Below, piece after piece: positions 1 to 64,000 of a stretch of DNA of 64,000 nucleotides; within the stretch, counting starts at the first letter, position 1; every line of letters starts with the position of its first letter. The position numbers were made by a program, and so were the translations under genes. Under the pieces are notes generated by a model. The model saw only the letters and a program-made list of their open reading frames with translations. It was not told the origin of the DNA and did not search any database. The stretch covers positions 3,286,001-3,350,000 of the forward strand of contig NZ_LT607751.1 of NCBI RefSeq assembly GCF_900090305.1. The letters are read 5' to 3'. Source of the DNA: Micromonospora siamensis (GTDB lineage: Bacteria > Actinomycetota > Actinomycetes > Mycobacteriales > Micromonosporaceae).

Positions 1-274
1 CCCCGGTGACCCATCGACTCTGCCAGATCAACGATCCCGGCTCGTAGTGCCCACCCCACACGTACCGCCCGCCCGCCGGAGTGACCAGGAACCGGCCCGC
101 CCCACCCAGCAGGGTGCTGAAGACCGCCGGGTCGGACCAGCCGGGGGCGCACAACCACGCTACGTCACCCGCCGGGCCGATCAGCGCACCCCGGTGCCCG
201 TCGGCGAGCAGCGCGTAGTCGCGCAGCACGGCCGGGGTGACCCCGGTGTTCGGCTCGGTGTCGGTACCTGGCAT
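1..274 (-). CDS. GH15 (glucoamylase/trehalase-like) protein, N-terminal part, cut by window edge
   Basis: Reading the minus strand from an ATG at 274 gives about 91 codons open to the left edge. The N-terminal text (YALLADGHRGALIGPAGDVA, then WLCAPGWSDPAVF and LLGG) is the pattern found at the start of the N-terminal domain of glycoside hydrolase family 15 proteins, which hydrolyse alpha-linked glucans or trehalose. The catalytic glutamates lie outside the window. It is divergent from the SDR gene at 527. The Shine-Dalgarno sequence is weak (GGCGGAC). The family call rests on the N-terminal domain only. Confidence 0.72.
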   Translation of the reverse strand, partial: MPGTDTEPNTGVTPAVLRDYALLADGHRGALIGPAGDVAWLCAPGWSDPAVFSTLLGGAGRFLVTPAGGRYVWGGHYEPGSLIWQSRWVTG

Positions 275-526
275 GTCGTCCGCCCTACCGCGTCGCCCGG
301 CCGCAGATCCCGCCGAGGACGACCGGCTGCGGGTGCGCTCCGGGCATGCGAAGGGCTCCTCTCGGCTCGGCGGCCTCGGAATCGTTCTTCCCGGCGTCCC
401 ACCCCAGAAACGCCTCAGGGCTGCTCACTTCCGGCAACCACCCGAACCCGCACATCGGGCCGGTCCCGGCGACTGGTCCGGGCGCGGACGGGTAGTGCCT
501 CGTCGAGAGCGACGACGGGAGGCGAC

Positions 527-1540
527 ATGGGCAGGCGGGTGCAGGACGTCCGGGTGGCGGTGGTGACCGGCGCGAGCGCGGGAGTGGGCCGGGCCACCGC
601 TCGCCTGCTCGCCCAGCGGGGTATCGAGATCGCCCTGCTGGCCCGGGGCCGGGTCGGGCTCGACGCGGTGGCCGAGGAGGTACGTGCCGCCGGCAGCCGC
701 GCCTTGCCGATCGAGGTCGACATGGCCGACCACGAGCAGGTGGTGGCCGCCGGTCGGCGGATCATGGCGGAGTTCGGCCCGGTGGACCTGTGGATCAACG
801 ACGCCTTCAGCTCGGTCTTCGCACCGTTCCAGGAGACCCGGCCGGAGGAGTTCCGCCGGGCCATGGAGGTGTCCTACCTGGGCTACGTGCACGGCACCCG
901 GGTCGCCCTGTCCCAGATGGTCCCCCGCGACCGGGGCACCATCGTGCAGGTCGGCTCCGCCCTGGCCTACCGCGGCATCCCCCTGCAGGCCGCCTACTGC
1001 GGGGCGAAGCACGCGATCGTCGGGTTCACCGAGTCGCTGCGCTGCGAGCTGCTGCATGAGCGCAGCAACGTGCGGGTGACGATGGTGCACCTGCCGGCGC
1101 TGAACACCCCCCAGTTCGACTGGCTGCTGTCCCGGCTGCCTCGGCACGCCCAACCCGTACCGCCGATCTACGAACCGGTGGTCGCCGCCCGCGCGATCGT
1201 CGGCGCGGCCGACCGGCCCGGGCGCCGCGAGTACTGGGTCGGCATGTCCACGGTGCTGACCATCCTCGGCAACCGGGTCGCCCCGGGACTGCTCGACCGC
1301 TACCTGGCCCGCACCGGCTACAAGTCGCAGCAGACCGCCCGGCCCGCGGATCACGACCGCCCGAACAATCTGTGGCAGCCGCTCGACGGGCCGGGCGGGC
1401 ACGACTACGGCGCACGAGGCGAGTTCACCGGCCGCTCCCACAGTCGCAGCCCCCAGGCGTGGCTGTCCCGGCACCGAAGGTTGACCGCCGCCGGGCTGGC
1501 CGCCGCCGCTGCAGGGACTGCCGCCTGGCGTCGGCGCTGA
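527..1540 (+). CDS. SDR family NAD(P)-dependent oxidoreductase
   Basis: This 337-residue protein starts at an ATG preceded by GGAGG; the open frame extends further upstream, but no better start was found. The Rossmann motif VTGASAGVGRA near residue 10 (TGxxxGxG type), a conserved Ser in QVGSALAYR and the YxxxK pair (YCGAK) near residue 160 are the hallmarks of classical short-chain dehydrogenases. About 80 residues after the usual SDR core form an Ala/Arg-rich tail ending in a short hydrophobic stretch. The substrate is unknown. Such extended SDRs in actinomycetes are often annotated only as oxidoreductase. Confidence 0.9.
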   Translation: MGRRVQDVRVAVVTGASAGVGRATARLLAQRGIEIALLARGRVGLDAVAEEVRAAGSRALPIEVDMADHEQVVAAGRRIMAEFGPVDLWINDAFSSVFAPFQETRPEEFRRAMEVSYLGYVHGTRVALSQMVPRDRGTIVQVGSALAYRGIPLQAAYCGAKHAIVGFTESLRCELLHERSNVRVTMVHLPALNTPQFDWLLSRLPRHAQPVPPIYEPVVAARAIVGAADRPGRREYWVGMSTVLTILGNRVAPGLLDRYLARTGYKSQQTARPADHDRPNNLWQPLDGPGGHDYGARGEFTGRSHSRSPQAWLSRHRRLTAAGLAAAAAGTAAWRRR

Positions 1541-1755
1541 TCGCTGCCCGACCGCGCCGTATGTCGGTCGGCTGGCCCGACGCGACGACGCGATGAGTAC
1601 GAACCGGGGCCGCCCCAGGGCGTTCGTATCTCGGCGGCCGCCAGGCGACGGCTCCGGTTCGAAGGCGAGGACGTCGTCACGCCCGCAGCCCGGCCGCGAG
1701 TCGCCAACCAGCCGGCGCACGAGTCCATCGGCGCCGAGTAACGGCGGCAGCAGGA

Positions 1756-2067
1756 TCACGCCAGATAGCCCTCCGCTCCGGCGCTCGACAGCTGTGCGCG
1801 TACCCGTGGCGATGGGTGGGTGACCACGATGGTGGTGCCCTCCCGAGCGGCCGTTCCCAGCACAGCCAGCACCGCCTCGGCGGTCCCTGGCTCCAGCTCC
1901 AGCAGCCGTGATACGTCCATCTCCATCCGCGTCGGCCGGTGTGTGCGCAGCAGCGCGCCGACGGTCTCGGCCAGTACGGTGGTGTCGGCCCGACGCAGTG
2001 AACCGTGCAACACCACCACGATGGTCCCGGTGGCCCGGACAGTGGGCGTGATCGACAGCCACCTCAC
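1756..2067 (-). CDS. STAS-domain protein (anti-sigma factor antagonist-like)
   Basis: This 103-residue protein starts at a GTG after an AGGG element. It has the alternating strand-helix pattern of STAS domains: TGTIVVVLHGSLRRADTTVL, then an MDVSRL segment, a helix with AVLAVLG and a final strand TTIVVTHPS. STAS proteins usually act in partner-switching control of sigma factors. The usual D-S-S-G phosphoacceptor loop is replaced here by EPGTAEA, so classical Ser/Thr phosphorylation at that site looks unlikely. It is the last gene of a minus-strand set with BON, GlsB-type and a second STAS gene. Confidence 0.68.
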   Translation of the reverse strand: MRWLSITPTVRATGTIVVVLHGSLRRADTTVLAETVGALLRTHRPTRMEMDVSRLLELEPGTAEAVLAVLGTAAREGTTIVVTHPSPRVRAQLSSAGAEGYLA

Positions 2068-2188
2068 CTGTTTTCCCTGCGGTGCGCACGATGCTCGGCG
2101 AAGCCGGGTGGCCCGGCGGCGCCACGGGTCGCGACGGCGCCCATCGACGTCGGAGCGGGCCACGCCGAGCGCCGGGGAGGCCTGCGAC

Positions 2189-2476
2189 TCATCGTCGGCC
2201 ACGACCCCGACCGCGCAGGGTGAGCGCATTGCACACGTCGAAGACGCCAGGAACGTCCCAGGCCAGCTCACCGGCGGTCGTCCTGGTGTCCGGGTCGTTG
2301 ACGACGCCGGTGAGGATGACCACGGCGTTCTGCACGGTCACCGATATCTGCTGCCGGCGGGTGCTCCAGTCGATGCTGATCCGCTGGGACACCAGCGCGG
2401 CGAGCCGCAGGTCCTCCTCCGATGGAGGGCTGTCCTCGGGGCGATGGTTGTGCTCGGGGTATGGCCAGGGAATCAT
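2189..2476 (-). CDS. BON domain protein
   Basis: This 95-residue protein begins MIPWPYPEH after a strong GAGGGAGG Shine-Dalgarno; that ribosome site decides the start over a longer open frame. Residues about 30-90 (LAALVSQRISIDW, then ISVTVQNAVVILTGVV and AWDVPGVFDVCNAL) match the BON fold, in which helix and strand pairs surround a conserved Gly in the L-x-G-x-V segment. BON domains are found in osmotic-stress proteins such as OsmY and are thought to bind membranes or hydrophobic ligands. There is no signal peptide. It lies 43 nt downstream of the GlsB-type gene, probably in the same transcript. Confidence 0.75.
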   Translation of the reverse strand: MIPWPYPEHNHRPEDSPPSEEDLRLAALVSQRISIDWSTRRQQISVTVQNAVVILTGVVNDPDTRTTAGELAWDVPGVFDVCNALTLRGRGRGRR

Positions 2477-2519
2477 TCCGCCGCCTCCCTCATCAGTTCC
2501 CGCCCCTCCCGACCGACCG

Positions 2520-2810
2520 TCACCGTCGTGCCGTCGTCGCGTCGTCCTGCGGCCGCCGATGCCCGGCGGCGACAAGGGCGAAGACGACCACGGGGACTGC
2601 GAGCCCCACCTGAGCCACCGACCGTGGCATCCAGGCGTCCGGATCGACTCCGATCAGACGAACGATGATGGAACCCAGCTGAGCTGCCGCCACGCCGAAC
2701 GAGACGGTCAGCCACACGGGCGCGGCCTTCGGGCCCGGCAGGGCGAGTCGCCCGAGGAGGCCGACCACGACGCCGACGGCCACGGCGGTGACCAAACTGA
2801 TCCCACTCAC
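2520..2810 (-). CDS. GlsB/YeaQ/YmgE family stress-response membrane protein
   Basis: This 96-residue protein has three hydrophobic segments (about residues 3-22, 31-51 and 66-82) separated by short polar turns, with the N-terminal ISLVTAVAVGVVVGLLGRL pattern seen in the small transglycosylase-associated membrane protein family. The Shine-Dalgarno (AGGAGAACC) lies in the 25-nt gap to the STAS gene at 2836-3246. The biochemical function of the family is not well established. The neighbouring BON and STAS genes point to envelope or general stress. Confidence 0.72.
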   Translation of the reverse strand: MSGISLVTAVAVGVVVGLLGRLALPGPKAAPVWLTVSFGVAAAQLGSIIVRLIGVDPDAWMPRSVAQVGLAVPVVVFALVAAGHRRPQDDATTARR

Positions 2811-2835
2811 AGGTTCTCCTTCCCCCGACGCTCGG

Positions 2836-3246
2836 TCAGTACTCGGCGGCGGCGACCCGCGCCCGTCCCTGCACGGCCCCTGGCCGGGAACGCCGGGGGT
2901 CGTTCGAGGGCTGCCGAACCGGCGCCGGTGACGTGACGACGTGCGGGGGACCGTCCAGGGCTGCGGTGTCGAGGATCCGCCGGATCCGCGGATGCGGCGC
3001 GCGGATGGTGAGCACCGCGCCGCGACGGTTCAGACGCCGTCTCACATCCAGCAGCAGGCCGATCGCCGCTGCGTCGACATGCCGGCATTCGGACAAGTCG
3101 ATCACCACCTCCATTGGCTGCAGAGACAGGACCCGGTCGATGGCCACACCGACCTCGGACAGCTGAGGCAGGGCGAGTTCCTCGACGATGTCGATCTCTA
3201 CCCGGGGCACCCGACACTCCGGTGGGAGGGGAGGAGGTGCGGTCAC
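2836..3246 (-). CDS. STAS-domain protein lacking the canonical phosphoserine loop
   Basis: This 136-residue protein starts at a GTG preceded by AGGAG. The core (PMEVVIDLSECRHVDAAAIG, then LLLDVRRRLNRRGAVLTIRA) is a clear STAS fold like anti-anti-sigma factors. Where these proteins normally have D-S-S/T-G, this one has D-A-A-A, so it should not be a substrate for an RsbW-type kinase. The Pro-rich N-terminus and basic C-terminal tail (from about residue 105) are extra. It is the first gene of the minus-strand stress set. It could be a constitutively active antagonist or a structural STAS module; that is inference. Confidence 0.75.
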   Translation of the reverse strand: MTAPPPLPPECRVPRVEIDIVEELALPQLSEVGVAIDRVLSLQPMEVVIDLSECRHVDAAAIGLLLDVRRRLNRRGAVLTIRAPHPRIRRILDTAALDGPPHVVTSPAPVRQPSNDPRRSRPGAVQGRARVAAAEY

Positions 3247-3472
3247 GGCAGGCTCCTGTGCGCTTCTTGTTGGTTGCGACTTCCCTGACCACACTGCGCG
3301 CCGATCGTGGAGGTCATTCCGCGGAGCCATGACAGTTGCGTGACATCGGCGCCGGAAGCGACAACGGACCGCCGGCCTCCTCGCCGCCCACCCGGCACGG
3401 TTTCGGGCTCGGCGTTGCGACTTTCGTACCTCATGGAGACACCGGGACGACCAGAGCGTCGTGGCCGGCTCC

Positions 3473-4009
3473 TCAGGCGATCTCCCCGGTGCGATCACCC
3501 GCCGCCCAGTTCTGCCACCATTCGGCCTCGGTCGGCTCACCGGCCGCGGACACCAGCCGGCTGATCAGCTTCCGGCCACTGGCCGAGCCGGCGACACCGG
3601 CGGCACGGACCAGCTCGCGGATCCGGTCCGAGCGACCGCGGGTCACCGTACCGGTCAGGTGACGCCCCGTGTCGGTGAGGCCCAGCCACGCCACCCGTCG
3701 ATCGGTGGTGCCCTGGCGTCGCTCCACCAGACCCCGACGGATCAATCGGTCGCAGGTACGCGTCACGGTCGACGGATGGACGTCGAGAGCGGCGGCCAGG
3801 TCCACCGTGCGCAGCGGCCCGCGCGCGGCAAGCAGCACCATCGTGCGGTACTGGGAAAGAGTCAGCTCCGCGTCGAGGCCGGCGAGCGTACGAGCGGTCA
3901 GACCGACGAGAACCCGGCTCAGCGCTGCAAGATCGTCGACGAGCGCCGCCTCGGCGTCGGTCGCCCCCGGATCGGGCCGCACGTAAAGTTCCACGAGCAA
4001 TGATTGCAT
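3473..4009 (-). CDS. MarR family transcriptional regulator
   Basis: This 178-residue protein carries a winged-helix MarR domain: AELTLSQYRTMVLLAA, RTVDLAAALDVHPSTVTRTC as recognition helix, then LVERRQGTTDRRVAWLGLT as wing. The chosen ATG (4009) begins MQSLLVELYVRPDPG. It has no obvious Shine-Dalgarno and may be leaderless. It is divergent from the potassium channel gene with only 21 nt between start codons, so it probably controls that channel, itself, or both. The effector ligand is unknown. Confidence 0.85.
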   Translation of the reverse strand: MQSLLVELYVRPDPGATDAEAALVDDLAALSRVLVGLTARTLAGLDAELTLSQYRTMVLLAARGPLRTVDLAAALDVHPSTVTRTCDRLIRRGLVERRQGTTDRRVAWLGLTDTGRHLTGTVTRGRSDRIRELVRAAGVAGSASGRKLISRLVSAAGEPTEAEWWQNWAAGDRTGEIA

Positions 4010-4030
4010 GCATACAGGAAGGGCGGTGGC

Positions 4031-4822
4031 GTGGTGGTGAGCCTTCGGGAGGGATCCCGACAGCGGCGGATCGAGCGTTGGGAACAGGTCAGCGCCGCTC
4101 CGCTGACCCTCCTGTCGGTGGTGTTCCTGGCCGCGTACGCGTGGCCGATCCTGGTGCCGGACCTCGCGAGGCGGTGGGTGGTCGCGTGCGAGGCGAGCGG
4201 CGTGGCGATCTGGCTCCTCTTCTGGGTCGACCTCCTGGTGCGGCTGGCACTCGCCGGGGACCGGTGGCGGTTCCTGCGCAGCCACCTGTTCGACCTGACG
4301 GTGTTGGTGCTGCCGTTCCTGCGTCCGCTGCGGGCGCTTCGACTGGTCACGGTCGTGCTGAACCTGACCCGCCGGACGACCGTCTGGGCCCGGGGGCGCC
4401 TCGCCCTCTACGTCAGCGCGACGACCGTCCTGCTGATCGTCGTGGCCGCACTGGCGGTGCTCGACGCCGAGCGGGGCGCGCCCGACGCCTCGATCACCTC
4501 CTACGACGACGCCCTGTGGTGGGCGGCGGTGACGATCACCACGGTGGGCTACGGCGATCTCTTCCCGGTCACCCCGGCCGGTCGGCTGGTGGCGCTGGGG
4601 CTGATGATCGGCGGGATCGGCCTGATCGGTTTCGTGACCGGCTCGCTCGCCACCTGGATCGTCGAACGGGTCGCCGACCGTGACCGTCCGCAGCCGGCGA
4701 CGGCGGCCGACGTGGCGGCCCTGCGGTCGGAGATCACCGCGCTGCGGCTGATGATCGAGTCGCAGCCGGCCGTGGGACAGTCCGGGTCGGTGCATTCCCA
4801 CCCGATCGGCCGCGATGGCTGA
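4031..4822 (+). CDS. Voltage-gated-type potassium channel (two-domain ion channel)
   Basis: This 263-residue membrane protein starts at the first of three tandem GTG codons, about 10 nt after AGGAAGG. The K+ selectivity filter TTVGYGD is at residues 170-176, between a pore helix (DDALWWAAVTI) and an inner helix. Upstream hydrophobic segments and an Arg-rich helix (FLRPLRALRLV) resemble an S1-S4 voltage-sensor-like unit. The C-terminus has a short coiled-coil-like stretch (DVAALRSEITALRLMI) that may assemble the tetramer. Its end overlaps the phosphatase gene by 8 bp, so the two are co-translated. Confidence 0.92.
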   Translation: MVVSLREGSRQRRIERWEQVSAAPLTLLSVVFLAAYAWPILVPDLARRWVVACEASGVAIWLLFWVDLLVRLALAGDRWRFLRSHLFDLTVLVLPFLRPLRALRLVTVVLNLTRRTTVWARGRLALYVSATTVLLIVVAALAVLDAERGAPDASITSYDDALWWAAVTITTVGYGDLFPVTPAGRLVALGLMIGGIGLIGFVTGSLATWIVERVADRDRPQPATAADVAALRSEITALRLMIESQPAVGQSGSVHSHPIGRDG

Positions 4823-5912
4823 TCCGGCGCGCGGGCAGGAGGCCGGTCGGCCGCGGTGGCTCGGCCTGCCGGCGGCGTTGGCCGTCATCGCCGCCGTGCT
4901 GCTCGTCGACGTGGCCGCCGCCGCGCACGCGGTATTGATCGGATTTCTCTCCCTGGCCCCGCTCGTGGCGGCGGCGGTGGACACGACGAGACGTACCGCC
5001 GTGGCGGCCGTTGCCGCGACAGTGGCCGCGATCGTGGCCGGACTGCCGAGCCAGACCCTCGGCAGTCTCGACCATGTCCTCCGGGTCGCGGTGGTGATCG
5101 CGGTGAGCATCGCTTCGCTCTACGTGGCGCGGGCTCGAACCCTCCGCGAGGAGCGGATCCGCCGCATGGGCGAGATCGTGAGGGTCACCCAGCGGGCGAT
5201 CCTGCGCGACGTTCCACCCCGGGCCGGCGCGGTCGCCCTGGCGGCCCGGTACGTCTCCGCGCACCAGGACGCGGGCGTGGGCGGCGATCTCTACGAGGTG
5301 GTGCCCGGACCGGACGGGCTTCGCCTCATCGTCGGTGACGTCTGCGGCAAGGGACTTCCCGCCGTGCAGCTCGCGTCGGCGGTGATCGGCGCTTTCCGGC
5401 AGTCCGCGATCGTGCGCACCCGGCTGGAGGAGGTCGCCCTTGATCTCGACGCCCTGGTCGCCCGCGAACCTGCGCCCGCTCACGGCGCCACCTTCGTCAC
5501 GGCCCTACTGGTGGAGATCCGTGGACCGGAGTTGTGGGTGGTGAACTGTGGGCACCCCGCGCCGCTGCGGCACCGGCCCGGCGCGGCGCTTGCCCCGCTC
5601 GGTCAGGAGGAGCCCGACCGACCACTGGGGTTGGGGGGCCCGCGTACCGCTTCGGCGCCGCACCGCTGGGCCGTGGGTGACCGGCTGCTGTTCCACACCG
5701 ACGGTCTGATCGAGGCGCGTGACCGTACCGGTCGGTTCTTCCCCCTCGACCGCCTGGAACGTCCGCTGGCCGCTTCGTCGCTTGAAAAGGCGCTCGACGG
5801 GGTGTGGGACGCGGTACGCACCCACGTCGGCGGTGAGCCCCGCGACGACGTGGCGCTGCTGCTGGTCGAGCGGTTGCCGGACGGCGGCCGGCGAGACGAC
5901 GGTAGCCGCTGA
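4815..5912 (+). CDS. Membrane PP2C/SpoIIE-type serine/threonine phosphatase
   Basis: This 365-residue protein has several N-terminal hydrophobic segments (roughly residues 17-105), then a cytoplasmic PP2C-like SpoIIE domain. The metal-binding pattern is visible: VGGDLYEVV near residue 155, LIVGDVCGKGLPA, NCGHPAP, LFHTDGLIEARD and a final RDDVALLLV. Such phosphatases commonly dephosphorylate STAS antagonists in partner switching. Two STAS genes lie about 2-4 kb away, but both lack the usual target residue. The 8-bp overlap with the upstream K+ channel suggests a functional pair, perhaps osmotic or membrane-potential sensing (inference). Confidence 0.9.
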   Translation: MADPARGQEAGRPRWLGLPAALAVIAAVLLVDVAAAAHAVLIGFLSLAPLVAAAVDTTRRTAVAAVAATVAAIVAGLPSQTLGSLDHVLRVAVVIAVSIASLYVARARTLREERIRRMGEIVRVTQRAILRDVPPRAGAVALAARYVSAHQDAGVGGDLYEVVPGPDGLRLIVGDVCGKGLPAVQLASAVIGAFRQSAIVRTRLEEVALDLDALVAREPAPAHGATFVTALLVEIRGPELWVVNCGHPAPLRHRPGAALAPLGQEEPDRPLGLGGPRTASAPHRWAVGDRLLFHTDGLIEARDRTGRFFPLDRLERPLAASSLEKALDGVWDAVRTHVGGEPRDDVALLLVERLPDGGRRDDGSR

Positions 5913-5981
5913 CCGGTCCGGGCGCGGTCGGCGTCCTGTTCCCGTGGTTCGGGGCGCCTGGCCGGCACGACCTGGGTCCCT

Positions 5982-7748
5982 TCAGCGCGGTTCCCCGCTC
6001 GGGGTGGGTGTGGGATCGGGTGGCCGCGTCGGGGTTGGGTCTGACGCCTCGCTGGGGAGGGGCGTCGGGGAATCGGGGCTGCTCGGGGCCGGGGCAGGGG
6101 AGGCGGGCGGACTGGTGGACTCTTCGGCGGGCGGGGTGGTCGGCCCGGAGCTCTGCTGGGGGGCGGGGGTGGTGGTCTGCTGGGGCATGGGCGAGGCCGG
6201 CGGGCTGGTCGTCTGCTGCGGCACCGGCGGGGCCGTCTGCTGCCGATCAGTGTCTGCCGAAGCCGAAGATCGGACAGTTCCGGGGGCGGACCCGGTCCGG
6301 GTCGGTGGCGTGTCCTCCTCGTCGCGGTCCTCGGCTGCCGTCACCGGTGGACTCGTCCGCCCCGCTGGCCGGACCGGGCCCGGTTCACCGACGTTCGACC
6401 GGTGGTCGTCGGCGGTGGCTCCGGGTCCGGCCTCCTCTGCGACGGTGACCAGGGCCGACGATCTGCGGCAGGACACGCCGGCGAGCGCGAAGCGGTCGGG
6501 CGCTGGTTGGGACCTGCTCTCGTAGGTGCCTCGCAGGGGCACCCGGGCCCGCGACGAACGCAGCGGGACGGGCAGCCGCACCAGTCGTCCGGACTGCCAA
6601 CGGTCCAGTGGTGCGGCCAACCGCTGGCCGGGGGAGAGCCGGAAGGACAACATCGAGGGGCCGGTGGGGGGCGTCCCGGTCACCTCGAGACCGAGCTCCG
6701 CGCCAAAGGTCCCGTTGCCCCGGTCGGAGGAGTACGTGACGGCGCAGCCGAAGGCCGCCGTACCCGGCTCCGAGGCACTGCCGGCATCCTTCGCCGATCC
6801 CGAACCGGGAAGCTGGGAGAGGAGCACCACACCCGCCAGCACCACCGGCAGTGCCCCGGCCAGTGCCGCCCGTCGGACGCCGGAGCCATCGCCTCGGGCG
6901 GCGACCGCGATCGTTGGCCGCGGCTCCGTACGGCCGACGGTGGCCGGCCGGAGTCGCACCGGATCGGCGGCGGCGGCAGCGGCGAGCGACCGGGCAACCG
7001 TGTCCGCCGTGGGGCGTTCGGCAGGGTCCGGAGCGAGGCACCGGCGGCGCAGTCCCTCGATCTCCTCGGGCACGCCATGTGCCCGGGGCATCTCCAGGGG
7101 GTCCTCACGTGGTGATCCGGTGGGCCGCCCGGTGAGACATTCGGTGAGGGTCAGAGCGAGAGCGTAGACGTCGCAGGCAGGCACGGCCGGCTCGCCGCGG
7201 AGTTGTTCAGGTGCCATGTAGGAAGGCGTGCCCCGGACCTCGCCCCGGCTGTTGACGGTTGGGGAACCAACTGCGAGGGCCACGCCGAGGTCGACCAGTT
7301 TCGGTCCTTCGGCCGCCAGCATGACATTGCCCGGCTTGACGTCGCGGTGCACCAGCCCCGCCTCGTGGATGGCCGCCAACCCGGCCGCGACCTGCGCACA
7401 GATCCGTCCCGCGTGGGGCCACCCGAGCGCCCCGCAGCGGCGGATCAGGTCGCCGAGTGTCTCGCCGTCGACGTATTCCAGCACCAGGAAGGGCGACCGG
7501 CGCACTCCCGACAGGCGGGTCTCGCCGTAGTCGTAGACCGCCGCCACGTTCGGGTGGTTCAGGCGCGCCGCTGCTCTTGCCTCGTCGCGCACCGCGTCCC
7601 GCCACCCGCGACCGGCCGTACTGCCGGGGACCAGCATCTTGACCGCCACCGTCCGGTCGAGCAGCTGGTCCAGAGCCTGCCAGACAACGGCCGAACCTCC
7701 GCGGCCGACCTGGCGGACCAGGCGGTAGCGTCCTCCCAGCGTCCGCAT
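5982..7748 (-). CDS. Membrane Hanks-type serine/threonine protein kinase
   Basis: This 588-residue protein has an N-terminal kinase domain: Gly loop GRGGSAVVW at 16-23, ATP-binding Lys37 in VAVK, catalytic HRDVKPGN at 134-141, metal motif DLG (153-155, in place of DFG), and APE at 179-181. One transmembrane helix at about 294-313 follows. The outer region contains a beta-rich stretch (about 335-440), then a long Pro/Thr/Ser-rich tail, as in PknB-like sensor kinases without PASTA repeats. It is convergent with the PP2C phosphatase gene (69 nt apart), a natural kinase-phosphatase pairing. Substrates are unknown. Confidence 0.93.
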   Translation of the reverse strand: MRTLGGRYRLVRQVGRGGSAVVWQALDQLLDRTVAVKMLVPGSTAGRGWRDAVRDEARAAARLNHPNVAAVYDYGETRLSGVRRSPFLVLEYVDGETLGDLIRRCGALGWPHAGRICAQVAAGLAAIHEAGLVHRDVKPGNVMLAAEGPKLVDLGVALAVGSPTVNSRGEVRGTPSYMAPEQLRGEPAVPACDVYALALTLTECLTGRPTGSPREDPLEMPRAHGVPEEIEGLRRRCLAPDPAERPTADTVARSLAAAAAADPVRLRPATVGRTEPRPTIAVAARGDGSGVRRAALAGALPVVLAGVVLLSQLPGSGSAKDAGSASEPGTAAFGCAVTYSSDRGNGTFGAELGLEVTGTPPTGPSMLSFRLSPGQRLAAPLDRWQSGRLVRLPVPLRSSRARVPLRGTYESRSQPAPDRFALAGVSCRRSSALVTVAEEAGPGATADDHRSNVGEPGPVRPAGRTSPPVTAAEDRDEEDTPPTRTGSAPGTVRSSASADTDRQQTAPPVPQQTTSPPASPMPQQTTTPAPQQSSGPTTPPAEESTSPPASPAPAPSSPDSPTPLPSEASDPTPTRPPDPTPTPSGEPR

Positions 7749-7874
7749 CGCTCACCTCCTCCCGGCCGTGTCGATCGCTGTACGTCGCGAGGTCCTGCTA
7801 CCCCGGCCCGCGACGGGGAAAACGGCGGGATCGGCGGCAGGGGTACCTGGGCCGGGGACGGGTACCGCCCATCG

Positions 7875-8969
7875 GTGAGGGATCAGTCAGGCGACCGCCG
7901 CCCGCTGCTGCGAGGTGCCTCCGCCAACCTGGTGCGAGCCGGGCTGAGCTGCGGCAGCCTGCTCGTCATCGGTTTCACCGTGCTGCTCGCCGCCCGCGTG
8001 GTCGTACGCCTCGGGCCCGTCACGGTCGCGGTCGCGGCGGCGCTGCTCGTCGCCGCGTTGTTGCTGCCGGTCGTCGACGCGCTCCGCCGCATCGGCATCC
8101 CGCGGGGTCTGTCGGCGTTCATCACGGTCCTTGGACTTCTCGCCGTGTTGACCGGTCCGCTGGTGCTGCTCGGTGCCCGGGTCGCCGGCCAGTTCGGAGA
8201 CCTGGGACGGCAGCTCGACGAAGGCGTGGGCCGGACCAGATCCTGGCTGATCCGGGGGCCTGCGCCGCTCGACGCCCGACAGCTCGACCAGTTGTGGCGT
8301 GAGCTGCGCGGGGCGCTCGTCGACGCGGCCCCCGCGCCGGTGGTGGGGGCCTCTCTCGTCGCCGAGACACTGGGTGCGGCGGCGCTGGCGGTGGTGCTGC
8401 TGTTCCTGCTGCTCAAGGACGGCCGGCAGATGTGGGGGTGGCTGGTGGGCCGGCTGCCCGAGCGGCACCGTGGGCGAGCGGATCGGGCGGGTCGAGCAGG
8501 TTGGGCAGCTGTCGCCGGCTACGTCCGGGGCACGGTGATCATCGCGGCCGTCGACGCCCTCGGTGTGGGGCTGGCGCTGTTGGTCGTCGGGGTGCCCCTG
8601 GTGCTGCCGCTGGCGCTGCTGACCTTCGTAGCGGCATTCGTGCCGATCGTCGGCGCGACCCTGGCCGGCGCCGCAGCCGTCCTGGTCGCGCTGGTGGCCG
8701 ATGGTCCGGTCGCGGCCCTGGTCGTGCTCGCTGCCGTCATCGGAGTGCAGCAGGTCGAAGGCAACCTGCTCCAACCCCTGATCATGGGCCGCACCGTGCG
8801 TCTGCACCCGGCGGTGATCCTGATCGCGGTCGCTGCCGGAACGGTCCTGGCCGGTGTCGCGGGCGCGGTGGCCGCGGTGCCACTCTGCGCCGCCGCCTAC
8901 CAGATCGCCCTCGCCCTGTCCGGGGAGGCCGGGCCTGCCAGCTGCACGCCCTCATCCCCGACGCACTGA
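7875..8969 (+). CDS. AI-2E/PerM family transporter
   Basis: This 364-residue polytopic membrane protein starts at a GTG beginning VRDQSGDRRPLL. It has an N-terminal pair of helices, a soluble amphipathic middle region (about 90-150), then multiple helices including IVGATLAGAAAVLVAL and the family signature region VIGVQQVEGNLLQPLIMGR near residue 300. PerM/AI-2E family members transport varied solutes; some are Na+/H+ antiporters and TqsA exports autoinducer-2. The substrate here cannot be assigned. It is divergent from the Ser/Thr kinase with 126 nt between. The Shine-Dalgarno is weak. Confidence 0.88.
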   Translation: MRDQSGDRRPLLRGASANLVRAGLSCGSLLVIGFTVLLAARVVVRLGPVTVAVAAALLVAALLLPVVDALRRIGIPRGLSAFITVLGLLAVLTGPLVLLGARVAGQFGDLGRQLDEGVGRTRSWLIRGPAPLDARQLDQLWRELRGALVDAAPAPVVGASLVAETLGAAALAVVLLFLLLKDGRQMWGWLVGRLPERHRGRADRAGRAGWAAVAGYVRGTVIIAAVDALGVGLALLVVGVPLVLPLALLTFVAAFVPIVGATLAGAAAVLVALVADGPVAALVVLAAVIGVQQVEGNLLQPLIMGRTVRLHPAVILIAVAAGTVLAGVAGAVAAVPLCAAAYQIALALSGEAGPASCTPSSPTH

Positions 8970-9158
8970 TGATCCGCCCGGACCCTGGCCCAGGGCTCGA
9001 CCGGCGGCGCGGGGCTGCGCGCTCCGGAGGGTGACGAGCCGCTGCCGCTGGTGCTGTCCGTGCTGTCATTCGACGCCGACCATCGGTTGCGGGGGTGCGA
9101 CGACGTCCGGGTGGGCGGTCTGGTCCCCGGTCCGGTGACGTGGGCTCGCGGGAAGAGA

Positions 9159-10352
9159 TCACCCGTGAAGGCGACGGAGAATGTCCGGCAGGTGCTCCGG
9201 CAGGGCGACGGTCCGCAGGTCGGCCAACGTCGCGTCCAGCAGGCGGGTGATCCGCGGGTCGTCCCGGCCGGCCCGCCGCAGTTCGTCCACCGCGATGGCG
9301 AGGAAGTGGTCGAACGACTGACGTTCGGCTCTGGCCCGCACCGCGCCGTCGTCGTCCCGTACCACCCAGGGGTGAAACGGCCGCGCGGCCAGCCGGCGCA
9401 ACAGGTCGTGCATCTCCTGCGCCGCCCGCACGGCGGTGGTGGTGTCGTTGATGCCTGGCGACAGGGCCCGCTCGGCGATGTCGGCGAGCTGTCGGAAGCC
9501 GAAACCGACATCCTGCCCGGGCGTGCGCTCGATGCTGATCGACACCACCCGGGCCGCCTCCTGCGCTGCCACCGGGGTGTTGGTCTCGTTGTCGAGCGGG
9601 TGGACGGTCACCAGCGGCTGCCCGGCTGCGACGAAGTCGCCCGGAGCTGGCAGGACGGCCATCGCGGAGCCGTGGCGGCGAGCGAGAGCGGCGAGCAGGT
9701 GCAGGTCGATGTCGTCGACGAGCCCCGGGACATCCGCGCAGACGGTCTGGTTCGGCGGGGACAGTGACACCGACGTTCGCTCGATCTGGTCGTCCGGGTA
9801 CTGCTCACCGATGGTGCCCCGGGTCTGCGCCCCGATCGCCGCGATGATGTGCGACACCCGCATGGTGGTGGTGATGTGATGCAGGTAGTAGATGAACAGT
9901 CCGCTGCTGGCGAGCACCAGCGCCATCGCGACGGCCAGGGACAGTTCCGGCAGCCGCACCGTGGACCGGTCCGGCAGCGTGGCGAGGACCACCATGGCGA
10001 ACAGGAAGGTCGCGACGAACGTCCCGAGGGTGGCCTGGGTCACCCGATCCTCGAGGAACGTGCGGAGGACCCGTGGTGAGTACTGACTACTGGCCAACTG
10101 CAGCGCCACCACCGTGATGGAGAAGACCAACGCGGTGAACGAGATCATCGCGGTGATGATCGACGACAGGAGCGACCGGGCGCCGGCGGGGCCGCTGGGA
10201 AGGATGTCGTTGAACGGCAGGGCCAGCCGCAGCTCAAGCAGCGACAGTCCGATCGCCAGCAGTACCGCGCCGGCGGAGAACGCCGCCGGCACCAGCCAGA
10301 AGGCCGCGCGCAGGGAGGCGAGCCGGGAACGACGGGTACGCGGACGGGCCAT
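9159..10352 (-). CDS. DUF2254 family membrane protein
   Basis: This 397-residue protein has four N-terminal transmembrane segments (about residues 15-35, 60-80, 105-125 and 140-160), then a soluble domain with the DUF2254 features ALQLASSQYSPRVLRTFLED and QLADIAERALSPGINDTTTA. The start MARPRTRRSRL was chosen because the longer open frame (to 10487) would overlap the end of the FUSC gene. The function of DUF2254 is unknown; members are conserved in many bacteria. It may form an operon with the FUSC-like gene 100 nt upstream. Confidence 0.85.
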   Translation of the reverse strand: MARPRTRRSRLASLRAAFWLVPAAFSAGAVLLAIGLSLLELRLALPFNDILPSGPAGARSLLSSIITAMISFTALVFSITVVALQLASSQYSPRVLRTFLEDRVTQATLGTFVATFLFAMVVLATLPDRSTVRLPELSLAVAMALVLASSGLFIYYLHHITTTMRVSHIIAAIGAQTRGTIGEQYPDDQIERTSVSLSPPNQTVCADVPGLVDDIDLHLLAALARRHGSAMAVLPAPGDFVAAGQPLVTVHPLDNETNTPVAAQEAARVVSISIERTPGQDVGFGFRQLADIAERALSPGINDTTTAVRAAQEMHDLLRRLAARPFHPWVVRDDDGAVRARAERQSFDHFLAIAVDELRRAGRDDPRITRLLDATLADLRTVALPEHLPDILRRLHG

Positions 10353-10452
10353 GCCGGCCCTGTTCCCGGAGGAAGGCGTCGCCACACTCCCCAGAACCGC
10401 GCCGGTTGGAGAAACACGCCGCGGCTCTGCCGTCTCCGCTCGCGGGGGGCAG

Positions 10453-11655
10453 TCAGGAGAAATGGGGGCGGACGCCCCGTTCACCACCGCGTGCCGCGTC
10501 CCGCACCTGCTGGTTCGCCTCGTCCACCGAGCAGCCGGTGGCCCGCAGCAGGTCGCTGGCGGTCACTCGGACCTGAGTGGCGACGGAGGTGGCGAAACTC
10601 GGCAGTTCCCGGCCGGTGGCCCGGCCCGCCCCCGCGGCTGCGCGCAGAGCATGCCGTCGGGTCCCGTCGTGGTCCCGGTCGGACCGCACCTCCCGCTGCA
10701 ACTGTCGTACGGCGTCGGCGAGTGCGGCGACGGCGTCGGGGAGGTCTCCGGGGATCTTTTCGTCGTACTGCACCATCGTCGCCGACCGTCGGGCCAGGTT
10801 CTGGCTGTCGGCGACGACGCGGGTCAGGTAGGCGACGCCGCGTTCGTACCGCTGATAGTGCCGCCGCCAGTGCCACCTGGCGGGCGCGACCGTCACCACC
10901 TCTTCCGCTCCGCTGAGCGCTTCGCGGAGTCGCTCCACGTCCGGCCCCATGGCGCGTAGGCCGTCCATCGCCTCCACGGCACGATCCGAGTTCCTGGTCC
11001 GTATCGCCGCCTCCGTCTCGTGGAGGTTGCGCGCGAGCGCGTCGAAGACCGGCGGTACCGCCCGGCGCAGGACGCGCATCGGGTGAAGGGGCAGTAGTAA
11101 CGCCACCACCAGCAGACCCACCAGGCTCCCGGTCACCGCGTCGACGATCCTGGGTAGCTCCAGGTTCTGTTGGGTGGAGGAGAGCGTGGCGATCAGCACC
11201 GCCGTACCACCGACCTGGCTGACCACGGTGCCGCCCCGGCCGGTCAGCCCGAGGGCCACTCCGATGGCCAGGGTGACGATGATGCCCGTCTGCCATGGTC
11301 CGGTTCCGATGAGCAGGACCAGTCCGTCGCCGATGGCGATGCCCAGCCCCACCCCGAACAGCAGTTCGAACGTACGGCGGGTGCGCTGGCCGATCGCCGC
11401 GGCGATCGTGCCCACCGCGGCTGTCGGCGCGAAGACCGGATTCGGATTCCCCAACAGGTTGAACGCCAGCCACCAGGACAACGCCGCTGCCAGCCCGGCT
11501 TGCACCGCGATCAGTCCGATGATCTCCAACTGGCGCAGCCGCAACCGTCCCGCCCGGCTGGTCCGACCACGGGTTCCGGCGATCACTCTCCTTGCTTGCC
11601 GGCCGAGCACGACCAGCGGTGCCGTGTCGCCCCGCTTCGGCGGCGGATTCGTCAC
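10453..11655 (-). CDS. FUSC family (aromatic acid exporter-like) membrane protein
   Basis: This 400-residue protein has about six transmembrane helices in residues 45-190 (for example LIAVQAGLAAALSWWLAF, then FAPTAAVGTIAAAIGQR). It includes the FUSC-like sequence GQRTRRTFELLFGVGLGIAI. A long cytoplasmic helical region rich in Arg and Glu follows (200-400). This half-FUSC arrangement is common in actinobacterial proteins annotated as aromatic acid exporter or YgaE-type. It is followed by the DUF2254 gene on the same strand. The transported substrate is unknown. Confidence 0.85.
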   Translation of the reverse strand: MTNPPPKRGDTAPLVVLGRQARRVIAGTRGRTSRAGRLRLRQLEIIGLIAVQAGLAAALSWWLAFNLLGNPNPVFAPTAAVGTIAAAIGQRTRRTFELLFGVGLGIAIGDGLVLLIGTGPWQTGIIVTLAIGVALGLTGRGGTVVSQVGGTAVLIATLSSTQQNLELPRIVDAVTGSLVGLLVVALLLPLHPMRVLRRAVPPVFDALARNLHETEAAIRTRNSDRAVEAMDGLRAMGPDVERLREALSGAEEVVTVAPARWHWRRHYQRYERGVAYLTRVVADSQNLARRSATMVQYDEKIPGDLPDAVAALADAVRQLQREVRSDRDHDGTRRHALRAAAGAGRATGRELPSFATSVATQVRVTASDLLRATGCSVDEANQQVRDAARGGERGVRPHFS

Positions 11656-11762
11656 GCCCGCGACTACCCGTCAGGCCACCGCTGAATCGTGCAGCCGACT
11701 CTGGTCAGCAAGCAGGCGGGTGCGGAGCGGTACGAGTCGGACGTCGGGGGTAGGTCTGAGGA

Positions 11763-12278
11763 ATGGTGTTGGAGAACCCCGGTGATCTGCTGCGTCTGCT
11801 CGTCGTCGCGGTGCTGGTTTATCCGGCACTTGTGGTCATCCTGCGGGTCTCCGGCAAACGGACGCTGTCCAAGCTCAACGCGTTCGACTTCGTGGTCACG
11901 GTGGCGTTGGGTTCGACCCTGGCAACGATTCTGCTGTCTCGGGACGTCTCCCTGGCCGAGGGGATCGTCGCGTTGGCCCTGCTGGTCGGCCTGCAGTACC
12001 TGGTCGCCGTGTTCGCGGTCCGGTGGCCGCCGTCGCAGCGGCTGCTCAAGTCCCAGCCGACCCTGCTGCTGCGTGACGGACGGCTGCGGCACCGAACCTT
12101 GCGCCGTGTACGGGTGGCCGAGAGTGAGGTCCGGCAGGCCGCCCGCAGCCACGGCTTCGGTGACCTTGCCGACGTGGCGGCGGTGGTGCTGGAGAGCGAC
12201 GGAAGCCTCAGTGTCATCAACCGAAGCCAGCTCGGTGATGGCAGCAGCCTGGCCGACGTGCGCGACGAGGAGCGGTAG
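11763..12278 (+). CDS. DUF421 (YetF-like) membrane protein
   Basis: This 171-residue protein has three N-terminal helices (about 8-28, 36-56 and 60-82) containing the DUF421 signature RVSGKRTLSKLNAFDFVVTV, followed by a small soluble domain (LLKSQPTLLLRDGRL, then a segment ending GSLSVINR). YetF-type proteins are small inner-membrane proteins of unknown biochemical role. The start ATG beginning MVLENPGD lacks a strong Shine-Dalgarno. It is divergent from the FUSC gene with 107 nt between. Confidence 0.88.
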   Translation: MVLENPGDLLRLLVVAVLVYPALVVILRVSGKRTLSKLNAFDFVVTVALGSTLATILLSRDVSLAEGIVALALLVGLQYLVAVFAVRWPPSQRLLKSQPTLLLRDGRLRHRTLRRVRVAESEVRQAARSHGFGDLADVAAVVLESDGSLSVINRSQLGDGSSLADVRDEER

Positions 12279-12305
12279 CCGGACTTCAGGCGACGGTCGC
12301 CCGGT

Positions 12306-12323
12306 CGCCCGGCCGCTCGGGCG
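12306..12323. terminator. Short GC hairpin after DUF421 gene
   Basis: CGCCCG and CGGGCG form a 6-bp perfect stem with a 6-nt loop, 28 nt past the DUF421 stop. There is no T-tract, so termination strength is uncertain. Confidence 0.35.
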
Positions 12324-12469
12324 GGCTATCGGCCCCTTGACCGGTCGACCATAACGAGGACCGGTTCGCCGGCCGGAAAGGCTGCGCCGAGCGGTGCCAC
12401 CCCGCCGCCCTGCGGGTATGCGCCCCGGTGGTGGTCGTACCGGGCGAGCCCGCCGTCGCATGGCTCCGC

Positions 12470-12640
12470 CTAATTCTCATCGTCAACGGTCTCGGTGCGG
12501 CCCTCCCGGGTCACGGTCGGCTCCAGATGCTCGTCCGGTTGTGGGGCCTGCGCCATGGTGTGGTGCGGATCGCCGTCCGGCGAGAACAGCACCTGGTCGG
12601 TCTTCGAGGTCTTTTCCCGGCTCTCGTCCGGTTCGGTCAT
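12470..12640 (-). CDS. Small acidic hypothetical protein (56 residues)
   Basis: A 56-codon minus-strand frame starts at an ATG (12640) with a near-perfect GAAGGAGGAGGG Shine-Dalgarno and ends in TAG. The product begins MTEPDESREKTSKTDQVLFS and is hydrophilic and rich in Asp, Glu, Thr and Pro, with no membrane segment and no cysteine. I do not recognise a family. The ribosome site and the actinomycete-like codon use make it a credible gene. It lies between the DUF421 gene and the transposon region, so it may be the end of the conserved chromosomal segment. Confidence 0.55.
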   Translation of the reverse strand: MTEPDESREKTSKTDQVLFSPDGDPHHTMAQAPQPDEHLEPTVTREGRTETVDDEN

Positions 12641-12766
12641 CGCCCTCCTCCTTCGGTTCGGGTGCCCCTCAACGCTATGCCGGAGGTTGACTATCCGAAC
12701 CGGATTCGTGCCATCTGGCTAGGGCGGACAGTGGGAGGTTGGAACCAAGGGTGGGCCTGCTGCACC

Positions 12767-12787
12767 GACAGGTGACAGGTGACAGGT
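12767..12787. repeat. Three tandem copies of a 7-bp unit (gacaggt)
   Basis: Three perfect direct repeats of gacaggt stand at the 3' edge of the IS3-family remnant. They may be slippage within the decaying transposase or a junction scar. There is nothing to suggest function. Confidence 0.8.
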
Positions 12788-12994
12788 GGAGCTTGCGTTC
12801 GGCGGTGCGGTGTCCGGTGATGCCGGCCAGCCACAAGCGGTTCGGGCCACCGGCGGTGAAGTTCCGCTGGACCACGTCGTCGTGCACCGGCGGACCGGCC
12901 TTGCCGCCCTGCCCGACGCTTGCGCTCGCTGAACGCGCTGAACCGGCCCATGCGGGAGCAGATGCGGTGCGGCCCGCTGGTCGGGAGTGTGGAT
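12783..12994 (-). pseudogene. IS3-family transposase OrfB remnant, frameshifted and truncated
   Basis: The minus strand encodes, in one frame, AGPPVHDDVVQRNFTAGGPN, then RLWLAGITGHRTAERKL, closely resembling the rve-domain start of IS3-family OrfB (typically GPPVHDDLVxRxFTAxxPNxLWLTDIT). Just upstream, in a different frame, HRICSRMGRFSAFSERKR resembles the region that should precede it, implying a frameshift near 12905. The catalytic Asp that normally sits in the WLTDIT motif is a Gly here (WLAGIT). The remnant stops abruptly at the left inverted repeat of the IS256-type element. It is clearly non-functional. Confidence 0.72.
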
Positions 12995-13011
12995 CTAACG
13001 GTGTTTCCGGC
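12995..13011 (+). repeat. Left terminal inverted repeat of IS256-type element
   Basis: This 17-bp sequence is perfectly complementary to 14348-14364. Confidence 0.9.
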
Positions 13012-13052
13012 CTGACCCGCCAGGCGTTGTGCCTGGTGAGGAGGGTGCCGTA

Positions 13053-14339
13053 ATGACCGCGACACTGAACGACCAGACCGGACGTAGGAAGCGGCCCGAG
13101 CCGTCGGCGGAGGCGAAGGCCGCCGCCGATCTGGTCCGGGCCGCTAAGGAACAAGGGCTGTCGTTGACCGGCCCGGACGGGCTGCTCAAGCAGCTGACCA
13201 AGACGGTCCTGGAGACCGCGCTCAACGAAGAGATGACGGAGCACCTCGGCTACGAAAAACACGACCAGGCTGGTGCCGGGTCGGGCAACATCCGCAACGG
13301 CACCCGGTCGAAGACCGTCTTGACCGACGCCAACGGTCCGGTGCAGATCGACGTGCCGCGGGACCGGGCCGGCACGTTCGAACCGCAGATCGTCCGCAAG
13401 CGGCAGCGGCGCCTGTCGGGGGTCGACGAGGTCGTGTTGTCGCTGTATGCCAAAGGCCTCACGACCGGGGAGATCAGCGCGCACTTCGCAGAGATCTACG
13501 GGGCTTCGGTGTCGAAGGAGACGATCTCCCGGATCACCGACAAGGTGATCGAGGAGATGACCGACTGGTCCCACCGGCCCCTGGATGAGATCTACGCCGC
13601 CGTGTTCATCGATGCCATCGTGGTCAAGGTCCGCGACGGGCAGGTCGCGAACCGGCCGTTCTACGCCGCGATCGGGGTCACCCTCGACGGGGAGAAAGAC
13701 ATCCTCGGGCTGTGGGCCGGCTCCGGCGGTGAAGGCGCGAAGTTCTGGATGAGCGTGCTGACCGACCTGCGTAACCGGGGCGTCAAGGACGTGTTCTTCC
13801 TCGTCTGCGACGGCCTCAAGGGCCTGCCCGAGGTCGTGACGAACGTGTGGCCCCGCACGGTGGTGCAGACCTGCGTGATCCACCTGATCCGCAACACGTT
13901 CCGCCTCACCTCCCGCCGGTACTGGGACGAACTCAAGCGCGACATCAAGCCGATCTACACCGCCGTCAACGCCGACGCCGCCCGGGCCGCCTTCGACGAC
14001 CTGGCCGACAAGTGGCGCGGCCGGTATCCGGCGGTGATCCGACTGTGGGACAACGCCTGGGCGGAGTTCATCCCGTTCCTCGACTACGACCTGGAAATCC
14101 GCAAGGTCATCTGCTCCACGAACGCGATCGAGTCCCTCAACGCCCGCTACCGGCGAGCGGTCAAGGCCCGCGGCCACTTCCCCAACGAGCAGGCCGCGTT
14201 GAAGTGTCTGTACCTGGTGACCCGGTCCCTGGACCCCACCGGAGCAGGCAGAACCCGATGGACGATGCGCTGGAAACCCGCGTTGAACGCCTTCGCCATC
14301 ACCTTCAGCGACCGCTTCCCAGCCGCTGAAACCTACTAA
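13053..14339 (+). CDS. IS256-family (mutator-like) transposase
   Basis: This 428-residue protein starts at an ATG after GAGGAGGG. It carries the IS256 family DDE triad: Asp187 in VFIDAIVVKVRDG, Asp253 in VCDGLKG and Glu360 in STNAIESLNARYRR, plus the hallmark WPRTVVQTCVIHLIRNT. An N-terminal helical region with LKQLTKTVLETALNEEMTEH precedes a short Gly/Asn-rich linker. The frame is intact and the element has both inverted repeats, so it may still be active. Confidence 0.96.
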   Translation: MTATLNDQTGRRKRPEPSAEAKAAADLVRAAKEQGLSLTGPDGLLKQLTKTVLETALNEEMTEHLGYEKHDQAGAGSGNIRNGTRSKTVLTDANGPVQIDVPRDRAGTFEPQIVRKRQRRLSGVDEVVLSLYAKGLTTGEISAHFAEIYGASVSKETISRITDKVIEEMTDWSHRPLDEIYAAVFIDAIVVKVRDGQVANRPFYAAIGVTLDGEKDILGLWAGSGGEGAKFWMSVLTDLRNRGVKDVFFLVCDGLKGLPEVVTNVWPRTVVQTCVIHLIRNTFRLTSRRYWDELKRDIKPIYTAVNADAARAAFDDLADKWRGRYPAVIRLWDNAWAEFIPFLDYDLEIRKVICSTNAIESLNARYRRAVKARGHFPNEQAALKCLYLVTRSLDPTGAGRTRWTMRWKPALNAFAITFSDRFPAAETY

Positions 14340-14347
14340 CCAAGCTC

Positions 14348-14364
14348 GCCGGAAACACCGTTAG
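14348..14364 (-). repeat. Right terminal inverted repeat of IS256-type element
   Basis: This is the perfect complement of the left 17-bp repeat; it begins 8 bp after the transposase stop codon. Confidence 0.9.
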
Positions 14365-14447
14365 CGAGACAGCCCCCGCTGGTCTCGGTTTTTGCCGAAA
14401 TGGCATGGATCCTTGCTGTCGGCGGACGCTGCTCGCACGCTGTTGGC

Positions 14448-15509
14448 ATGAACGATGTCGAGTTGCTGCGGGCCGATGAACGGATCTGGGACGTGGTGGT
14501 GGTCGGTGGCGGTACTGCTGGTCTTTCCGGAGCGTTGAACCTGGCCAGGGTGCGCCGGTCGGTGTTGGTGATCGATGCGGGTGAGCCGCGTAATGCGCCG
14601 GCGGTCAATGTCGGCGCGCATGGCTTGCTTGGTCGTGAGGGGATCTCCCCGCTGGAGTTGCTGCGGCGCGGGCGGGAGGAAGTCGCGTCGTACGGCGGCC
14701 GTGTCGTTTCGGGCCGGGTGGCTCGGGTCGATCGGGACGGCGAGACGTTCTCGGTCGTCGCTGAGGATGGGCAGCGGGTGCGAGCGCGGCGGGTGCTGGT
14801 GACGACGGGGTTGGTCGACGAGTTGCCGGACGTGCCGGGGCTGGCTGACCGGTGGGGCCGGGATGTGCTGCACTGCGTGTACTGCCACGGCTGGGAGGTC
14901 CGCGACCGGGCGATCGGTGTGCTCGGCAGCTTCCATCAGGCGCTGTTGTTTCGGCAGATGTCGGAGGATGTCACCCTGTTCCGTCACACCGGCATCGAGC
15001 TGACCGGCGAGCAGTGGGAACAGCTCGCGGGCCTGGGCGTCGCCGTGGTTGACGGGGAGATCGCCGGCGTCGAGGTCGATGCCCAGGATCAGCTCTCCGG
15101 CGTCCGGCTCGGGTCAGGCAGGGTGGTGCCGGTTCGCGTGCTGGCGGTCGCTCCTCGGTTCATGGCCCGCGCCGGGTTCCTCGAGGGACTGGGTCTGAGG
15201 TTGCGGGAGCACCCGATGGGCCTGGGGGAGCAACTCCAGGTAGATGCGTCCGGTTTCACCGGGGTGTCCGGCGTGTGGGCGGCGGGCAACGTCAGCGATG
15301 TGCTGGCTTTGGTGCCGGTCGCTGCCGCGGGTGGGGTCACCGCGGCCGCGGCGATCCACATGGATTTGTTGATGGCTGACGCCAAGGCTGCCGCCGCGTC
15401 CCGGGTCGGGGGCGCAGGTGTGTTCGATGGCCCACTGGAGGCCGAGGTGTCACGGCGTGTGCTGGGCGCCGGTGGGCACGGCCTGGATCCGTTCTTGGGC
15501 GAGCAGTAA
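14448..15509 (+). CDS. FAD-dependent oxidoreductase, thioredoxin-reductase-like
   Basis: This 353-residue protein begins MNDVELLRADERIWDVVVVG. The FAD-binding dinucleotide motif GGGTAGLSGALNLAR lies at about residues 21-35, followed by VIDAGEPRNA. A C-x-x-C motif (HCVYCHGWE, near residue 140) aligns with the CxxC of thioredoxin reductase-like flavoproteins. The usual NADPH-binding half is less typical, with GVLGSFHQALLF. A C-terminal GVWAAGNVSD segment is the second FAD contact. The IS256-type element ends 83 bp upstream, so the native promoter may have been displaced. Confidence 0.86.
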   Translation: MNDVELLRADERIWDVVVVGGGTAGLSGALNLARVRRSVLVIDAGEPRNAPAVNVGAHGLLGREGISPLELLRRGREEVASYGGRVVSGRVARVDRDGETFSVVAEDGQRVRARRVLVTTGLVDELPDVPGLADRWGRDVLHCVYCHGWEVRDRAIGVLGSFHQALLFRQMSEDVTLFRHTGIELTGEQWEQLAGLGVAVVDGEIAGVEVDAQDQLSGVRLGSGRVVPVRVLAVAPRFMARAGFLEGLGLRLREHPMGLGEQLQVDASGFTGVSGVWAAGNVSDVLALVPVAAAGGVTAAAAIHMDLLMADAKAAAASRVGGAGVFDGPLEAEVSRRVLGAGGHGLDPFLGEQ

Positions 15510-15798
15510 GCAACTCGGGCGTCAGGTGGTGCGGGCCTTGAGATCGGCTCGCTCTACCTGACGCCGGAAGAGGACGAGTAGTTCGACAGGTTGGTCGCCG
15601 TCGGGTCCGAGCCAGTGCGACACGTGGGACAGGAGCTTGTGCGCCTGGATGCCGGCGGGCCGGCTGAGCGGTACGAACGTGTGCTTCCGACGAACGGCGC
15701 CCGCCAGCCGAGGTACCGTTCGTCGGTGGCGTCCTGTGGGCGACACCGGCCTGGTTGGAGGTCGGGATGGCGACGTTGCGAATCGACTGCCGTCGTGC

Positions 15799-16206
15799 TC
15801 AGTCCATGACGGCGGTGGCTTCCACTTCGACGAGGTAATCGGGGCCGGCGAGGGCGCTGACGCCCAGCCCGGTGAACGGCGGGACCGGAGTGACTCCGAG
15901 CTTCGTGGCGGCCCGGGTGATGCCGTCGATCAACGGCGTCATCTTGTCCGGTGTCCAGTCGACGACGTACACGGTCAGGCGTACCACGTCACCGAACGAC
16001 CCACCGACCCCGGCCAGGGCCGTGGCGACGTTGAGGTAGCACCGCTCGACCTGGGCGGTGAGGTCTCCGACGCCGACCGTGCCGCCGTCCGCGTCGACGG
16101 CCACCTGGCCGGCGATGAAGACCTGCTTCGCGCCGGTCGCGACCGCGACGTGACGGTACAGGTCGACCGCCGGTAGGCCTTCCGGACTGATGAACGAGAC
16201 GGCCAT
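15799..16206 (-). CDS. RidA family protein (reactive imine deaminase-like)
   Basis: This 135-residue protein has the YjgF/YER057c/UK114 fold: ATGAKQVFIAGQVAVDADG, then DLTAQVERCYLNVATALAGV, DVVRLTVYVVD and a C-terminal VSALAGPDYLVEVEATAV. RidA enzymes hydrolyse enamine/imine intermediates released by PLP enzymes. The Arg needed for the deaminase reaction in true RidA (before E in xR-E-xx-A) is not present here (YLVEVEAT), so it may belong to another Rid subgroup. The ATG at 16206 follows GGAAGGAG. Longer upstream frames look spurious. Confidence 0.88.
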   Translation of the reverse strand: MAVSFISPEGLPAVDLYRHVAVATGAKQVFIAGQVAVDADGGTVGVGDLTAQVERCYLNVATALAGVGGSFGDVVRLTVYVVDWTPDKMTPLIDGITRAATKLGVTPVPPFTGLGVSALAGPDYLVEVEATAVMD

Positions 16207-16616
16207 GGTGCGCTCCTTCCGGGTGAAGCCGCTGATCAGCGACGCTATTGGTCCAGGTGTGGCCTTGGGGCTCATCGGCGGTGTGGTGGCGGACGACCAA
16301 GTCGGGACGTGCCCGATGAACGTGGCCGCGGTCGGCGGAGGCGGTGGGCGGCGGCTTCGATGCGGGTCAGCCTGTATACCCAACCGCCCTCCATCGATGC
16401 GCAGCATCGGGCCGGATCCTCGTCAGGTGCGTCCTGGCGGGAGCTGACCATTCTCACCTCGGTGGACCGGGGGTGCTGACCCTGCATCAAGGCAGTCGTG
16501 AGCGCGGAGCTGGGCGAACGCTTGCGTGGCCGGGGTTCCCTGCGCGGCGGGTCAGGCGGCAGGCGGACGCGCCGGGCGGACGTCCGTCTGCCGCCTGTCT
16601 CGGACGTGCCGGGTGG
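16207..16616. other. 410-bp gap between RidA and aldo-keto reductase genes
   Basis: I see no convincing gene here. The part near 16207 should hold the RidA promoter (a TATACA-like hexamer can be read on the minus strand near 16375). The part near 16553-16597 holds a strong hairpin listed separately. Translations on both strands are low-complexity shadows. Confidence 0.5.
16553..16597. terminator. 15-bp-stem hairpin downstream of aldo-keto reductase
   Basis: caggcggcaggcgga pairs with tccgtctgccgcctg: a 15-bp stem with a single G-T wobble and a 15-nt loop, 19 nt beyond the aldo-keto reductase stop on the minus strand. There is no U-run, as is common in actinomycetes. Confidence 0.7.
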
Positions 16617-17636
16617 TCAGCGGCGGCGCAGCGCCGGCTCGAGCAGGGCGGGCGGGGTGTCGTTCTTCTCGTGGGCGGCGAGGTCGACGCCGGGAGCCAC
16701 GATCGCGTCGATCGCGTTCAGCACGTCGGTGCTGAGCACGGTGTCCGCGGCGGCGAGCTGCGAGTGGAGGTGGTCGATCGTGCGGGGCCCGATGATGGCG
16801 CTGGTCACGCCCGGGTGGGCGGTGACGAAGCCGAGCGCGAGCTGGATCATGCTGAGGCCGGCCTCGTCGGCAACGGTGGCGAGCTGCTCGACGGCGTCGA
16901 GCTTGGCGCGGTTGGCGGGGATGCTGATGTCGTAGCGCTGCTGCATGAAGCCCGCGCGGTTCGTGCTGATTGCGTGGCCGGCGCGGATCGCGCCGGACAG
17001 CCAGCCGGACGCCAGCGGGCTCCAGGCGAGCACGCCCATGCCGTACTCCTGCGTCGCGGGCAGCACGTGGGTCTCGATGCCGCGCTGCAGGATCGAGTAG
17101 TTCGGCTGCTCGGTCACGTAACGGCTCAGCCGTCCCTCGCGGGCGGCCCACTGCGCCTGCACGATGCGGTAGGCCGGGAAGGTCGAGGAGCCGAAGTAGC
17201 GGATCTTTCCCGCGCGCTGCAGGTCCGTCAGCGCCGACAGCGTCTCGTCGTCGCTGGTGGTCGGATCCCACCGGTGCATCTGGTAGAGGTCGATGTGGTC
17301 GACGCCGAGGCGGCGCAGGCTGTTCTCCAGGGCGGTGACCAGCCAGCGGCGCGAGCCGCCCCGCTGGTTGCGCTCGTCGCCCATCGGCAGGGTCGCCTTG
17401 GTGGCCAGGACGACAGCGTCGCGGCGGCCGGCGATGGCCTTGCCGACCATCTCCTCGGACTGGCCGCCGCTGTAGGCGTCGGCGGTGTCGATGAGGTTGA
17501 TCCCCGCCTCGAGCGCGCCGTCGACGATGGCGGTGGCGTCCTCCTGGGTGGTGTTTCCGATCTTGCCGAAGTTCATCGCGCCGAGTACGAGGGTGCTGAC
17601 CTGCACACCGGTGCGACCCAAGGTGCGGTACTGCAT
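16617..17636 (-). CDS. Aldo/keto reductase
   Basis: This 339-residue TIM-barrel oxidoreductase has MQYRTLGRTGVQVSTLVLG at its start, the catalytic Asp/Tyr in NLIDTADAYSGGQSE (about 48-62), Lys in VLATKATLP and His in LYQMHRWDPTT. NADPH-binding residues sit in VTSAIIGPRT near 290. It resembles the AKR11/12-like bacterial group and reduces carbonyls with NADPH; the substrate is unknown. It is divergent from a TetR gene; two matching palindromes lie in the shared promoter region, so it is very probably the regulated target. Confidence 0.93.
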   Translation of the reverse strand: MQYRTLGRTGVQVSTLVLGAMNFGKIGNTTQEDATAIVDGALEAGINLIDTADAYSGGQSEEMVGKAIAGRRDAVVLATKATLPMGDERNQRGGSRRWLVTALENSLRRLGVDHIDLYQMHRWDPTTSDDETLSALTDLQRAGKIRYFGSSTFPAYRIVQAQWAAREGRLSRYVTEQPNYSILQRGIETHVLPATQEYGMGVLAWSPLASGWLSGAIRAGHAISTNRAGFMQQRYDISIPANRAKLDAVEQLATVADEAGLSMIQLALGFVTAHPGVTSAIIGPRTIDHLHSQLAAADTVLSTDVLNAIDAIVAPGVDLAAHEKNDTPPALLEPALRRR

Positions 17637-17708
17637 GACTGTTCCTCCTTCAGGCGTCCGGCCGTCCGCGTTTGGCGGCAGCCCCGGCCGGTCGGTATGC
17701 TGAACAAG

Positions 17709-17723
17709 CGGAACGCTGTTCCG
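17709..17723. promoter_or_regulatory. Palindromic operator 1 for TetR at 17783
   Basis: cggaacgctgttccg is a perfect CGGAAC-3-GTTCCG palindrome between the divergent aldo-keto reductase and tetR genes. A second copy begins 27 bp further along. Confidence 0.75.
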
Positions 17724-17735
17724 GTAACCAACATA

Positions 17736-17750
17736 CGGAACAACGTTCCG
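17736..17750. promoter_or_regulatory. Palindromic operator 2 for TetR at 17783
   Basis: cggaacaacgttccg has the same CGGAAC-3-GTTCCG half-sites as operator 1. The 27-bp centre-to-centre spacing corresponds to about 2.5 turns. Confidence 0.75.
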
Positions 17751-17782
17751 GTTGCCAAGTGGAGTGACGGAGGTAACGCGAC

Positions 17783-18370
17783 GTGGCCGACACCGACAGC
17801 GGCTCGGAGCGACCGGCCCCGCGCAAGCGGGCCGACGCCCGGCGCAACGAGAGGGCCCTGCTCGACGCTGCGGCCGCGGCGTTCGTCGCCTCCGGCGTCG
17901 ACGTCCCCGTGCGGGACATCGCCGTCAGGGCGGGCGTCGGCGTGGGCACGATCTACCGCCACTTCCCCACCCGGGCCGACCTCATCGTCGCCGTCTACCG
18001 GCACCAGATCGAGGCGTGCGCCGACGCGGCACCGGCGTTGCTGGCCGACAGCGACACACCGCACGCGGCCCTGGCCCGGTGGATCGACCTGTTCGTCGAC
18101 TTCCTGGTCACCAAGCACGGCCTCGCCGCAGCGCTACAGTCCGACGACGCCGCCTTCCAGACCCTGCACGCCTACTTCCTCGACCGGCTGGTCCCGGTCT
18201 GCGACCACCTCCTGGACGCCGCCGTCGCCGCCGACGAGATCCGCCCCGACCTGGACGCCTACGGCCTGCTGCGCGGCGTCGGCAATCTCTGCATCGGCGC
18301 GGGCAACGACCCCCGCTACGACGCACGACGCCTGGTCGACCTCCTCGTCACCGGACTTCGCGTCCGCTAG
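17783..18370 (+). CDS. TetR family repressor of divergent aldo-keto reductase (inferred)
   Basis: This 195-residue protein starts at a GTG preceded by GACGGAGG. The N-terminal TetR helix-turn-helix is clear: ALLDAAAAAFVASGVDVPVR, then DIAVRAGVGVGTIYRHFPTR at about residues 45-65. The C-terminal ligand domain (SnoaL-unlike, helical) includes ARWIDLFVDFLVTKHGL. It is divergent from the aldo-keto reductase with two identical-half-site operators between, which is the classic TetR autoregulatory layout. The inducer may be a carbonyl compound handled by the reductase (inference). Confidence 0.93.
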   Translation: MADTDSGSERPAPRKRADARRNERALLDAAAAAFVASGVDVPVRDIAVRAGVGVGTIYRHFPTRADLIVAVYRHQIEACADAAPALLADSDTPHAALARWIDLFVDFLVTKHGLAAALQSDDAAFQTLHAYFLDRLVPVCDHLLDAAVAADEIRPDLDAYGLLRGVGNLCIGAGNDPRYDARRLVDLLVTGLRVR

Positions 18371-18531
18371 GTGACGCTGCCGCTGGGCGACCAGATCGAA
18401 CGCGGGCGGCCGCCTTCGGATCCCTTGGCCCAACGGTGGGCGTCCTGACCGGCTTTGCTCGGGATGCACGCCTCGGTTCTGCGGGCGCGCAGGTGAGCGG
18501 TTACTTTGCTGGTCGGCTTGAAGAACCGTGA

Positions 18532-18987
18532 CTACTCGGGTCGTTGTGCGAAGACACCGATGTTTCCCTCGATCCAGATGGGTCGGGCTACCAACCTGCT
18601 GATTCGCCACCGCTCGCCTACGCGCCGCAACTCGAACTCGTACGTGCCGCCGTTGTGCCACAGCCGCCCGCCCGGCACGTTGTCACGTCGTAGCCAAGCC
18701 AGCACGTTCGCGGTTGCCGTGGCGGTATCGCCCGTCACATCGGCGATCACCCCGGTGACCACATGCTGTGTGCCATCCAACACGCCAAGCTCCCGTCGCC
18801 ACCGATCTACCGGCTCGGGGCCGGGGAGAGTCTCTGCGTCGCCGCCGCTCATCGCGGTGTAGTCGACGACCACGGTGTCGGCGAACGTCTCCACCAGAGC
18901 GTCCCAGTCACGGCGGTCCACAAACCAGGCGTACTCGGTGATCACCCGCTGGATGGCGAACTGGTCGACCAGATCCTGTAGACGCAT
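18532..18987 (-). CDS. SnoaL-like/NTF2-fold protein 1
   Basis: This 151-residue protein starts at an ATG after GAGGAG. QRVITEYAWFVDRRDWDALV, then ETFADTVVVDYT and the C-terminal WRISRLVARPIW are typical of SnoaL_4/NTF2-like cone-shaped folds, which include hydroxylases, cyclases and dehydratases acting on small hydrophobic substrates. No catalytic residue can be assigned from sequence alone. A second NTF2-like gene lies 77 nt upstream on the same strand, and a TetR gene is divergent from that pair. Confidence 0.85.
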   Translation of the reverse strand: MRLQDLVDQFAIQRVITEYAWFVDRRDWDALVETFADTVVVDYTAMSGGDAETLPGPEPVDRWRRELGVLDGTQHVVTGVIADVTGDTATATANVLAWLRRDNVPGGRLWHNGGTYEFELRRVGERWRISRLVARPIWIEGNIGVFAQRPE

Positions 18988-19064
18988 GTCACAACTCCTC
19001 TTCGTGGTGGCTGAAGGTGGTGGCGGAGGGGCGCCTCGACTCAAGGCGCCCCATCACCACCGGG

Positions 19065-19508
19065 TTACTTGGCGTCGAACGCCGCGTACATGCTGGCGTC
19101 GCTCGCCACGTTGAGTGCTTCGGCTGCGACCAGCGGGTTCCAGAAGTCGACGTAGCGGCTGATCTTTCCCTCCACCGTCTCCACGACGGAGATGTAGGTC
19201 TGGTTGTACGGCTTGCCGGTGCCCACCGCCTGGCCCACGGACTTGAACTCGGCGATGACCAGGGTGGGGTCGACGGTCTCGTGGAAGTGCAGGTCGACGA
19301 ACTCCACCTCGAAGTGCTCGGGGAAGTTCCGCATGTAGTCGAACAGGGCCTGCTTGCCTGCGACCTTCTGCGGGAAGCCGGCCGGACCGTACGGGAACTC
19401 CAGGACGCCGTCCTCGGTGAACAGGTCCACCCACTCCTCGATCCGCCCGGACGACAGGTACTCCAGGTGGTTCTTGAAGGCTTGCTGGGCGGTTTCGCGA
19501 ACGTTCAT
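19065..19508 (-). CDS. SnoaL-like/NTF2-fold protein 2
   Basis: This 147-residue protein begins MNVRETAQQAFKNHLEYLSS and has the NTF2-like pattern RIEEWVDLFTEDGVLEFPYG and ISRYVDFWNPLVAAEAL. PhzA-type and SnoaL-type proteins share this architecture. It forms a two-gene set with the downstream NTF2-like gene, and its promoter region carries a palindrome shared with the divergent TetR gene. The substrate is unknown. Confidence 0.88.
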   Translation of the reverse strand: MNVRETAQQAFKNHLEYLSSGRIEEWVDLFTEDGVLEFPYGPAGFPQKVAGKQALFDYMRNFPEHFEVEFVDLHFHETVDPTLVIAEFKSVGQAVGTGKPYNQTYISVVETVEGKISRYVDFWNPLVAAEALNVASDASMYAAFDAK

Positions 19509-19575
19509 GGCGCTTGTCCTCTTCCTTGGTGTTTCCGATGGGTGCTGAAGGGGTCCGGGTCGGCGGGCCAGCCGC

Positions 19576-19642
19576 CTAACGCGAACATCTTCGCGTCAGA
19601 CCATAGCCCGTGCGCGGTCAAACGCCAAACTTCTCGCGTTAG
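19576..19642. promoter_or_regulatory. Candidate operator region between NTF2-like genes and TetR
   Basis: acgcgaacatcttcgcgt at 19579-19596 is a perfect 7-4-7 palindrome. A larger pair (ctaacgcga at 19576-19584, tcgcgttag at 19634-19642) brackets the divergent promoters, the right arm ending 10 bp before the tetR GTG. This fits autoregulation by the TetR protein. Confidence 0.65.
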
Positions 19643-19652
19643 GATTACCTCC

Positions 19653-20216
19653 GTGAGTGACCAACACCAGTCCCGCCCCGGCGGACGCACCGCGCGAGTC
19701 CGCGCCGACGTCCTACGCGCAGTCGACGACCTGACCACCGAACAACCGCTGGCCCAACTCACCCTGGCCCAGGTGGCGGAGCGTTCGGGAGTGCACCTGG
19801 GCACCCTCTACCGGCGCTGGGGCACTCTCGACGGCCTACTACTCGACGCGGTCGCCGAACGCCTCACCACCGGCTCGCCGATACGCGACACCGGCAACCT
19901 CCACGCCGACCTGGAGGACTACGCCCACCGTGTCGCCGAAGACCTCTCCGGCCCAGATGGACAACTACTGCTGCGTACGCTGGTCGCCGTCCGTCTCGGG
20001 ACCAAGGCGGAACTACCACCCGCCCTCACCCGACGGTTCCACGAAATGCAGGCACTACTCGATCGAGCTCGCGCACGCGGCGAGAATCCACCCACACTCC
20101 AACAGGTCGTCGACATCGTCGTGGCACCGCTGTACACAGCCCTACTGTTCGGCACCACACCAGCCAATCCAGCCACCCTCGTCGACCGCCTGCTGAAGCT
20201 TCACCCCGACCAATGA
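19653..20216 (+). CDS. TetR family regulator of NTF2-like gene pair (inferred)
   Basis: This 187-residue protein starts at a GTG beginning VSDQHQSRPGGRTARVRADV. The helix-turn-helix reads LTLAQVAERSGVHLGTLYRR, followed by WGTLDGLLLDAV. The C-terminal domain is a TetR_C-type helical bundle ending DRLLKLHPDQ. The open frame extends far upstream, but only this start places the gene next to the palindromic operators. Divergent orientation and palindromes support control of the two SnoaL-like genes. Confidence 0.9.
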   Translation: MSDQHQSRPGGRTARVRADVLRAVDDLTTEQPLAQLTLAQVAERSGVHLGTLYRRWGTLDGLLLDAVAERLTTGSPIRDTGNLHADLEDYAHRVAEDLSGPDGQLLLRTLVAVRLGTKAELPPALTRRFHEMQALLDRARARGENPPTLQQVVDIVVAPLYTALLFGTTPANPATLVDRLLKLHPDQ

Positions 20217-20279
20217 CGTGGCCGCCAGGCGCCGCGGCGTGATTCGCTGACGGCGCCCCTGTCCTCGTCGGCCGTCGAT

Positions 20280-20610
20280 TCAGGTCGCGGCGGCCTTCGC
20301 CGGGCAGGTCGGCCTCGATGCGTTCCTTGCGGACCTCGCCGGCGACGGTGTCGGTGACGGTCTCCTTGCCCAGACGTACGCGCTCCACCGGAACCGTCTC
20401 GGTGTCGACGACGGGGCGTTCGGCGTGCCAGGGGCAACGTCGTGTCCTTCCTCGCCGATCGCCGGGCCAACGGGGGTCTTGCCGATGTTGGCGTCGGTGA
20501 TCGGCTCCCGCTCCAGGCGTACCTCCTCGCGCTGCGGCGGGACCGTGACCTGCTCGTGCTCGCCGACGGCGGACGAGCGGCGGCCCACCTCCGGGGCCGC
20601 CGCCCCGTCA
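20280..20610 (-). pseudogene. DUF2382 (YsnF/AvaK) domain remnant, frameshifted
   Basis: On the minus strand GEHEQVTVPPQREEVRLERE, then PITDAN matches the DUF2382 stress domain consensus. About 40 codons later the homologous text resumes in another frame: VERVRLGKETVTDTVAGEVR, then KERIEADLPGE. A single indel near 20430 is enough to explain it. There is no clean start or stop: the 5' side runs directly into the end of the CPBP protease gene and the 3' side lacks an in-frame stop. Intact homologues often have an N-terminal PRC-barrel, absent here. Confidence 0.7.
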
Positions 20611-21585
20611 CTACCGCGTGTGGCGTGGCGTCGTACTGCGGCCCGCGGTAAGTGCTGGTCCTGTCTTTCGGGTACGCCACCAGATGGTGGCGGTGATGAC
20701 GACGACCGCAAAGGCGGGGACGAGCTGATACGGCGTGCCGACTCCGGCTGAGCGGTCCTGCAGTGCGCTACCGAGGTCCACCCGCAGGGTGACGGCCAGG
20801 ACGAGGGAGAACGTGTTGAGTACGGCGTGCAGCATGACGGGGATCTCGAGCCCGCCGGTGCGCCAGGTGATGACGGCCAGTCCGGTCCAGAGCACGAAGT
20901 ACCAGACGATGATGTACGGATCCGTCGCGCCGTGTACGGCCGTGAACAGCACGCTCGAGACCAGCACCCCGGCGACCAGTCCCGCCCGTGGGCTGCGGGT
21001 CCAGCTTCCGATCACGCGGAAGATCAGGCCACGGACGCCGTATTCCTCGCCAGCCGACTGCAGCGGGGTGAGGAGCATCGTGGCGAGGAAGATGGCGACG
21101 AGGTCGGTCTGCGACCAGGGGAACTCCTCGACGGGTGTGAGGGCTCCGACGGCGTTGACCACCAGCCAGGCGGGACCGAAGATGAGCAGCGACCTGCCGA
21201 GCAGGTCGAAGCGGAACCGCGACGTCACGGAGTGCAGCGACGCACCGGGTACGCCGTAGAGCCACCGCTGGATGAGCATGCTCCAGGGAATGAGCAGGCC
21301 GAGGGAGAGCATCGTGCTGGCGTGGTACAGCGGCGTGTAGTCGGTGCCGCCCACGATTGGCGGGGTGTTGCCCATCCGTACGTCGATGAGCGCAGTCGCC
21401 CTGCCGACGACGTTCGGGAAAATGACGATCCCTGCCAGTAGGAGGATGATGGCGAGAATGCCGCGGCCGATCCGGCGTTCTTCGCCGGCGAGCACCCGGT
21501 GGTACTCCACTCCGGTGGGGACTGACGGCCCGTTGCGAGGCTCGGCCGGGGTGAGTAGCGAGTTCGGCGCGTTCATGGTGGTCAT
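20611..21585 (-). CDS. CPBP family intramembrane metalloprotease (copy 1)
   Basis: This 324-residue multi-pass membrane protein carries the Abi/CPBP motifs: EExxxR as E180-E181-Y-G-V-R185 (in TPLQSAGEEYGVRG), His218 in LFTAVHG and His253 with Asn257 in HAVLN. These residues bind zinc in CAAX-processing and bacteriocin-immunity-type proteases. About eight hydrophobic segments are visible. It is followed by DUF2382 debris and preceded by a membrane protein gene on the same strand. A second CPBP gene with the same TPLQSAGEE string lies at 25639. Confidence 0.9.
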   Translation of the reverse strand: MTTMNAPNSLLTPAEPRNGPSVPTGVEYHRVLAGEERRIGRGILAIILLLAGIVIFPNVVGRATALIDVRMGNTPPIVGGTDYTPLYHASTMLSLGLLIPWSMLIQRWLYGVPGASLHSVTSRFRFDLLGRSLLIFGPAWLVVNAVGALTPVEEFPWSQTDLVAIFLATMLLTPLQSAGEEYGVRGLIFRVIGSWTRSPRAGLVAGVLVSSVLFTAVHGATDPYIIVWYFVLWTGLAVITWRTGGLEIPVMLHAVLNTFSLVLAVTLRVDLGSALQDRSAGVGTPYQLVPAFAVVVITATIWWRTRKTGPALTAGRSTTPRHTR

Positions 21586-21606
21586 GGCTTCCTCTGGTGG
21601 ATGTGG

Positions 21607-22257
21607 CTACTTGCCGGCCTGGTCGAGCACGCTGTGACGCAGGCGGAGTGCCCGCTCGGTGCTCCCCAGTACGGCCCCGACGGCCAGGGCGAAGTTGAGC
21701 CAGATCGGTAGCCGGACGGGCGATTCGAAAGTTCCGACGTTCTCGGCGATCGGGGGGATCCGCGACAACGGTTCGGCCAGTTGCAGCAGGTTCAGGCCCA
21801 CGCCGACGAGGAGCATCAGCGCCGAGAGGAAACTGATCGAGTGGCTCAGTGCCGGGTGCTCGCGTTCGATGCGGGCGCGGCGCCCCTCGGCGGACTTCGG
21901 GTCAGGGATGAGCCGGTGCTCCGCGCCGGCGGTGGTGACGTAGTGGCAGCGCTTCAGCCCGAAGGTGCTGGCCGCCACCTCGATGGTGCCGCCCTCGACG
22001 GGAAAGGCGGCCGGGAGCTTGGACTCGGCGTGGTGCCTGCCGTCGAGATACAGGTGCGCTCTCGCCTTGCCGCCTTCCGGGTCGGTCCGGCGCGGGATGT
22101 CGACGGCATACACCGTCCGCCGGCCGGCCCCGTTGGGTAGCGGGAGGTGATACAGGGCGCGGAAGGGCAGCTGCCACCAGCGGAGGCGTTTCAAGGCCCG
22201 TCCGTCTCCGCTGGTGATGCGCTTGGCTGCCCGCCGTTGCCGCCAGTTGTCGATCAC
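21607..22257 (-). CDS. Hypothetical membrane protein with twin C-terminal helices
   Basis: This 216-residue protein is of no recognised family. Residues 1-130 are soluble and mostly beta-like (RRTVYAVDIPRR, then ARAHLYLDGRHHAESKLPAA and GGTIEVAASTFGLKRCHYVT). Two hydrophobic segments follow at about 138-160 and 183-200. It lies 21 nt upstream of the CPBP protease gene on the same strand, probably as one transcript. Its promoter region contains the twin palindromes of the divergent TetR gene. A membrane-bound partner or substrate of the protease is possible (inference). Confidence 0.7.
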   Translation of the reverse strand: MIDNWRQRRAAKRITSGDGRALKRLRWWQLPFRALYHLPLPNGAGRRTVYAVDIPRRTDPEGGKARAHLYLDGRHHAESKLPAAFPVEGGTIEVAASTFGLKRCHYVTTAGAEHRLIPDPKSAEGRRARIEREHPALSHSISFLSALMLLVGVGLNLLQLAEPLSRIPPIAENVGTFESPVRLPIWLNFALAVGAVLGSTERALRLRHSVLDQAGK

Positions 22258-22290
22258 GTTTCCTCGCTCACCGTTGGCCGCCGCTTCGCA

Positions 22291-22307
22291 CTAACACGCT
22301 GTGCTAG
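22291..22307. promoter_or_regulatory. Imperfect palindrome, TetR operator 1
   Basis: ctaacacgctgtgctag has 7-bp arms with a 3-bp spacer and one mismatch. It lies between the divergent membrane-protein and tetR genes. Confidence 0.72.
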
Positions 22308-22315
22308 TGGCAACG

Positions 22316-22332
22316 CTAGCACAGCGTGCTAG
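22316..22332. promoter_or_regulatory. Perfect palindrome, TetR operator 2
   Basis: ctagcacagcgtgctag is a perfect 7-3-7 palindrome; its centre is 25 bp from operator 1 and 32 bp from the tetR start. Confidence 0.75.
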
Positions 22333-22355
22333 TACGCTGTACCAGGAGGTGTCGG

Positions 22356-22964
22356 ATGGCACGAGACGATGGCAGTGCCGGCTCGCGGGAACGGATCCTC
22401 GCGGCTGCGGCGGCGATGCTCGCAGAGGATGTGACCACGCGGTTGAGCGTGCGCGCGGTCGCGGCGCGGGCCGGGGTGAGCACGGGCTCGCTCAGGTTCC
22501 ACTTCCCGACCCAGCGGGCGTTGCAGGACGCCGTGCTCGCCAGGATCTACGACCAGATCTTCCCGGACGACCCGATCCACGACCGGTCGCTACCCGCCCG
22601 GGATCGACTGGTCAGCTGTCTGCGGCAGGTGCTAGCCCCCGCCGGAGTGGGGGAGCAGGCGCGTGCGGCGTGGGGCGCGGCGTACCAGACATTCATCGCC
22701 CCCGACCAGACCGCGGAGGTCCGCGCGGCGTATCTGGCCGTGGAGCGGGAAGGATGGCGCCGGGTCGAGTACTGGCTGACGGTTCTCGCTGGCGAAGGCG
22801 CGCTCCCCAGGGAGGACCACACCCGCCGGGTGAGATTCCTGCTCACCGTCCTGCAGGGGCTCTCCATCGAACGAGCCCTGCCCGCCGAGGACTCGATCCT
22901 GAAATCCGAAACCGAAACCCTCTACCTGGCCGTTGACTGCGTCCTCAACGCCCCGGCCCTGTGA
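22356..22964 (+). CDS. TetR family regulator of membrane protein/CPBP operon (inferred)
   Basis: This 202-residue protein starts at an ATG after a strong AGGAGGTG. The DNA-binding domain is ERILAAAAAMLAEDVTTRLS, then VRAVAARAGVSTGSLRFHFP. The C-terminal half is helical (RRVEYWLTVLAGEGALPRED). It is divergent from the membrane protein and CPBP protease with twin 17-bp palindromes between them, so the set looks like a self-contained regulated cassette. Confidence 0.92.
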   Translation: MARDDGSAGSRERILAAAAAMLAEDVTTRLSVRAVAARAGVSTGSLRFHFPTQRALQDAVLARIYDQIFPDDPIHDRSLPARDRLVSCLRQVLAPAGVGEQARAAWGAAYQTFIAPDQTAEVRAAYLAVEREGWRRVEYWLTVLAGEGALPREDHTRRVRFLLTVLQGLSIERALPAEDSILKSETETLYLAVDCVLNAPAL

Positions 22965-23053
22965 TGGCCCGAGGCTGCCCGCGACGCCGCGGACACGACC
23001 CGGCGGTGATCGACCAGCCGCCGTTCCCGAACGCCGAACGATGGATTGAGAGC

Positions 23054-24232
23054 ATGAACTCCACCTGGATCACCACTCCGATCACCGCCGACCTCCTGCG
23101 CGGCGCGCTCGACGTCGAGCACACCGCGCGCGGTGTGCTGCCGCACCGGCTGCCGGCCTGGGCCCGTGGCCAGAACACCGACGGCCAGGTCGCCATGGTG
23201 GAGGCCCAGCCCGCCGGCGTACGGCTAGCCCTGCGGACCCGCGCCACCATGGTCGAGGTGGACACGCTGCCCACCCGGTGGACCTACATCGGCCTGCCGT
23301 CGCGCCCGGACGGCGTGTACGACCTACTCGTCGACGGTCACCTGACCGACCAGGCCACCGTCACCGGTGGCGACACGGTGAGCATCGACATGGCCAGCGG
23401 GACCACGGAGCGTCGGTCCGGTCCGCCCGGCACCGTCCGCTTCACCGGCCTGCCCGACCGGGTGAAGGATCTGGAGATCTGGCTGCCGCACCACGAGACC
23501 ACCGAACTGGTCGCCCTGCGTACCGACGCCCCCGTCACGCCCATGCCCGACCGGGGTCGTCGGGTCTGGTTGCACCACGGCAGCTCCATCAGTCAGGGCT
23601 CCAACGCCACCAGTCCCACCGCCACCTGGCCGGTTGCCGCCGCGTCCCGTGGCGGTGTGGACCTGGTGAACCTCGGCTTCGGCGGGAGCGCGCTGCTCGA
23701 CCCGTTCACCGCCCGTACGATGCGGGACACCCCGGCCGACCTGATCAGCGTGAAGATCGGCATCAACCTGGTCAACGCCGACGTGATGCGGCTGCGTGCC
23801 TTCACCCCGGCCGTACACGGATTCCTCGACACCATCCGCGAGGGCCATCCGCACGCTCCGCTGCTGGTCGTCTCCCCGATCTACTGCCCGATTCACGAGG
23901 ACACCCCCGGCCCGGGCACGTTCGACCTCGCCGCCCTCGCCACTGGACAGGTGCGGTTCCGGGCCACCGGCGACCCGGCCGAGCGGGCCAGCGGCAAGCT
24001 CACCCTCAGGGTCATCCGCGACGAGTTGGCGCGGATCACCGCCCAGCGGGCGGCGGACGACCCGAACCTGCACCACCTCGACGGTCTCGACCTCTACGGG
24101 GCGGCCGACTTCGCCGAGCTGCCGTTGCCCGACCAGCTCCACCCGGACACCGCCACCCACCGGCGCATCGCCGAACGCTTCGCGAGGCGGGTCTTCGGTG
24201 CCGGCGGCCCCTTCGCGGGACCCACATCCTGA
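23054..24232 (+). CDS. SGNH/GDSL-family hydrolase (lipase/esterase-like)
   Basis: This 392-residue protein begins MNSTWITTPITADLLRG. An N-terminal jelly-roll-like region (about 1-170) precedes an SGNH hydrolase domain. Block I is HHGSSISQGSNA with the nucleophile Ser, the oxyanion Gly is in GFGGSA, the Asn is in ISVKIGINLVNAD, and the catalytic Asp/His are in PDQLHPDTAT. There is no signal peptide, so it is likely cytoplasmic. An upstream in-frame ATG at 22961 would overlap the tetR stop and is less likely. Confidence 0.88.
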   Translation: MNSTWITTPITADLLRGALDVEHTARGVLPHRLPAWARGQNTDGQVAMVEAQPAGVRLALRTRATMVEVDTLPTRWTYIGLPSRPDGVYDLLVDGHLTDQATVTGGDTVSIDMASGTTERRSGPPGTVRFTGLPDRVKDLEIWLPHHETTELVALRTDAPVTPMPDRGRRVWLHHGSSISQGSNATSPTATWPVAAASRGGVDLVNLGFGGSALLDPFTARTMRDTPADLISVKIGINLVNADVMRLRAFTPAVHGFLDTIREGHPHAPLLVVSPIYCPIHEDTPGPGTFDLAALATGQVRFRATGDPAERASGKLTLRVIRDELARITAQRAADDPNLHHLDGLDLYGAADFAELPLPDQLHPDTATHRRIAERFARRVFGAGGPFAGPTS

Positions 24233-24552
24233 CCGGCCCGGGTCGGCGGCGGGGGAGGGGCGGTCAGCAGCCGCCCGCCGCCGAACCTGGTCGTCCCAGG
24301 GTGCTGCCGGGCCGGCGCCCGGAAGGCCCGGCCTCGGCCGCCGCCGTCCCGGGACCGTCGGCCCGATCTCGGCCGGGCGGCGGTCAGCGGGGACGAGAAC
24401 GGCCGGGGAGCTGACCGTCGGCACCGACGATGCCGAATCAGCATGAACACCGTCGTTTCCGTCTTCGACCGCATGCCGGATCCCTGTCAGGGTCGAGTCC
24501 GGTCCGCTCGGCGCCCTTCCGGCGCCGACCCACGCATGGACAAGGAGTGATC
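24233..24552. other. 320-bp gap: hairpin and probable beta-lactamase promoter
   Basis: No credible gene is seen. The left part holds an 11-bp-stem hairpin (24243-24284). The right part, upstream of the beta-lactamase ATG at 24553, should hold its promoter; no clear -35/-10 pair could be picked out. Confidence 0.5.
24243..24284. terminator. 11-bp-stem hairpin after SGNH hydrolase
   Basis: tcggcggcggg pairs perfectly with cccgccgccga, loop 20 nt, about 10 nt after the SGNH stop codon. Confidence 0.6.
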
Positions 24553-25458
24553 ATGGCTTTTGCGGCACACCGTCTGGTGGCCACGGTGGCACTGGTGTCC
24601 CTGACCGCCTGCAGTCCCGCCGATGCCGCCGAACAGCCGACGCGGGACAGCGCACCGGCGTCGACCGCACCCGCCGCCGCCGACCGGGAGCACGAGTTCC
24701 GGCAGCTGGAGGAGAGGTTCGACGCCCGGCTGGGGGTCTACGCGATCGACACCGGCACCGGCCGGACCGTGCAGTACCGGGCCGACGACCGGTTCGCGTA
24801 CGCCTCGACCTTCAAGGCGCTGGCCGCCGCCGAGGTCCTCGACGAGACCACGGACGCCGAGTTGGACCGGGTGGTGCGGTACTCGGCGGACGACCTGGTG
24901 ACCTACTCGCCGATCACCGGGCGGCACGTCGACGAGGGCATGACGCTGCGCGCGATCGCCGACGCGGCCGTGCGCTACAGCGACAACACCGCCGGCAACC
25001 TGATGCTGCGGCAGCTCGGCGGACCGCAGAAGTTCGAGAAGGAACTGCGCGAGGTCGGCGACAAGGTCACCGACCCGGCGCGCTGGGAGACCGCGCTCAA
25101 CGAGGCCCGGCCCGGCGACCGGCGGGACACCAGCACCCCGCGGGCCATGGCCGGATCGCTGCGGGCGTACGCCGTCGGTGACGCCCTCGAACCCGCGGAC
25201 CGCGACATCCTCACCGGTTGGCTGCGAGGCAACACCACCGGCGGCGAGCTGATCCGCGCCGGCGTTCCCGACGGCTGGGTCGTCGGGGACAAGACCGGTG
25301 CCGGCGGCTACGGCACCCGTAACGACATCGCGGTGATCTGGCCGCCGGACCGGGTGCCGATCGTCCTCGCGGTGCTCTCCAGCCGCGACGAGAAGGACGC
25401 CGACTACGACAACGCCCTCATCGCCGAGGCGACGAAGGTGGCGCTGGCCGGCTGGTGA
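24553..25458 (+). CDS. Class A beta-lactamase, probable lipoprotein
   Basis: This 301-residue protein has a signal peptide with a lipobox (SLTAC, Cys20), so it is probably lipid-anchored. All class A motifs are present: Ser85-T-F-Lys88, S143-D-N, the omega-loop E179-x-x-L-N (ETALN) and K247-T-G. It hydrolyses the beta-lactam ring. The ATG follows AAGGAG. Substrate range cannot be told from sequence. It is followed on the same strand by a CPBP protease gene 180 bp downstream, with a hairpin between. Confidence 0.96.
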
Positions 25459-25517
25459 TCCGCTGACCGGCACCCACTCGCCGAGCGTCCGCCCGGACGC
25501 GTCGGACGTCGCGGGGC

Positions 25518-25536
25518 GGCAGCGACGCCCGCTGCC
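25518..25536. terminator. Hairpin downstream of class A beta-lactamase
   Basis: ggcagcg and cgctgcc form a perfect 7-bp stem with a 5-nt loop, 60 nt past the stop. There is no T-run. Confidence 0.42.
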
Positions 25537-25638
25537 CCGTCGGCGACGACTCCGCCACCAGCCGGTGCGGCGGCACCGCCCGTCGGCGCGCTGTGCGGTG
25601 CAAGGAAACGTCCACCCCTTTCGGAAGGAACCCTCCCG

Positions 25639-26601
25639 ATGAGTACGCCACGATCCGACGGATCCTGGACGACGACGGATCGTCCCGGCCCTGCCGAACC
25701 CGGCCCGGGACCACGGACACCGGAGCATCCGGCCGTCGACAGTTCCCGCCCGTTCGGCGCCCACCTGCGCATGGCCTGGTGGAAACCGCTCGTGGTCCTC
25801 GCCGCGCCGCCGCTGGTGATGCTGGTCCTCCAGGTGCTGTCCTGGCAGCTCGTGGGCGTCATCGAGGGCAGCGACGACCCGATGTCCCCCACCATGACAC
25901 CGTTGAAGTCCCTGGGCATCAACCTCAGCATCGGCGCGTCGGGCGTCGTGGCGGTCCTGCTCCTGGCGCGGCTCGCCCGGGTGCCGTGGCGGAGCCTGAT
26001 CAGCTCACCCCGCGCCTTCGACGCCCGCCGCCTGGGAACCTACCTGGTCGCCGCGGCGCTGCTGGTGAGTGCCGGGCTCGGTGTCGTGGCGCTTGTCGCA
26101 CCGGACTCGACGCCCTGGGTCGGCTTCGGTGTCAGCGGCACGACCGTCGCCCTGCTGGTGGTCACCGTGCTGACCACGCCGCTGCAGTCCGCCGGCGAGG
26201 AGCTGTGGTGGCGCAGCGCCGTGCTGCCCGCCACCGCGTCGTGGGTGCGCGCGGTCCGGCCCGCCCTGGCCGTCGGGCTCGTCGTGTCCAGCCTCGGCTT
26301 CGCCGTGCTCCACGGCTCGACCGACCCCTGGCTGTTCGGCTACTACGCCTTCATCGGCCTCTGCACCGGCCTGATGGCGATCATCAGCCGCGGCATCGAG
26401 GCGCCGGTCGCCTTCCACGTCGCCAACAACGTCCTGTTCGGGATCGTCAACACGGTGCTGGCGGACGGTGAGCCCTACGCGATCGACCGGTCCACCGACT
26501 CCGGTGACGCGTCGCTGCTGATCCTCGCGGCCGTCAACATCGCCATGGTGGCGCTGGTCTGGTTGCGCGAGCGGCGGGCCCGCGCCGTCGGCGTCGGCTA
26601 A
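25639..26601 (+). CDS. CPBP family intramembrane metalloprotease (copy 2)
   Basis: This 320-residue membrane protein starts at an ATG after GGAAGGA. The CPBP motifs are E187-E188-L-W-W-R192 (within TPLQSAGEELWWR), His225 in FAVLHGSTDP and His260 with Asn264 in FHVANN. Its Pro-rich cytoplasmic N-terminus (1-45) is longer than in copy 1. The string TPLQSAGEE and the HG-TDP context are shared with the protease at 20611-21585, so the two are likely paralogues. It stands downstream of the beta-lactamase gene and converges on the second serine-hydrolase gene. Confidence 0.9.
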   Translation: MSTPRSDGSWTTTDRPGPAEPGPGPRTPEHPAVDSSRPFGAHLRMAWWKPLVVLAAPPLVMLVLQVLSWQLVGVIEGSDDPMSPTMTPLKSLGINLSIGASGVVAVLLLARLARVPWRSLISSPRAFDARRLGTYLVAAALLVSAGLGVVALVAPDSTPWVGFGVSGTTVALLVVTVLTTPLQSAGEELWWRSAVLPATASWVRAVRPALAVGLVVSSLGFAVLHGSTDPWLFGYYAFIGLCTGLMAIISRGIEAPVAFHVANNVLFGIVNTVLADGEPYAIDRSTDSGDASLLILAAVNIAMVALVWLRERRARAVGVG

Positions 26602-27518
26602 CCCCACCAGGGCATGGTGCCCGTGCGCAGATGGTCGTGCAGCGACCGGGCGACCTGCGCCATCGTCGCCTCGCTGCCGGGTTGGGCCGCGGCGGGCACC
26701 CGGGAGGCGGTCAGCGCGGCGACCGCGTACGACTGCCCGTCGGCGTGCTCCACCACGCCCACCTCGTGGCGCAGGTGCAGCAGGGTGCCGGTCTTGGACG
26801 ACCAGCGGGAGGCGTCGGAGGTGAAGTCGGGGGCGAGCCGCTGCCGGTGCAGGTTGTCGCCCATCAGGGCGCGTACCCGGGTGGCGGCCGCCTCGTGGAT
26901 CGTCGAGGGTCGCCAGAGGGCGTGCAGCAGGTCGACGAAGGCTCGCGCCGATCCGGCGTTGGCCCGGTTGACGTCGAGCTGGGCGACCGGATGGCCCTGC
27001 CCAGGGGTCGCCGCGCCGATGGCGAGGGAGTGGGCCAGGTGCACCTCGTCGGGGCCGAGACGTTCCGCCGGCGTGTCGGCGAGGTCGCCCGCCCGGTGTC
27101 GTACCGCGATGCCGTCGACGCGCAGTCGCCGCAGCTCGGCGGCGACCGCGGCCGGTGGAACGAGGTCGAACAGGGCGTCGGCGGCGACGCTGTCGCTGAT
27201 GCAGGTGCTCAGGTAGAGCAGGTCGTCAACGGCGATCCGCGCCGGGTGGCGGAAGCGACTCAGCCCGGTCGGGCCCGGTGTGGTGACCCGGCCGGGCGGG
27301 ACGTCGACAGGCGTCGCCGGGTCCAGTTCCCCGCGCGCGACCCGCTCCAGCACGGCGACCGCTAGCGGGATCTTCACCAGCGACGCCGCCGGGTACGGGG
27401 TCTCCGTGTCGAAGCCGATCTCCGCGCCGGTGTCGAGGTCGCGTACCAGGAAGGCGCCGTGCAGCCCCGCCTCGTCGAGCAGGTCCTGGGCGTTGCGGAC
27501 GACCGCGGTGGCGCTCAT
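26598..27518 (-). CDS. Serine hydrolase of class A beta-lactamase type
   Basis: This 306-residue protein has Ser46-L-V-Lys49 (ASLVK), S108-D-S110 and K242-T-G (SSKTGTLLHLRHEVGVVEHA). These are the three motifs of the serine beta-lactamase/PBP fold. I see no E-x-x-L-N omega-loop glutamate, so it may be a beta-lactamase-like or carboxypeptidase-type hydrolase. There is no signal peptide. The ATG overlaps the stop of the upstream LysR gene in an ATGA arrangement, indicating translational coupling. Confidence 0.85.
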   Translation of the reverse strand: MSATAVVRNAQDLLDEAGLHGAFLVRDLDTGAEIGFDTETPYPAASLVKIPLAVAVLERVARGELDPATPVDVPPGRVTTPGPTGLSRFRHPARIAVDDLLYLSTCISDSVAADALFDLVPPAAVAAELRRLRVDGIAVRHRAGDLADTPAERLGPDEVHLAHSLAIGAATPGQGHPVAQLDVNRANAGSARAFVDLLHALWRPSTIHEAAATRVRALMGDNLHRQRLAPDFTSDASRWSSKTGTLLHLRHEVGVVEHADGQSYAVAALTASRVPAAAQPGSEATMAQVARSLHDHLRTGTMPWWG

Positions 27519-28444
27519 GTCGGATCTCCGGTCGACGGGCTGCCCGGTGGGGAACCCTCGGTGGGCGACGGGTGGTCGGCGGCGCCCAGGCAGTGTGCGA
27601 TGTCCGCGTACAGGACTGAGCGCAGCTGGTCGAGGTCCTCGCGCACGCCGGCCGCGACGTCGTAGCCCCGCAGCAGCCACGGGTCGGCGAGCGGACGCCA
27701 GTGCAACGCGAAGTCCTCGGCCTGCTGACGGGAGCAGAGCAGCAGGTCGGGGGAGCCGAGGGCCGCCGCCGCGGCGTCGACCAGCGACGGCGCGACCGTC
27801 ACCTGAGACGGCGCCAGCCCGGCCGACTGCCCGGCACGGGTCAGCGGGTCCCGCAGGTGCGCGACGTCGTCCTCGGGTTGGATCAGGATCCGCCGACGTG
27901 CCTGCGTGCGGGCCCGGCCGCTGCGCAGCGTCTCCAGGAACACCGTCGGCGCCGGAATGGGGGTCCGCGCGGCCAACCCGAGCGGTACCCGCCAGGTCGC
28001 CGCCGCCTCCGGAACCGCGACGATGCCGGCGCCGACCTCCAGGGTCCGGCAGAGCCGTTCGCGCTCCTGCGGACCGGCCGGCCGTACCTCCAGGTGGATC
28101 CGCTGCCGCCGCGCCGCGACCACCAGCGCGGCGAGGCGGGGCGGCGGGCAGATCTCGGGTACGGCGACCCGCAGCGGGCGCAACCGGGCCCGCTCGGCGT
28201 CGTCGGCCATGGCGTCGGCGAGGTCGACCAGGCGCCGGGCCGACGGCAGCATGTCCCGCCCGAACGGCGTCAGCCGCACCGCCCGGGACGACCTGTCGAA
28301 CAGCCGCGCCCCGAAGTGCTCCTCCAGGGCGGCGATGCGGCGGCTGGCGACCGACTGGGGGATGCCCGCGGCGGCGGCCCCGGAGGTGAAGCTCCCGTGA
28401 CCGCTGACCGCGACGAAGGCCCGGCAGGCGGCGACCACATCCAC
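27515..28444 (-). CDS. LysR family transcriptional regulator
   Basis: This 309-residue protein has a typical N-terminal LysR helix-turn-helix: FVAVSGHGSFTSGAAAAGIP, then QSVASRRIAALEEHFGARLF at about residues 10-50. The C-terminal effector-binding domain follows. The protein ends in a Pro/Ser-rich tail (PTEGSPPGSPSTGDPT). It shares an operon with the downstream serine hydrolase through a 4-bp overlap. AmpR-type LysR regulators of beta-lactamases are usually divergent, so this co-directional coupling is unusual. Confidence 0.9.
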   Translation of the reverse strand: MDVVAACRAFVAVSGHGSFTSGAAAAGIPQSVASRRIAALEEHFGARLFDRSSRAVRLTPFGRDMLPSARRLVDLADAMADDAERARLRPLRVAVPEICPPPRLAALVVAARRQRIHLEVRPAGPQERERLCRTLEVGAGIVAVPEAAATWRVPLGLAARTPIPAPTVFLETLRSGRARTQARRRILIQPEDDVAHLRDPLTRAGQSAGLAPSQVTVAPSLVDAAAAALGSPDLLLCSRQQAEDFALHWRPLADPWLLRGYDVAAGVREDLDQLRSVLYADIAHCLGAADHPSPTEGSPPGSPSTGDPT

Positions 28445-28574
28445 CTGGCGAACCTATACCCGGACCGCATGGGTGGGCCGGCGCGGTGCCCTGCCCCGCA
28501 TCGGCCGGGCAGCCGGGAACGCGGCAACGACACCTCGTCGTGCGGGGCGGTCACCATGCCTCACCTGGCAGCGG

Positions 28575-29228
28575 CTACGAGGGGAACCGCCTCCAGTGCC
28601 CCTCGGAGACGACCTCGACAGCGCCGTCGGTCACCTTGATGGCCGTCTGGTCGTCGATCGCGTACGCCGGCCCCGCGATCTCGGCCACCCATTTCTCGGC
28701 ACCGGCCATGGTGTTGTCCGGCTCGAGACCCAGGTGCGGGAAGATCGAGAAGTCGACGAACCCCAGGGTGCGGTCGTCGGGCGCGGACTGCCACTCCACG
28801 AAGTCCGCACCGATGCGTGGGGTCAGCACCATGCTCCCCGCGCTCAACCCCACCCAGACGGTGTCCCGCAGCGAGGGCAGGAGGTCCGCCAACCCGGACT
28901 GCCGCATCCAGTGGCACAGGTACGTCGCATCACCGCCGGCCACGAGCATGACGTCCGCCTCCCGGACCCAGGGGACCCACCGCTCCTCGCCGATGCTGGG
29001 CAGCGCCGTCAACTCGAGGACGCCCAGCGACTTCCAGCCCAGGCCGCACATGGGTAGCGGCGACTGACCCGTGATGAAGCGCCAGGCCGAGGCCGGCCCG
29101 CCCATGGGATGGCAGGCCGTGGGGATGCAGAGGGCACTGGACTCCGCGATCGGCTTGCCCAGCAGCTCGACCAGCGCATCGCGGATGCTCGGGTTCTGGA
29201 CGCCCGCGGATGTGAGAAGAAGCTTCAC
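28575..29228 (-). CDS. Peptidase E / class I glutamine amidotransferase-like protein (S51)
   Basis: This 217-residue protein starts at a GTG right after GGAGG and begins VKLLLTSAGVQN. The S51-type core is ADVMLVAGGDATYL followed by the nucleophile elbow GLSAGSM with Ser129. S51 peptidase E cleaves Asp-Xaa dipeptides; cyanophycinase shares the fold. A longer frame to 29324 exists, but the ribosome site decides the GTG. The substrate is not certain. Confidence 0.85.
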   Translation of the reverse strand: MKLLLTSAGVQNPSIRDALVELLGKPIAESSALCIPTACHPMGGPASAWRFITGQSPLPMCGLGWKSLGVLELTALPSIGEERWVPWVREADVMLVAGGDATYLCHWMRQSGLADLLPSLRDTVWVGLSAGSMVLTPRIGADFVEWQSAPDDRTLGFVDFSIFPHLGLEPDNTMAGAEKWVAEIAGPAYAIDDQTAIKVTDGAVEVVSEGHWRRFPS

Positions 29229-29330
29229 GCTTGCCTCCGGTAGGTAGCGGTCATGACGCTCTCCGGCGAGAGTCAGAAGATCGGGTGTACGGGAAGACAG
29301 ACCCGACGCCACGACGAAACTCATCGCGTA

Positions 29331-29960
29331 CTACCGGTCGGATCGCGCTCCCACGGTGACGACTGGGCCGGCGTCGAGGCCGGCGGCGATCTCGGCCGGC
29401 AACGGATAGCCGCGTTCGACAGGCAGCTGAGCTGCTGCCGCCGCTTCGTCGCCGTCCCGCAGAAGCTGCCGGACGCGATGCACCATGGGAGTGATGTCGG
29501 TGACGGCGACGATCCAGTCGTCGACGTACCGGTCGACCGCCTCGCCCGACAGCCCGACCTGCAGCGAGCGGTACGGCAGTGCCGTCAGCTGTAGTGACCG
29601 TTCCGGATCCCACTGCACCCGTACCGGGCTGGTCCTCAGCCGCCGCGACCAGCTCGCCCGGTCGCCGTGCAGGGCCCGGTCGTAGTGGCTCAGGCAGGCG
29701 CGCGCCAGCGCCCACTCGAAGCCTTGCCGCGTGATGTCGACGGCCAGCACGCGCTCCTGACCCACCTTGGTGGCCCAGCCGCAGCGGTACATCATCCACA
29801 GGAAGGATGGCTTGATCCACGTCATCCGGTCCCGCTTGAAAGGGGCCACAAAGTGGCCCGCCGCCACCGCAGGAAGGGCGATCTGCGGGGGATACGCCTG
29901 GTAGACGGTGATGGTGTCGGACGAGTAGCGGGCGCGGATCTGACGGGCGGGAACGGACAC
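29331..29960 (-). CDS. DUF4291 domain protein
   Basis: This 209-residue protein starts at a GTG after AGGATC. It carries the very conserved DUF4291 text RQIRARYSSDTITVYQAYPP, then FKRDRMTWIKPSFLWMMYRC and ERVLAVDITRQGFEWAL. The family is widespread in bacteria and fungi and has no assigned reaction that I know of. It lies about 100 nt upstream of the peptidase E gene on the same strand and could share its transcript. Confidence 0.92.
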   Translation of the reverse strand: MSVPARQIRARYSSDTITVYQAYPPQIALPAVAAGHFVAPFKRDRMTWIKPSFLWMMYRCGWATKVGQERVLAVDITRQGFEWALARACLSHYDRALHGDRASWSRRLRTSPVRVQWDPERSLQLTALPYRSLQVGLSGEAVDRYVDDWIVAVTDITPMVHRVRQLLRDGDEAAAAAQLPVERGYPLPAEIAAGLDAGPVVTVGARSDR

Positions 29961-30097
29961 GAGCCGATCCTGACCGATCGGGACTCGGACGCTCCAGCGG
30001 AATTCCGCACCCGTGCCGCCGGGACCGGTCAGTCGGGTGGCAGCGGCGCGACCGGGCGGACCGCCGCGAACTGGTCGTGCTCTGTCAGGATCGGCGC

Positions 30098-30454
30098 ATG
30101 GCGAACGTCTGGTCCGGTGTCACGATCGACTGCCTCGACCCCGAGCGGGTGGCCCGATTCTGGAGCGCCCTGCTCGGTCGCGAGTTCGGCCCGTCGCAGG
30201 AGGGCTGGGTCTACCTCGGCGAGCGAGGTGAGCCGCAGCCGCGGCTGGTGTTCCAGCCGGTGGCTGAGCCCCGAACAGGCAAGGTGCGGATCCACCTCGA
30301 CATCTCCGTCGACGACATCGACGAGGCCATGGCGGCGGTCATCGATCTCGGTGGCCGGTTCACCGGTGAGCGGCACGACTACGAGGAGGGTGTGGTCGTC
30401 GTCATGGCCGACCCTGAGGATCACGAGTTCTGCCTGGTCGAGTACTACGGCTGA
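30098..30454 (+). CDS. VOC (glyoxalase/dioxygenase-fold) family protein
   Basis: This 118-residue protein begins MANVWSGVTIDCLDPERVAR and has the beta-alpha-beta-beta-beta pattern of vicinal oxygen chelate proteins: ARFWSALLGREFG, then VRIHLDISVDDIDEAMAAVI, DLGGRF and DPEDHEFCLVEYYG. Metal ligands may be the His in RIHLDIS and the Glu in FCLVEYY. VOC proteins include glyoxalases, dioxygenases and drug-binding resistance proteins. Its end meets the unknown gene at 30468 in convergent orientation, 13 nt apart. Confidence 0.85.
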   Translation: MANVWSGVTIDCLDPERVARFWSALLGREFGPSQEGWVYLGERGEPQPRLVFQPVAEPRTGKVRIHLDISVDDIDEAMAAVIDLGGRFTGERHDYEEGVVVVMADPEDHEFCLVEYYG

Positions 30455-30467
30455 GCGGACCGAGCCG

Positions 30468-31712
30468 CTACCGGGCGGTGCTCCCTCGACGCGCCCGCTC
30501 GAACTCGGCGACATCCGACATCCAGGGACCGTGCCCGTCGAGTGCGGCGCAGCCACCGCGGACGAAGGCGCTCACCAGCGTCCGGTACCCGCCGATCCCG
30601 TCCACCAGGCTGTACTCGACCTGGTACTGCGGATCCGACCCGGCGTCCCCGTTCCGCACGGTCGTGATCCGGGCGATGGAGTCCGCGTAGAAGTGCAGCT
30701 GGATCCCCTCGCCCAGCTCCTCGTCCTCGATGGTGAACACCTCGTTGTCCCCGGCGGAGCGATCGGCGACGAACTCCCAGAACTCGGCGGAGGCGGTGCG
30801 GGGACCGCCCCGTAGCCACTTCCGCTCGCCGTCCTTGTCGTCGGTGAACGTCAGGGCGGTCTTTCCGAGGTCCGCCTCGTCGTCCTCCACCGGGGTGTCC
30901 CCGGCGCGGTGCGCGGCCTCCGAGCACATCAGGAGGCTCACCGTACGCACCGCGTCGCCGGCGAGTGCGGGGTACGCGCGGCGCACGGCGGCGTCGACCG
31001 TGGCCGCCAGCCGCTCCCAGTCGCGCTTGTCGGTGGCCCGGTGTCCCCGTCGCGGATCGAGGCCGATCCGCATCCCGGCGCACGCCTGCTCGGCGGTGGC
31101 GATCACCCGCAGGACCTGGGGCAGCAGCGCGGGGTCGACGGCGTCGGGCGTGCGCCTGGGCACCGTCGCGCCGTGCAGGTACTGGCCCGTGTACGTCAGG
31201 ATCGCCGCGTCGAGTGGCCCGAGGACCGCCCCGCGCTGGGCGCGGCGACGGTTCGCGTGATGCTCCTGAGCGCGTTTCTCGTTCGCCTCCTCTGTCGCCG
31301 CGCGCATCGCCCCGCAGACCTGACCGCGCTCGAGCAGACCGATGGTGGCGCCATGGGCGACGAGCCGGCTGCTGTCCCACGGGATGCGCCGAAAGAGCGC
31401 GTCGACGTCCTCGGGCGGGGCGAGCAGGATCGGGTCCAGGAGCGCGACTGCGGCGTTCTCGTCGAGTCGCCCCCGGGTGCCGGCGGCCTCGCACAGCGGA
31501 AGGAGCGCACTCCACAGCAGCAGGTGTCTGGCCAGGTCCTCCTGGATCACCGCAAGATGGGCTTCGGAGATCGGGACCGTGAAGACGCGGGGTTCGTGGT
31601 TGGCGTCGGCCCCGGCGGCGAGCAGCAGTTTCGGCTCACCCTTCTCGCGGATCACGTTCGGGATCCAGCCGCTGCTGCGGGTGAAGACGATGTCTCTCAC
31701 CGCTCTGTTCAC
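30468..31712 (-). CDS. Protein of unknown function (possibly DUF6357-like), 414 residues
   Basis: It begins at a GTG (VNRAVRDIVFTRSSGWIPNV) that overlaps the stop of the upstream gene by GTGA, so the two are coupled. It contains no signal peptide or membrane segment. Features include a hydrophobic FTVPISEAHLAVIQEDLARH helix, a mid-region with DAAILTYTGQYLHG and C-terminal IGGYRTLVSAFVRGGCAALD. It resembles actinobacterial DUF6357-type sequences by memory only. No catalytic motif was recognised. The extended upstream frame is a shadow of the preceding gene. Confidence 0.62.
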   Translation of the reverse strand: MNRAVRDIVFTRSSGWIPNVIREKGEPKLLLAAGADANHEPRVFTVPISEAHLAVIQEDLARHLLLWSALLPLCEAAGTRGRLDENAAVALLDPILLAPPEDVDALFRRIPWDSSRLVAHGATIGLLERGQVCGAMRAATEEANEKRAQEHHANRRRAQRGAVLGPLDAAILTYTGQYLHGATVPRRTPDAVDPALLPQVLRVIATAEQACAGMRIGLDPRRGHRATDKRDWERLAATVDAAVRRAYPALAGDAVRTVSLLMCSEAAHRAGDTPVEDDEADLGKTALTFTDDKDGERKWLRGGPRTASAEFWEFVADRSAGDNEVFTIEDEELGEGIQLHFYADSIARITTVRNGDAGSDPQYQVEYSLVDGIGGYRTLVSAFVRGGCAALDGHGPWMSDVAEFERARRGSTAR

Positions 31713-32362
31713 GCCCACCGTGCGGACTCGGCGTCGAGGCGTGGGTCGGTGCGGACCCAGACTTCGCCCCCGGCGGCCTCGGCCGGGGCGTCGGCCCGTT
31801 CGAGACCGAGGAACTCGATCAACTGGAGCAGTTCGGCCCGTTCGGCCCGGTCGTCGTCGACGTCGTGCGAGTCGAAGAAGACGTAGTACTGGTCGGACGG
31901 GTCGACGATGCCCGAGTCTGCCCAGATCCGGCCGACTTCCTCGATCGCCGTGGCTTCCGTCGTGAACGTGGCGGCGCGGGCGGCACCCCGGGTCTCCGGC
32001 GACGCGTCGAGCAGTGAGAGGTCGGAGAACCACTGGCCGAAGTGGTCGAGGCCGGCGTATCCGTTCTCGAAGAACAGCCACGCGCTCGGAAGGTAGCGGT
32101 TGCCCCTGTTGACCTTGAGGTGCTCCGAGGAGGGCTGGTCCCCATCCCTGGTCCGGGAGATCACCCCCAGGCTGGGCCTGAGCACCAGACTCTGGCCCGC
32201 CGGCTCATCCCTGATGGTGTAGGTGTCGGACTCTCGACCCTGGAGGAACGCCGTGAACGCCGTGTTGGCCCCCTGCGGGTCGGCCACCGAGACGTGTTGA
32301 TCGTTGCCGTCACCGGCAGAGAAGACGAACTGCTTCGGTCCGGGACGGTAGGGGCGGGCCAT
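31709..32362 (-). CDS. Hypothetical protein, 217 residues, coupled to downstream unknown
   Basis: The ATG beginning MARPYRPGPKQFVFSAGDGN follows AAGGACCAG. I do not recognise a family. The sequence is soluble, acidic and mixed alpha/beta, with NRGNRYLPSAWLFFENGYAG and DQYYVFFDSHDVDDDRAERA. The 4-bp GTGA overlap with the following gene suggests a two-subunit system. It is divergent from a LacI gene across a 298-bp region. Confidence 0.65.
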   Translation of the reverse strand: MARPYRPGPKQFVFSAGDGNDQHVSVADPQGANTAFTAFLQGRESDTYTIRDEPAGQSLVLRPSLGVISRTRDGDQPSSEHLKVNRGNRYLPSAWLFFENGYAGLDHFGQWFSDLSLLDASPETRGAARAATFTTEATAIEEVGRIWADSGIVDPSDQYYVFFDSHDVDDDRAERAELLQLIEFLGLERADAPAEAAGGEVWVRTDPRLDAESARWA

Positions 32363-32660
32363 CTGGTCCTTCGTCTGCGTGAGAGGGCTCCACGAGCGGA
32401 GCGGATCAGGGCGGACATGCCGGCGGCCCCGATCATAGGCGTGCCGTGCGCGCCGGTCCCGCCGAGCGACCAGCCGGCTCGACCAGCAACGATCATGGCG
32501 GATGCGCCTCGGCCGGCTGGATGACCGCCGGGCGTACACTGGCGCTGGTCTCGTGGGGCGGGCGCCCGCGTCTCGTCGGGCGTGCGTGGGGCTGCCAATG
32601 GTGCGTCCAGCCGCCCGGCCATAGGGCGTGGTCGGGGGCCTGGCGGGAGGGTGGGGTGCC

Positions 32661-33662
32661 GTGCGTGGTCCCGCGATGACGGATGTCGCCCGTCTGGCCG
32701 GCGTCTCCCATCAGACGGTCTCCCGGGTGCTCAACGGGCACCCCAACGTCCGCGAGCAGACCCGGTTGCGGGTGCAGGCGGCGATCGTCGAGTTGAACTA
32801 CCGGCCCAACCGGGCCGCTCGCGCCCTGGTGACCGGGCGGTCCCAGGTCATCGGTGTGGTCGCGCAGAACACGACGCTCTACGGCCCGGCGTCGCTGCTG
32901 GCCGCGCTCGAACAGACCGCCGCGGAGGAGGGCTTCGCGGTGAGTGTGGGCAGCGTCCGGGATCTGGACCGGGTGTCGATCTCGGCGGCGGTGGAGCGGC
33001 ACCTGGCCTACCGGGTGGCGGGGATCGTGGTGATCGCCCCGGTGGAGTCGGCCGGTGAGGCGTTGGAGCACCTGCCCAAGGACGTCCCGCTGGTGACGGT
33101 CGACGGTGACCCGCGCCGGACGGCGCCGCTGGTGACCGTGGACCAGGTCGCCGGTGCGCGGGAGGCGACGCGACACCTGCTGGAGGCGGGGCACCGGACC
33201 GTGTGGCACGTGTCCGGTCCGGCCGACTGGTTCGACAGTGCCGGGCGGATCGAGGGTTGGCGGGAGACGTTACGGACGGCCGGTGCCGAGGTGCCGCCGG
33301 TGGTTGCGGCGGACTGGTCGGCGGCCTCGGGTTACCGGTGCGGGCAGATGTTGGCGCGGATGCCCGAGGTGACGGCGGTCTTCACCGCGAACGACCATCT
33401 GGCGCTGGGCGTGCTGCGGGCGTTGCACGAGTACGGCCGTCGGGTGCCCGACGACATCAGCGTGGTCGGCTTCGATGACGTGCCCGAGGCGGCGTACTTC
33501 ATTCCGCCGTTGACCACGGTGCGGCCGGACTTCGTCGCGGTCGCCCGGGCCAGCCTCGACCTGCTGCTCGCGCAGCTCGGCTCCGACACCGTCGGTGAGC
33601 TGCGGCAGACGATCGCCCCCACCCTGATCCCTCGGCAGAGTGTGGCAGCGCCACCGTCCTGA
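32661..33662 (+). CDS. LacI family transcriptional regulator
   Basis: This 333-residue protein starts at a GTG (VRGPAMTDVARLAGVSHQTV) after GGAGGG. The HTH plus hinge is MTDVARLAGVSHQTVSRVLN, then HPNVREQTRLRVQAAI. The periplasmic-binding-like core is GVVAQNTTLYGPASLLAALE through the C-terminal DDISVVGFDDVPEAAYFIPP, which is typical of the ligand domain. It probably responds to a sugar, but no transporter or glycosidase sits next to it. The target could be itself or the divergent unknown pair. Confidence 0.92.
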   Translation: MRGPAMTDVARLAGVSHQTVSRVLNGHPNVREQTRLRVQAAIVELNYRPNRAARALVTGRSQVIGVVAQNTTLYGPASLLAALEQTAAEEGFAVSVGSVRDLDRVSISAAVERHLAYRVAGIVVIAPVESAGEALEHLPKDVPLVTVDGDPRRTAPLVTVDQVAGAREATRHLLEAGHRTVWHVSGPADWFDSAGRIEGWRETLRTAGAEVPPVVAADWSAASGYRCGQMLARMPEVTAVFTANDHLALGVLRALHEYGRRVPDDISVVGFDDVPEAAYFIPPLTTVRPDFVAVARASLDLLLAQLGSDTVGELRQTIAPTLIPRQSVAAPPS

Positions 33663-33689
33663 TCGACGCCGGAGACCGGGCGGACCGCC

Positions 33690-34042
33690 GTGACCTGATC
33701 GTGCTCGTACCGGGCGGCGGAGAGGAGCAGCAGCCACTCGTCGCAGCCCTGCCACGGGTGGAGATCGGCGGCTCCGCCCCGCATGGTCCGGGGCCCCTCG
33801 CCGGTCCGTGGCCGCTCGTCGGCCGGCGCGTCCGCGAACCCGGGAATCCACACGTCGGCGCAGAGTTCGCTCGCCGACCCCATCGCCGCCAGCCCGAAGC
33901 CGTTCTCCGCGGCGGCCGTACGGGCCTCGTCGCCGAAGTCGTCGAGCAGTTGGTCCTCGCCGGGCTTTCCGTTTCCGCGGAAGGTGAGCGTGGTGGTGCC
34001 GGCCCGGGCCGCGTACTCCCACTGCGCCTCGCTGGGCAGCTA
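33690..34042 (-). pseudogene. Formylglycine-generating-enzyme-like (SUMF1/FGE) C-terminal remnant
   Basis: The minus strand reads LPSEAQWEYAARAGTTTLTF, then FGLAAMGSASELCADVWIPG, and RTMRGGAADLHPWQGCDEWL, then LLLLSAARYE. This matches the C-terminal part of the FGE-sulfatase fold. A stop codon (TAG, 34040-34042) sits directly in front of the Leu, in a 7-bp duplication-like stretch (ctagctg). The upstream part reads in another frame (DGRPPTRL) and no N-terminal half is found. It also lacks a proper C-terminal stop. Confidence 0.68.
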
Positions 34043-34125
34043 GCAGCCGAGTCGGCGGTCGGCCGTCCCGATCCACCGTGCCCGATCGGCACGCCCGGTG
34101 GGCCGCGCCGGACCGCGGGCACGGT

Positions 34126-35031
34126 TCACCCGCCGGACCGGCAGGAGCCCTCCCACGCCCGGTACGCGTCGCGGGCCCGCACGACCGCCTCCGCCACGGC
34201 GAAGACTTGCCGCCACCCGCGCTCGTCGAGCTCGTCGTGGTTCCGGAAGTAGGCGAGGAACCAGCCGTCGACCACCTCGGCGCTCATCGGCCGATCGTGA
34301 TCGTCCAGCAGCGCGACCAGTTCGTCGGTCATGAACGCGCGGGCCCCGGCGTGCGCGGTGGTGGCCGCGTACAACGCGAACCTCTCACCCGGGAAGACGT
34401 CGGTGTCGAGGATGGCGGCGGGCTGCACCCCGCCCCGGCGGCCGGGGTGGAAGGTGAGGCGGGGCGGCTCCACGTCCAGGCGGACCGCGAGGACCCGCAC
34501 CAGCAGCTGCCCCTGGCCGGGCCGTTGCCGGGTGTGCGTGGCGACGTCGAAGGACAGGCCACCGTCCGGCCAGTGCACCCGGTGCATGGTCCGGGCGTGC
34601 GGATTCGCCACGAAGATCGAGCCCGGCAGCTGCCGGGCCGGCGCCTCCGGCTCGACCGACAGGTCGTTGGCCCGGGCGAACGCGACCAGCCGGACCAGTC
34701 GCCCGGCACCGCTGCGCTCGCCCCGGTCGGCGAGCAGCTTGACCATCACCCCGAGGAGTACGGAGCCGGCCAGGAAGAGCCCGCCCACGACCAGCCCTTC
34801 GCCGTCGCCCTCGCCCTGAGCGACCATCATCCCGATGGTGATGAGCATGATGATGGCCAGGAAGCCGCCCACCAGGCAGCCGGTGCCGGAGCTGCGGGCT
34901 CCCGCACCGGCGAGGTGCCGGGCGGTCTCCTCGCCGAGGTCGCCACGGCGTGCGGCATCGAGCACCTGGGCCGATTCGGCGGCGGTGGGGGTCGCCTGCA
35001 AGGGGGCGTAGTCGATCATGTCTGGACGCAC
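34126..35031 (-). CDS. Hypothetical membrane protein with two transmembrane segments
   Basis: This 301-residue protein begins at GTG 35031 (or possibly ATG 35019, MIDYAPLQATPTAAES); neither has a strong ribosome site. Two hydrophobic segments at about 50-70 and 80-98 are followed by a 200-residue soluble domain with SIFVANPHARTMHRVHWPDG and a C-terminal VDGWFLAYFRNHDELDERGW. I do not recognise a family. It is divergent from the ribosomal protection gene across about 220 bp. Confidence 0.68.
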   Translation of the reverse strand: MRPDMIDYAPLQATPTAAESAQVLDAARRGDLGEETARHLAGAGARSSGTGCLVGGFLAIIMLITIGMMVAQGEGDGEGLVVGGLFLAGSVLLGVMVKLLADRGERSGAGRLVRLVAFARANDLSVEPEAPARQLPGSIFVANPHARTMHRVHWPDGGLSFDVATHTRQRPGQGQLLVRVLAVRLDVEPPRLTFHPGRRGGVQPAAILDTDVFPGERFALYAATTAHAGARAFMTDELVALLDDHDRPMSAEVVDGWFLAYFRNHDELDERGWRQVFAVAEAVVRARDAYRAWEGSCRSGG

Positions 35032-35166
35032 GCGCCAGAGGTTAGCGGCCCGCCGCCAGTGGGTCCGAGAGCGTTGCCGGCCATCGCGGCACCAGGGGCC
35101 GGCCTCTCGGCTCGTGGCCCGCCCCGTGGGGAGGGTACCCGCCGCGCCGCGGCCCGGGCCCTAATT

Positions 35167-35211
35167 CGGTGGCGGCGCCTCCGACGGGCGTGCCACCGTG
35201 GGACGGCCCAC
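35167..35211 (+). promoter_or_regulatory. Paired hairpins upstream of RPP leader ORF (candidate attenuator)
   Basis: cggtggc (35167-35173) pairs with gccaccg (35192-35198), and gtggg (35198-35202) pairs with cccac (35207-35211). The two stems share one base, so they would be mutually affected. They end 43 nt before the leader ATG. Confidence 0.4.
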
Positions 35212-35254
35212 AGCCGTACCCACCAACGGGCGGCAACCACGACGAGGAGTGACG

Positions 35255-35347
35255 ATGCGAGCAGATTCCACGCTCCGGACCCTTGACCGTCCCACCGTGG
35301 AGTTCTGCCTTGGCCTTGTTGAACCTCGGAATCGTCGCCCATGTTGA
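35255..35347 (+). CDS. Overlapping 30-residue leader ORF ahead of ribosomal protection gene
   Basis: The ATG is preceded by GACGAGGAGTGACG, the best Shine-Dalgarno in this area. The 30-codon frame (MRADSTLRTLDRPTVEFCLG, then LVEPRNRRPC) ends 38 nt inside the RPP gene in a different frame. The RPP gene itself starts at TTG 35310 with a weaker GGAG. Translation of this leader could gate RPP translation. Whether the peptide has any function is unknown. Confidence 0.45.
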   Translation: MRADSTLRTLDRPTVEFCLGLVEPRNRRPC

Positions 35348-37265
35348 CGCCGGAAAGACCAGCCTGACCGAACGGCTGCTCTACGAGGCCGGCGCCGTGG
35401 CCCAGTTGGGCAGCGTCGACGCCGGCACGACGCGTACCGACTCGATGGAGCTGGAACGCCGACGCGGTATCACCATCCGGGCCGCCGTCACGGCCATCAC
35501 CATCGGTGGCCTGCGCGTCAACCTGGTGGACACCCCCGGGCACCCGGACTTCATCGCGGAGGTCGAGCGATCGCTCGCGGTGCTGGACGCGGCCGTGCTC
35601 GTGGTGTCGAGCGTGGAGGGCGTCCAGCCGCAGACCGTCGCCATCTGGCGGGCGCTGCGCCGCATCGGTGTGCCGACGGTGTTCTTCCTCAACAAGGTGG
35701 ACCGTCGCGGCGCCGACGTCGACCGGGCCATGACCCAGCTGCGCCAGCGGCTTGGCGCCCATGCGGTCCTGCTCAGCGCCGTCACCGGACAGGGCGGCCC
35801 CGACGCCCGGGTGCGGGCCGTCGGTCTCGACGCCGAACCCGTGGTGGCGGCGGTGGCCGAGGTCGACGACACCGTGGCGGCGCGCTGGCTGACCGATCAG
35901 CCGGTACGCGCCCGCGACGTCCGGCGGGCGATCCGCAACGCGGTACGCCGGGCCGAACTCGTCCCGGTGGCGTGCGGGTCGGCGATCACCGGAGCCGGTG
36001 TGCCTCAGCTGCGTCACCTCCTCGCCGACCTGCTGCCGTACGCGCAGAAGCGGGACGGCCCGCTGGCCGGCACGGTCTTCGCCGTCGACCGGGACGGCCA
36101 CGGCCGGCGGGCCTGGCTGCGGGTGTGGTCCGGCAGCCTGCGCGTACGGGACCGGGTGGCGCTCACCGGATCCCGCCCTGCGTCGGTGACCCAGATCGCC
36201 GTCGTCGAACCCGACGGCGTGCTCGTCCGGCCCTGCGTGACCGCCGGGCAGATCGCCGCGGTACGCGGGCTGTCGGCCCGGATCGGGCAGCACATCGGCG
36301 AGCCGCCGCGGCGGCACGGGTACCGGTTCCCGCCGCCGACCCGGCAGGCGATCGTCGAGCCCGTCGACCCCGACCAGCGGCTGGCGATGTTCGCCGGCCT
36401 GGCCGAGCTGGCCGACGAGGACCCGCTGGTGGACCTGCGGCTCGACGAGCAGCAGGCGGAGGCGGTGATCCGGCTGCACGGCGAGGTGCAGAAGGAGGTG
36501 CTGGCCGCCCTGATGGCGGACCGGTACGGCGTGCGGGTGCGGTTCTCCGGCACGCTCACGGCCTGCATCGAGCGGGTCGTCGGCAGCGGAACCGCCGAGG
36601 AGCGGGTGAAGGAGCGCGGCAACCCGTACCTCGCCGGATTGGGGTTACGGATCGACGCCGCCCCGGTCGGCAGCGGCATCGAGTTCCGCCCCGGCGTCGA
36701 ACCCGGCCGGCTGCCGCCGGCGTTCGTCGCCGCCACCGAAGAGGGCGTACGGGCCGCGCTGCGGCACGGCCGGCACGGCTGGCCGGTCACCGACTGCGTG
36801 GTCACCATGACGGCTTCCCGGTACTGGCCCCGGCAGAGCAGGCCGCACCAGAAGTTCGACAAGTCGATCTCGACCGTGGCGGCGGACTTCCGCAACCTCG
36901 CCCCGGTCGTGGTCGCCGCGGCGCTGCGCGGCGCCGGCACCCGGGTGTGCCAGCCGATCGAGCGGTTCGACGTCAACCTTCCGCAGTCCACGGTGGAGAC
37001 GGTGCTGGCGCTGCTGGGCCGGCTGGGCGCGGTCGTCCACGACACGGCCGTCGCCGGCGGGTACCTCGAGGTGAGCGGCACCCTGCCGTCGGCGCGGGTC
37101 CCGCAGGTCGTCGCCGCGCTGCCCGACCTCACCGGTGGCGAGGCGGTCCTGACCACCACCTTCGACCACTACGCGCCGGTCAACGCCGAGGCGCCGCCGA
37201 CGTTGCCCCGACGCGGGCCCGACCCGGGCGACCGGGAGGCGTGGTTCCGGGCCGTACCGCGGTAG
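35310..37265 (+). CDS. Tetracycline-resistance-type ribosomal protection GTPase (Otr(A)/Tet(M)-like)
   Basis: This 651-residue elongation-factor-G-like protein has G1 AHVDAGKTSLTE (about 10-21), G2-region RGITIRAAVTAI, G3 DTPGHPDF, G4 NKVD and domain IV text with KFDKSISTVAADFRNLAP. It releases tetracycline from the ribosome. TTG 35310 (MALLNLGIVAHVD by homology) is chosen because the GGAG is 7 nt away and homologues begin 3-4 residues before N-x-G. The C-terminal domain V (VNAEAPPTLPRR) is present. The length is normal for the family. It lies next to the penicillin-acylase gene. Confidence 0.93.
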   Translation: MALLNLGIVAHVDAGKTSLTERLLYEAGAVAQLGSVDAGTTRTDSMELERRRGITIRAAVTAITIGGLRVNLVDTPGHPDFIAEVERSLAVLDAAVLVVSSVEGVQPQTVAIWRALRRIGVPTVFFLNKVDRRGADVDRAMTQLRQRLGAHAVLLSAVTGQGGPDARVRAVGLDAEPVVAAVAEVDDTVAARWLTDQPVRARDVRRAIRNAVRRAELVPVACGSAITGAGVPQLRHLLADLLPYAQKRDGPLAGTVFAVDRDGHGRRAWLRVWSGSLRVRDRVALTGSRPASVTQIAVVEPDGVLVRPCVTAGQIAAVRGLSARIGQHIGEPPRRHGYRFPPPTRQAIVEPVDPDQRLAMFAGLAELADEDPLVDLRLDEQQAEAVIRLHGEVQKEVLAALMADRYGVRVRFSGTLTACIERVVGSGTAEERVKERGNPYLAGLGLRIDAAPVGSGIEFRPGVEPGRLPPAFVAATEEGVRAALRHGRHGWPVTDCVVTMTASRYWPRQSRPHQKFDKSISTVAADFRNLAPVVVAAALRGAGTRVCQPIERFDVNLPQSTVETVLALLGRLGAVVHDTAVAGGYLEVSGTLPSARVPQVVAALPDLTGGEAVLTTTFDHYAPVNAEAPPTLPRRGPDPGDREAWFRAVPR

Positions 37266-37460
37266 GCGGCCGGCGAAACGTCGGCATTGGCGGGTGGTGA
37301 ACGACGGCTATCCCGGACGCCGGTCCTACGTCGATCATTGCCGGAGATTGATATGAGTCATTCTCACCTCCGGGTGGAACGCCCGGGCGCGGAGGGCGAG
37401 ACGTCGGCACCGGCAGCCGGGCGTACCGAAGGCCCGACTCCGCGTCCCCGGAGGATCGCC

Positions 37461-40400
37461 ATGCCCAGACCCGCTCTCCGCGCCCGGCTCGCGGCGGTCA
37501 GCGCCGCCGCCCTGACCGCCAGCGTCCTGACGGTCACCCCACCGTCACCGGCGCTGGCCGCCACCACGTTCGCCGCCAACGACTACTGCCTCGGCCAGTG
37601 CGCCGACATCCTGCCCCCGGGGGAGAACGGCAATGCCACCCTCGCCGGCATCCTGGCCCACCAGGCGCTCGGCACCCGCCCGGCGCACTCCAGCGACCAG
37701 CTCGACGAGTACGCGAACCTGGTCTACAACTACGCCGGGCTGACCGACGAGCAGATCGCCCACTTCTACAACGACTCCTCGTTCGGGGTGCCCGCCGCAC
37801 AGGTGGAGAGCACCGTGTCGCCACGCGCCGACGTCACCATCGTGCGCGACCGGGCCACCGGCGTCCCGCACGTCACCGGCACCACCCGCGCCGGCACCAT
37901 GTTCGGCGCCGGCTACGCCGGAGCCCAGGACCGGCTCTGGGTGATGGACCTGCTGCGACACGTCGGGCGCGGCAACGTCACCTCGTTCGCCGGAGGCGCC
38001 CCCGGCAACCGGGAACTGGAGCAGAGCGTCTGGGCCAACTCGCCCTACACCGAGGCGGACCTCCAGGCCCAGGTGGACGCGCTGCGCACCAAGGGCCCCC
38101 GCGGCCAGCAGCTCTACACCGACGTCGTCGACTACATCGCCGGCATCAACGCCTACATCGACAAGTCCATCGCCGACGACAACTACCCCGGCGAGTACGT
38201 CCTCGCCGGCGCCGGCAAGCCGAAGCACTTCACCATGACCGACCTGATCGCCACCGCCGGCGTGATCGGTGGGCTCTTCGGCGGGGGCGGCGGCAGCGAG
38301 ATCCAGTCCGCGCTGGTCCGGGTGGCCGCCCGGGCGAAGTACGGCGCCACCGAGGGCGACCGGGTGTGGGCGGCGTTCCGCTCGCAGAACGACCCGGAGA
38401 CCGTGCTCACCCTGCACGACGGGCAGAGCTTCCCGTACGGTGCGACACCGCCCGGCGCGACCAGCGCCGTGCTCCCCGACGCCGGCACCGTCACCGCCGA
38501 ACCGCTCGCCTACGACGCCAGCGGCGGGGCCACCACCCTCACCGGCACCAGCACCGCCACCCAGGGGCTGCTGGGCGGCCTGACCAACCTGCGCGCCCAC
38601 GGCATGTCCAACGCGGTGGTGGTCTCCGGACGGCACACCACCACCGGCAACCCGGTCGCCGTGTTCGGCCCACAGACCGGCTACTTCGCCCCGCAACTGC
38701 TCATGCTCCAGGAGTTGCAGGGGCCCGGGATCAGCGCGCGCGGCGCCGCGTTCGCCGGGCTGAACCTCTACGTGCTGCTCGGCCGCGGCCAGGACTACGC
38801 GTGGAGTGCCACGTCGGCCTCCCAGGACCTCACCGACACCTACGCGGTACCGCTGTGCACCACCGACGGCACCGCGCCGACGCTGCGCACCAACAGCTAC
38901 CTCTACCACGGACAGTGCCTGGCCATGGAGGTCCTGGAGCAGCGCAACTCCTGGTCGCCGACGCTGGCCGACTCCACCCCGGCCGGCTCCTACACGCTGC
39001 GCGCCCTGCGCACGAAGTACGGGCTGGTCGCCTACCGGGGGCTGGTGAACGGGCAGCCGACCGCGTTCACCAGGCTGCGCTCCACCTACCGGCACGAGGC
39101 CGACTCCGCGATCGGCTTCCAGGCCTACAACGACCCGTCGGCGATGGGCAGCGCGGCGGCCTTCCAGGCGTCCGCCGCCAGCGTCGGCTACGCGTTCAAC
39201 TGGTTCTACGTCAACTCGACCGAGGCGGCGTACTACAACTCCGGCGCGAATCCGGTCCGGTCGTCGGTCACCGACCCGAACCTGCCGGCGAAGGCCGAGC
39301 CGGCGTACGAGTGGGTCGGCTGGAACCCCGACACCAACGACGCCACCTACGCCCCGCCCTCGGCCCACCCGCAGTCGGTCAACCAGGACTACTACGTCAG
39401 CTGGAACAACAAGCAGGCGCGGGACTTCGGGGCGGCCGACGGCAACTTCAGCTTCGGCTCCGTACACCGGGGTCAGCTGCTCGACGGCCCGGTGCGCGCC
39501 GCGATCGCCCAGCGCAAACTCGGCCGCGCCGACGTCGTGAAGATCATGGCCGACGCGGCGGTGACCGACCTGCGCGGCCAGCAGGTCCTCGGCGACCTGC
39601 TGCGGGTGCTCGACAGCGCGCCGGTCACCGACCCGGCGCTGGCCGACGCGATCAGCAAGCTGCGCGCCTGGCAGCAGGCCGGCGCGCGACGGGTGGAGAC
39701 GGCCCCCGGCTCCAAGGTCTACCAGCACGCCGACGCCATCCGGATCTTCGACGCCTGGTGGCCGCTGCTCGCCTCGGCGGAGTTCCGCACCGGCCTCGGC
39801 CCGGACCTGTACGCCGCGCTGGTCGACGCCATCGAGGTCAACGAGGCGCCGTCGGGCGGCCAGAACGGCGGGCGGGACGGCACGGTGAGCTGGACCGCGC
39901 AGGGCCAGGCCCACAAGGGCTCGTCGTTCCAGTACGGCTGGTGGGGCTACGTCGACAAGGACGTGCGCGCCGTGCTCGGCGACCCGGTGGCGGGCGGCCT
40001 CGGGCGGGCGTACTGCGGTGGCGGCGACCTCGGCGCGTGCCGGACGGCGCTGCTCGGCGCGCTCGGCCAGGCCGCCGCCGTGCCGGCCAGCACCGTCTAC
40101 CCGGGCGACAAGTCCTGCGGCGCGGGCGACCAGTGGTGCGCCGACGCGATCGCCCAGTCCGGGCTGGGCGGCATCACCCACCCGCTGATCGCCTGGCAGA
40201 ACCGTCCCACGTACCAGCAGGTCGTCTCGTTCCCGGCGCGCCGGGGCGACGACGTCACCAACCTGGCCCAGGGCCGCCCGGCCAGCGCGTCCAGCACCCA
40301 GTTCCTGACCAGCTACACGCCGAACAAGGCGGTCGACGGCAGCCTCGGCAGCCGGTGGGCCAGCAGCTACAACGACAACCAGTGGCTCCGGGTCGACCTC

Positions 40401-40646
40401 GGCGCCGCCCGCACCGTCAGCCGGGCGGTGCTGCGCTGGGAGTCCGCGTACGCCACCGCGTACCGGATCGAGGTTTCCGGCGACGGCAGCTCCTGGACGC
40501 CGGTGTTCGCCACCACCACCGGCAACGGCGGCGTCGACAACGTCACCTTCGCCCCGGTCGCCGCCCGCTACGTGCGGGTGTACGGGGTCAAGCGGGCCAC
40601 CTCGTACGGGTTCTCCCTCTACGAGTACGAGCTCTACGGACGGTGA
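37461..40646 (+). CDS. Secreted penicillin-acylase-family hydrolase with F5/8C domain
   Basis: This 1061-residue protein starts at an ATG after GGAGG and has a signal peptide (about 1-33, ending SPALA). The N-terminal nucleophile hydrolase region carries the autoprocessing site HGM-Ser383-NAVVV; the Ser becomes the free N-terminal nucleophile of the beta chain. The last 130 residues (from about 934, LAQGRPASASSTQF, then NKAVDGSLGSRWAS) form an F5/8 type C (discoidin/CBM32) domain, probably for carbohydrate or cell-wall attachment. Members cleave penicillins, acyl-homoserine lactones or lipopeptide acyl chains; the substrate is unknown here. Longer frames upstream lack a better ribosome site. 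Confidence 0.92.
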   Translation: MPRPALRARLAAVSAAALTASVLTVTPPSPALAATTFAANDYCLGQCADILPPGENGNATLAGILAHQALGTRPAHSSDQLDEYANLVYNYAGLTDEQIAHFYNDSSFGVPAAQVESTVSPRADVTIVRDRATGVPHVTGTTRAGTMFGAGYAGAQDRLWVMDLLRHVGRGNVTSFAGGAPGNRELEQSVWANSPYTEADLQAQVDALRTKGPRGQQLYTDVVDYIAGINAYIDKSIADDNYPGEYVLAGAGKPKHFTMTDLIATAGVIGGLFGGGGGSEIQSALVRVAARAKYGATEGDRVWAAFRSQNDPETVLTLHDGQSFPYGATPPGATSAVLPDAGTVTAEPLAYDASGGATTLTGTSTATQGLLGGLTNLRAHGMSNAVVVSGRHTTTGNPVAVFGPQTGYFAPQLLMLQELQGPGISARGAAFAGLNLYVLLGRGQDYAWSATSASQDLTDTYAVPLCTTDGTAPTLRTNSYLYHGQCLAMEVLEQRNSWSPTLADSTPAGSYTLRALRTKYGLVAYRGLVNGQPTAFTRLRSTYRHEADSAIGFQAYNDPSAMGSAAAFQASAASVGYAFNWFYVNSTEAAYYNSGANPVRSSVTDPNLPAKAEPAYEWVGWNPDTNDATYAPPSAHPQSVNQDYYVSWNNKQARDFGAADGNFSFGSVHRGQLLDGPVRAAIAQRKLGRADVVKIMADAAVTDLRGQQVLGDLLRVLDSAPVTDPALADAISKLRAWQQAGARRVETAPGSKVYQHADAIRIFDAWWPLLASAEFRTGLGPDLYAALVDAIEVNEAPSGGQNGGRDGTVSWTAQGQAHKGSSFQYGWWGYVDKDVRAVLGDPVAGGLGRAYCGGGDLGACRTALLGALGQAAAVPASTVYPGDKSCGAGDQWCADAIAQSGLGGITHPLIAWQNRPTYQQVVSFPARRGDDVTNLAQGRPASASSTQFLTSYTPNKAVDGSLGSRWASSYNDNQWLRVDLGAARTVSRAVLRWESAYATAYRIEVSGDGSSWTPVFATTTGNGGVDNVTFAPVAARYVRVYGVKRATSYGFSLYEYELYGR

Positions 40647-40654
40647 CCTCCGCT

Positions 40655-40693
40655 GCGGGAGGGCCGGCGGGCGCCATCCGTCGGCCCTCCCGC
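40655..40693. terminator. 12-bp perfect hairpin, bidirectional terminator candidate
   Basis: gcgggagggccg and cggccctcccgc pair perfectly over 12 bp with a 15-nt loop. It lies between the convergent acylase (ends 40646) and MerR (ends 40765) genes. Confidence 0.72.
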
Positions 40694-40764
40694 GGTGAGC
40701 GGTGCCACACCCTGCCGGGTCGTCCGTTCCGCCCACGCCAGCCCGCCGGCGCGAACGGTGGTGC

Positions 40765-41217
40765 TCAGGTGGTCGGACCGCCGTGGCGGTCCAGTTCGTC
40801 GCGCAGCGTGCCGGCGAAGCCTTCGGCCATGGCGAGTTGGTCGCGCAGCGCGGTGACCCGGGTCGTGGCGGCGGTGTGGAACGCGCCGAGCCGGTCGAGC
40901 AGGGCGGCCCGGTCCGCCCCGGTGGCGGTGCCGAGCGCGTCGAGCACACCGAGCAGGTCGCGCATCTCGTCGAGGGTGAACCCGAGCGGCTTCATCCGCT
41001 TGACCACGGCGAGCCGGTCGAGGTCGGGGGCGGTGTAGAGCCGGAAGCCGCCCTCGCTGCGGGCGGAGGGCACGATGAGGCCGACCTCCTCGTAGTGCCG
41101 GATGGTGCGGATGCTGAGCCCGACCCGCTCGGCGGCCTCGCCGATCTGCATGAGACGTCCGGTGGCCGGGCCGGAGGCGTGCTGCTCCGGCCCGGTGCCG
41201 CGGCTGGTGGCGGCCAT
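40765..41217 (-). CDS. MerR family transcriptional regulator
   Basis: This 150-residue protein has RLMQIGEAAERVGLSIRTIR, then HYEEVGLIVPSARSEGGFRL, the MerR winged helix-turn-helix at about 21-70, and a C-terminal coiled coil with MKPLGFTLDEMRDLLGVLDA. Its ATG shares a base with the SulP stop codon (TGATG), so it is translated by coupling. No cysteine pair for metal sensing is seen. It may regulate its own operon with the anion transporter. Confidence 0.92.
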   Translation of the reverse strand: MAATSRGTGPEQHASGPATGRLMQIGEAAERVGLSIRTIRHYEEVGLIVPSARSEGGFRLYTAPDLDRLAVVKRMKPLGFTLDEMRDLLGVLDALGTATGADRAALLDRLGAFHTAATTRVTALRDQLAMAEGFAGTLRDELDRHGGPTT

Positions 41218-42713
41218 CAGTGGCCGACGCCGAGCTGGCCGGCGAGGGTGTCGTGGATGCGGGCGCTGGGCTTGTTCAGCTCGATGATCTCGACAGTTTT
41301 GCCGCGGGTGGCGTACTTGGTGGTGATCGCGTCGAGGGCGGCGACGGAGGAGGCGTCCCAGACGTGCGCGTGGGTCATGTCGATCACCACCGTGTCGGGG
41401 TCGCCCGCGTAGTCGAACTGGCCGACGAGGTCGTTGCTGGAGGCGAAGAACAGCTCACCGTGCACCGAGTAGATCCGGGTGCCGCCGTCGGGGTCGAGCA
41501 CGCTGGTCACCTCCACCAGGTGGGCGACCCGCCGGGCGAAGATCACCATGGCGGTGAGCACGCCGACCACCACGCCGACGGCCAGGTTGTGGGTGGCCAG
41601 GGTGGTCGCCACGGTGGCGAGCATGACGACCGTCTCGCCGTACGGCATCCGCCTGAGCGTGGCGGGGGCGACGGAGTGCCAGTCGAACGTCGACACCGCG
41701 ACGATGACCATCACGGCGACCAGGGCGGCCATCGGGATGACCGCGACGACGTCGCCGAGCGCGACCACCAGGATCAGCAGGAAGACGCCGGCGAGGAACG
41801 TGGAGAGCCGGGTACGGGCGCCGGACGCCTTCACGTTGATCATCGTCTGGCCGATCATGGCGCAGCCGCCCATGCCGCCGAAGAGGCCGGTGACGATGTT
41901 GGCGACACCCTGGCCCCACGACTCCCGGGTCTTGCTGGAGGGGGTGTCGGTGATGTCGTCCACCAGCTTGGCGGTCATCAGCGACTCCATCAGCCCGACC
42001 AGCGCGATGCCCAGTGCGTAGGGGGCGATCAGGGTGAGGGTGTCCAGCGTCCACGGAATCTGCGGCAGGCCGAGGGTGGGCAGGCTGTCCGGCAGGGCGC
42101 CCTCGTCGCCGACGGTCGGCACCGCCGCGTGCGTGGCGACCGTGATCAGGGTCAGCACCACGATGGCGACCAGCGGCGCGGGCACGGCACGGGTGAGTCG
42201 GGGCAGTCCGACCATGATCGCGAGGGCGACGGCGACGAGCGGGTACACCAGCCACGGCACGCCGAGCAGATGCGGCATCTGGGCGGCGAAGATCAGGATC
42301 GCCAGGGCGTTGACGAAGCCGACCATGACGCTGCGGGGGATGAAGCGCATCAGCTTCGCCACCCCGAGCGCGGCGAGCAGGACCTGGATCGCGCCGCCGA
42401 GGATCACCGCGGCGACCAGGTGGTCCAGTCCGTACTTCTTGGCGAGGGGTGCGACGACGAGCGCGACGGCGCCGGTCGCGGCGGAGATCATCGCCGGCCG
42501 GCCGCCGCAGATCGCGATGGTGACGGCCATGGTGAACGAGGCGAACAGGCCGACCCGGGGGTCGACGCCAGCCAGGATCGAGAAGGAGATCGCCTCCGGG
42601 ATCAACGCAAGGGCGACGACCAGGCCGGCGAGAACCTCGGTGCGGAACACCTTCGGCGACAACCAGGACGGACGGGACAGGCGCGGCCGGACGGCCGCGG
42701 GAAGCATGGACAT
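41217..42713 (-). CDS. SulP family inorganic anion transporter
   Basis: This 498-residue protein begins MSMLPAAVRPRLSRPSW. It has about ten to twelve transmembrane helices with SulP signatures (VALALIPEAISFSILAGVDP, then GLFASFTMAVTIAICGGRPA), and a C-terminal cytoplasmic STAS domain (about 400-498, VVIDMTHAHVWDASSVAALD). SulP carriers move sulfate, bicarbonate or other anions; the substrate is not deducible. It is the first gene of the SulP-MerR operon. Confidence 0.93.
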   Translation of the reverse strand: MSMLPAAVRPRLSRPSWLSPKVFRTEVLAGLVVALALIPEAISFSILAGVDPRVGLFASFTMAVTIAICGGRPAMISAATGAVALVVAPLAKKYGLDHLVAAVILGGAIQVLLAALGVAKLMRFIPRSVMVGFVNALAILIFAAQMPHLLGVPWLVYPLVAVALAIMVGLPRLTRAVPAPLVAIVVLTLITVATHAAVPTVGDEGALPDSLPTLGLPQIPWTLDTLTLIAPYALGIALVGLMESLMTAKLVDDITDTPSSKTRESWGQGVANIVTGLFGGMGGCAMIGQTMINVKASGARTRLSTFLAGVFLLILVVALGDVVAVIPMAALVAVMVIVAVSTFDWHSVAPATLRRMPYGETVVMLATVATTLATHNLAVGVVVGVLTAMVIFARRVAHLVEVTSVLDPDGGTRIYSVHGELFFASSNDLVGQFDYAGDPDTVVIDMTHAHVWDASSVAALDAITTKYATRGKTVEIIELNKPSARIHDTLAGQLGVGH

Positions 42714-42880
42714 GTAACCATTTCCACTCGACGCGCGAAGGCGCGGAAGGGTTCGGCCGGGACGACGTACGGGCCCCGGACCGCTGATCAACGGACCGAA
42801 CCCTACCCTTCCGTCAGGGGAGAGTTCGGGGCGACGTGGCGATGATCACCGGCCGGGCCGGACGCTCCCGGCCGTGGCGG

Positions 42881-43660
42881 TCAGTGCACCCGCACCGATC
42901 CGAGCAGGTCCAGCACCAGGTCACGGTGGTCCAGCACGGTGAAGTGCCCGCCCGGCAGCAGCTGGCGGGTGAACGGACCGCTGGTCCACTCCCGCCAGCC
43001 GGCCACCTCGTCCACCGGCACGCTGGCGTCGTCCACCCCGACCAGAGCCGTCACCGGGCAGCCGAGCAGCGGCTCCGGCGCCGGCCGGTAGCCCTCCACC
43101 GCGGCGACGTCGCTGCGCAGCGTCGGCAGGTACTCCCGCAGGAGATCGGGGTCGTCGCGGATCACGTCGGGAATGCCGCCGTAGCGGCGTTGCAGCTCGT
43201 CGGTGAACTCCGCGTCGGAGAGCCCGGACAGCCGGAGCCGGCGGGCCTCCACCCCGGGTGGGGGTGACGCGCCGACCAGCAGGTGCACCGGTGCCGGCAG
43301 GCCGCGGTCGGCCAACCGTCGCGCCACCTCGAAGGCGACCAGTGACCCGAGGCTGTTGCCGAGCAACGCGAAGGGTGTGCTCAGCAGCGGCGCCGCCGCC
43401 CGGAGGAAGTCCTCGGCGAGGTCGGCGACCCGGTCGAGGCGGGGCTCGTCCCACCGGCTCTCGCGGCCGGGCGCCCGGACCGGGCAGACCTGGACCGGTG
43501 TCCGGCGCCCGCCGGTGACCCAGGGGCGGAACGCGGCCGCACCGCCGCCGGCGTGCGCGAAGCAGAACAGCCGCAGCGCGGGCGGCTGCCCGCCGGCGTC
43601 GAGCCACGGCAGCACGCGTGCCGGTGCCCCGGCGGCGGATGGATCGCCGAACTCGCGCAA
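42881..43660 (-). CDS. Type II thioesterase (TEII) of the NRPS cluster
   Basis: This 259-residue alpha/beta hydrolase has RLFCFAHAGGGA near the N-terminus, the nucleophile elbow G-N-S-L-G, the Asp in VGVDDASVP and the His in GGHFTVLDH. The start TTG (43660) is chosen because AAAGG lies 7-8 nt upstream; a GTG further inside is an alternative. TEII proteins remove misloaded acyl groups from carrier-protein arms. It is oriented away from the NRPS genes, 414 bp from the PAS-LuxR regulator. Confidence 0.9.
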   Translation of the reverse strand: MREFGDPSAAGAPARVLPWLDAGGQPPALRLFCFAHAGGGAAAFRPWVTGGRRTPVQVCPVRAPGRESRWDEPRLDRVADLAEDFLRAAAPLLSTPFALLGNSLGSLVAFEVARRLADRGLPAPVHLLVGASPPPGVEARRLRLSGLSDAEFTDELQRRYGGIPDVIRDDPDLLREYLPTLRSDVAAVEGYRPAPEPLLGCPVTALVGVDDASVPVDEVAGWREWTSGPFTRQLLPGGHFTVLDHRDLVLDLLGSVRVH

Positions 43661-44074
43661 CGCTCGTACCTTTCGTCGCGGGTCACGGCCGGGTCCGGCC
43701 CTGAGCGCAACCTCCAGGACAAGACCGTGACACAGGCCGGGCCGGCCCTCAACCGCGCCATCCGGGCCGCACCAACCGGGCCGCACCATCCGGCTACGGT
43801 GGCCTGCAAGATTTGCCATGCCCGCCGAGGAGATCGACCACCTTGACGGCATCATCGGACCGGTTGTAACTTCGGCCCGTATCGAAAAAGGGTCCGGCGC
43901 TGATCACCTGTGCCTGAATAGAATTGTTTACCGAGCGCCGGCGTGACCCCGTGAACGGTCCTTCCATTCACCGGTACGGGCCCTTTCCGGGGCTGTTCTG
44001 TTGCCGCTAATCGTCGTGCATCTGATTCACTGGCCTGGCGTGCCGCACAATCGACACGGGAGAGCTGTCACCAC
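43661..44074. other. 414-bp divergent promoter region of the NRPS cluster
   Basis: No convincing gene is seen. A 42-codon ORF from ATG 43818 has no ribosome site and is rejected. TTGACG at 43843-43848 with TGTAAC at 43865-43870 (16-bp spacer) is a plausible promoter reading toward the PAS-LuxR gene. The TEII promoter should also lie here. A-rich gaps occur between 43870 and 44070. Confidence 0.55.
43843..43870 (+). promoter_or_regulatory. Candidate promoter for PAS-LuxR regulator
   Basis: TTGACG, a 16-bp spacer and TGTAAC resemble a sigma-70-type (HrdB-like) promoter, about 200 bp upstream of the regulator start. It is not proven. Confidence 0.4.
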
Positions 44075-44812
44075 ATGTACACCGCGAATTCATTGGTAGA
44101 ACTGCCCTTCGTCCCGTATCCCCAGCAGCTGCCCCGGAACCAGCGCGCCGTCACGCCGGTGACGCCGGCCGCGGAGATCAGCGGCGAAGAGTACGGGGAC
44201 GTGGTGCTCTCCCTGTTCGAGAAGTCCGGCATCGGGTTGGCGGTCCTCGACCCGGCGCTGCGCGTACGGGCCTCGAACCAGGTGTTCAGCGAACAGTGCG
44301 GGCGGCCCCGAGAGGCCATCCGGAACCAGAGCTTCCTGGCCTTCCTGCACCTCAGCGTGCGACAGAACCTGCTGCGCCAGTTCGAGCGGCTGGTCCAGGG
44401 CCGGCCCACCCGGGCCGCCTGCCACTCGCTCGCCGCGCGTTTCGAGGGAACGGACGTCACCGGGCAACTGGCCGCCTTTCCGGTGGACGACGCCACCGGC
44501 AGGATCCGCATGATCGTGGTGCAGTTCGCCCCGGAGCGGGTCGACGAAACCGTGCCCGTGGTGCGGGAGCAGCGGAAGCTGACCGCCCTCACCGCCCGGA
44601 TCCTGGAGGGCGTGGCGGCGGGCGACCCGACCGTGCGGCTGGCGGCGAAACTCTTCCTGAGCCGCCAAGGAATCGAATACCACGTGAGCATTCTGCTGCG
44701 CCAGTTCAAGGTGCCGAACCGTACGGCACTCGCCGCGAAGGCGTACTCGATGGGGGTGTTCAGCATCGGCTGCTGGCCGCCCAAGGTGCTGCCCGAGTAC
44801 ATCCGATCCTGA
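44075..44812 (+). CDS. PAS-domain LuxR-type regulator, probable cluster-situated activator
   Basis: This 245-residue protein has a PAS-like domain at about 40-150 (YGDVVLSLFEKSGIGLAVLD, then VRASNQVFSEQCGRPREAI), and a C-terminal LuxR-type helix-turn-helix (LTALTARILEGVAAGDPTVR, then LAAKLFLSRQGIEYHVSILL and NRTALAAKAY). It is the first gene of the plus-strand NRPS set and likely switches it on. The ligand of the PAS domain is unknown; no receiver domain is present. Confidence 0.9.
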   Translation: MYTANSLVELPFVPYPQQLPRNQRAVTPVTPAAEISGEEYGDVVLSLFEKSGIGLAVLDPALRVRASNQVFSEQCGRPREAIRNQSFLAFLHLSVRQNLLRQFERLVQGRPTRAACHSLAARFEGTDVTGQLAAFPVDDATGRIRMIVVQFAPERVDETVPVVREQRKLTALTARILEGVAAGDPTVRLAAKLFLSRQGIEYHVSILLRQFKVPNRTALAAKAYSMGVFSIGCWPPKVLPEYIRS

Positions 44813-44973
44813 CCCCGCCCGAATTGCCTTCCGTCGCTGGCCCACGTCCGGAGTATCGATGCCCGGCGCGGGCCTCGCGAGCCCGCTGGTCGCCCACTGA
44901 AAGAACCCTTAGTGCCGCGGCGGCCGGGGCTCAACTAGAAATTGCCTTAGCCCGACGCGGCTTTACTGGGCGC

Positions 44974-45693
44974 ATGACGGCTACCGGTTACGACGGCGCC
45001 CTGGGTGTGCTCGGCGGGATGGGCCCGTCGGCGTCGGCCGGCTTCCTCCAGACCGTGTACGAGTCGGCGGCCGAGCGCTCCGGCCCCTTCGCCGAGCAGG
45101 TCCTTCCCCGCTGCCTGCTCGACTCGGACCCGGCCTTCCCCGACCGGACCGAGGTGATCCGCGCCGGCGGGGAGACCGAGTTCGTGGCGCGGCTCGCGCG
45201 CCGGCTGGCCGGTCTGGAACACCTCGGTGCCACCCGGATCGTGGTCGCCTGCGTGACCGCCCACCACTTCCTCGACCGGCTCGAACCGGACCGGCGCGCC
45301 CGGGTGATCTCGCTGGTCGACGTGATCCTCGACGACCTGGAGACCGTCGGCGCCGGGGAACGCCTGCTGCTGGTCGCGACCCACGGCACCCGCGACGCCC
45401 GCGTCCTGGAGCGCAGCGCCCGCTGGCCCGCCGTGGCCCACCGGGTCGTGCTGCCCGGGCCTCGGGTGCAGGAGACCCTGCACCAGCTGCTCTACCGGCT
45501 CAAGTGGGAACCCGTCACCGACGAGATCACCGACCGCTTCCTGCGGATCGCGGCCGAGCACGGCTGCCAGGGGTTGATCGCCGGGTGCACGGAGGTCCAC
45601 CTGCTGACCCGCCGGCTGCGCGGCGGCGGGCTGCGGATCGTCGACCCCCTGCTCACCATCGCCACACAACTGAAGTCCCTGCTCGCCGAATGA
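44974..45693 (+). CDS. Aspartate/glutamate racemase family protein
   Basis: This 239-residue protein has GVLGGMGPSASAGFLQTVYE at the start, a first catalytic-cysteine region RIVVACVTAHH and the second Cys in LIAGCTEVHLL, the pair expected for cofactor-independent racemases. It could make a D-amino acid for incorporation into the peptide, since no epimerase domain is seen in the NRPS genes. The ATG has a weak Shine-Dalgarno; 29 nt separate it from NRPS1. True substrate (Asp, Glu or a hydantoin/maleate-type compound) is uncertain. Confidence 0.86.
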   Translation: MTATGYDGALGVLGGMGPSASAGFLQTVYESAAERSGPFAEQVLPRCLLDSDPAFPDRTEVIRAGGETEFVARLARRLAGLEHLGATRIVVACVTAHHFLDRLEPDRRARVISLVDVILDDLETVGAGERLLLVATHGTRDARVLERSARWPAVAHRVVLPGPRVQETLHQLLYRLKWEPVTDEITDRFLRIAAEHGCQGLIAGCTEVHLLTRRLRGGGLRIVDPLLTIATQLKSLLAE

Positions 45694-45722
45694 CGGGGAC
45701 GACGGAACGAAGGAGTGCCCGG

Positions 45723-48395
45723 GTGAATGCGGACGAAGCGCTGCGGTACTGGCGGGAGCGGCTCGCCGGGGTCACCCAGCCGACGCGGCTGGGCGTCGAG
45801 CGTCCCGCCGCCTCCGGTGCAGGCGAGCGCGGCCGGGCCCGGCTGCCGTGGCCGGCGGGGCGGGTGTCCGAGCTGGAGCGCGCCGCCGCGACGGCCGGCC
45901 GGCGACCCGAACACCTCGTCCTGGCCGCCGTCGGGCTGCTGATCGCCGCCCACGCCGGCGAGCAGGACGTGGTGCACGGCGTGCTCCCCGACGGATCCGG
46001 CGGCGAGCCGTGGCCGATGCGGGTACGGGTGGACCCGCTGCGGCCCCTCGCCGAACACCTCGACGACGTCCGGGACGGCTGCGCGGCCGGCGCCGCACAC
46101 GCCGGACCGACCCCGGCCGAGCTGGCCGCCTGCGCCGGCCTCGCCGACGGCGTAGCCCTCTTCGGCACCGTCGTGCGGGTCACCCGCGCAGCGCCCGTCA
46201 CCACCGGGTCCGCGTACGACATCGAGCTGACCGTCGCGCTCGGCCCGGAACCCGGGTTGCACCTCGACCACGCCCACGGCCTGCTCGCCGGCGTCGACGC
46301 CGACCGGCTGCTCACCCACCTCGACCGGATCGTGTCCAGGCTGGTCGCCGCCGCCGACACCGACCCGGTGGGCGACCTCGGCCCGCTGTCGGACGCCGAA
46401 CTCGCCCAACTCCTCGGAGAGTGGAACGACACCGCGCGCGACCTCGGCGAGCCGCGCTGCCTGCACGAGCTCTTCGAACTCCAGGCCGCCCGCACCCCGG
46501 ACGCGCTCGCCGTCGTCCAGGGCGCGGACCGGCTCAGCTACGCCGAACTCGACGCCGCCGCCGATCGGCTGGCCGCCCGGCTCGCCGCGGCGGGCGTCGG
46601 TCGCGGCGACACGGTGGCGCTCTACCTGCGCCGCACCGTCCGGATGGTGGTCGCCCTGCTCGGCGTCCTGAAGGCCGGCGCCGCGTACGCGCCGGTCGAC
46701 CCGGCGCTGCCCGCCGAGCGGGTACGCGAACTGGTGGGGACGCTCGCCGCGCCGGTGGTGCTCAGCGACCCGGACGCCGTACCGGAGGTGCTGCGGCGCT
46801 GCGCGGGACTGCCCGCGCTGCGGGCGGCGCTCTGGCTGGGCGGCGACGGCCGGCCACCGGCGGCCGGGACGACGGACGGGGTGGTGGTCGACGACGCGCT
46901 CGCCGCGCCTGCGGCGGGTGCGCCCCGGCCCGACCGCGCCCACCCCGACGACCCGGCGTACACGATCTTCACCTCCGGCTCCACCGGCCGGCCCAAGGGA
47001 GTGGCGGTGGCGCACGCGCCGGCGGTGAACCTGATCCGCTGGGTCAACGAGACGTACCGGGTGGGCCCGGCCGACCAGGTGCTCTGCACCGCCTCGCTCA
47101 GCTTCGACCTGTCGGTCTACGACATCTTCGGGCTGCTCGCCGCGGGCGGCAGCGTCCGGGTGGCCGCGACCGAGGAACTGCGCGACCCGCAGCGGCTGCT
47201 GGCCGTCCTGGACGACGAGCCGGTCACCTTCTGGGACTCCGCCCCGGCCGCCTTGCAGCAGCTGGAACCGTTCTTCGCCCTGCGCGAGCCGCCCGCCGAG
47301 CACTCGCTGCGCCTGGTCTTCCTCAGCGGCGACTGGGTGCCGCTGACCCTGCCGGACGCCGCCCGCACCGCCTTCGCCGACCCGGAGGTGGTGGCGCTCG
47401 GCGGCGCCACCGAGGCGGCGATCTGGTCCAACCACTTCCCGGTGACCAAGGTCGACCCGGACTGGCCGAGCATTCCGTACGGCCGCCCGATCACCAACGC
47501 CCGCTACCACGTGCTCGACGCCGGGCTGCGGCCCGCGCCGGTCGGCGCCCCCGGTGACCTCTACATCGGCGGCGGCTGCCTGGCCACCGGCTACCACGCC
47601 GACCCGCGGCTGACCGCCGCCAAGTTCGTCCCCGACCCGTACGGCCACACGCCCGGCGGGCGGTTGTACCGCACCGGCGACCGCGCCCGGTTCTGGCCCG
47701 ACGGGGTGATCGAGTTCCTCGGCCGGCAGGACGACCAGGTCAAGATCCGGGGCTTCCGCGTCGAGCTGGGCGAGGTCGAGGTGAACCTGGCGGCCCTGCC
47801 CGGGGTGGGCTCCGCCGTCGCCGCCGTGCACGGCACCGCCCCCAACCTGCACCTGGTCGCGTACGCGGTGCCGAGCGCCGGGGCCACGCTGGACCCGGCC
47901 GGGTTGCGTGCCGGCCTGGCCGACCGGCTGCCGCCGTACATGGTGCCGGCGCAGATCGTCGCGCTGGACGCGTTGCCCGTCACCGCCAACGGCAAGCTGG
48001 ACCGGGCCGCCCTGCCGGCCCCCGACTTCGCCGACGCCGGCGGCGCGACGTACGTCGCGCCGCGTACCCCGGTGGAGGAGGTGGTGGCCGAGCTGTGGGC
48101 GGAGGTGCTCGGGGTCGACCGGGTCGGCGCCGAGGACGGCTTCTTCGACCTGGGCGGCCACTCGATGCTGATCCCGCAGGTGCTGGCCCGGCTCAGCAGC
48201 GACCTCCAGGTCACCGTGCCGCCGGTGACGGTGCTCAACCATCCCACCCTTGCCGGCTTCGCCGCCGTGGTCGAACGGGCCCTGCTCGACCAGATCGAGG
48301 CCGCCGAGGCTGCGCAGTCGGCGCAGGCGGCGGATACGGCGCAGGCGGCCGGGACCGGCGGGAAGGAGTCCCAGGGTGCCGGCCACCGACGCTGA
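45723..48395 (+). CDS. NRPS1: half C domain - A (Cys-like pocket) - PCP
   Basis: This 890-residue protein starts at a GTG after AAGGAG. Residues 1-220 look like only the C-terminal half of a condensation domain (ALRYWRERLAG onward; no HHxxxDG). The A domain has [10 protein letters not shown] from about 417, FDLSVYDIFG (A4), GGATEAAIW (A5 region), YRTGDRARF and NGKLDRAAL. The PCP Ser is at 814 in DLGGHSM. A pocket read by eye is D-L-Y-D-F-S-L-I-W-K, one to two changes from Cys-type codes (DLYNLSLIWK). It probably acts as the initiating module. It ends in an Ala/Glu/Gln-rich helix-like tail and overlaps NRPS2 by 20 bp. Confidence 0.93.
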   Translation: MNADEALRYWRERLAGVTQPTRLGVERPAASGAGERGRARLPWPAGRVSELERAAATAGRRPEHLVLAAVGLLIAAHAGEQDVVHGVLPDGSGGEPWPMRVRVDPLRPLAEHLDDVRDGCAAGAAHAGPTPAELAACAGLADGVALFGTVVRVTRAAPVTTGSAYDIELTVALGPEPGLHLDHAHGLLAGVDADRLLTHLDRIVSRLVAAADTDPVGDLGPLSDAELAQLLGEWNDTARDLGEPRCLHELFELQAARTPDALAVVQGADRLSYAELDAAADRLAARLAAAGVGRGDTVALYLRRTVRMVVALLGVLKAGAAYAPVDPALPAERVRELVGTLAAPVVLSDPDAVPEVLRRCAGLPALRAALWLGGDGRPPAAGTTDGVVVDDALAAPAAGAPRPDRAHPDDPAYTIFTSGSTGRPKGVAVAHAPAVNLIRWVNETYRVGPADQVLCTASLSFDLSVYDIFGLLAAGGSVRVAATEELRDPQRLLAVLDDEPVTFWDSAPAALQQLEPFFALREPPAEHSLRLVFLSGDWVPLTLPDAARTAFADPEVVALGGATEAAIWSNHFPVTKVDPDWPSIPYGRPITNARYHVLDAGLRPAPVGAPGDLYIGGGCLATGYHADPRLTAAKFVPDPYGHTPGGRLYRTGDRARFWPDGVIEFLGRQDDQVKIRGFRVELGEVEVNLAALPGVGSAVAAVHGTAPNLHLVAYAVPSAGATLDPAGLRAGLADRLPPYMVPAQIVALDALPVTANGKLDRAALPAPDFADAGGATYVAPRTPVEEVVAELWAEVLGVDRVGAEDGFFDLGGHSMLIPQVLARLSSDLQVTVPPVTVLNHPTLAGFAAVVERALLDQIEAAEAAQSAQAADTAQAAGTGGKESQGAGHRR

Positions 48396-51300
48396 CAAGC
48401 TGCGCGACCTGCTCGGCCGCCGGCTCGCCGCGGCCCGCCGCGACCGGGGGTCCCGGACCGCCATCGAACGCTCCACCGGCCCCGGTCCGGTCGCCCCGCC
48501 CCAGGAGCGGATGCTCTTCCTCGACGAGTTGGAACCGGGCGGCTCCGCCTACCACCTGATCCTCACCTTCCGGCTGGAGGGACCGGTCGACGCCGGGGCG
48601 CTGGAGCGGGCGCTGCGCGGCATCGAGGAACGCCACGAGGTGCTGCGCAGCCGGTACGAGCGGCGCGACGGCGCCGAGACGCTGGTGCCGGACGAACCGT
48701 CCTTCACGCTGCGTCGCGCCGACCTGACCGACGACCCGGACGCCGTGGCGGCGTTCCAGACCGCGGAACTCGGCCGCCCCTTCGACCTGCGCGCCGGCCC
48801 GGTGTGGCGCGGGGTGCTGGCCCGTACCGACGACACGCTGCACCACCTGGTGCTCACCGCCCACCACATCGCCATCGACGGCTGGTCGATGGACATCCTG
48901 CGTCACGAGCTGGCCCACGGGTACGCCGCCGAACTCGGCCGGGGCACCCGGCCCGCCGCGCCCGCCGTCCGCTACGTCGACTACGCGGCGTGGGAACGCC
49001 GGCGCCTCGACACCGGCGACCACGACGAGCAGCTCGCCTACTGGCGGCAGCGGCTGGCCGACCTGCCGCCCGCCCTCGAGCTGCCCACCGACCGCCGCCC
49101 GCCGCAGCGGCGCACCCGCCCCGGCGGCCTGGTGTCCGGCCTCGTCGACGCCGAGCTGGCCGCCGCCGTCCGCGCGCTGGCCCGCGACGCGGGGGCCACC
49201 CCGTTCATGGTGCTGGCCGCCTGCCTGCAGACCCTGCTGCACCGATACTCCGGCCGGTCGGACTTTCTCGTCGGCGTCCCGGTGGCGGGCCGGACCGAGC
49301 CGAGCCTCAAACCACTGATCGGCCTGTTCGTCAACACCGTCGTGCTGCGCGCCGACTGCCGTCCCGGACTGTCCTTCCGGGACCTGCTCGACCGGACCCG
49401 CGGCGACGCCGTGGCCGCGTTCGCCCACCAGGGCGTGCCCTTCGAACGCGTGGTGACGTCCCTGCCGCCGTCCCGGGCGGTCGCCGGCACGCCGTTGTTC
49501 GAGGTGATGCTGGTCTGGAACGGCGCCGACCAGGGCACCTGGGCGCTCGGCGACGCCAAGGCGGTCTACCTGCCCTGCCCGGCCACCGGTACCGCCAAGT
49601 TCGACCTGAGCCTCCAGGTCACCGAGGCGGGCGACGCCTACGAGCTGCTGCTGGAGTACGACCGCGAGCTGTGGGACGAGGCGAGCGCCGCCCGGATGCT
49701 GGGTCACCTCGTCACCCTCACCCGGGCCGCGGTCGCCGAGCCCGACCGGGAACTGGGCCGGCTGCCGCTGCTCGACGCCGCGGAGCGTGACCTGGCCGAC
49801 CGGCACGCGCGGGGGCCCGTGCGCGCGTACCCGGGGCCGGTCGACCTGGCGGCCATGGTGGCCGAGCGGGCCGCCCGCGACGGCGACGCGGTCGCGCTGG
49901 TGTGCGACGGCGCCGAGCTGACCCACCGGGACCTCGACCGGCGGGCCAACCGCCTCGCCCACCACCTGCGGGCGCTGGGCGTGCGGCCCGACCAGCCGGT
50001 GGCGGTGCTGCTGGAACGCTCCTTCGACCTGGTGGTAGCGATCCTGGGGATCGTCCGCTCCGGCGGCGCCTACCTTCCCCTGGACCCGGAGCACCCGGCC
50101 GGGCGGTCCGCGGGCGTCCTGCGCGACGCCGGGGTACGCGTCGTCGTCACCCACACCGCCCTGGCCGGCGCGGCCGAGGCCGGCGGCTGCACCCCGGTAC
50201 GCCTCGACGCCGACGCCACCGCCATCGCCGCCCACCCCGACACCTGGACCCTGCCGCCGGCCCTGCCCGACCAGCTGGCGTACGTCTTCTACACCTCCGG
50301 CTCCACCGGCCGCCCCAAGGGCGTGATGGTCAGCCACCGGGCCGCGCACAACCAGATCCGCTGGCAGGTCGACCGGTTCGGCATCGGCCCCGGCGAGACC
50401 GTCCTGCTCAAGACGAACGTCACCTTCGACGACTCGGTGGTCGAGGTGTTCGCCGCCCTGGCCGGCGGCGCCCGGCTGGTGATCGCCGAGCCCGGCGGCC
50501 ACCGCGACCCGGAGTACCTGCGCGCGCTGCTGGCCGCCGAGCGGGTGGGCTATGTCCGGTTCGTGCCCACCATGCTGGCCGCGCTGCTGGAACACGGCGG
50601 CGACGTGCCGGTGCCCGCGCTGCGGGTGGTCAAGAGCGCGGGGGAGGCGCTCCCGCCCGAGCTGGCCGCCCGCTGCCTCGCGGCGCTCGACGCGGAGCTC
50701 TACAACGCGTACGGTCCGACGGAGGCGGCGGTGAACGTCACCGTCGCGCGCTGCCGGCCGGGGGAGCCGATGGTGACGATCGGCACCCCGATCGAGAACG
50801 TCCGCTGTCACGTGCTCGACGACGCGCTGGCGCCGCAACCCGTCGGGGTGCCCGGCATGCTCCACCTGGGCGGTGTGCAGCTCGCCCGCGGCTACCACGG
50901 CCGTCCCGCGCTGACCGCCGAGCAGTTCGTGCCGGACCCGTTCGGACCGCCCGGCGGGCGGCTGTACCGCACCGGTGACCTGGTGCGCCGGCTGCCCGAC
51001 GGCCGGCTCGACTACCTGGGCCGGGCCGACCGGCAGGTCAAGGTCCGCGGCATGCGCATCGAGCTGGGCGAGATCGAGTCCGTCCTCGCCGAGCACCCCA
51101 CGGTCGGGCAGGCGGTGGTCGCCGCCCGCGACGACCGGCCCGGCGGGGCACGGCTGGTCGCGTACCTGCTGCCCAGCGCCGCCGGCACCCCCGACCCGGG
51201 GCAGCTGCGCGGCTGGCTCGCCGACCGGCTGCCCGAGTACATGGTCCCGGCCGCGTTCACCGTGCTGGCCGCCTTCCCGCTGCTGCCCAGCGGCAAGGTG

Positions 51301-54300
51301 GACCGCAGGAGCCTGCCGGACCCGGAGCCCGACGCCGCCCCGGTGCAGGCGTACGAGCCGCCGCGCGGCGACCTGGAACGGGCCGTCGCCGAGGTCTGGG
51401 CCGGCACCCTGGGCGTCGAGCGGATCGGCCGCGACGACAGCTTCTTCACCCACGGCGGGCACTCCCTGCTCGCCATGGAGACGCTGCTCGCCCTCCGGGA
51501 ACGCCTGCGCCGGCCGGTGCCGCTGCGGCTGGTCTTCGAGGCGCCCACCCTCGCCGCGTTCGCCGCCCGCGTCGCCGAGTTGCCCGCCACGGCACCGGAC
51601 CTCCCACCGGTGGAGCCGGTACGCGCCCGCGTCGACGGCGTCGCGGACGTCTCGGCGGCCGAGGCGCGGATCTGGTTCGCCGACCAGCTGGAGCCGGGCG
51701 ACCCGGCGTACAACCTGCCGGTGGTCTGCCGGCTGCGCGGCGACGTCGACGTGCCGGCGCTGCTCGCGGCGCTGCGCGCCCTGCCCGACGCGCACGAGGC
51801 GCTGCGTACCCGCTTCCCGTCGGTCGACGGGCGGCCGGTGCGCGTCGTCGCCGTTGGGGTCGACCTGCCGCTGCGCGTGGTCGACCTACGCGGCCTCGAC
51901 CCGGCCGGACGCGACCGCGCGCTGGCGGCGGCGCTCGCCGAGGAGGCCGGCGCCCGCTTCGACCTGGACACCGGACCGCTGGTGCGCGCCGCCGTGCTGC
52001 CGCTCGGCGACGGCGAGCTGGTGCTGGCGCTCACCCTGCACCACATCGTCGCCGACGGCTGGTCGATCCAGCCGCTCCTGGCCGACCTGGGCACCGGCTA
52101 CGCGGCGGCGCGGGCCGGCCGGCCCGTGGAGCTGCCCGGCCGGCTCGGCGCCGGCGACTACGCCAGTTGGCGCAACCGGCCCCTCGCCGACGAGGCGCGG
52201 GCGGCGGAACTGGCGCACTGGCGGGAGCGCCTGGCGGGCCTGCCCGACGCGCCGGAACTGCCCACCGACGGCCCGCGCGACGGCTCCGCGGGAGCCGCCG
52301 TGCCGTTCACCGTCCCGACCGCGACCGCCGACCGGGTACGGGAGCTGGCCCGGGCCGAGGGCTGCACCCCGTTCATGGTGCTGCTGGCCGGGTACGCCGC
52401 CGTGCTCGCCCGGCACTGCGCCACCGACGAGGTGGTGCTGACCATGCCCGTCGCCGACCGGGGCCGGCCCGACCTCGACGGCATCGTCGGCCTGCTGCTG
52501 GACACCGCCGTCCTGCGGCTGCCGGTCCGCGCCGACGACGGCTTCCGGAGGCTGCTGCGTACCGCCCGCACGGCGGTGCTCGACGCCCAGGAACACCGGC
52601 TGCTCCCGTTCGACCAGGTCGTCGACGCGCTCGGGCTCGACGGCCGGGCGCTGGCCCGGTACGCCGTGTCGATGGACCCGCTGCGGGCCGGCGCCGCCCC
52701 GTTCGCCGACGGCGTCACCCTGGAGCCGGAACCGTTCGACCTGCGGCACTCCAAGGCCGACCTGAACGTGCTCTTCGCCGACGGCGAGCAGGGCCTCGGC
52801 GGCGGCGTCGTGCACCGCACCCCGCTGTTCGGCGGCGACCGGGTCCGGCGGCTGACCGGGCACCTGCTCACCCTGCTCGACGCGGCGACCCGCGCTCCGG
52901 ACGCCCCGCTGGCCGGGATCGGCCTGCTCACCCCCGCCGAGCGGGCCGAGCTGGCCGCCGGCGGCGCGCCGCCGGCCGCCGCCCCCGCCCCGGCCTGCCT
53001 GCACACGCTGGTCCTCGACCAGATCGCCCGCACCCCGCACGCGGTGGCCCTGGTGACCGACGAGGGGGAGTGGACCTACCACCGGCTCGGTGAGCGGGCG
53101 GCACGCCTGGCCCGGCACCTGACCGCCCAGGGCGTACGGCCGGGCACGCTGGTCGGCCTCTGCCTGGGCCGGGGAGCGCAGCAGCCGGTCGCCGTGCTGG
53201 CCGTGCTGCTGGCCGGCGCCGCGTACGTCGCGCTGGACCCCGCCCACCCGCCGGCCCGGCTGCGTGGCGTGCTGGCCGACAGCGGCGCCGTCGCCGTCGT
53301 CACCGACCGGCCCTGGGCGGCGGCGTGCGCGGGCAGCGGCCTGCCCACCGTGGTGCTCGCCGACGACGAGGCCACCATCGCCGGGCAGCATCCCGACGTC
53401 CCCGACACCGCCGCGACGGTCGACCCGGCCGCCGTGGCGTACCTGGTCTACACCTCCGGCTCCACCGGGCGGCCCAAGGGCGTCCGCACCCCGCACGCCG
53501 CCGCGGCGGCCTACCTCCGCGACTACCTGGGCGGCTTCGGCCTCGGCGTCGGCGACACCGTCCTCCAGCTCGCCGGGCTGGCCTTCGACGCCTGCGTCCG
53601 CGACCTGCTCGGGCCGCTGACCACCGGTGCCCGGGTGGTCCTGCTCGACGACGAGCGGGCCGCCGACCCGCAGGCCGTGGTCGCCGCCGTCGACCGGCAC
53701 GGGGTCACCGCGGTGCTGAGCGTGGTGCCCACCCTGCTGCGGGCGCTGCTGACCGTGGCCGAGCAACGCCGCCCGGCGCCGGGCGGCCGGCTGCGCCTGC
53801 TGCTCACCGCCGGCGAGGCCCTGGACCGGGCCGACTGCGCCCGCGCCGGGACCGCGTTCGCCGGGCGGCCGACGGTGGTCAACCAGTACGGGCCGACCGA
53901 GGCCACGATGACCACCACCAGCGCGCCGGTGGACGCGGCGCCCGGCGAGCGCGGTCCCGCCCCGCTCGGGGTGCCCGTGGCCGGGGCCCGGGTGTGGATC
54001 GTCGACCGGCACGGCGACCTGGCCCCGGCGGGCGTGCCCGGCGAGGTGTGGATCGGTGGCGGGCGGCTCGCCGACGGCTACCACGGCCAGCCGGCGCTGA
54101 CCGCGGCGAGCTTCGTACCCGATCCGTTCTCCGGCGTTCCGGGGGCCCGGGCGTACCGCACCGGCGACCTGGCCCGCCGCGCGGCCGACGGCACCCTGAC
54201 CTTCCTCGGCCGGGGCGACGACCAGGTCAAGATCCGCGGCCACCGGGTGGAACCGGCCGGCGTCGAGAGCGTGCTGCGCACCCTGCCCGGCGTCGAGGAG

Positions 54301-56115
54301 GCGGCGGTCGTGCCGGTGCGCGGCGACTCGGGCGTCGTCCGGCTGGTCGGCTGCGTCGCACCGGCCACCCTGGACGCCGACGCGATCCGCGCCGGGCTGC
54401 GCGGCCTGCTCCCCGAATACCAGGTGCCCGCCGTCATCCGGGTGCTGCCCGCGCTGCCGCGCACCCCCAACAACAAGGTGGACCGCCGGCTGCTGGCCGC
54501 GCTCGACGAGCCGGTACGGCGTTCGGCGCCACCCCGCACCCCCACCGAGGCCGTGGTGGCCGACGTGTTCACCGAGGTGCTCGGCGACGAGCGGGTCGGC
54601 TCGTCGGAGGTGGGCCGCGACGACGACTTCTTCGCCCGCGGCGGCCACTCGCTGCTCGCCGCCCGGCTCGCCGCCCGCCTGCACCGGGCCACCGGCCACC
54701 AGGTGCCGCTGCGCGAGGTCCTCGACCTGCGGACGGTGGCCGCGCTGGCCGGCTGGCTGGACCGGGCGGGACCGGTGCGGCCCGACGTCCGGCCCGACGG
54801 TCCGGCAACCCCCGACGCCACCGCGGCGGACCGGCCCACCCCCGGGCAGGAGTCGATCTGGCGGCACTGCCGGCGGGAGCCGGACACCGCCGCGTACAAC
54901 GTGGGTTTCACCGCCCGGGTCGTCGGCGAGGTGGACGAGGTCGCCCTCGCCCGGGCCCTGGACGCGCTGGCCGACCGGCACCCGGCGTTGCGCACCCGGT
55001 TCCCGGACACCGGAGCGGGACCGGGCGTGGTGGTGGCGCCCCGGGTGCTGCTCCCGCTGAACCGGCACGACGTGTCGGGGGAACCCGATCCGGGGCAGGA
55101 GGCGCTGCGGCGGGCCACCGCCGAGCTGCGGGCCCCGTTCGACCTGGAACGCGGGCCGCTGGCCCGCGCCGTGCTGATCCGCTGCGGCCCGCGGGAGCAC
55201 CTGCTCGGCCTGACCGTGCACCACATCGTCGCCGACGGCTGGACCCTCTCGGTGCTCCAACGCGACCTGGCCGCGCTGCACGACGAGTTCGCCGCAGGCC
55301 GGCTGCCCGAGCTGCCGCCGGTGCCCGGCTTCGCCGGCTACGCCGCCGCGCAGCTGGCCCGGCTGGACACCCCGCGCTCCGCGGCCGACGCGACCTACTG
55401 GCGGGACCGGCTGCGCGACGTGCCGACGGTGCTGCCGCTGCCCACCGACCGGCCCCGGCCACCGCGCTGGTCACTGGCCGGGTCGGTGGAGCCGTTCACC
55501 GTCGACCCGGCCGTGGCCGCCGGGGTACGCCGGCTCGCCGACGAGACCGGCGCCACCGGATTCGTGGTGCTGCTGGCCGCGTTCCAACGCTGGCTGCACC
55601 GGCTGTCCGCCGCGGAGCGGTTCCTGGTCGCGGTGCCGGTGGCGAACCGGCCCGACCCGGAGTCCGAGCGGGTCGCCGGGCCGTTCGCGAACATCGTGCC
55701 GGTCCCCGCCGACCTGCGCGGAGCGCCGACCTTCCGGGAACTGGTCGGGCGGGTCCGGGAGACCTTCCTCGAGGTGTGGGAACACCGTGAGCTGCCGTAC
55801 GAGCAGCTGGTCACCGCGTACGCCGACGCGGCCGGCGACCGGCCGCCGCTGTGCCAGGCGATGTTCGCCGTGCAGAACCTGCCGCCGGCCGGGCCGGGCC
55901 CGAGCGGGCTCACCGCCACCCCGCTGCTGCTCGACCGCGGCACCTGCCGCTACGAGCTGCACATGCGCTGCCACGAGACGCCCGACGGGCTCGCCGGCTG
56001 GCTGGAGTACAGCACCGCGCTGTTCGACCGGCCGGCGGTGCTCCAGCGGCTGCGTGGCTTCCGCACGCTGCTGGCCGAGGCGGTCACCGCCCCCGACGAT
56101 CCCGGAGCCTGCTGA
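48376..56115 (+). CDS. NRPS2: C-A-PCP-C-A-PCP-C, two modules plus terminal C domain
   Basis: This 2579-residue protein starts at a GTG after GGAAGGAG. C1 has HHIAIDG at 163, A1 TSGSTG at about 640, PCP1 Ser1030, C2 HHIVADG at 1222, A2 TSGSTG at about 1693, PCP2 Ser2092 and C3 HHIVADG at 2282; all three C domains have intact HHxxxDG motifs. Pockets read by eye are D-D-V-R-K-A-A-V-N-K and D-A-R-S-L-A-Q-M-T-K, which match no code I can name. There are no E, MT or TE domains. The protein ends right after C3, which must accept a carrier from another protein or release the chain. The MFS gene begins immediately after. Confidence 0.96.
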   Translation: MPATDADKLRDLLGRRLAAARRDRGSRTAIERSTGPGPVAPPQERMLFLDELEPGGSAYHLILTFRLEGPVDAGALERALRGIEERHEVLRSRYERRDGAETLVPDEPSFTLRRADLTDDPDAVAAFQTAELGRPFDLRAGPVWRGVLARTDDTLHHLVLTAHHIAIDGWSMDILRHELAHGYAAELGRGTRPAAPAVRYVDYAAWERRRLDTGDHDEQLAYWRQRLADLPPALELPTDRRPPQRRTRPGGLVSGLVDAELAAAVRALARDAGATPFMVLAACLQTLLHRYSGRSDFLVGVPVAGRTEPSLKPLIGLFVNTVVLRADCRPGLSFRDLLDRTRGDAVAAFAHQGVPFERVVTSLPPSRAVAGTPLFEVMLVWNGADQGTWALGDAKAVYLPCPATGTAKFDLSLQVTEAGDAYELLLEYDRELWDEASAARMLGHLVTLTRAAVAEPDRELGRLPLLDAAERDLADRHARGPVRAYPGPVDLAAMVAERAARDGDAVALVCDGAELTHRDLDRRANRLAHHLRALGVRPDQPVAVLLERSFDLVVAILGIVRSGGAYLPLDPEHPAGRSAGVLRDAGVRVVVTHTALAGAAEAGGCTPVRLDADATAIAAHPDTWTLPPALPDQLAYVFYTSGSTGRPKGVMVSHRAAHNQIRWQVDRFGIGPGETVLLKTNVTFDDSVVEVFAALAGGARLVIAEPGGHRDPEYLRALLAAERVGYVRFVPTMLAALLEHGGDVPVPALRVVKSAGEALPPELAARCLAALDAELYNAYGPTEAAVNVTVARCRPGEPMVTIGTPIENVRCHVLDDALAPQPVGVPGMLHLGGVQLARGYHGRPALTAEQFVPDPFGPPGGRLYRTGDLVRRLPDGRLDYLGRADRQVKVRGMRIELGEIESVLAEHPTVGQAVVAARDDRPGGARLVAYLLPSAAGTPDPGQLRGWLADRLPEYMVPAAFTVLAAFPLLPSGKVDRRSLPDPEPDAAPVQAYEPPRGDLERAVAEVWAGTLGVERIGRDDSFFTHGGHSLLAMETLLALRERLRRPVPLRLVFEAPTLAAFAARVAELPATAPDLPPVEPVRARVDGVADVSAAEARIWFADQLEPGDPAYNLPVVCRLRGDVDVPALLAALRALPDAHEALRTRFPSVDGRPVRVVAVGVDLPLRVVDLRGLDPAGRDRALAAALAEEAGARFDLDTGPLVRAAVLPLGDGELVLALTLHHIVADGWSIQPLLADLGTGYAAARAGRPVELPGRLGAGDYASWRNRPLADEARAAELAHWRERLAGLPDAPELPTDGPRDGSAGAAVPFTVPTATADRVRELARAEGCTPFMVLLAGYAAVLARHCATDEVVLTMPVADRGRPDLDGIVGLLLDTAVLRLPVRADDGFRRLLRTARTAVLDAQEHRLLPFDQVVDALGLDGRALARYAVSMDPLRAGAAPFADGVTLEPEPFDLRHSKADLNVLFADGEQGLGGGVVHRTPLFGGDRVRRLTGHLLTLLDAATRAPDAPLAGIGLLTPAERAELAAGGAPPAAAPAPACLHTLVLDQIARTPHAVALVTDEGEWTYHRLGERAARLARHLTAQGVRPGTLVGLCLGRGAQQPVAVLAVLLAGAAYVALDPAHPPARLRGVLADSGAVAVVTDRPWAAACAGSGLPTVVLADDEATIAGQHPDVPDTAATVDPAAVAYLVYTSGSTGRPKGVRTPHAAAAAYLRDYLGGFGLGVGDTVLQLAGLAFDACVRDLLGPLTTGARVVLLDDERAADPQAVVAAVDRHGVTAVLSVVPTLLRALLTVAEQRRPAPGGRLRLLLTAGEALDRADCARAGTAFAGRPTVVNQYGPTEATMTTTSAPVDAAPGERGPAPLGVPVAGARVWIVDRHGDLAPAGVPGEVWIGGGRLADGYHGQPALTAASFVPDPFSGVPGARAYRTGDLARRAADGTLTFLGRGDDQVKIRGHRVEPAGVESVLRTLPGVEEAAVVPVRGDSGVVRLVGCVAPATLDADAIRAGLRGLLPEYQVPAVIRVLPALPRTPNNKVDRRLLAALDEPVRRSAPPRTPTEAVVADVFTEVLGDERVGSSEVGRDDDFFARGGHSLLAARLAARLHRATGHQVPLREVLDLRTVAALAGWLDRAGPVRPDVRPDGPATPDATAADRPTPGQESIWRHCRREPDTAAYNVGFTARVVGEVDEVALARALDALADRHPALRTRFPDTGAGPGVVVAPRVLLPLNRHDVSGEPDPGQEALRRATAELRAPFDLERGPLARAVLIRCGPREHLLGLTVHHIVADGWTLSVLQRDLAALHDEFAAGRLPELPPVPGFAGYAAAQLARLDTPRSAADATYWRDRLRDVPTVLPLPTDRPRPPRWSLAGSVEPFTVDPAVAAGVRRLADETGATGFVVLLAAFQRWLHRLSAAERFLVAVPVANRPDPESERVAGPFANIVPVPADLRGAPTFRELVGRVRETFLEVWEHRELPYEQLVTAYADAAGDRPPLCQAMFAVQNLPPAGPGPSGLTATPLLLDRGTCRYELHMRCHETPDGLAGWLEYSTALFDRPAVLQRLRGFRTLLAEAVTAPDDPGAC

Positions 56116-57441
56116 GTGCGCGTCTTCAACCTGATCTGGGCCGGCCAGGCGACCTCGCTCATCGGCTCGGCGATGACCGCCTTCGGCGTCGGGGTGTGGA
56201 TCTTCGCCCGGACCGGGTCGCCCACGGCGTTCGCCACGCTGATCCTGGCGGCCTCGCTGCCCGGCCTGCTCGCCCTGCCGGTCGCCGGCGTGGTGGTCGA
56301 CCGCTTCGACCGGCGGCGGGTGATGCTGCTGAGCGACCTGGGCACCGCGACGGGGCCGCTGGTGCTGCTGATCCTGCACACCGCCGGCGCGCTGCAGCTG
56401 TGGCACCTGTACGTGATGGCCGCCGTCAGCTCGGTGTTCAAGGCGTTCCAGTGGCCGGCCTTCTCCAGCCTCGTCCCGCAGCTGGTGGCCAAGGACAAGC
56501 TCAGCCAGGCCAACGGCCGGGTGGGCATGGCCGAGGCCGTCGGCATGGTCTTCGGTGACCTGCTCGGCGGAGCGCTGTACGCGGTGCTCGGCCTGCGCGG
56601 CCTGCTCCTGGTCGACCTGGTCACCTTCGCCGTGGCGGCGACCACCATGCTGCTGTCGTACCGGCTGCGGCCGGCGATCCCGCCGGTCCGCGTCGAGGGC
56701 GCCCCGCGCCTCCCGATGCGCTCCGAGATGACCCAGGGCTGGCACTTCATCCGGCAGCGCCGCGGCCTGCTCGGCCTGCTGCTCTTCTTCGCCGGCTACA
56801 ACCTGATGATGGAGATGGCGCTGGTCCTGCTCGCGCCGTTGGTGCTCAGCTCGCACCCGCCGTCGGCGCTCGGCGTCATCAACGCCGTCGGCGCGGTCGG
56901 CATGATCGCCGTCAGTGGCGTGCTGAGCTTCACCCGGCAGCCGCGCCGCCTGGTCCGCGCCCTCCTGCTGGTCGCCGTCCTGCACAGCTGCCTGCTGCTG
57001 GGCATCGGCGCCAGCCACGGCACCCCGTGGCTGCTGGCCGTCGGCATGTTCGGCGTCCTGGGTGGCTACGCCGTGACCAACGCCGTCACCCCGACCATCT
57101 GGCAGCGCAAGACCCCGACGGAGGTGCAGGGCCGGGTCTTCGCCATCCGGCGACTGCTCGCCTGGTCGTCCGGCCCGATCGCGTTCGCCGCCGCCGGACC
57201 GCTGACCGAGTACGTCGGCACGCCGCTGGCCGACGGGCCGCTGGCCGGCTCGGTCGGGCGGCTCACCGGGTCGGGCACCGGCGGCGGGATCGCCATGGTG
57301 TTCTTGCTCTGCGGGGTGCTGCTGCTCGGCGTGGTGGCCGTCACCTGCCTGCCCCGGGCGGTACGGCGGCTGGAGCAGGACCTGCCGGACGCCGAGGTGG
57401 CGCAGGAGCCGACACCCGTGGGCGCGGCGGCGCCGTCCTGA
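56116..57441 (+). CDS. MFS transporter, probable peptide exporter
   Basis: This 441-residue protein starts with GTG directly after the NRPS2 TGA, with no gap. It has 12 predicted helices and MFS features (GVVVDRFDRRRVMLLSDL, then VKDKLSQANG-like VAKDKLSQANGRVGMAEAVG and QRKTPTEVQGRVFAIRRL), close to enterobactin-exporter/MFS_3-type carriers. It probably exports the NRPS product. Convergent with the minus-strand C-domain gene, 31 bp apart. Confidence 0.93.
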   Translation: MRVFNLIWAGQATSLIGSAMTAFGVGVWIFARTGSPTAFATLILAASLPGLLALPVAGVVVDRFDRRRVMLLSDLGTATGPLVLLILHTAGALQLWHLYVMAAVSSVFKAFQWPAFSSLVPQLVAKDKLSQANGRVGMAEAVGMVFGDLLGGALYAVLGLRGLLLVDLVTFAVAATTMLLSYRLRPAIPPVRVEGAPRLPMRSEMTQGWHFIRQRRGLLGLLLFFAGYNLMMEMALVLLAPLVLSSHPPSALGVINAVGAVGMIAVSGVLSFTRQPRRLVRALLLVAVLHSCLLLGIGASHGTPWLLAVGMFGVLGGYAVTNAVTPTIWQRKTPTEVQGRVFAIRRLLAWSSGPIAFAAAGPLTEYVGTPLADGPLAGSVGRLTGSGTGGGIAMVFLLCGVLLLGVVAVTCLPRAVRRLEQDLPDAEVAQEPTPVGAAAPS

Positions 57442-57447
57442 CCCATG

Positions 57448-57472
57448 GTCGGCCCGGCGCCGCCGCGCCGAC
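57448..57472. terminator. Hairpin between convergent NRPS transcripts
   Basis: gtcggc and gccgac close a GC-rich loop, with an inner cggcgccg palindrome, filling the whole gap between MFS and C-domain stops. It is a bidirectional terminator candidate. Confidence 0.5.
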
Positions 57473-58891
57473 TCAGCTCCCGGCGAGCTCCGCGTCCTTT
57501 AGGGCTGCGTCGGGGTGCCGGGCGACCTGCCGCATGACGGCGACGAACCGGTCGTGCAACCCGCGTACGGTGCTCTCCGCCAGCAGCGCGGAGCGGTACT
57601 TCCAGACCGCGACGTGGTCCGCGCCGCGCCGCCCGAGGCTCACGGTGAGGTCCAGCGCCGACTTCTCCGCGAACAGCTGCCGGTAGGAGACCTCGACGCC
57701 GGGGAACTCGGGCTCGGCGAAGCCGGTGTTGTCCAGCTGGAGGATCACCTGCACCAGCGGCAGGCGGCCGGGCGCCCGGGCCGGCCGGACGGCGTCCACC
57801 AGACGCTGGAAGGGCACCTCGCCCTGGGCGAAGTCGTCCAGCGCGTTCTCCCGGACCCGGCGCAGCAGCTGCGCGAAGGACTCCTCCGGCCGGACCAGCA
57901 CCCGCATCGGCAGCGTGTTGGTGAACACGCCCACGAGCTGCTCGGTCTCGGGCAGCTCCCGGCCGGCCACCGGCGACCCGACGACCAGGTCGCGCTGGTC
58001 GGAACCGCGCCACAGGGTGACCGCGAACGCGGCCAGCAGGGCCATGTAACCGGAGGCGCCGACCGCGCCGGCCGTCGTCTCCAGGTCGTCCACGACGGCT
58101 CCCGGGATCCGGGCGAACAGGGTGCCGGACTCCAGCGCCTCGGTCTCGCCGGGCGGCCGGTCGAAGGGCAGCGGCACGGTGGTGGGGGCCCCGGCCAGCC
58201 GCTGTCGCCAGTAGGACAGCCCTCGTTCCAGACCCGCGCCGGACTGCCGCTCCCGCTGCCCGATCGCGAAGTCCGCGTACTGGATGGGCAGCTCCGGCAG
58301 GCCGGCCGGCTCCCCGGTCACCCGGGCCCGGTACAGCTGGGACAGGTCGCGGTTCAGCACACCCTCGGACCAGCCGTCGGCGGCGATGTGGTGCATCCGC
58401 AGCACCAGGTGGTGTCCGCCGTCGGCGGCGCGCAGCAACGTCCACGACACCGGCGGCTCGGTGGCCAGGTCCAGCTTGCGGACCAACTGCTCCCGGGCGA
58501 AGGTCTCCAGCGCCTCGGCTGCCCCGTCCGCCGGGAGGTCGACGGTGGGCACCGGGACCTCCGACGGGGGCAGCACCCGCTGGAAGAGTCCGCCCCGGCC
58601 CGGCTCGACCACGGTGCGCAGCACCTCGTGGCGGCGGGTCAGGTCGCTGACCGCGCCGCGCAGCGCCGCGACGTCCAGGTCGCCGCGCAGGCCGATGACG
58701 AACACGGTGCTCTCCGTGGACGCGTCCGGGTCCAGCCAGTCCGACAGCCACATCCGCTCCTGGGCGAAGCTGGCCGGGACGATGTCGGGCCGGGGCGCGA
58801 CGGTCCGCCGGGCCTGCGCGGCACGGGCCAGCAGCCGCCGCTCGAAGTCGATCCGGGCCGCGGAGACCGCGGGCGTACGAGCCTCAGCCAT
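57473..58891 (-). CDS. Stand-alone condensation domain protein
   Basis: This 472-residue protein is a single C domain with an intact HHIAADG at 167-173 and the flanking patterns SFAQERMWL, RHEVLRT, VGSPVAGREL, and VGVFTNTLPMRV. The N-terminal 30 residues (RIDFERRLLARAAQARR) look like an amphipathic docking helix. The ATG overlaps the end of the P450 gene by 8 bp. It may supply the missing acceptor for a PCP from NRPS3 or the partial NRPS, or condense a non-amino-acid partner (inference). Confidence 0.93.
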   Translation of the reverse strand: MAEARTPAVSAARIDFERRLLARAAQARRTVAPRPDIVPASFAQERMWLSDWLDPDASTESTVFVIGLRGDLDVAALRGAVSDLTRRHEVLRTVVEPGRGGLFQRVLPPSEVPVPTVDLPADGAAEALETFAREQLVRKLDLATEPPVSWTLLRAADGGHHLVLRMHHIAADGWSEGVLNRDLSQLYRARVTGEPAGLPELPIQYADFAIGQRERQSGAGLERGLSYWRQRLAGAPTTVPLPFDRPPGETEALESGTLFARIPGAVVDDLETTAGAVGASGYMALLAAFAVTLWRGSDQRDLVVGSPVAGRELPETEQLVGVFTNTLPMRVLVRPEESFAQLLRRVRENALDDFAQGEVPFQRLVDAVRPARAPGRLPLVQVILQLDNTGFAEPEFPGVEVSYRQLFAEKSALDLTVSLGRRGADHVAVWKYRSALLAESTVRGLHDRFVAVMRQVARHPDAALKDAELAGS

Positions 58892-60125
58892 GCCGGCCGC
58901 CGTCCGTCGTCGGGGCGGGCCGCAGCGCGACGACCGCCTCCTCGAATCCGGCGATGTGGTTGGAGCGCACCCGACTCACCGGCCCGGGCACCTCGATGGT
59001 GGCCACCCGGCGGGCCACCTCGCCGAAGAGCACGCGCAGCTCACTGGTCGCCAGGGCGCCACCGAGGCAGTAGTGGGCGCCGTGGCCGAAGGTCAGGTGC
59101 CGGTTGGGTCTGCGGTCGAGGCGGAAGACGTCCGGGGCGTCGAAGACCGTCTCGTCGCGGTTCACCGACCTGCCCCACACCACGACCGGCTGTCCCGCCC
59201 CGATGCGCCGCCCGGCGAGTTCGGTGTCCCGGGCCGCGGTGCGCAGGGTGTGCGCGCCCGGCGTGGTCCAGCGCAGGATCTCCTCCACGGCGGTGGGCAG
59301 GACGGTGGGGTCGTCGCGCAGCGTCCGCCACTGGTCGGGGTGGGCGGCCAGGGCGAGCAGGCCGCCCACGGAGGCGTGCCGGGTCGTCTCGTTGCCGCCA
59401 GAGATCAGGCCGTCGCAGTTGAGCAGGATCTCCTCGTCGGTGAGCGGACGCCCGTCGACCTCGCCCCGGACCAGGGCGGTGACCACGTCCTCGCGCGGGT
59501 CGCGGCGACGCTGCTTCACCAGTTCCAGGTAGTACAGCAGGATGTCGGTGTGCGCCTCGGCCGCCGCCGCCGTCGGGCCGCCGTGCTCGTCGACGGCGCC
59601 GAAGGCCACGGTGGTGCGGTCCAGCATGAAGTCCCAGTCCTCGCGGGGGACGCCGAGCAGGTCGCAGATGACCGAGACGGGCAGTCGGGCGGCGATCCGC
59701 ACGAGGTCGCAGGTGCCCCGCTCGAACGCCTCGTCCAGGCAGGCGGTCACCGTCGCCCGCATGTTCTGCTCCAGCCGCTGCACCGTCCGCGCGGTGAACG
59801 CGGAACCGATGATCCGCCGGATGTCGCCGTGCCGGGGCGGGTCGGTGACGATCAGCATCTTGCGGGAGGCGGCCGCGGCGGCCAGCGGATCCCCGCCCAG
59901 CCGGATGCCGCGCTCGGAGGAGAAGGTCCGGCTGTCGCGGAGCACCCGTACCGCGTCGGCGTGCGCGGTGACCGACCAGTACGCGTCCCGGTTGGGGCGT
60001 ACGGTCCAGCGCACCGGGTCGTTGTGGCGCATCCAGCGCCACACCGGGTCGAGTACGCCGTCGCGGTGCAGCACCGGGTCGGCGACGTCCACGGTGGTCG
60101 GGTCGGCCAGCTCCGGCGCGGTCAT
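58884..60125 (-). CDS. Cytochrome P450 within NRPS operon
   Basis: This 413-residue P450 has the I-helix GLISGGNETTRHA, the ExxR pair in VEEILRW, and the heme ligand loop FGHGAHYCLGGALA. The open frame extends upstream, but the ATG overlapping the NRPS3 stop (ATGA) decides the start. P450s in NRPS operons often hydroxylate carrier-bound amino acids or cross-link aromatic rings. It sits directly behind an aromatic-type module, so beta-hydroxylation or aryl coupling are options (inference). The redox partner is not seen here. Confidence 0.93.
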   Translation of the reverse strand: MTAPELADPTTVDVADPVLHRDGVLDPVWRWMRHNDPVRWTVRPNRDAYWSVTAHADAVRVLRDSRTFSSERGIRLGGDPLAAAAASRKMLIVTDPPRHGDIRRIIGSAFTARTVQRLEQNMRATVTACLDEAFERGTCDLVRIAARLPVSVICDLLGVPREDWDFMLDRTTVAFGAVDEHGGPTAAAAEAHTDILLYYLELVKQRRRDPREDVVTALVRGEVDGRPLTDEEILLNCDGLISGGNETTRHASVGGLLALAAHPDQWRTLRDDPTVLPTAVEEILRWTTPGAHTLRTAARDTELAGRRIGAGQPVVVWGRSVNRDETVFDAPDVFRLDRRPNRHLTFGHGAHYCLGGALATSELRVLFGEVARRVATIEVPGPVSRVRSNHIAGFEEAVVALRPAPTTDGGRHG

Positions 60126-63100
60126 CGGGCGGCCTCCCGCTGCTCCTCGCCGAGGGCGAGCTGCATGATCGCCTCGGCGAGGTCGGCCAGCACCCGGTGC
60201 TCGAAGAGCAGCCGCACCGAGACGTCCAGGCCGGTCGCCGCCTTGACCCGGGCGATCACCTGGGCGGCGAGCAGCGAGTGGCCACCCTTGTCGAAGAACG
60301 AGTCGTGCACACCGATCCGCGGGACGTCCAGCACCTCCTGCCAGATGTCCACCAGGATCTCCTCCAGCGGGGTGCGGGGCGGCTCGTAGTCGACGCTCTC
60401 CGGCTGGACCCGCTCGCCGGCCTCGTCGATCAGCGCGGCCAGCGCGGCCCGGTCGGCCTTGCCGTTGCCGGTGATCGGCAGGCTCTCCAGGAAGACGTAG
60501 CCGGCGGGCCAGAAGTGGGCGGGGAGCCGGCCGGTGAGGTGGTCGCGCAGCTGCTCGGTGGAGACGGGCGGCCCGTCCGGCGCCCGGACGACGCAGGCGG
60601 TCAGCCCGACCACGCCCAGGCTGTCCGCGCGGGCCACGATCGCGCACTCGCGTACGCCGGGGTGGGCGGCGAGCGCGGACTCGATCTCGCCCGGCTCGAC
60701 CCGGAAGCCGCGTACCTTGATCTGGTCGTCCGCCCGGCCGGCGAAGACCAGTTCCCCGTCCGAGCGCCGGCGAGCCAGGTCCCCGGTGCGGTACAGCCGG
60801 GCGCCGGGCCGCGCGGAGTACGGGTCGGGCAGGAACCGCTCCGCGGTCAGCCCGGGCCGGCCGAGGTAGCCGCGCGCCGTCCCGACACCGCCGACGTACA
60901 GCTCGCCCACCACGTTGACCGGCACCGGGCGCAGGTCCTCGTCGAGCACCAGCGCGCTGTAGCCGGGGATCGCGGTGCCGATCGGCAGGGCGCCGTCGAC
61001 GTCGGACTCCCGCACCTCGTGGCCGGTGGCCCAGATGGTGGCCTCGGTGGGGCCGTACAGGTTGAAGCAGCGTGCCTGCGGCGTCCAGTGCCGCACGGCG
61101 CCGGCGGTGAGCACCTCGCCGGCCCCGATCACCACCCGCAGGCTCGGCACGTCGGCGGCGCCCAGCGCGGCGATCGCCGACGGCGGGGCCGTCCAGGAGG
61201 TGACCCGGTGCCGGCGCATCAGCGCCGCCAGCGGTTCACCGGGCACCAGCTCGTCGCGGGTGCCCAGGGCGAGGCGGGCGCCGGCCCCGACGGCCAGCCC
61301 GATCTCGAACATCGAGGCGTCGAAGCTGGGGGAGCAGAACTGGAGCACCGTGTCGTCGGGGCCGTGCGGCAGCCGGGCCCGCTGCGCGGCCAGCAGCGCC
61401 GCGTACGACGCGTGGGTGATCTGCACGCCCTTGGGGCGGCCGGTGGAGCCGGAGGTGTAGATGACGTAGGCCAGGTCGTCCCGGTGCGGACCGGGCCCGG
61501 TGTCGGTGGCGTCGGCGCATGCGTCGGGCGACAGCAGGGGGACGCCAGAGGCCCGGGAGAGCTCCTCGACGGCCGGTCCCGAGCCGATCAGCACGCTCGC
61601 GGCGGAGTCGGTGAGCATGTATTCGAGGCGGGCCGCCGGGTACTCCGGATCCAGGGGAAGGTAGGCGCCGCCGGCCTTGAGGACGGCGAGCAGCGCGGTG
61701 ATCCACTCGGTGGTGCGGGGCAGGCAGACGCCGACCCGGGCCTCCGGACCGACGCCGTGGGCGCGCAGGGCGGCGGCGAGCCGGTCGGCCCGGGTGTCGA
61801 GCTGGGCCCAGCTCAGCGACCGGTCGCCGTCGGTGACCGCGGTGACGTCGGGCCGTTCCCGCGCCCACCCGGCGACCAGCTCGGGCAGCAGCGGCGGCTC
61901 CGGGTCGGCCGCGGGGCCGGGCGCGAGCAGCGCCTCCCGCTCGGCGGCGCCGAGCATCGGCAGCTCGGACAGGCGCAGGCCCGGATCGGCCACCGCGGCC
62001 TCGAGCAGCGTACGCAGGTGCGCGTGCAGCCGTTCGATGCTGCCCGCGTCGAACAGGGCGGCGTCGTACTCCCAGGCGGCGGCGAGGCCCGAGTCGGTGG
62101 GCACCAGGGTCAGCGCCAGGTCGACGCCGGGGGCCTGGGTGTCCATCCGCACCACGTCGACGGTGAGCCCGTCGAGGTGGATGCTGTTCAGCGACACCTC
62201 CGCCAGGTGCAGCACGGTCTGGAAGAAGGTCTGCCGGTCGCCGTCCCGGTCCGGGCGCAGCTCCTTCACCAGCCACTCCAGCGGCACCTCCTGGTGCCCG
62301 ACGGCCTCCAGCGACACCTCCCGGACCTGCCCGAGCAGCCGGTCGAAGGTGGGGTCACCGGCCAGGTCGGTCCGGGCGACCACGGTGTTGACGAAGCAGC
62401 CGATCAGCTCGCCGAGGCCCGGCTGGCCGCGGCCCGCCATCGGCACGCCGACCAGCACGTCGGTCTGGCCGGAGTACCGGTGCAGGAGCGTGTCGAACGC
62501 GGCGAGCAGCACCATGAACACCGTCGCGCCGCGCCCGGCGGCGAAGGAGCGGACGTCCTCGATCAGGTCACCGGGGAGCGTGGCCAGCAGCAGGCGTCCC
62601 TGGGCGGCCGTATCGGCGGTACGCGGCCGGTCGGTGGGCAGCCCGGTCGGGTCGCCGGCGCCCTTGAGCCGCTGGCGCCACACCTCCATGGACGGCCCGA
62701 GCGTCTCCGGGGTGACGTTCTCCCGTTCCCAGGCGGCGAAGTCGGCGTACTGGATGGGCAGGTCGTCGCCGCGCGGCTCGGCGCCGGCGCGCAGCCGCCG
62801 GTAGTTCTCCACGACCTCCCGGTAGAGCAGCTGGAGCGACCAGCCGTCGGCGATCAGGTGGTGCAGGCCCAGGGCCAGGCGGTGTTCCTCCTCGCCGAGG
62901 CGCAGCAGCGCGGCGCGGAACAGCGGGCCGGCCTCGATGTCGAACGGCCGCTGCCAGGCCCCGGAGAGCCACTCGTCGGCGGTGCCGGCCGGGTCGTCGC
63001 GGTCGTCGCAGGCCACCCGCTCCAGCTCGATGCCGGACCAGGGCCACACCACCTGCACCGGATCGCCGTCGGCCGCGGCGAAGGTGGTGCGCAGCGCCTC

Positions 63101-63280
63101 GTGGCGGCGGACCACCGCGTTCACCGCCTCGTGCAGCAGCTCCGGGTCCAGGGCGCCGCGCAGCCGCAGGACGGCCTGGATGTTCCAGGCGGGTCCGCCG
63201 CCCTCCATCTGTTCCAGGAACCACAGCCGCCGCTGGGAGTACGACGTCGGGACGACGAACTTCTCCTCGGTGAGCTCCAT
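60122..63280 (-). CDS. NRPS3: C-A-PCP single module, aromatic-like pocket
   Basis: This 1052-residue protein starts at an ATG after GAAGGAG. C domain (HHLIADG at 140-146), A domain ([10 protein letters not shown] from about 609, [27 protein letters not shown]) and PCP (Ser1002 in GGHSL). A pocket read by eye is D-A-F-T-I-A-L-I-W-K, seven of ten positions shared with the GrsA phenylalanine code (DAWTIAAICK), so an aromatic amino acid is likely. It is linked by ATGA overlap to the P450 and follows the partial NRPS by 26 bp. Confidence 0.95.
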
Positions 63281-63306
63281 GCCTACTCCTTCGGGTCGGA
63301 CCTGCG

Positions 63307-64000
63307 TCAGCTCGGGACCGTGCGCCGGGCGGGGCGCGGGATGCGGGTGATGGGCGGGCGCCCGGTCCCCCCGCCGGCCGCCGCCCGGGACACCGCGTCG
63401 GCCAGGCCTTCGACCGTCCGTCCCTGCGCGAGCAGCGTCTCCAGCCGCAGCTGTACGCCGTGGGCCTTCTCGATCCGGGCGACCACCTGCGCGGCGAGCA
63501 GCGAGTGGCCGCCCAACTCGAAGAAGTCGTCCCGGATGCCGATCTCCGGCTGCCCCAGCACCTCCTGCCAGATCCGCAGCAGGTCCGCCTCGACCGGCGT
63601 GCGGGGCGCGACGACGGGCACGTCGCGTCGGCGCGGACCGGAACCCTGGGCCAGCAGGGCCGCGTGGTCGACCTTGTGGTTCGGGGTCAGCGGAAACTCC
63701 CGCACCAGGGTGATGGAGTTCGGGACCATGTAGTCGGGCAGCTCGTCGGCGAGGTGACGGCGCAGCAGCCCACCGGTCACCGCGTCCTGACCGGACGCCG
63801 GCAGGACGAACGCGAGGATCTGGCCGCCCAGCAGGCCGGTCTCCCCGACCAGCACCACAGCCTGGCTGACCCGGGGGTGGCGCTCCAGCGCCTGCCGGAT
63901 CTCGTTGAGCTCGATCCGGTGGCCGCGGATCTTGACCTGTCCGTCGGCGCGACCGGAGAACTCCAGGGCGCCGTCGGGCAGGAACCGGCCCAGGTCACCG
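63307..64000 (-). CDS. NRPS4 C-terminal part: A domain end plus PCP, cut by window edge
   Basis: The open frame runs from the right edge to 63307. It reads GDLGRFLPDGALEFSGRADG (A7/A8 region), QVKIRGHRIELNEI, a lysine loop TPNHKVDHAAL, and a PCP with GGHSL. After the PCP the tail (about 45 residues) has Arg/Pro-rich character (TRIPRPARRTVPS). The specificity pocket lies beyond the window. It is the most upstream visible gene of the minus-strand operon, so the cluster continues to the right. Confidence 0.92.
   Translation of the reverse strand, partial: GDLGRFLPDGALEFSGRADGQVKIRGHRIELNEIRQALERHPRVSQAVVLVGETGLLGGQILAFVLPASGQDAVTGGLLRRHLADELPDYMVPNSITLVREFPLTPNHKVDHAALLAQGSGPRRRDVPVVAPRTPVEADLLRIWQEVLGQPEIGIRDDFFELGGHSLLAAQVVARIEKAHGVQLRLETLLAQGRTVEGLADAVSRAAAGGGTGRPPITRIPRPARRTVPS

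What the first reader, a model, noticed from the sequence alone, without database searches (positions are those of the whole stretch)
42881..64000. NRPS cluster built as two converging operons
Plus-strand genes (regulator, racemase, NRPS1, NRPS2, MFS) and minus-strand genes (NRPS4 end, NRPS3, P450, stand-alone C) face each other and meet at a 31-bp gap. Bounded overlaps (20 bp between NRPS1 and NRPS2; 4 bp and 8 bp on the other strand) indicate tight coupling within each side. The assembly order is not simply colinear. I could not match this architecture to a known compound.
Basis: partly seen in the sequence, partly recalled or inferred. Interest (0 to 1): 0.8.

Follow-up and report, generated by a model that had tools for sequence, protein, structure and literature searches.

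The report
Two-operon orphan peptide synthetase cluster
A Micromonospora bacterium carries an uncharacterised gene cluster for a small modified peptide, made by two facing sets of genes whose junction enzyme appears to have lost the catalytic half of its joining domain and probably borrows a separate one.

Summary
A racemase/NRPS1/NRPS2/MFS operon and an MbtH/NRPS4/NRPS3/P450/stand-alone-C operon converge at a 31-bp gap; the stated overlaps are exact. NRPS4 and MbtH end just outside the window (65,345). The halves are one unit: both occur together in the 3 of 354 family genomes that carry the stand-alone C, under purifying selection. Yet they have different histories: the plus operon has orthologues in Amycolatopsis and other Micromonospora, paired with a different synthetase on the other strand. 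NRPS1 keeps only the C-terminal lobe of a condensation domain. In all 13 loci compared (own included) the partner carries a condensation domain with no A domain behind it; here it is the stand-alone C. In 6 loci an acyl-ligase-type gene lies beside the partner (3 checked by Pfam), so the chain probably starts there. Best model: NRPS4, NRPS3 (with P450), stand-alone C hands over to NRPS1, then NRPS2 and release by its terminal C; a pentapeptide. Main rival: NRPS1 is a loading module with a truncated C, which has a precedent. Substrates and product are unknown; MIBiG could not be searched. New variant of a known kind.

The parts
42881..43855 (-). stand-alone (type II-like) thioesterase, 324 aa
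   Evidence: PF00975 E 2.4e-38; 85%/66% identical in G061/G130
44075..44812 (+). PAS-LuxR regulator, 245 aa
   Evidence: PF08448 and PF00196
44974..45693 (+). Asp/Glu-type amino acid racemase, 239 aa, both catalytic-Cys motifs present
   Evidence: closest solved relative McyF, E 8.5e-26; NCBIfam cysteate racemase CuyB 114.7 bits, below its cut-off 190
45690..48395 (+). NRPS1: C-lobe only (own C-domain HMM positions 179-437 of 439), A1, T; 901 aa
   Evidence: A1 code DLYDFSLIW
48376..56115 (+). NRPS2: C-A2-T-C-A3-T-C(terminal); 2579 aa, GTG start
   Evidence: A2 DDVRKAAVN, A3 DARSLAQMT
56116..57441 (+). MFS exporter
   Evidence: PF07690 E 1e-34
57442..57472 (.). 31-bp gap between converging operons
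57473..58891 (-). stand-alone condensation domain with HHxxxDG, 472 aa
   Evidence: PF00668 E 2e-82; motif HHIAADG
58884..60125 (-). cytochrome P450, 413 aa
   Evidence: PF00067; closest solved relatives listed
60122..63280 (-). NRPS3: C-A4-T, 1052 aa
   Evidence: A4 DAFTIALIW
63307..64000 (-). NRPS4: A5-T without a C domain, 608 aa; the gene runs on to window-scale 65133
   Evidence: A5 DIFAGGGVA; MbtH gene follows at 65133-65345

Best explanation
An orphan NRPS cluster for a pentapeptide-sized product, made by two co-inherited halves that work in series. SHOWN: gene and domain content, joint conservation, C-lobe-only NRPS1, five A and five full C domains, no E and no fused TE domain found. 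INFERRED: (1) The minus half starts the chain: MbtH-assisted NRPS4 (A5-T) loads residue 1 and NRPS3 (C-A4-T) adds residue 2; the P450 hydroxylates a carrier-bound residue, probably at the beta carbon. (2) The stand-alone C acts in trans and joins this dipeptide to the residue on NRPS1, which lacks the catalytic half of its own C domain. (3) The racemase supplies a D-residue to this core, either for A1 (constant genomic partner) or for A3 (pocket arginine at position 239). (4) NRPS2 adds two more residues and its terminal C domain releases or cyclises the chain; the MFS pump exports it; the thioesterase edits. The plus half is a conserved core that has been combined with different initiating halves in evolution.
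Against: A truncated C domain also precedes a plain loading module in thermoactinoamide synthetase (PMC7253712, passages). In G866, whose racemase is only 44% identical, the racemase is followed by an A-T-C-A-T-C-A-T series without C-lobe, i.e. a racemase beside a loading module. The stand-alone C does not group with the partner-terminal C domains (the tree tool marks it as a long, unsure row). The racemase comes first in the plus operon and NRPS1/NRPS2 overlap, which also fits NRPS1 as starter. No acyl ligase was seen in the own cluster. If A1 loads a D-residue, the next C (NRPS2 C1) might be expected in the post-E clade and is not there (0 of 5 cluster C domains). The best solved P450 matches are CYP125MRCA entries, not peptide hydroxylases.
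Confidence: 0.5

Rival explanations
1. NRPS1 is the loading module: NRPS1, NRPS2, then NRPS4 (whose missing C is the terminal C of NRPS2), NRPS3, and release by the stand-alone C.
For: Truncated C before a loading module has a precedent (PMC7253712); gene order and 20-bp overlap of NRPS1/NRPS2; a C-ending NRPS2 and a C-less NRPS4 fit together; G866 has an A-T start beside its distant racemase.
Against: In 9 of the 10 other partners the start was seen and is a C domain (G267 runs off the stretch; that of G123 is in broken frames), and 6 have a ligase-type gene beside them, so chain start probably lies in the partner; NRPS2 ends in the same C in G057, G123 and Amycolatopsis although those partners need none; the four Dactylosporangium loci have NRPS1 but no NRPS2 in the stretches scanned.
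Confidence: 0.25
2. Two chains are made apart (dipeptide and tripeptide) and joined by an ester or amide bond, for example at a P450-made beta-hydroxyl, by the stand-alone C or the terminal C; a depsipeptide.
For: Two start modules without a working C, one C domain too many for a linear chain, and a P450 with carrier-bound amino acid hydroxylases among its relatives.
Against: A single linear route uses every C domain once; ester-forming C domains were not compared.
Confidence: 0.17
3. Two unrelated clusters that happen to lie side by side.
For: The plus half occurs elsewhere without this minus half.
Against: Same arrangement in three species, with other flanks in G130, and similar dS in both halves; the other hosts also keep a partner on the opposite strand.
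Confidence: 0.05

Closest known systems
   Same: same gene and domain order, A1 and A3 codes, orthologous C1-C3
   Different: partner half is C-A-T-C with MbtH and a ligase-type gene, divergent rather than convergent; product unknown
P450sky of skyllamycin biosynthesis and OxyD
   Same: entries 4l0e and 3mgx are among the nearest solved relatives (that these are P450sky and OxyD is recalled); PMC6920865 (passages) says Sky32 hydroxylates carrier-bound residues at the beta position
   Different: substrate untested; CYP125MRCA entries score higher
McyF aspartate racemase
   Same: nearest solved relative of the racemase, E 8.5e-26, both Cys motifs
   Different: function untested; also resembles cysteate racemase CuyB, below cut-off
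Stand-alone A-T modules of ramoplanin and enduracidin
   Same: free A-T with an N-terminal extension of about 300 aa needed for action in trans (PMC8949500, passages)
   Different: that review says their extension has no substantial known homology; here it is the C-lobe of a C domain; not compared by sequence
Thermoactinoamide synthetase ThdA
   Same: truncated C before the first A domain (PMC7253712, passages)
   Different: fused trimodular protein that starts the chain; no racemase or free C mentioned in the passages seen

Membership tests
Modular NRPS | C, A and T domains in module order with active-site motifs | tested here: met
Modular NRPS | fused TE or R release domain at the last module | tested here: not met
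   none found by Pfam in NRPS1-3; NRPS4 scanned with NCBIfam and own C/E/A/T HMMs only; a separate thioesterase gene exists
Free-standing trans-acting C domain | single C domain protein with HHxxxDG | tested here: met
Free-standing trans-acting C domain | condensation in trans shown | not testable with these tools
   needs enzyme assay
P450 beta-hydroxylase of carrier-bound amino acids | groups with P450sky/OxyD to the exclusion of other P450s | tested here: inconclusive
   4l0e and 3mgx rank third and fourth, behind two CYP125MRCA entries; no tree made
Asp/Glu racemase family | family sequence match with two catalytic cysteines | tested here: met
   alignment to McyF shows both Cys-Thr motifs; PF01177 on the homologues listed
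Cysteate racemase (NCBIfam CuyB) | score over curated cut-off | tested here: not met
   114.7 against 190
Post-epimerisation (D-donor) C domains | falls in the clade of C domains that follow E domains in this genome | tested here: not met
   0 of 5 cluster C domains
MIBiG-listed cluster | close match with same gene order | not testable with these tools
   no MIBiG collection on hand; passages of PMC9967187 list NRPS clusters of two Micromonospora strains, none with this layout among those seen

The most novel reading that the evidence does not exclude
A family of actinobacterial synthetases built from an exchangeable initiating half and a fixed core half, joined at a C-lobe-A-T module that has lost the catalytic lobe of its C domain and takes that activity in trans from an orphan C domain of whichever half it is paired with: a natural 'coupling joint' for swapping peptide halves.
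Probability: 0.45. Interest if true: 0.68.

Novelty: new variant of a known kind. Interest (0 to 1): 0.52.

Why it matters
If the trans hand-over is right, nature already swaps whole halves of NRPS assembly lines at one defined joint, on opposite DNA strands, in Micromonospora, Amycolatopsis and Dactylosporangium. That joint would be a ready-made docking point for combinatorial peptide synthesis. It also turns an odd gene layout into a testable order of assembly and marks an unassigned peptide family with a constant core (A1 and A3 codes) and a variable front.

Tried and rejected
Known-compound search: ten paper searches gave no cluster with this layout in the listings and passages seen; specificity codes as text gave 0 papers. 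Rejected: D-residues through E domains or post-E C domains (none in the cluster). Not supported: stand-alone C as an orthologue of the partner-terminal C domains (long branch, so weak). Not supported: conserved terminator in the gap. Left open: penicillin amidase as a cluster gene; beside the cluster on opposite sides in the window and G130, not found in the 40 kb taken from G061. The racemase was not found beyond the own genome in a 394-genome class sample at E<=1e-25, and in one of 72,556 plasmid records at 40%.

Rows dropped before the count of 13 loci: racemases of 39-45% in G332, G334 and G866, because no NRPS1-type neighbour was seen; the 16 other hits, 30-36% identical, were not inspected; G996 (scanned) and G600 (not fetched), hit only by the A1 piece. 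Weak points inside the 13: in G057 and G123 the C-lobe was not found by the HMM scan and only weakly (E 5.6e-4 and 8.3e-4); G123 has several breaks of frame in the core; in G061 the C domains were compared by tblastn only; the G267 partner runs off the stretch. Streptomyces and Streptacidiphilus carriers were not inspected for a partner.

Recalled, not tested: A1 as Cys- or diaminopropionate-like; DVGEIGSID as ornithine; arginine 239 as a mark of side-chain-carboxyl activation (as in microcystin and ACV synthetases); the names P450sky and OxyD for PDB entries. Species: genome size (6,250,119 bases) and closeness to M. mirobrigensis fit M. siamensis DSM 45097 (6.25 Mb, PMC5765111, passages); inferred only.

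Full report
WHAT IS THERE. The window is bases 3,286,001-3,350,000 of a complete 6.25-Mb contig with 38 matches to the condensation family in all. NRPS4 runs to 65,133 and an MbtH gene (65,133-65,345) starts the minus operon. A divergent thioesterase and a PAS-LuxR gene lie left of the racemase. Domain scan: plus side [C-lobe]-A1-T, then C-A2-T-C-A3-T-C; minus side A5-T, C-A4-T, P450, free C.

ONE CLUSTER. The free C at E<=1e-90 is found in 3 of 354 genomes of the family: the window's own, G061 and G130; the next best match in the genus is 39% identical. G061 is M. mirobrigensis DSM 44830 by the named record of the same length and match; G130 shares contig length 7,090,248 with Micromonospora sp. 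LH3U1. In both, everything from the thioesterase to two peptidase genes right of the cluster is present; G061 also shares flanks on both sides, G130 does not. dN/dS is 0.10-0.51 and 0.15-0.41. dS against G061 is 0.10-0.13 in the plus operon and 0.10-0.14 in the minus operon (MbtH 0.04); against G130 0.26-0.36 and 0.29-0.40; thioesterase and regulator are higher. G130 has the same domains but a break of frame inside A3.

TWO HISTORIES. Racemase relatives of 50% or more occur in 9 of 354 family genomes including the own (27 of 354 with weaker ones) and in 4 of 80 genomes of the genus of G975 (a fifth is 44%). All thirteen lie with an NRPS1-type gene. In four Amycolatopsis loci the order racemase, NRPS1, C-A-T-C-A-T-C, MFS is the same as here; in G057 and G123 the racemase follows the MFS gene; in four Dactylosporangium loci NRPS1 is followed by MbtH, and NRPS2 is absent from the stretch scanned. 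Names rest on contig lengths shared between (M. mangrovi for G057 differs by 100 bases) and, for G261, G262 and G264, on sharing a genus with G267. Each of the three C domains of NRPS2 groups with counterparts in Micromonospora and Amycolatopsis at bootstrap 100: the plus half is an orthologous core. The minus half is not the same elsewhere: the partner is C-A-T-C-A-T-C with thioesterase and MbtH (G057, G123; a P450 gene lies some 5 kb beyond), or C-A-T-C with MbtH, or a longer C-A-T series ending in C. The own stand-alone C and NRPS3 C group with none of these, though both are long, unsure rows. Of 33 stand-alone NRPS1-like entries, 11 share the longest contig length with a racemase entry (counted by eye; a lower bound). 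Further NRPS2 relatives of 63-85% exist in Micromonospora, Streptomyces and Streptacidiphilus.

WHY THE MINUS HALF SHOULD COME FIRST. A module without catalytic C must be a starter or be served in trans. In all 13 loci one C domain has no A behind it: a separate gene in own, G061 and G130, the last domain (or last but a weak T, 3 of 4 Dactylosporangium) of the partner in the ten others. In G057, G123 and the four Amycolatopsis loci a ligase-type A hit lies beside the partner; three of these six were checked by Pfam and are AMP-ligases with a DIP2-type C-terminus, which I recall as the mark of fatty acyl-AMP ligases. The first C domains of eight partners form one clade apart from the rest (G123 and G267 not included). 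So in those loci the chain probably starts in the partner, and NRPS1 is internal. Carried over to the window: NRPS4, NRPS3, stand-alone C, NRPS1, NRPS2, terminal C. Every C domain is then used once. This is inference by comparison. Against it: truncated C domains do occur before loading modules (PMC7253712, passages); in G866 a distant racemase (44%) stands before an A-T-C-A-T-C-A-T series without C-lobe; and the own partner is not homologous to the others.

CHEMISTRY. The racemase is nearest to McyF among solved structures and resembles, below cut-off, cysteate racemase. Which module it feeds is open. Its constant genomic neighbour is A1, also where NRPS2 is missing; but A3 (DARSLAQMT in own, G061 and four Amycolatopsis, DARALSQMT in G057; not read in G130 and G123, whose frames are broken there) has an arginine at pocket position 239, which I recall from modules that activate a side-chain carboxyl. 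A2 varies between loci, so the core is constant-variable-constant. An Asp/Glu-family member can also act on a finished cyclic dipeptide (NozR, PMC10156859, passages), so late epimerisation is not excluded. The P450 has entries 4l0e and 3mgx (P450sky and OxyD, as I recall) among its closest solved relatives, behind CYP125MRCA entries; Sky32 hydroxylates carrier-bound residues at the beta carbon (PMC6920865, passages). Beta-hydroxylation of the A5 or A4 residue is the likeliest role.

VERDICT. Real, intact in the window's genome and uncharacterised as far as these tools reach; ordinary parts in an unusual split. The new point is the C-lobe module with an orphan C in every partner examined.

Noticed in passing
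window 37287-40646 (and right of the cluster in G130, L098): A penicillin-amidase-family protein with an F5/8-type C domain lies left of the cluster in the window and right of it in G130, but was not in the 40 kb taken from G061.
   Followed up: partly
window-scale 65625-67998 (L002:1625-3998): A subtilase-family and an M23 peptidase gene right of the cluster are kept in all three carriers, also in G130 where the farther flanks differ.
   Followed up: partly
window 35283-37265: An EF-G-type GTPase of 660 aa; not tested further.
   Followed up: no
window 46000-56000: GC content of the NRPS1/NRPS2 stretch is 76-79%, against 67-74% in the first 46 kb of the window.
   Followed up: no
G000:C1:1720262-1721557 and 1728077-1729372: Two C domains of another NRPS cluster of the same genome are identical in protein sequence, pointing to a recent module duplication; a C-type match nearby (1731206-1732540) contains a TGA.
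   Followed up: no
G000:C1:1268527-1268862: A second A domain in this genome, within a 3557-aa frame, is 61% identical to the A1 pocket region; similar ones exist in G061 and G130.
   Followed up: no
L119:3318-5186: A carbamoyltransferase lies between the MbtH gene and the partner NRPS in the Dactylosporangium locus G262.
   Followed up: no
G261, G264, G267: Three further A domains with codes DVTTAALIE/DVTTGALIE, DLTKVGHIG/DLTKVGHVG and DLTSVVMVG recur beside the racemase-NRPS1 pair in these Dactylosporangium loci; their role was not studied.
   Followed up: no
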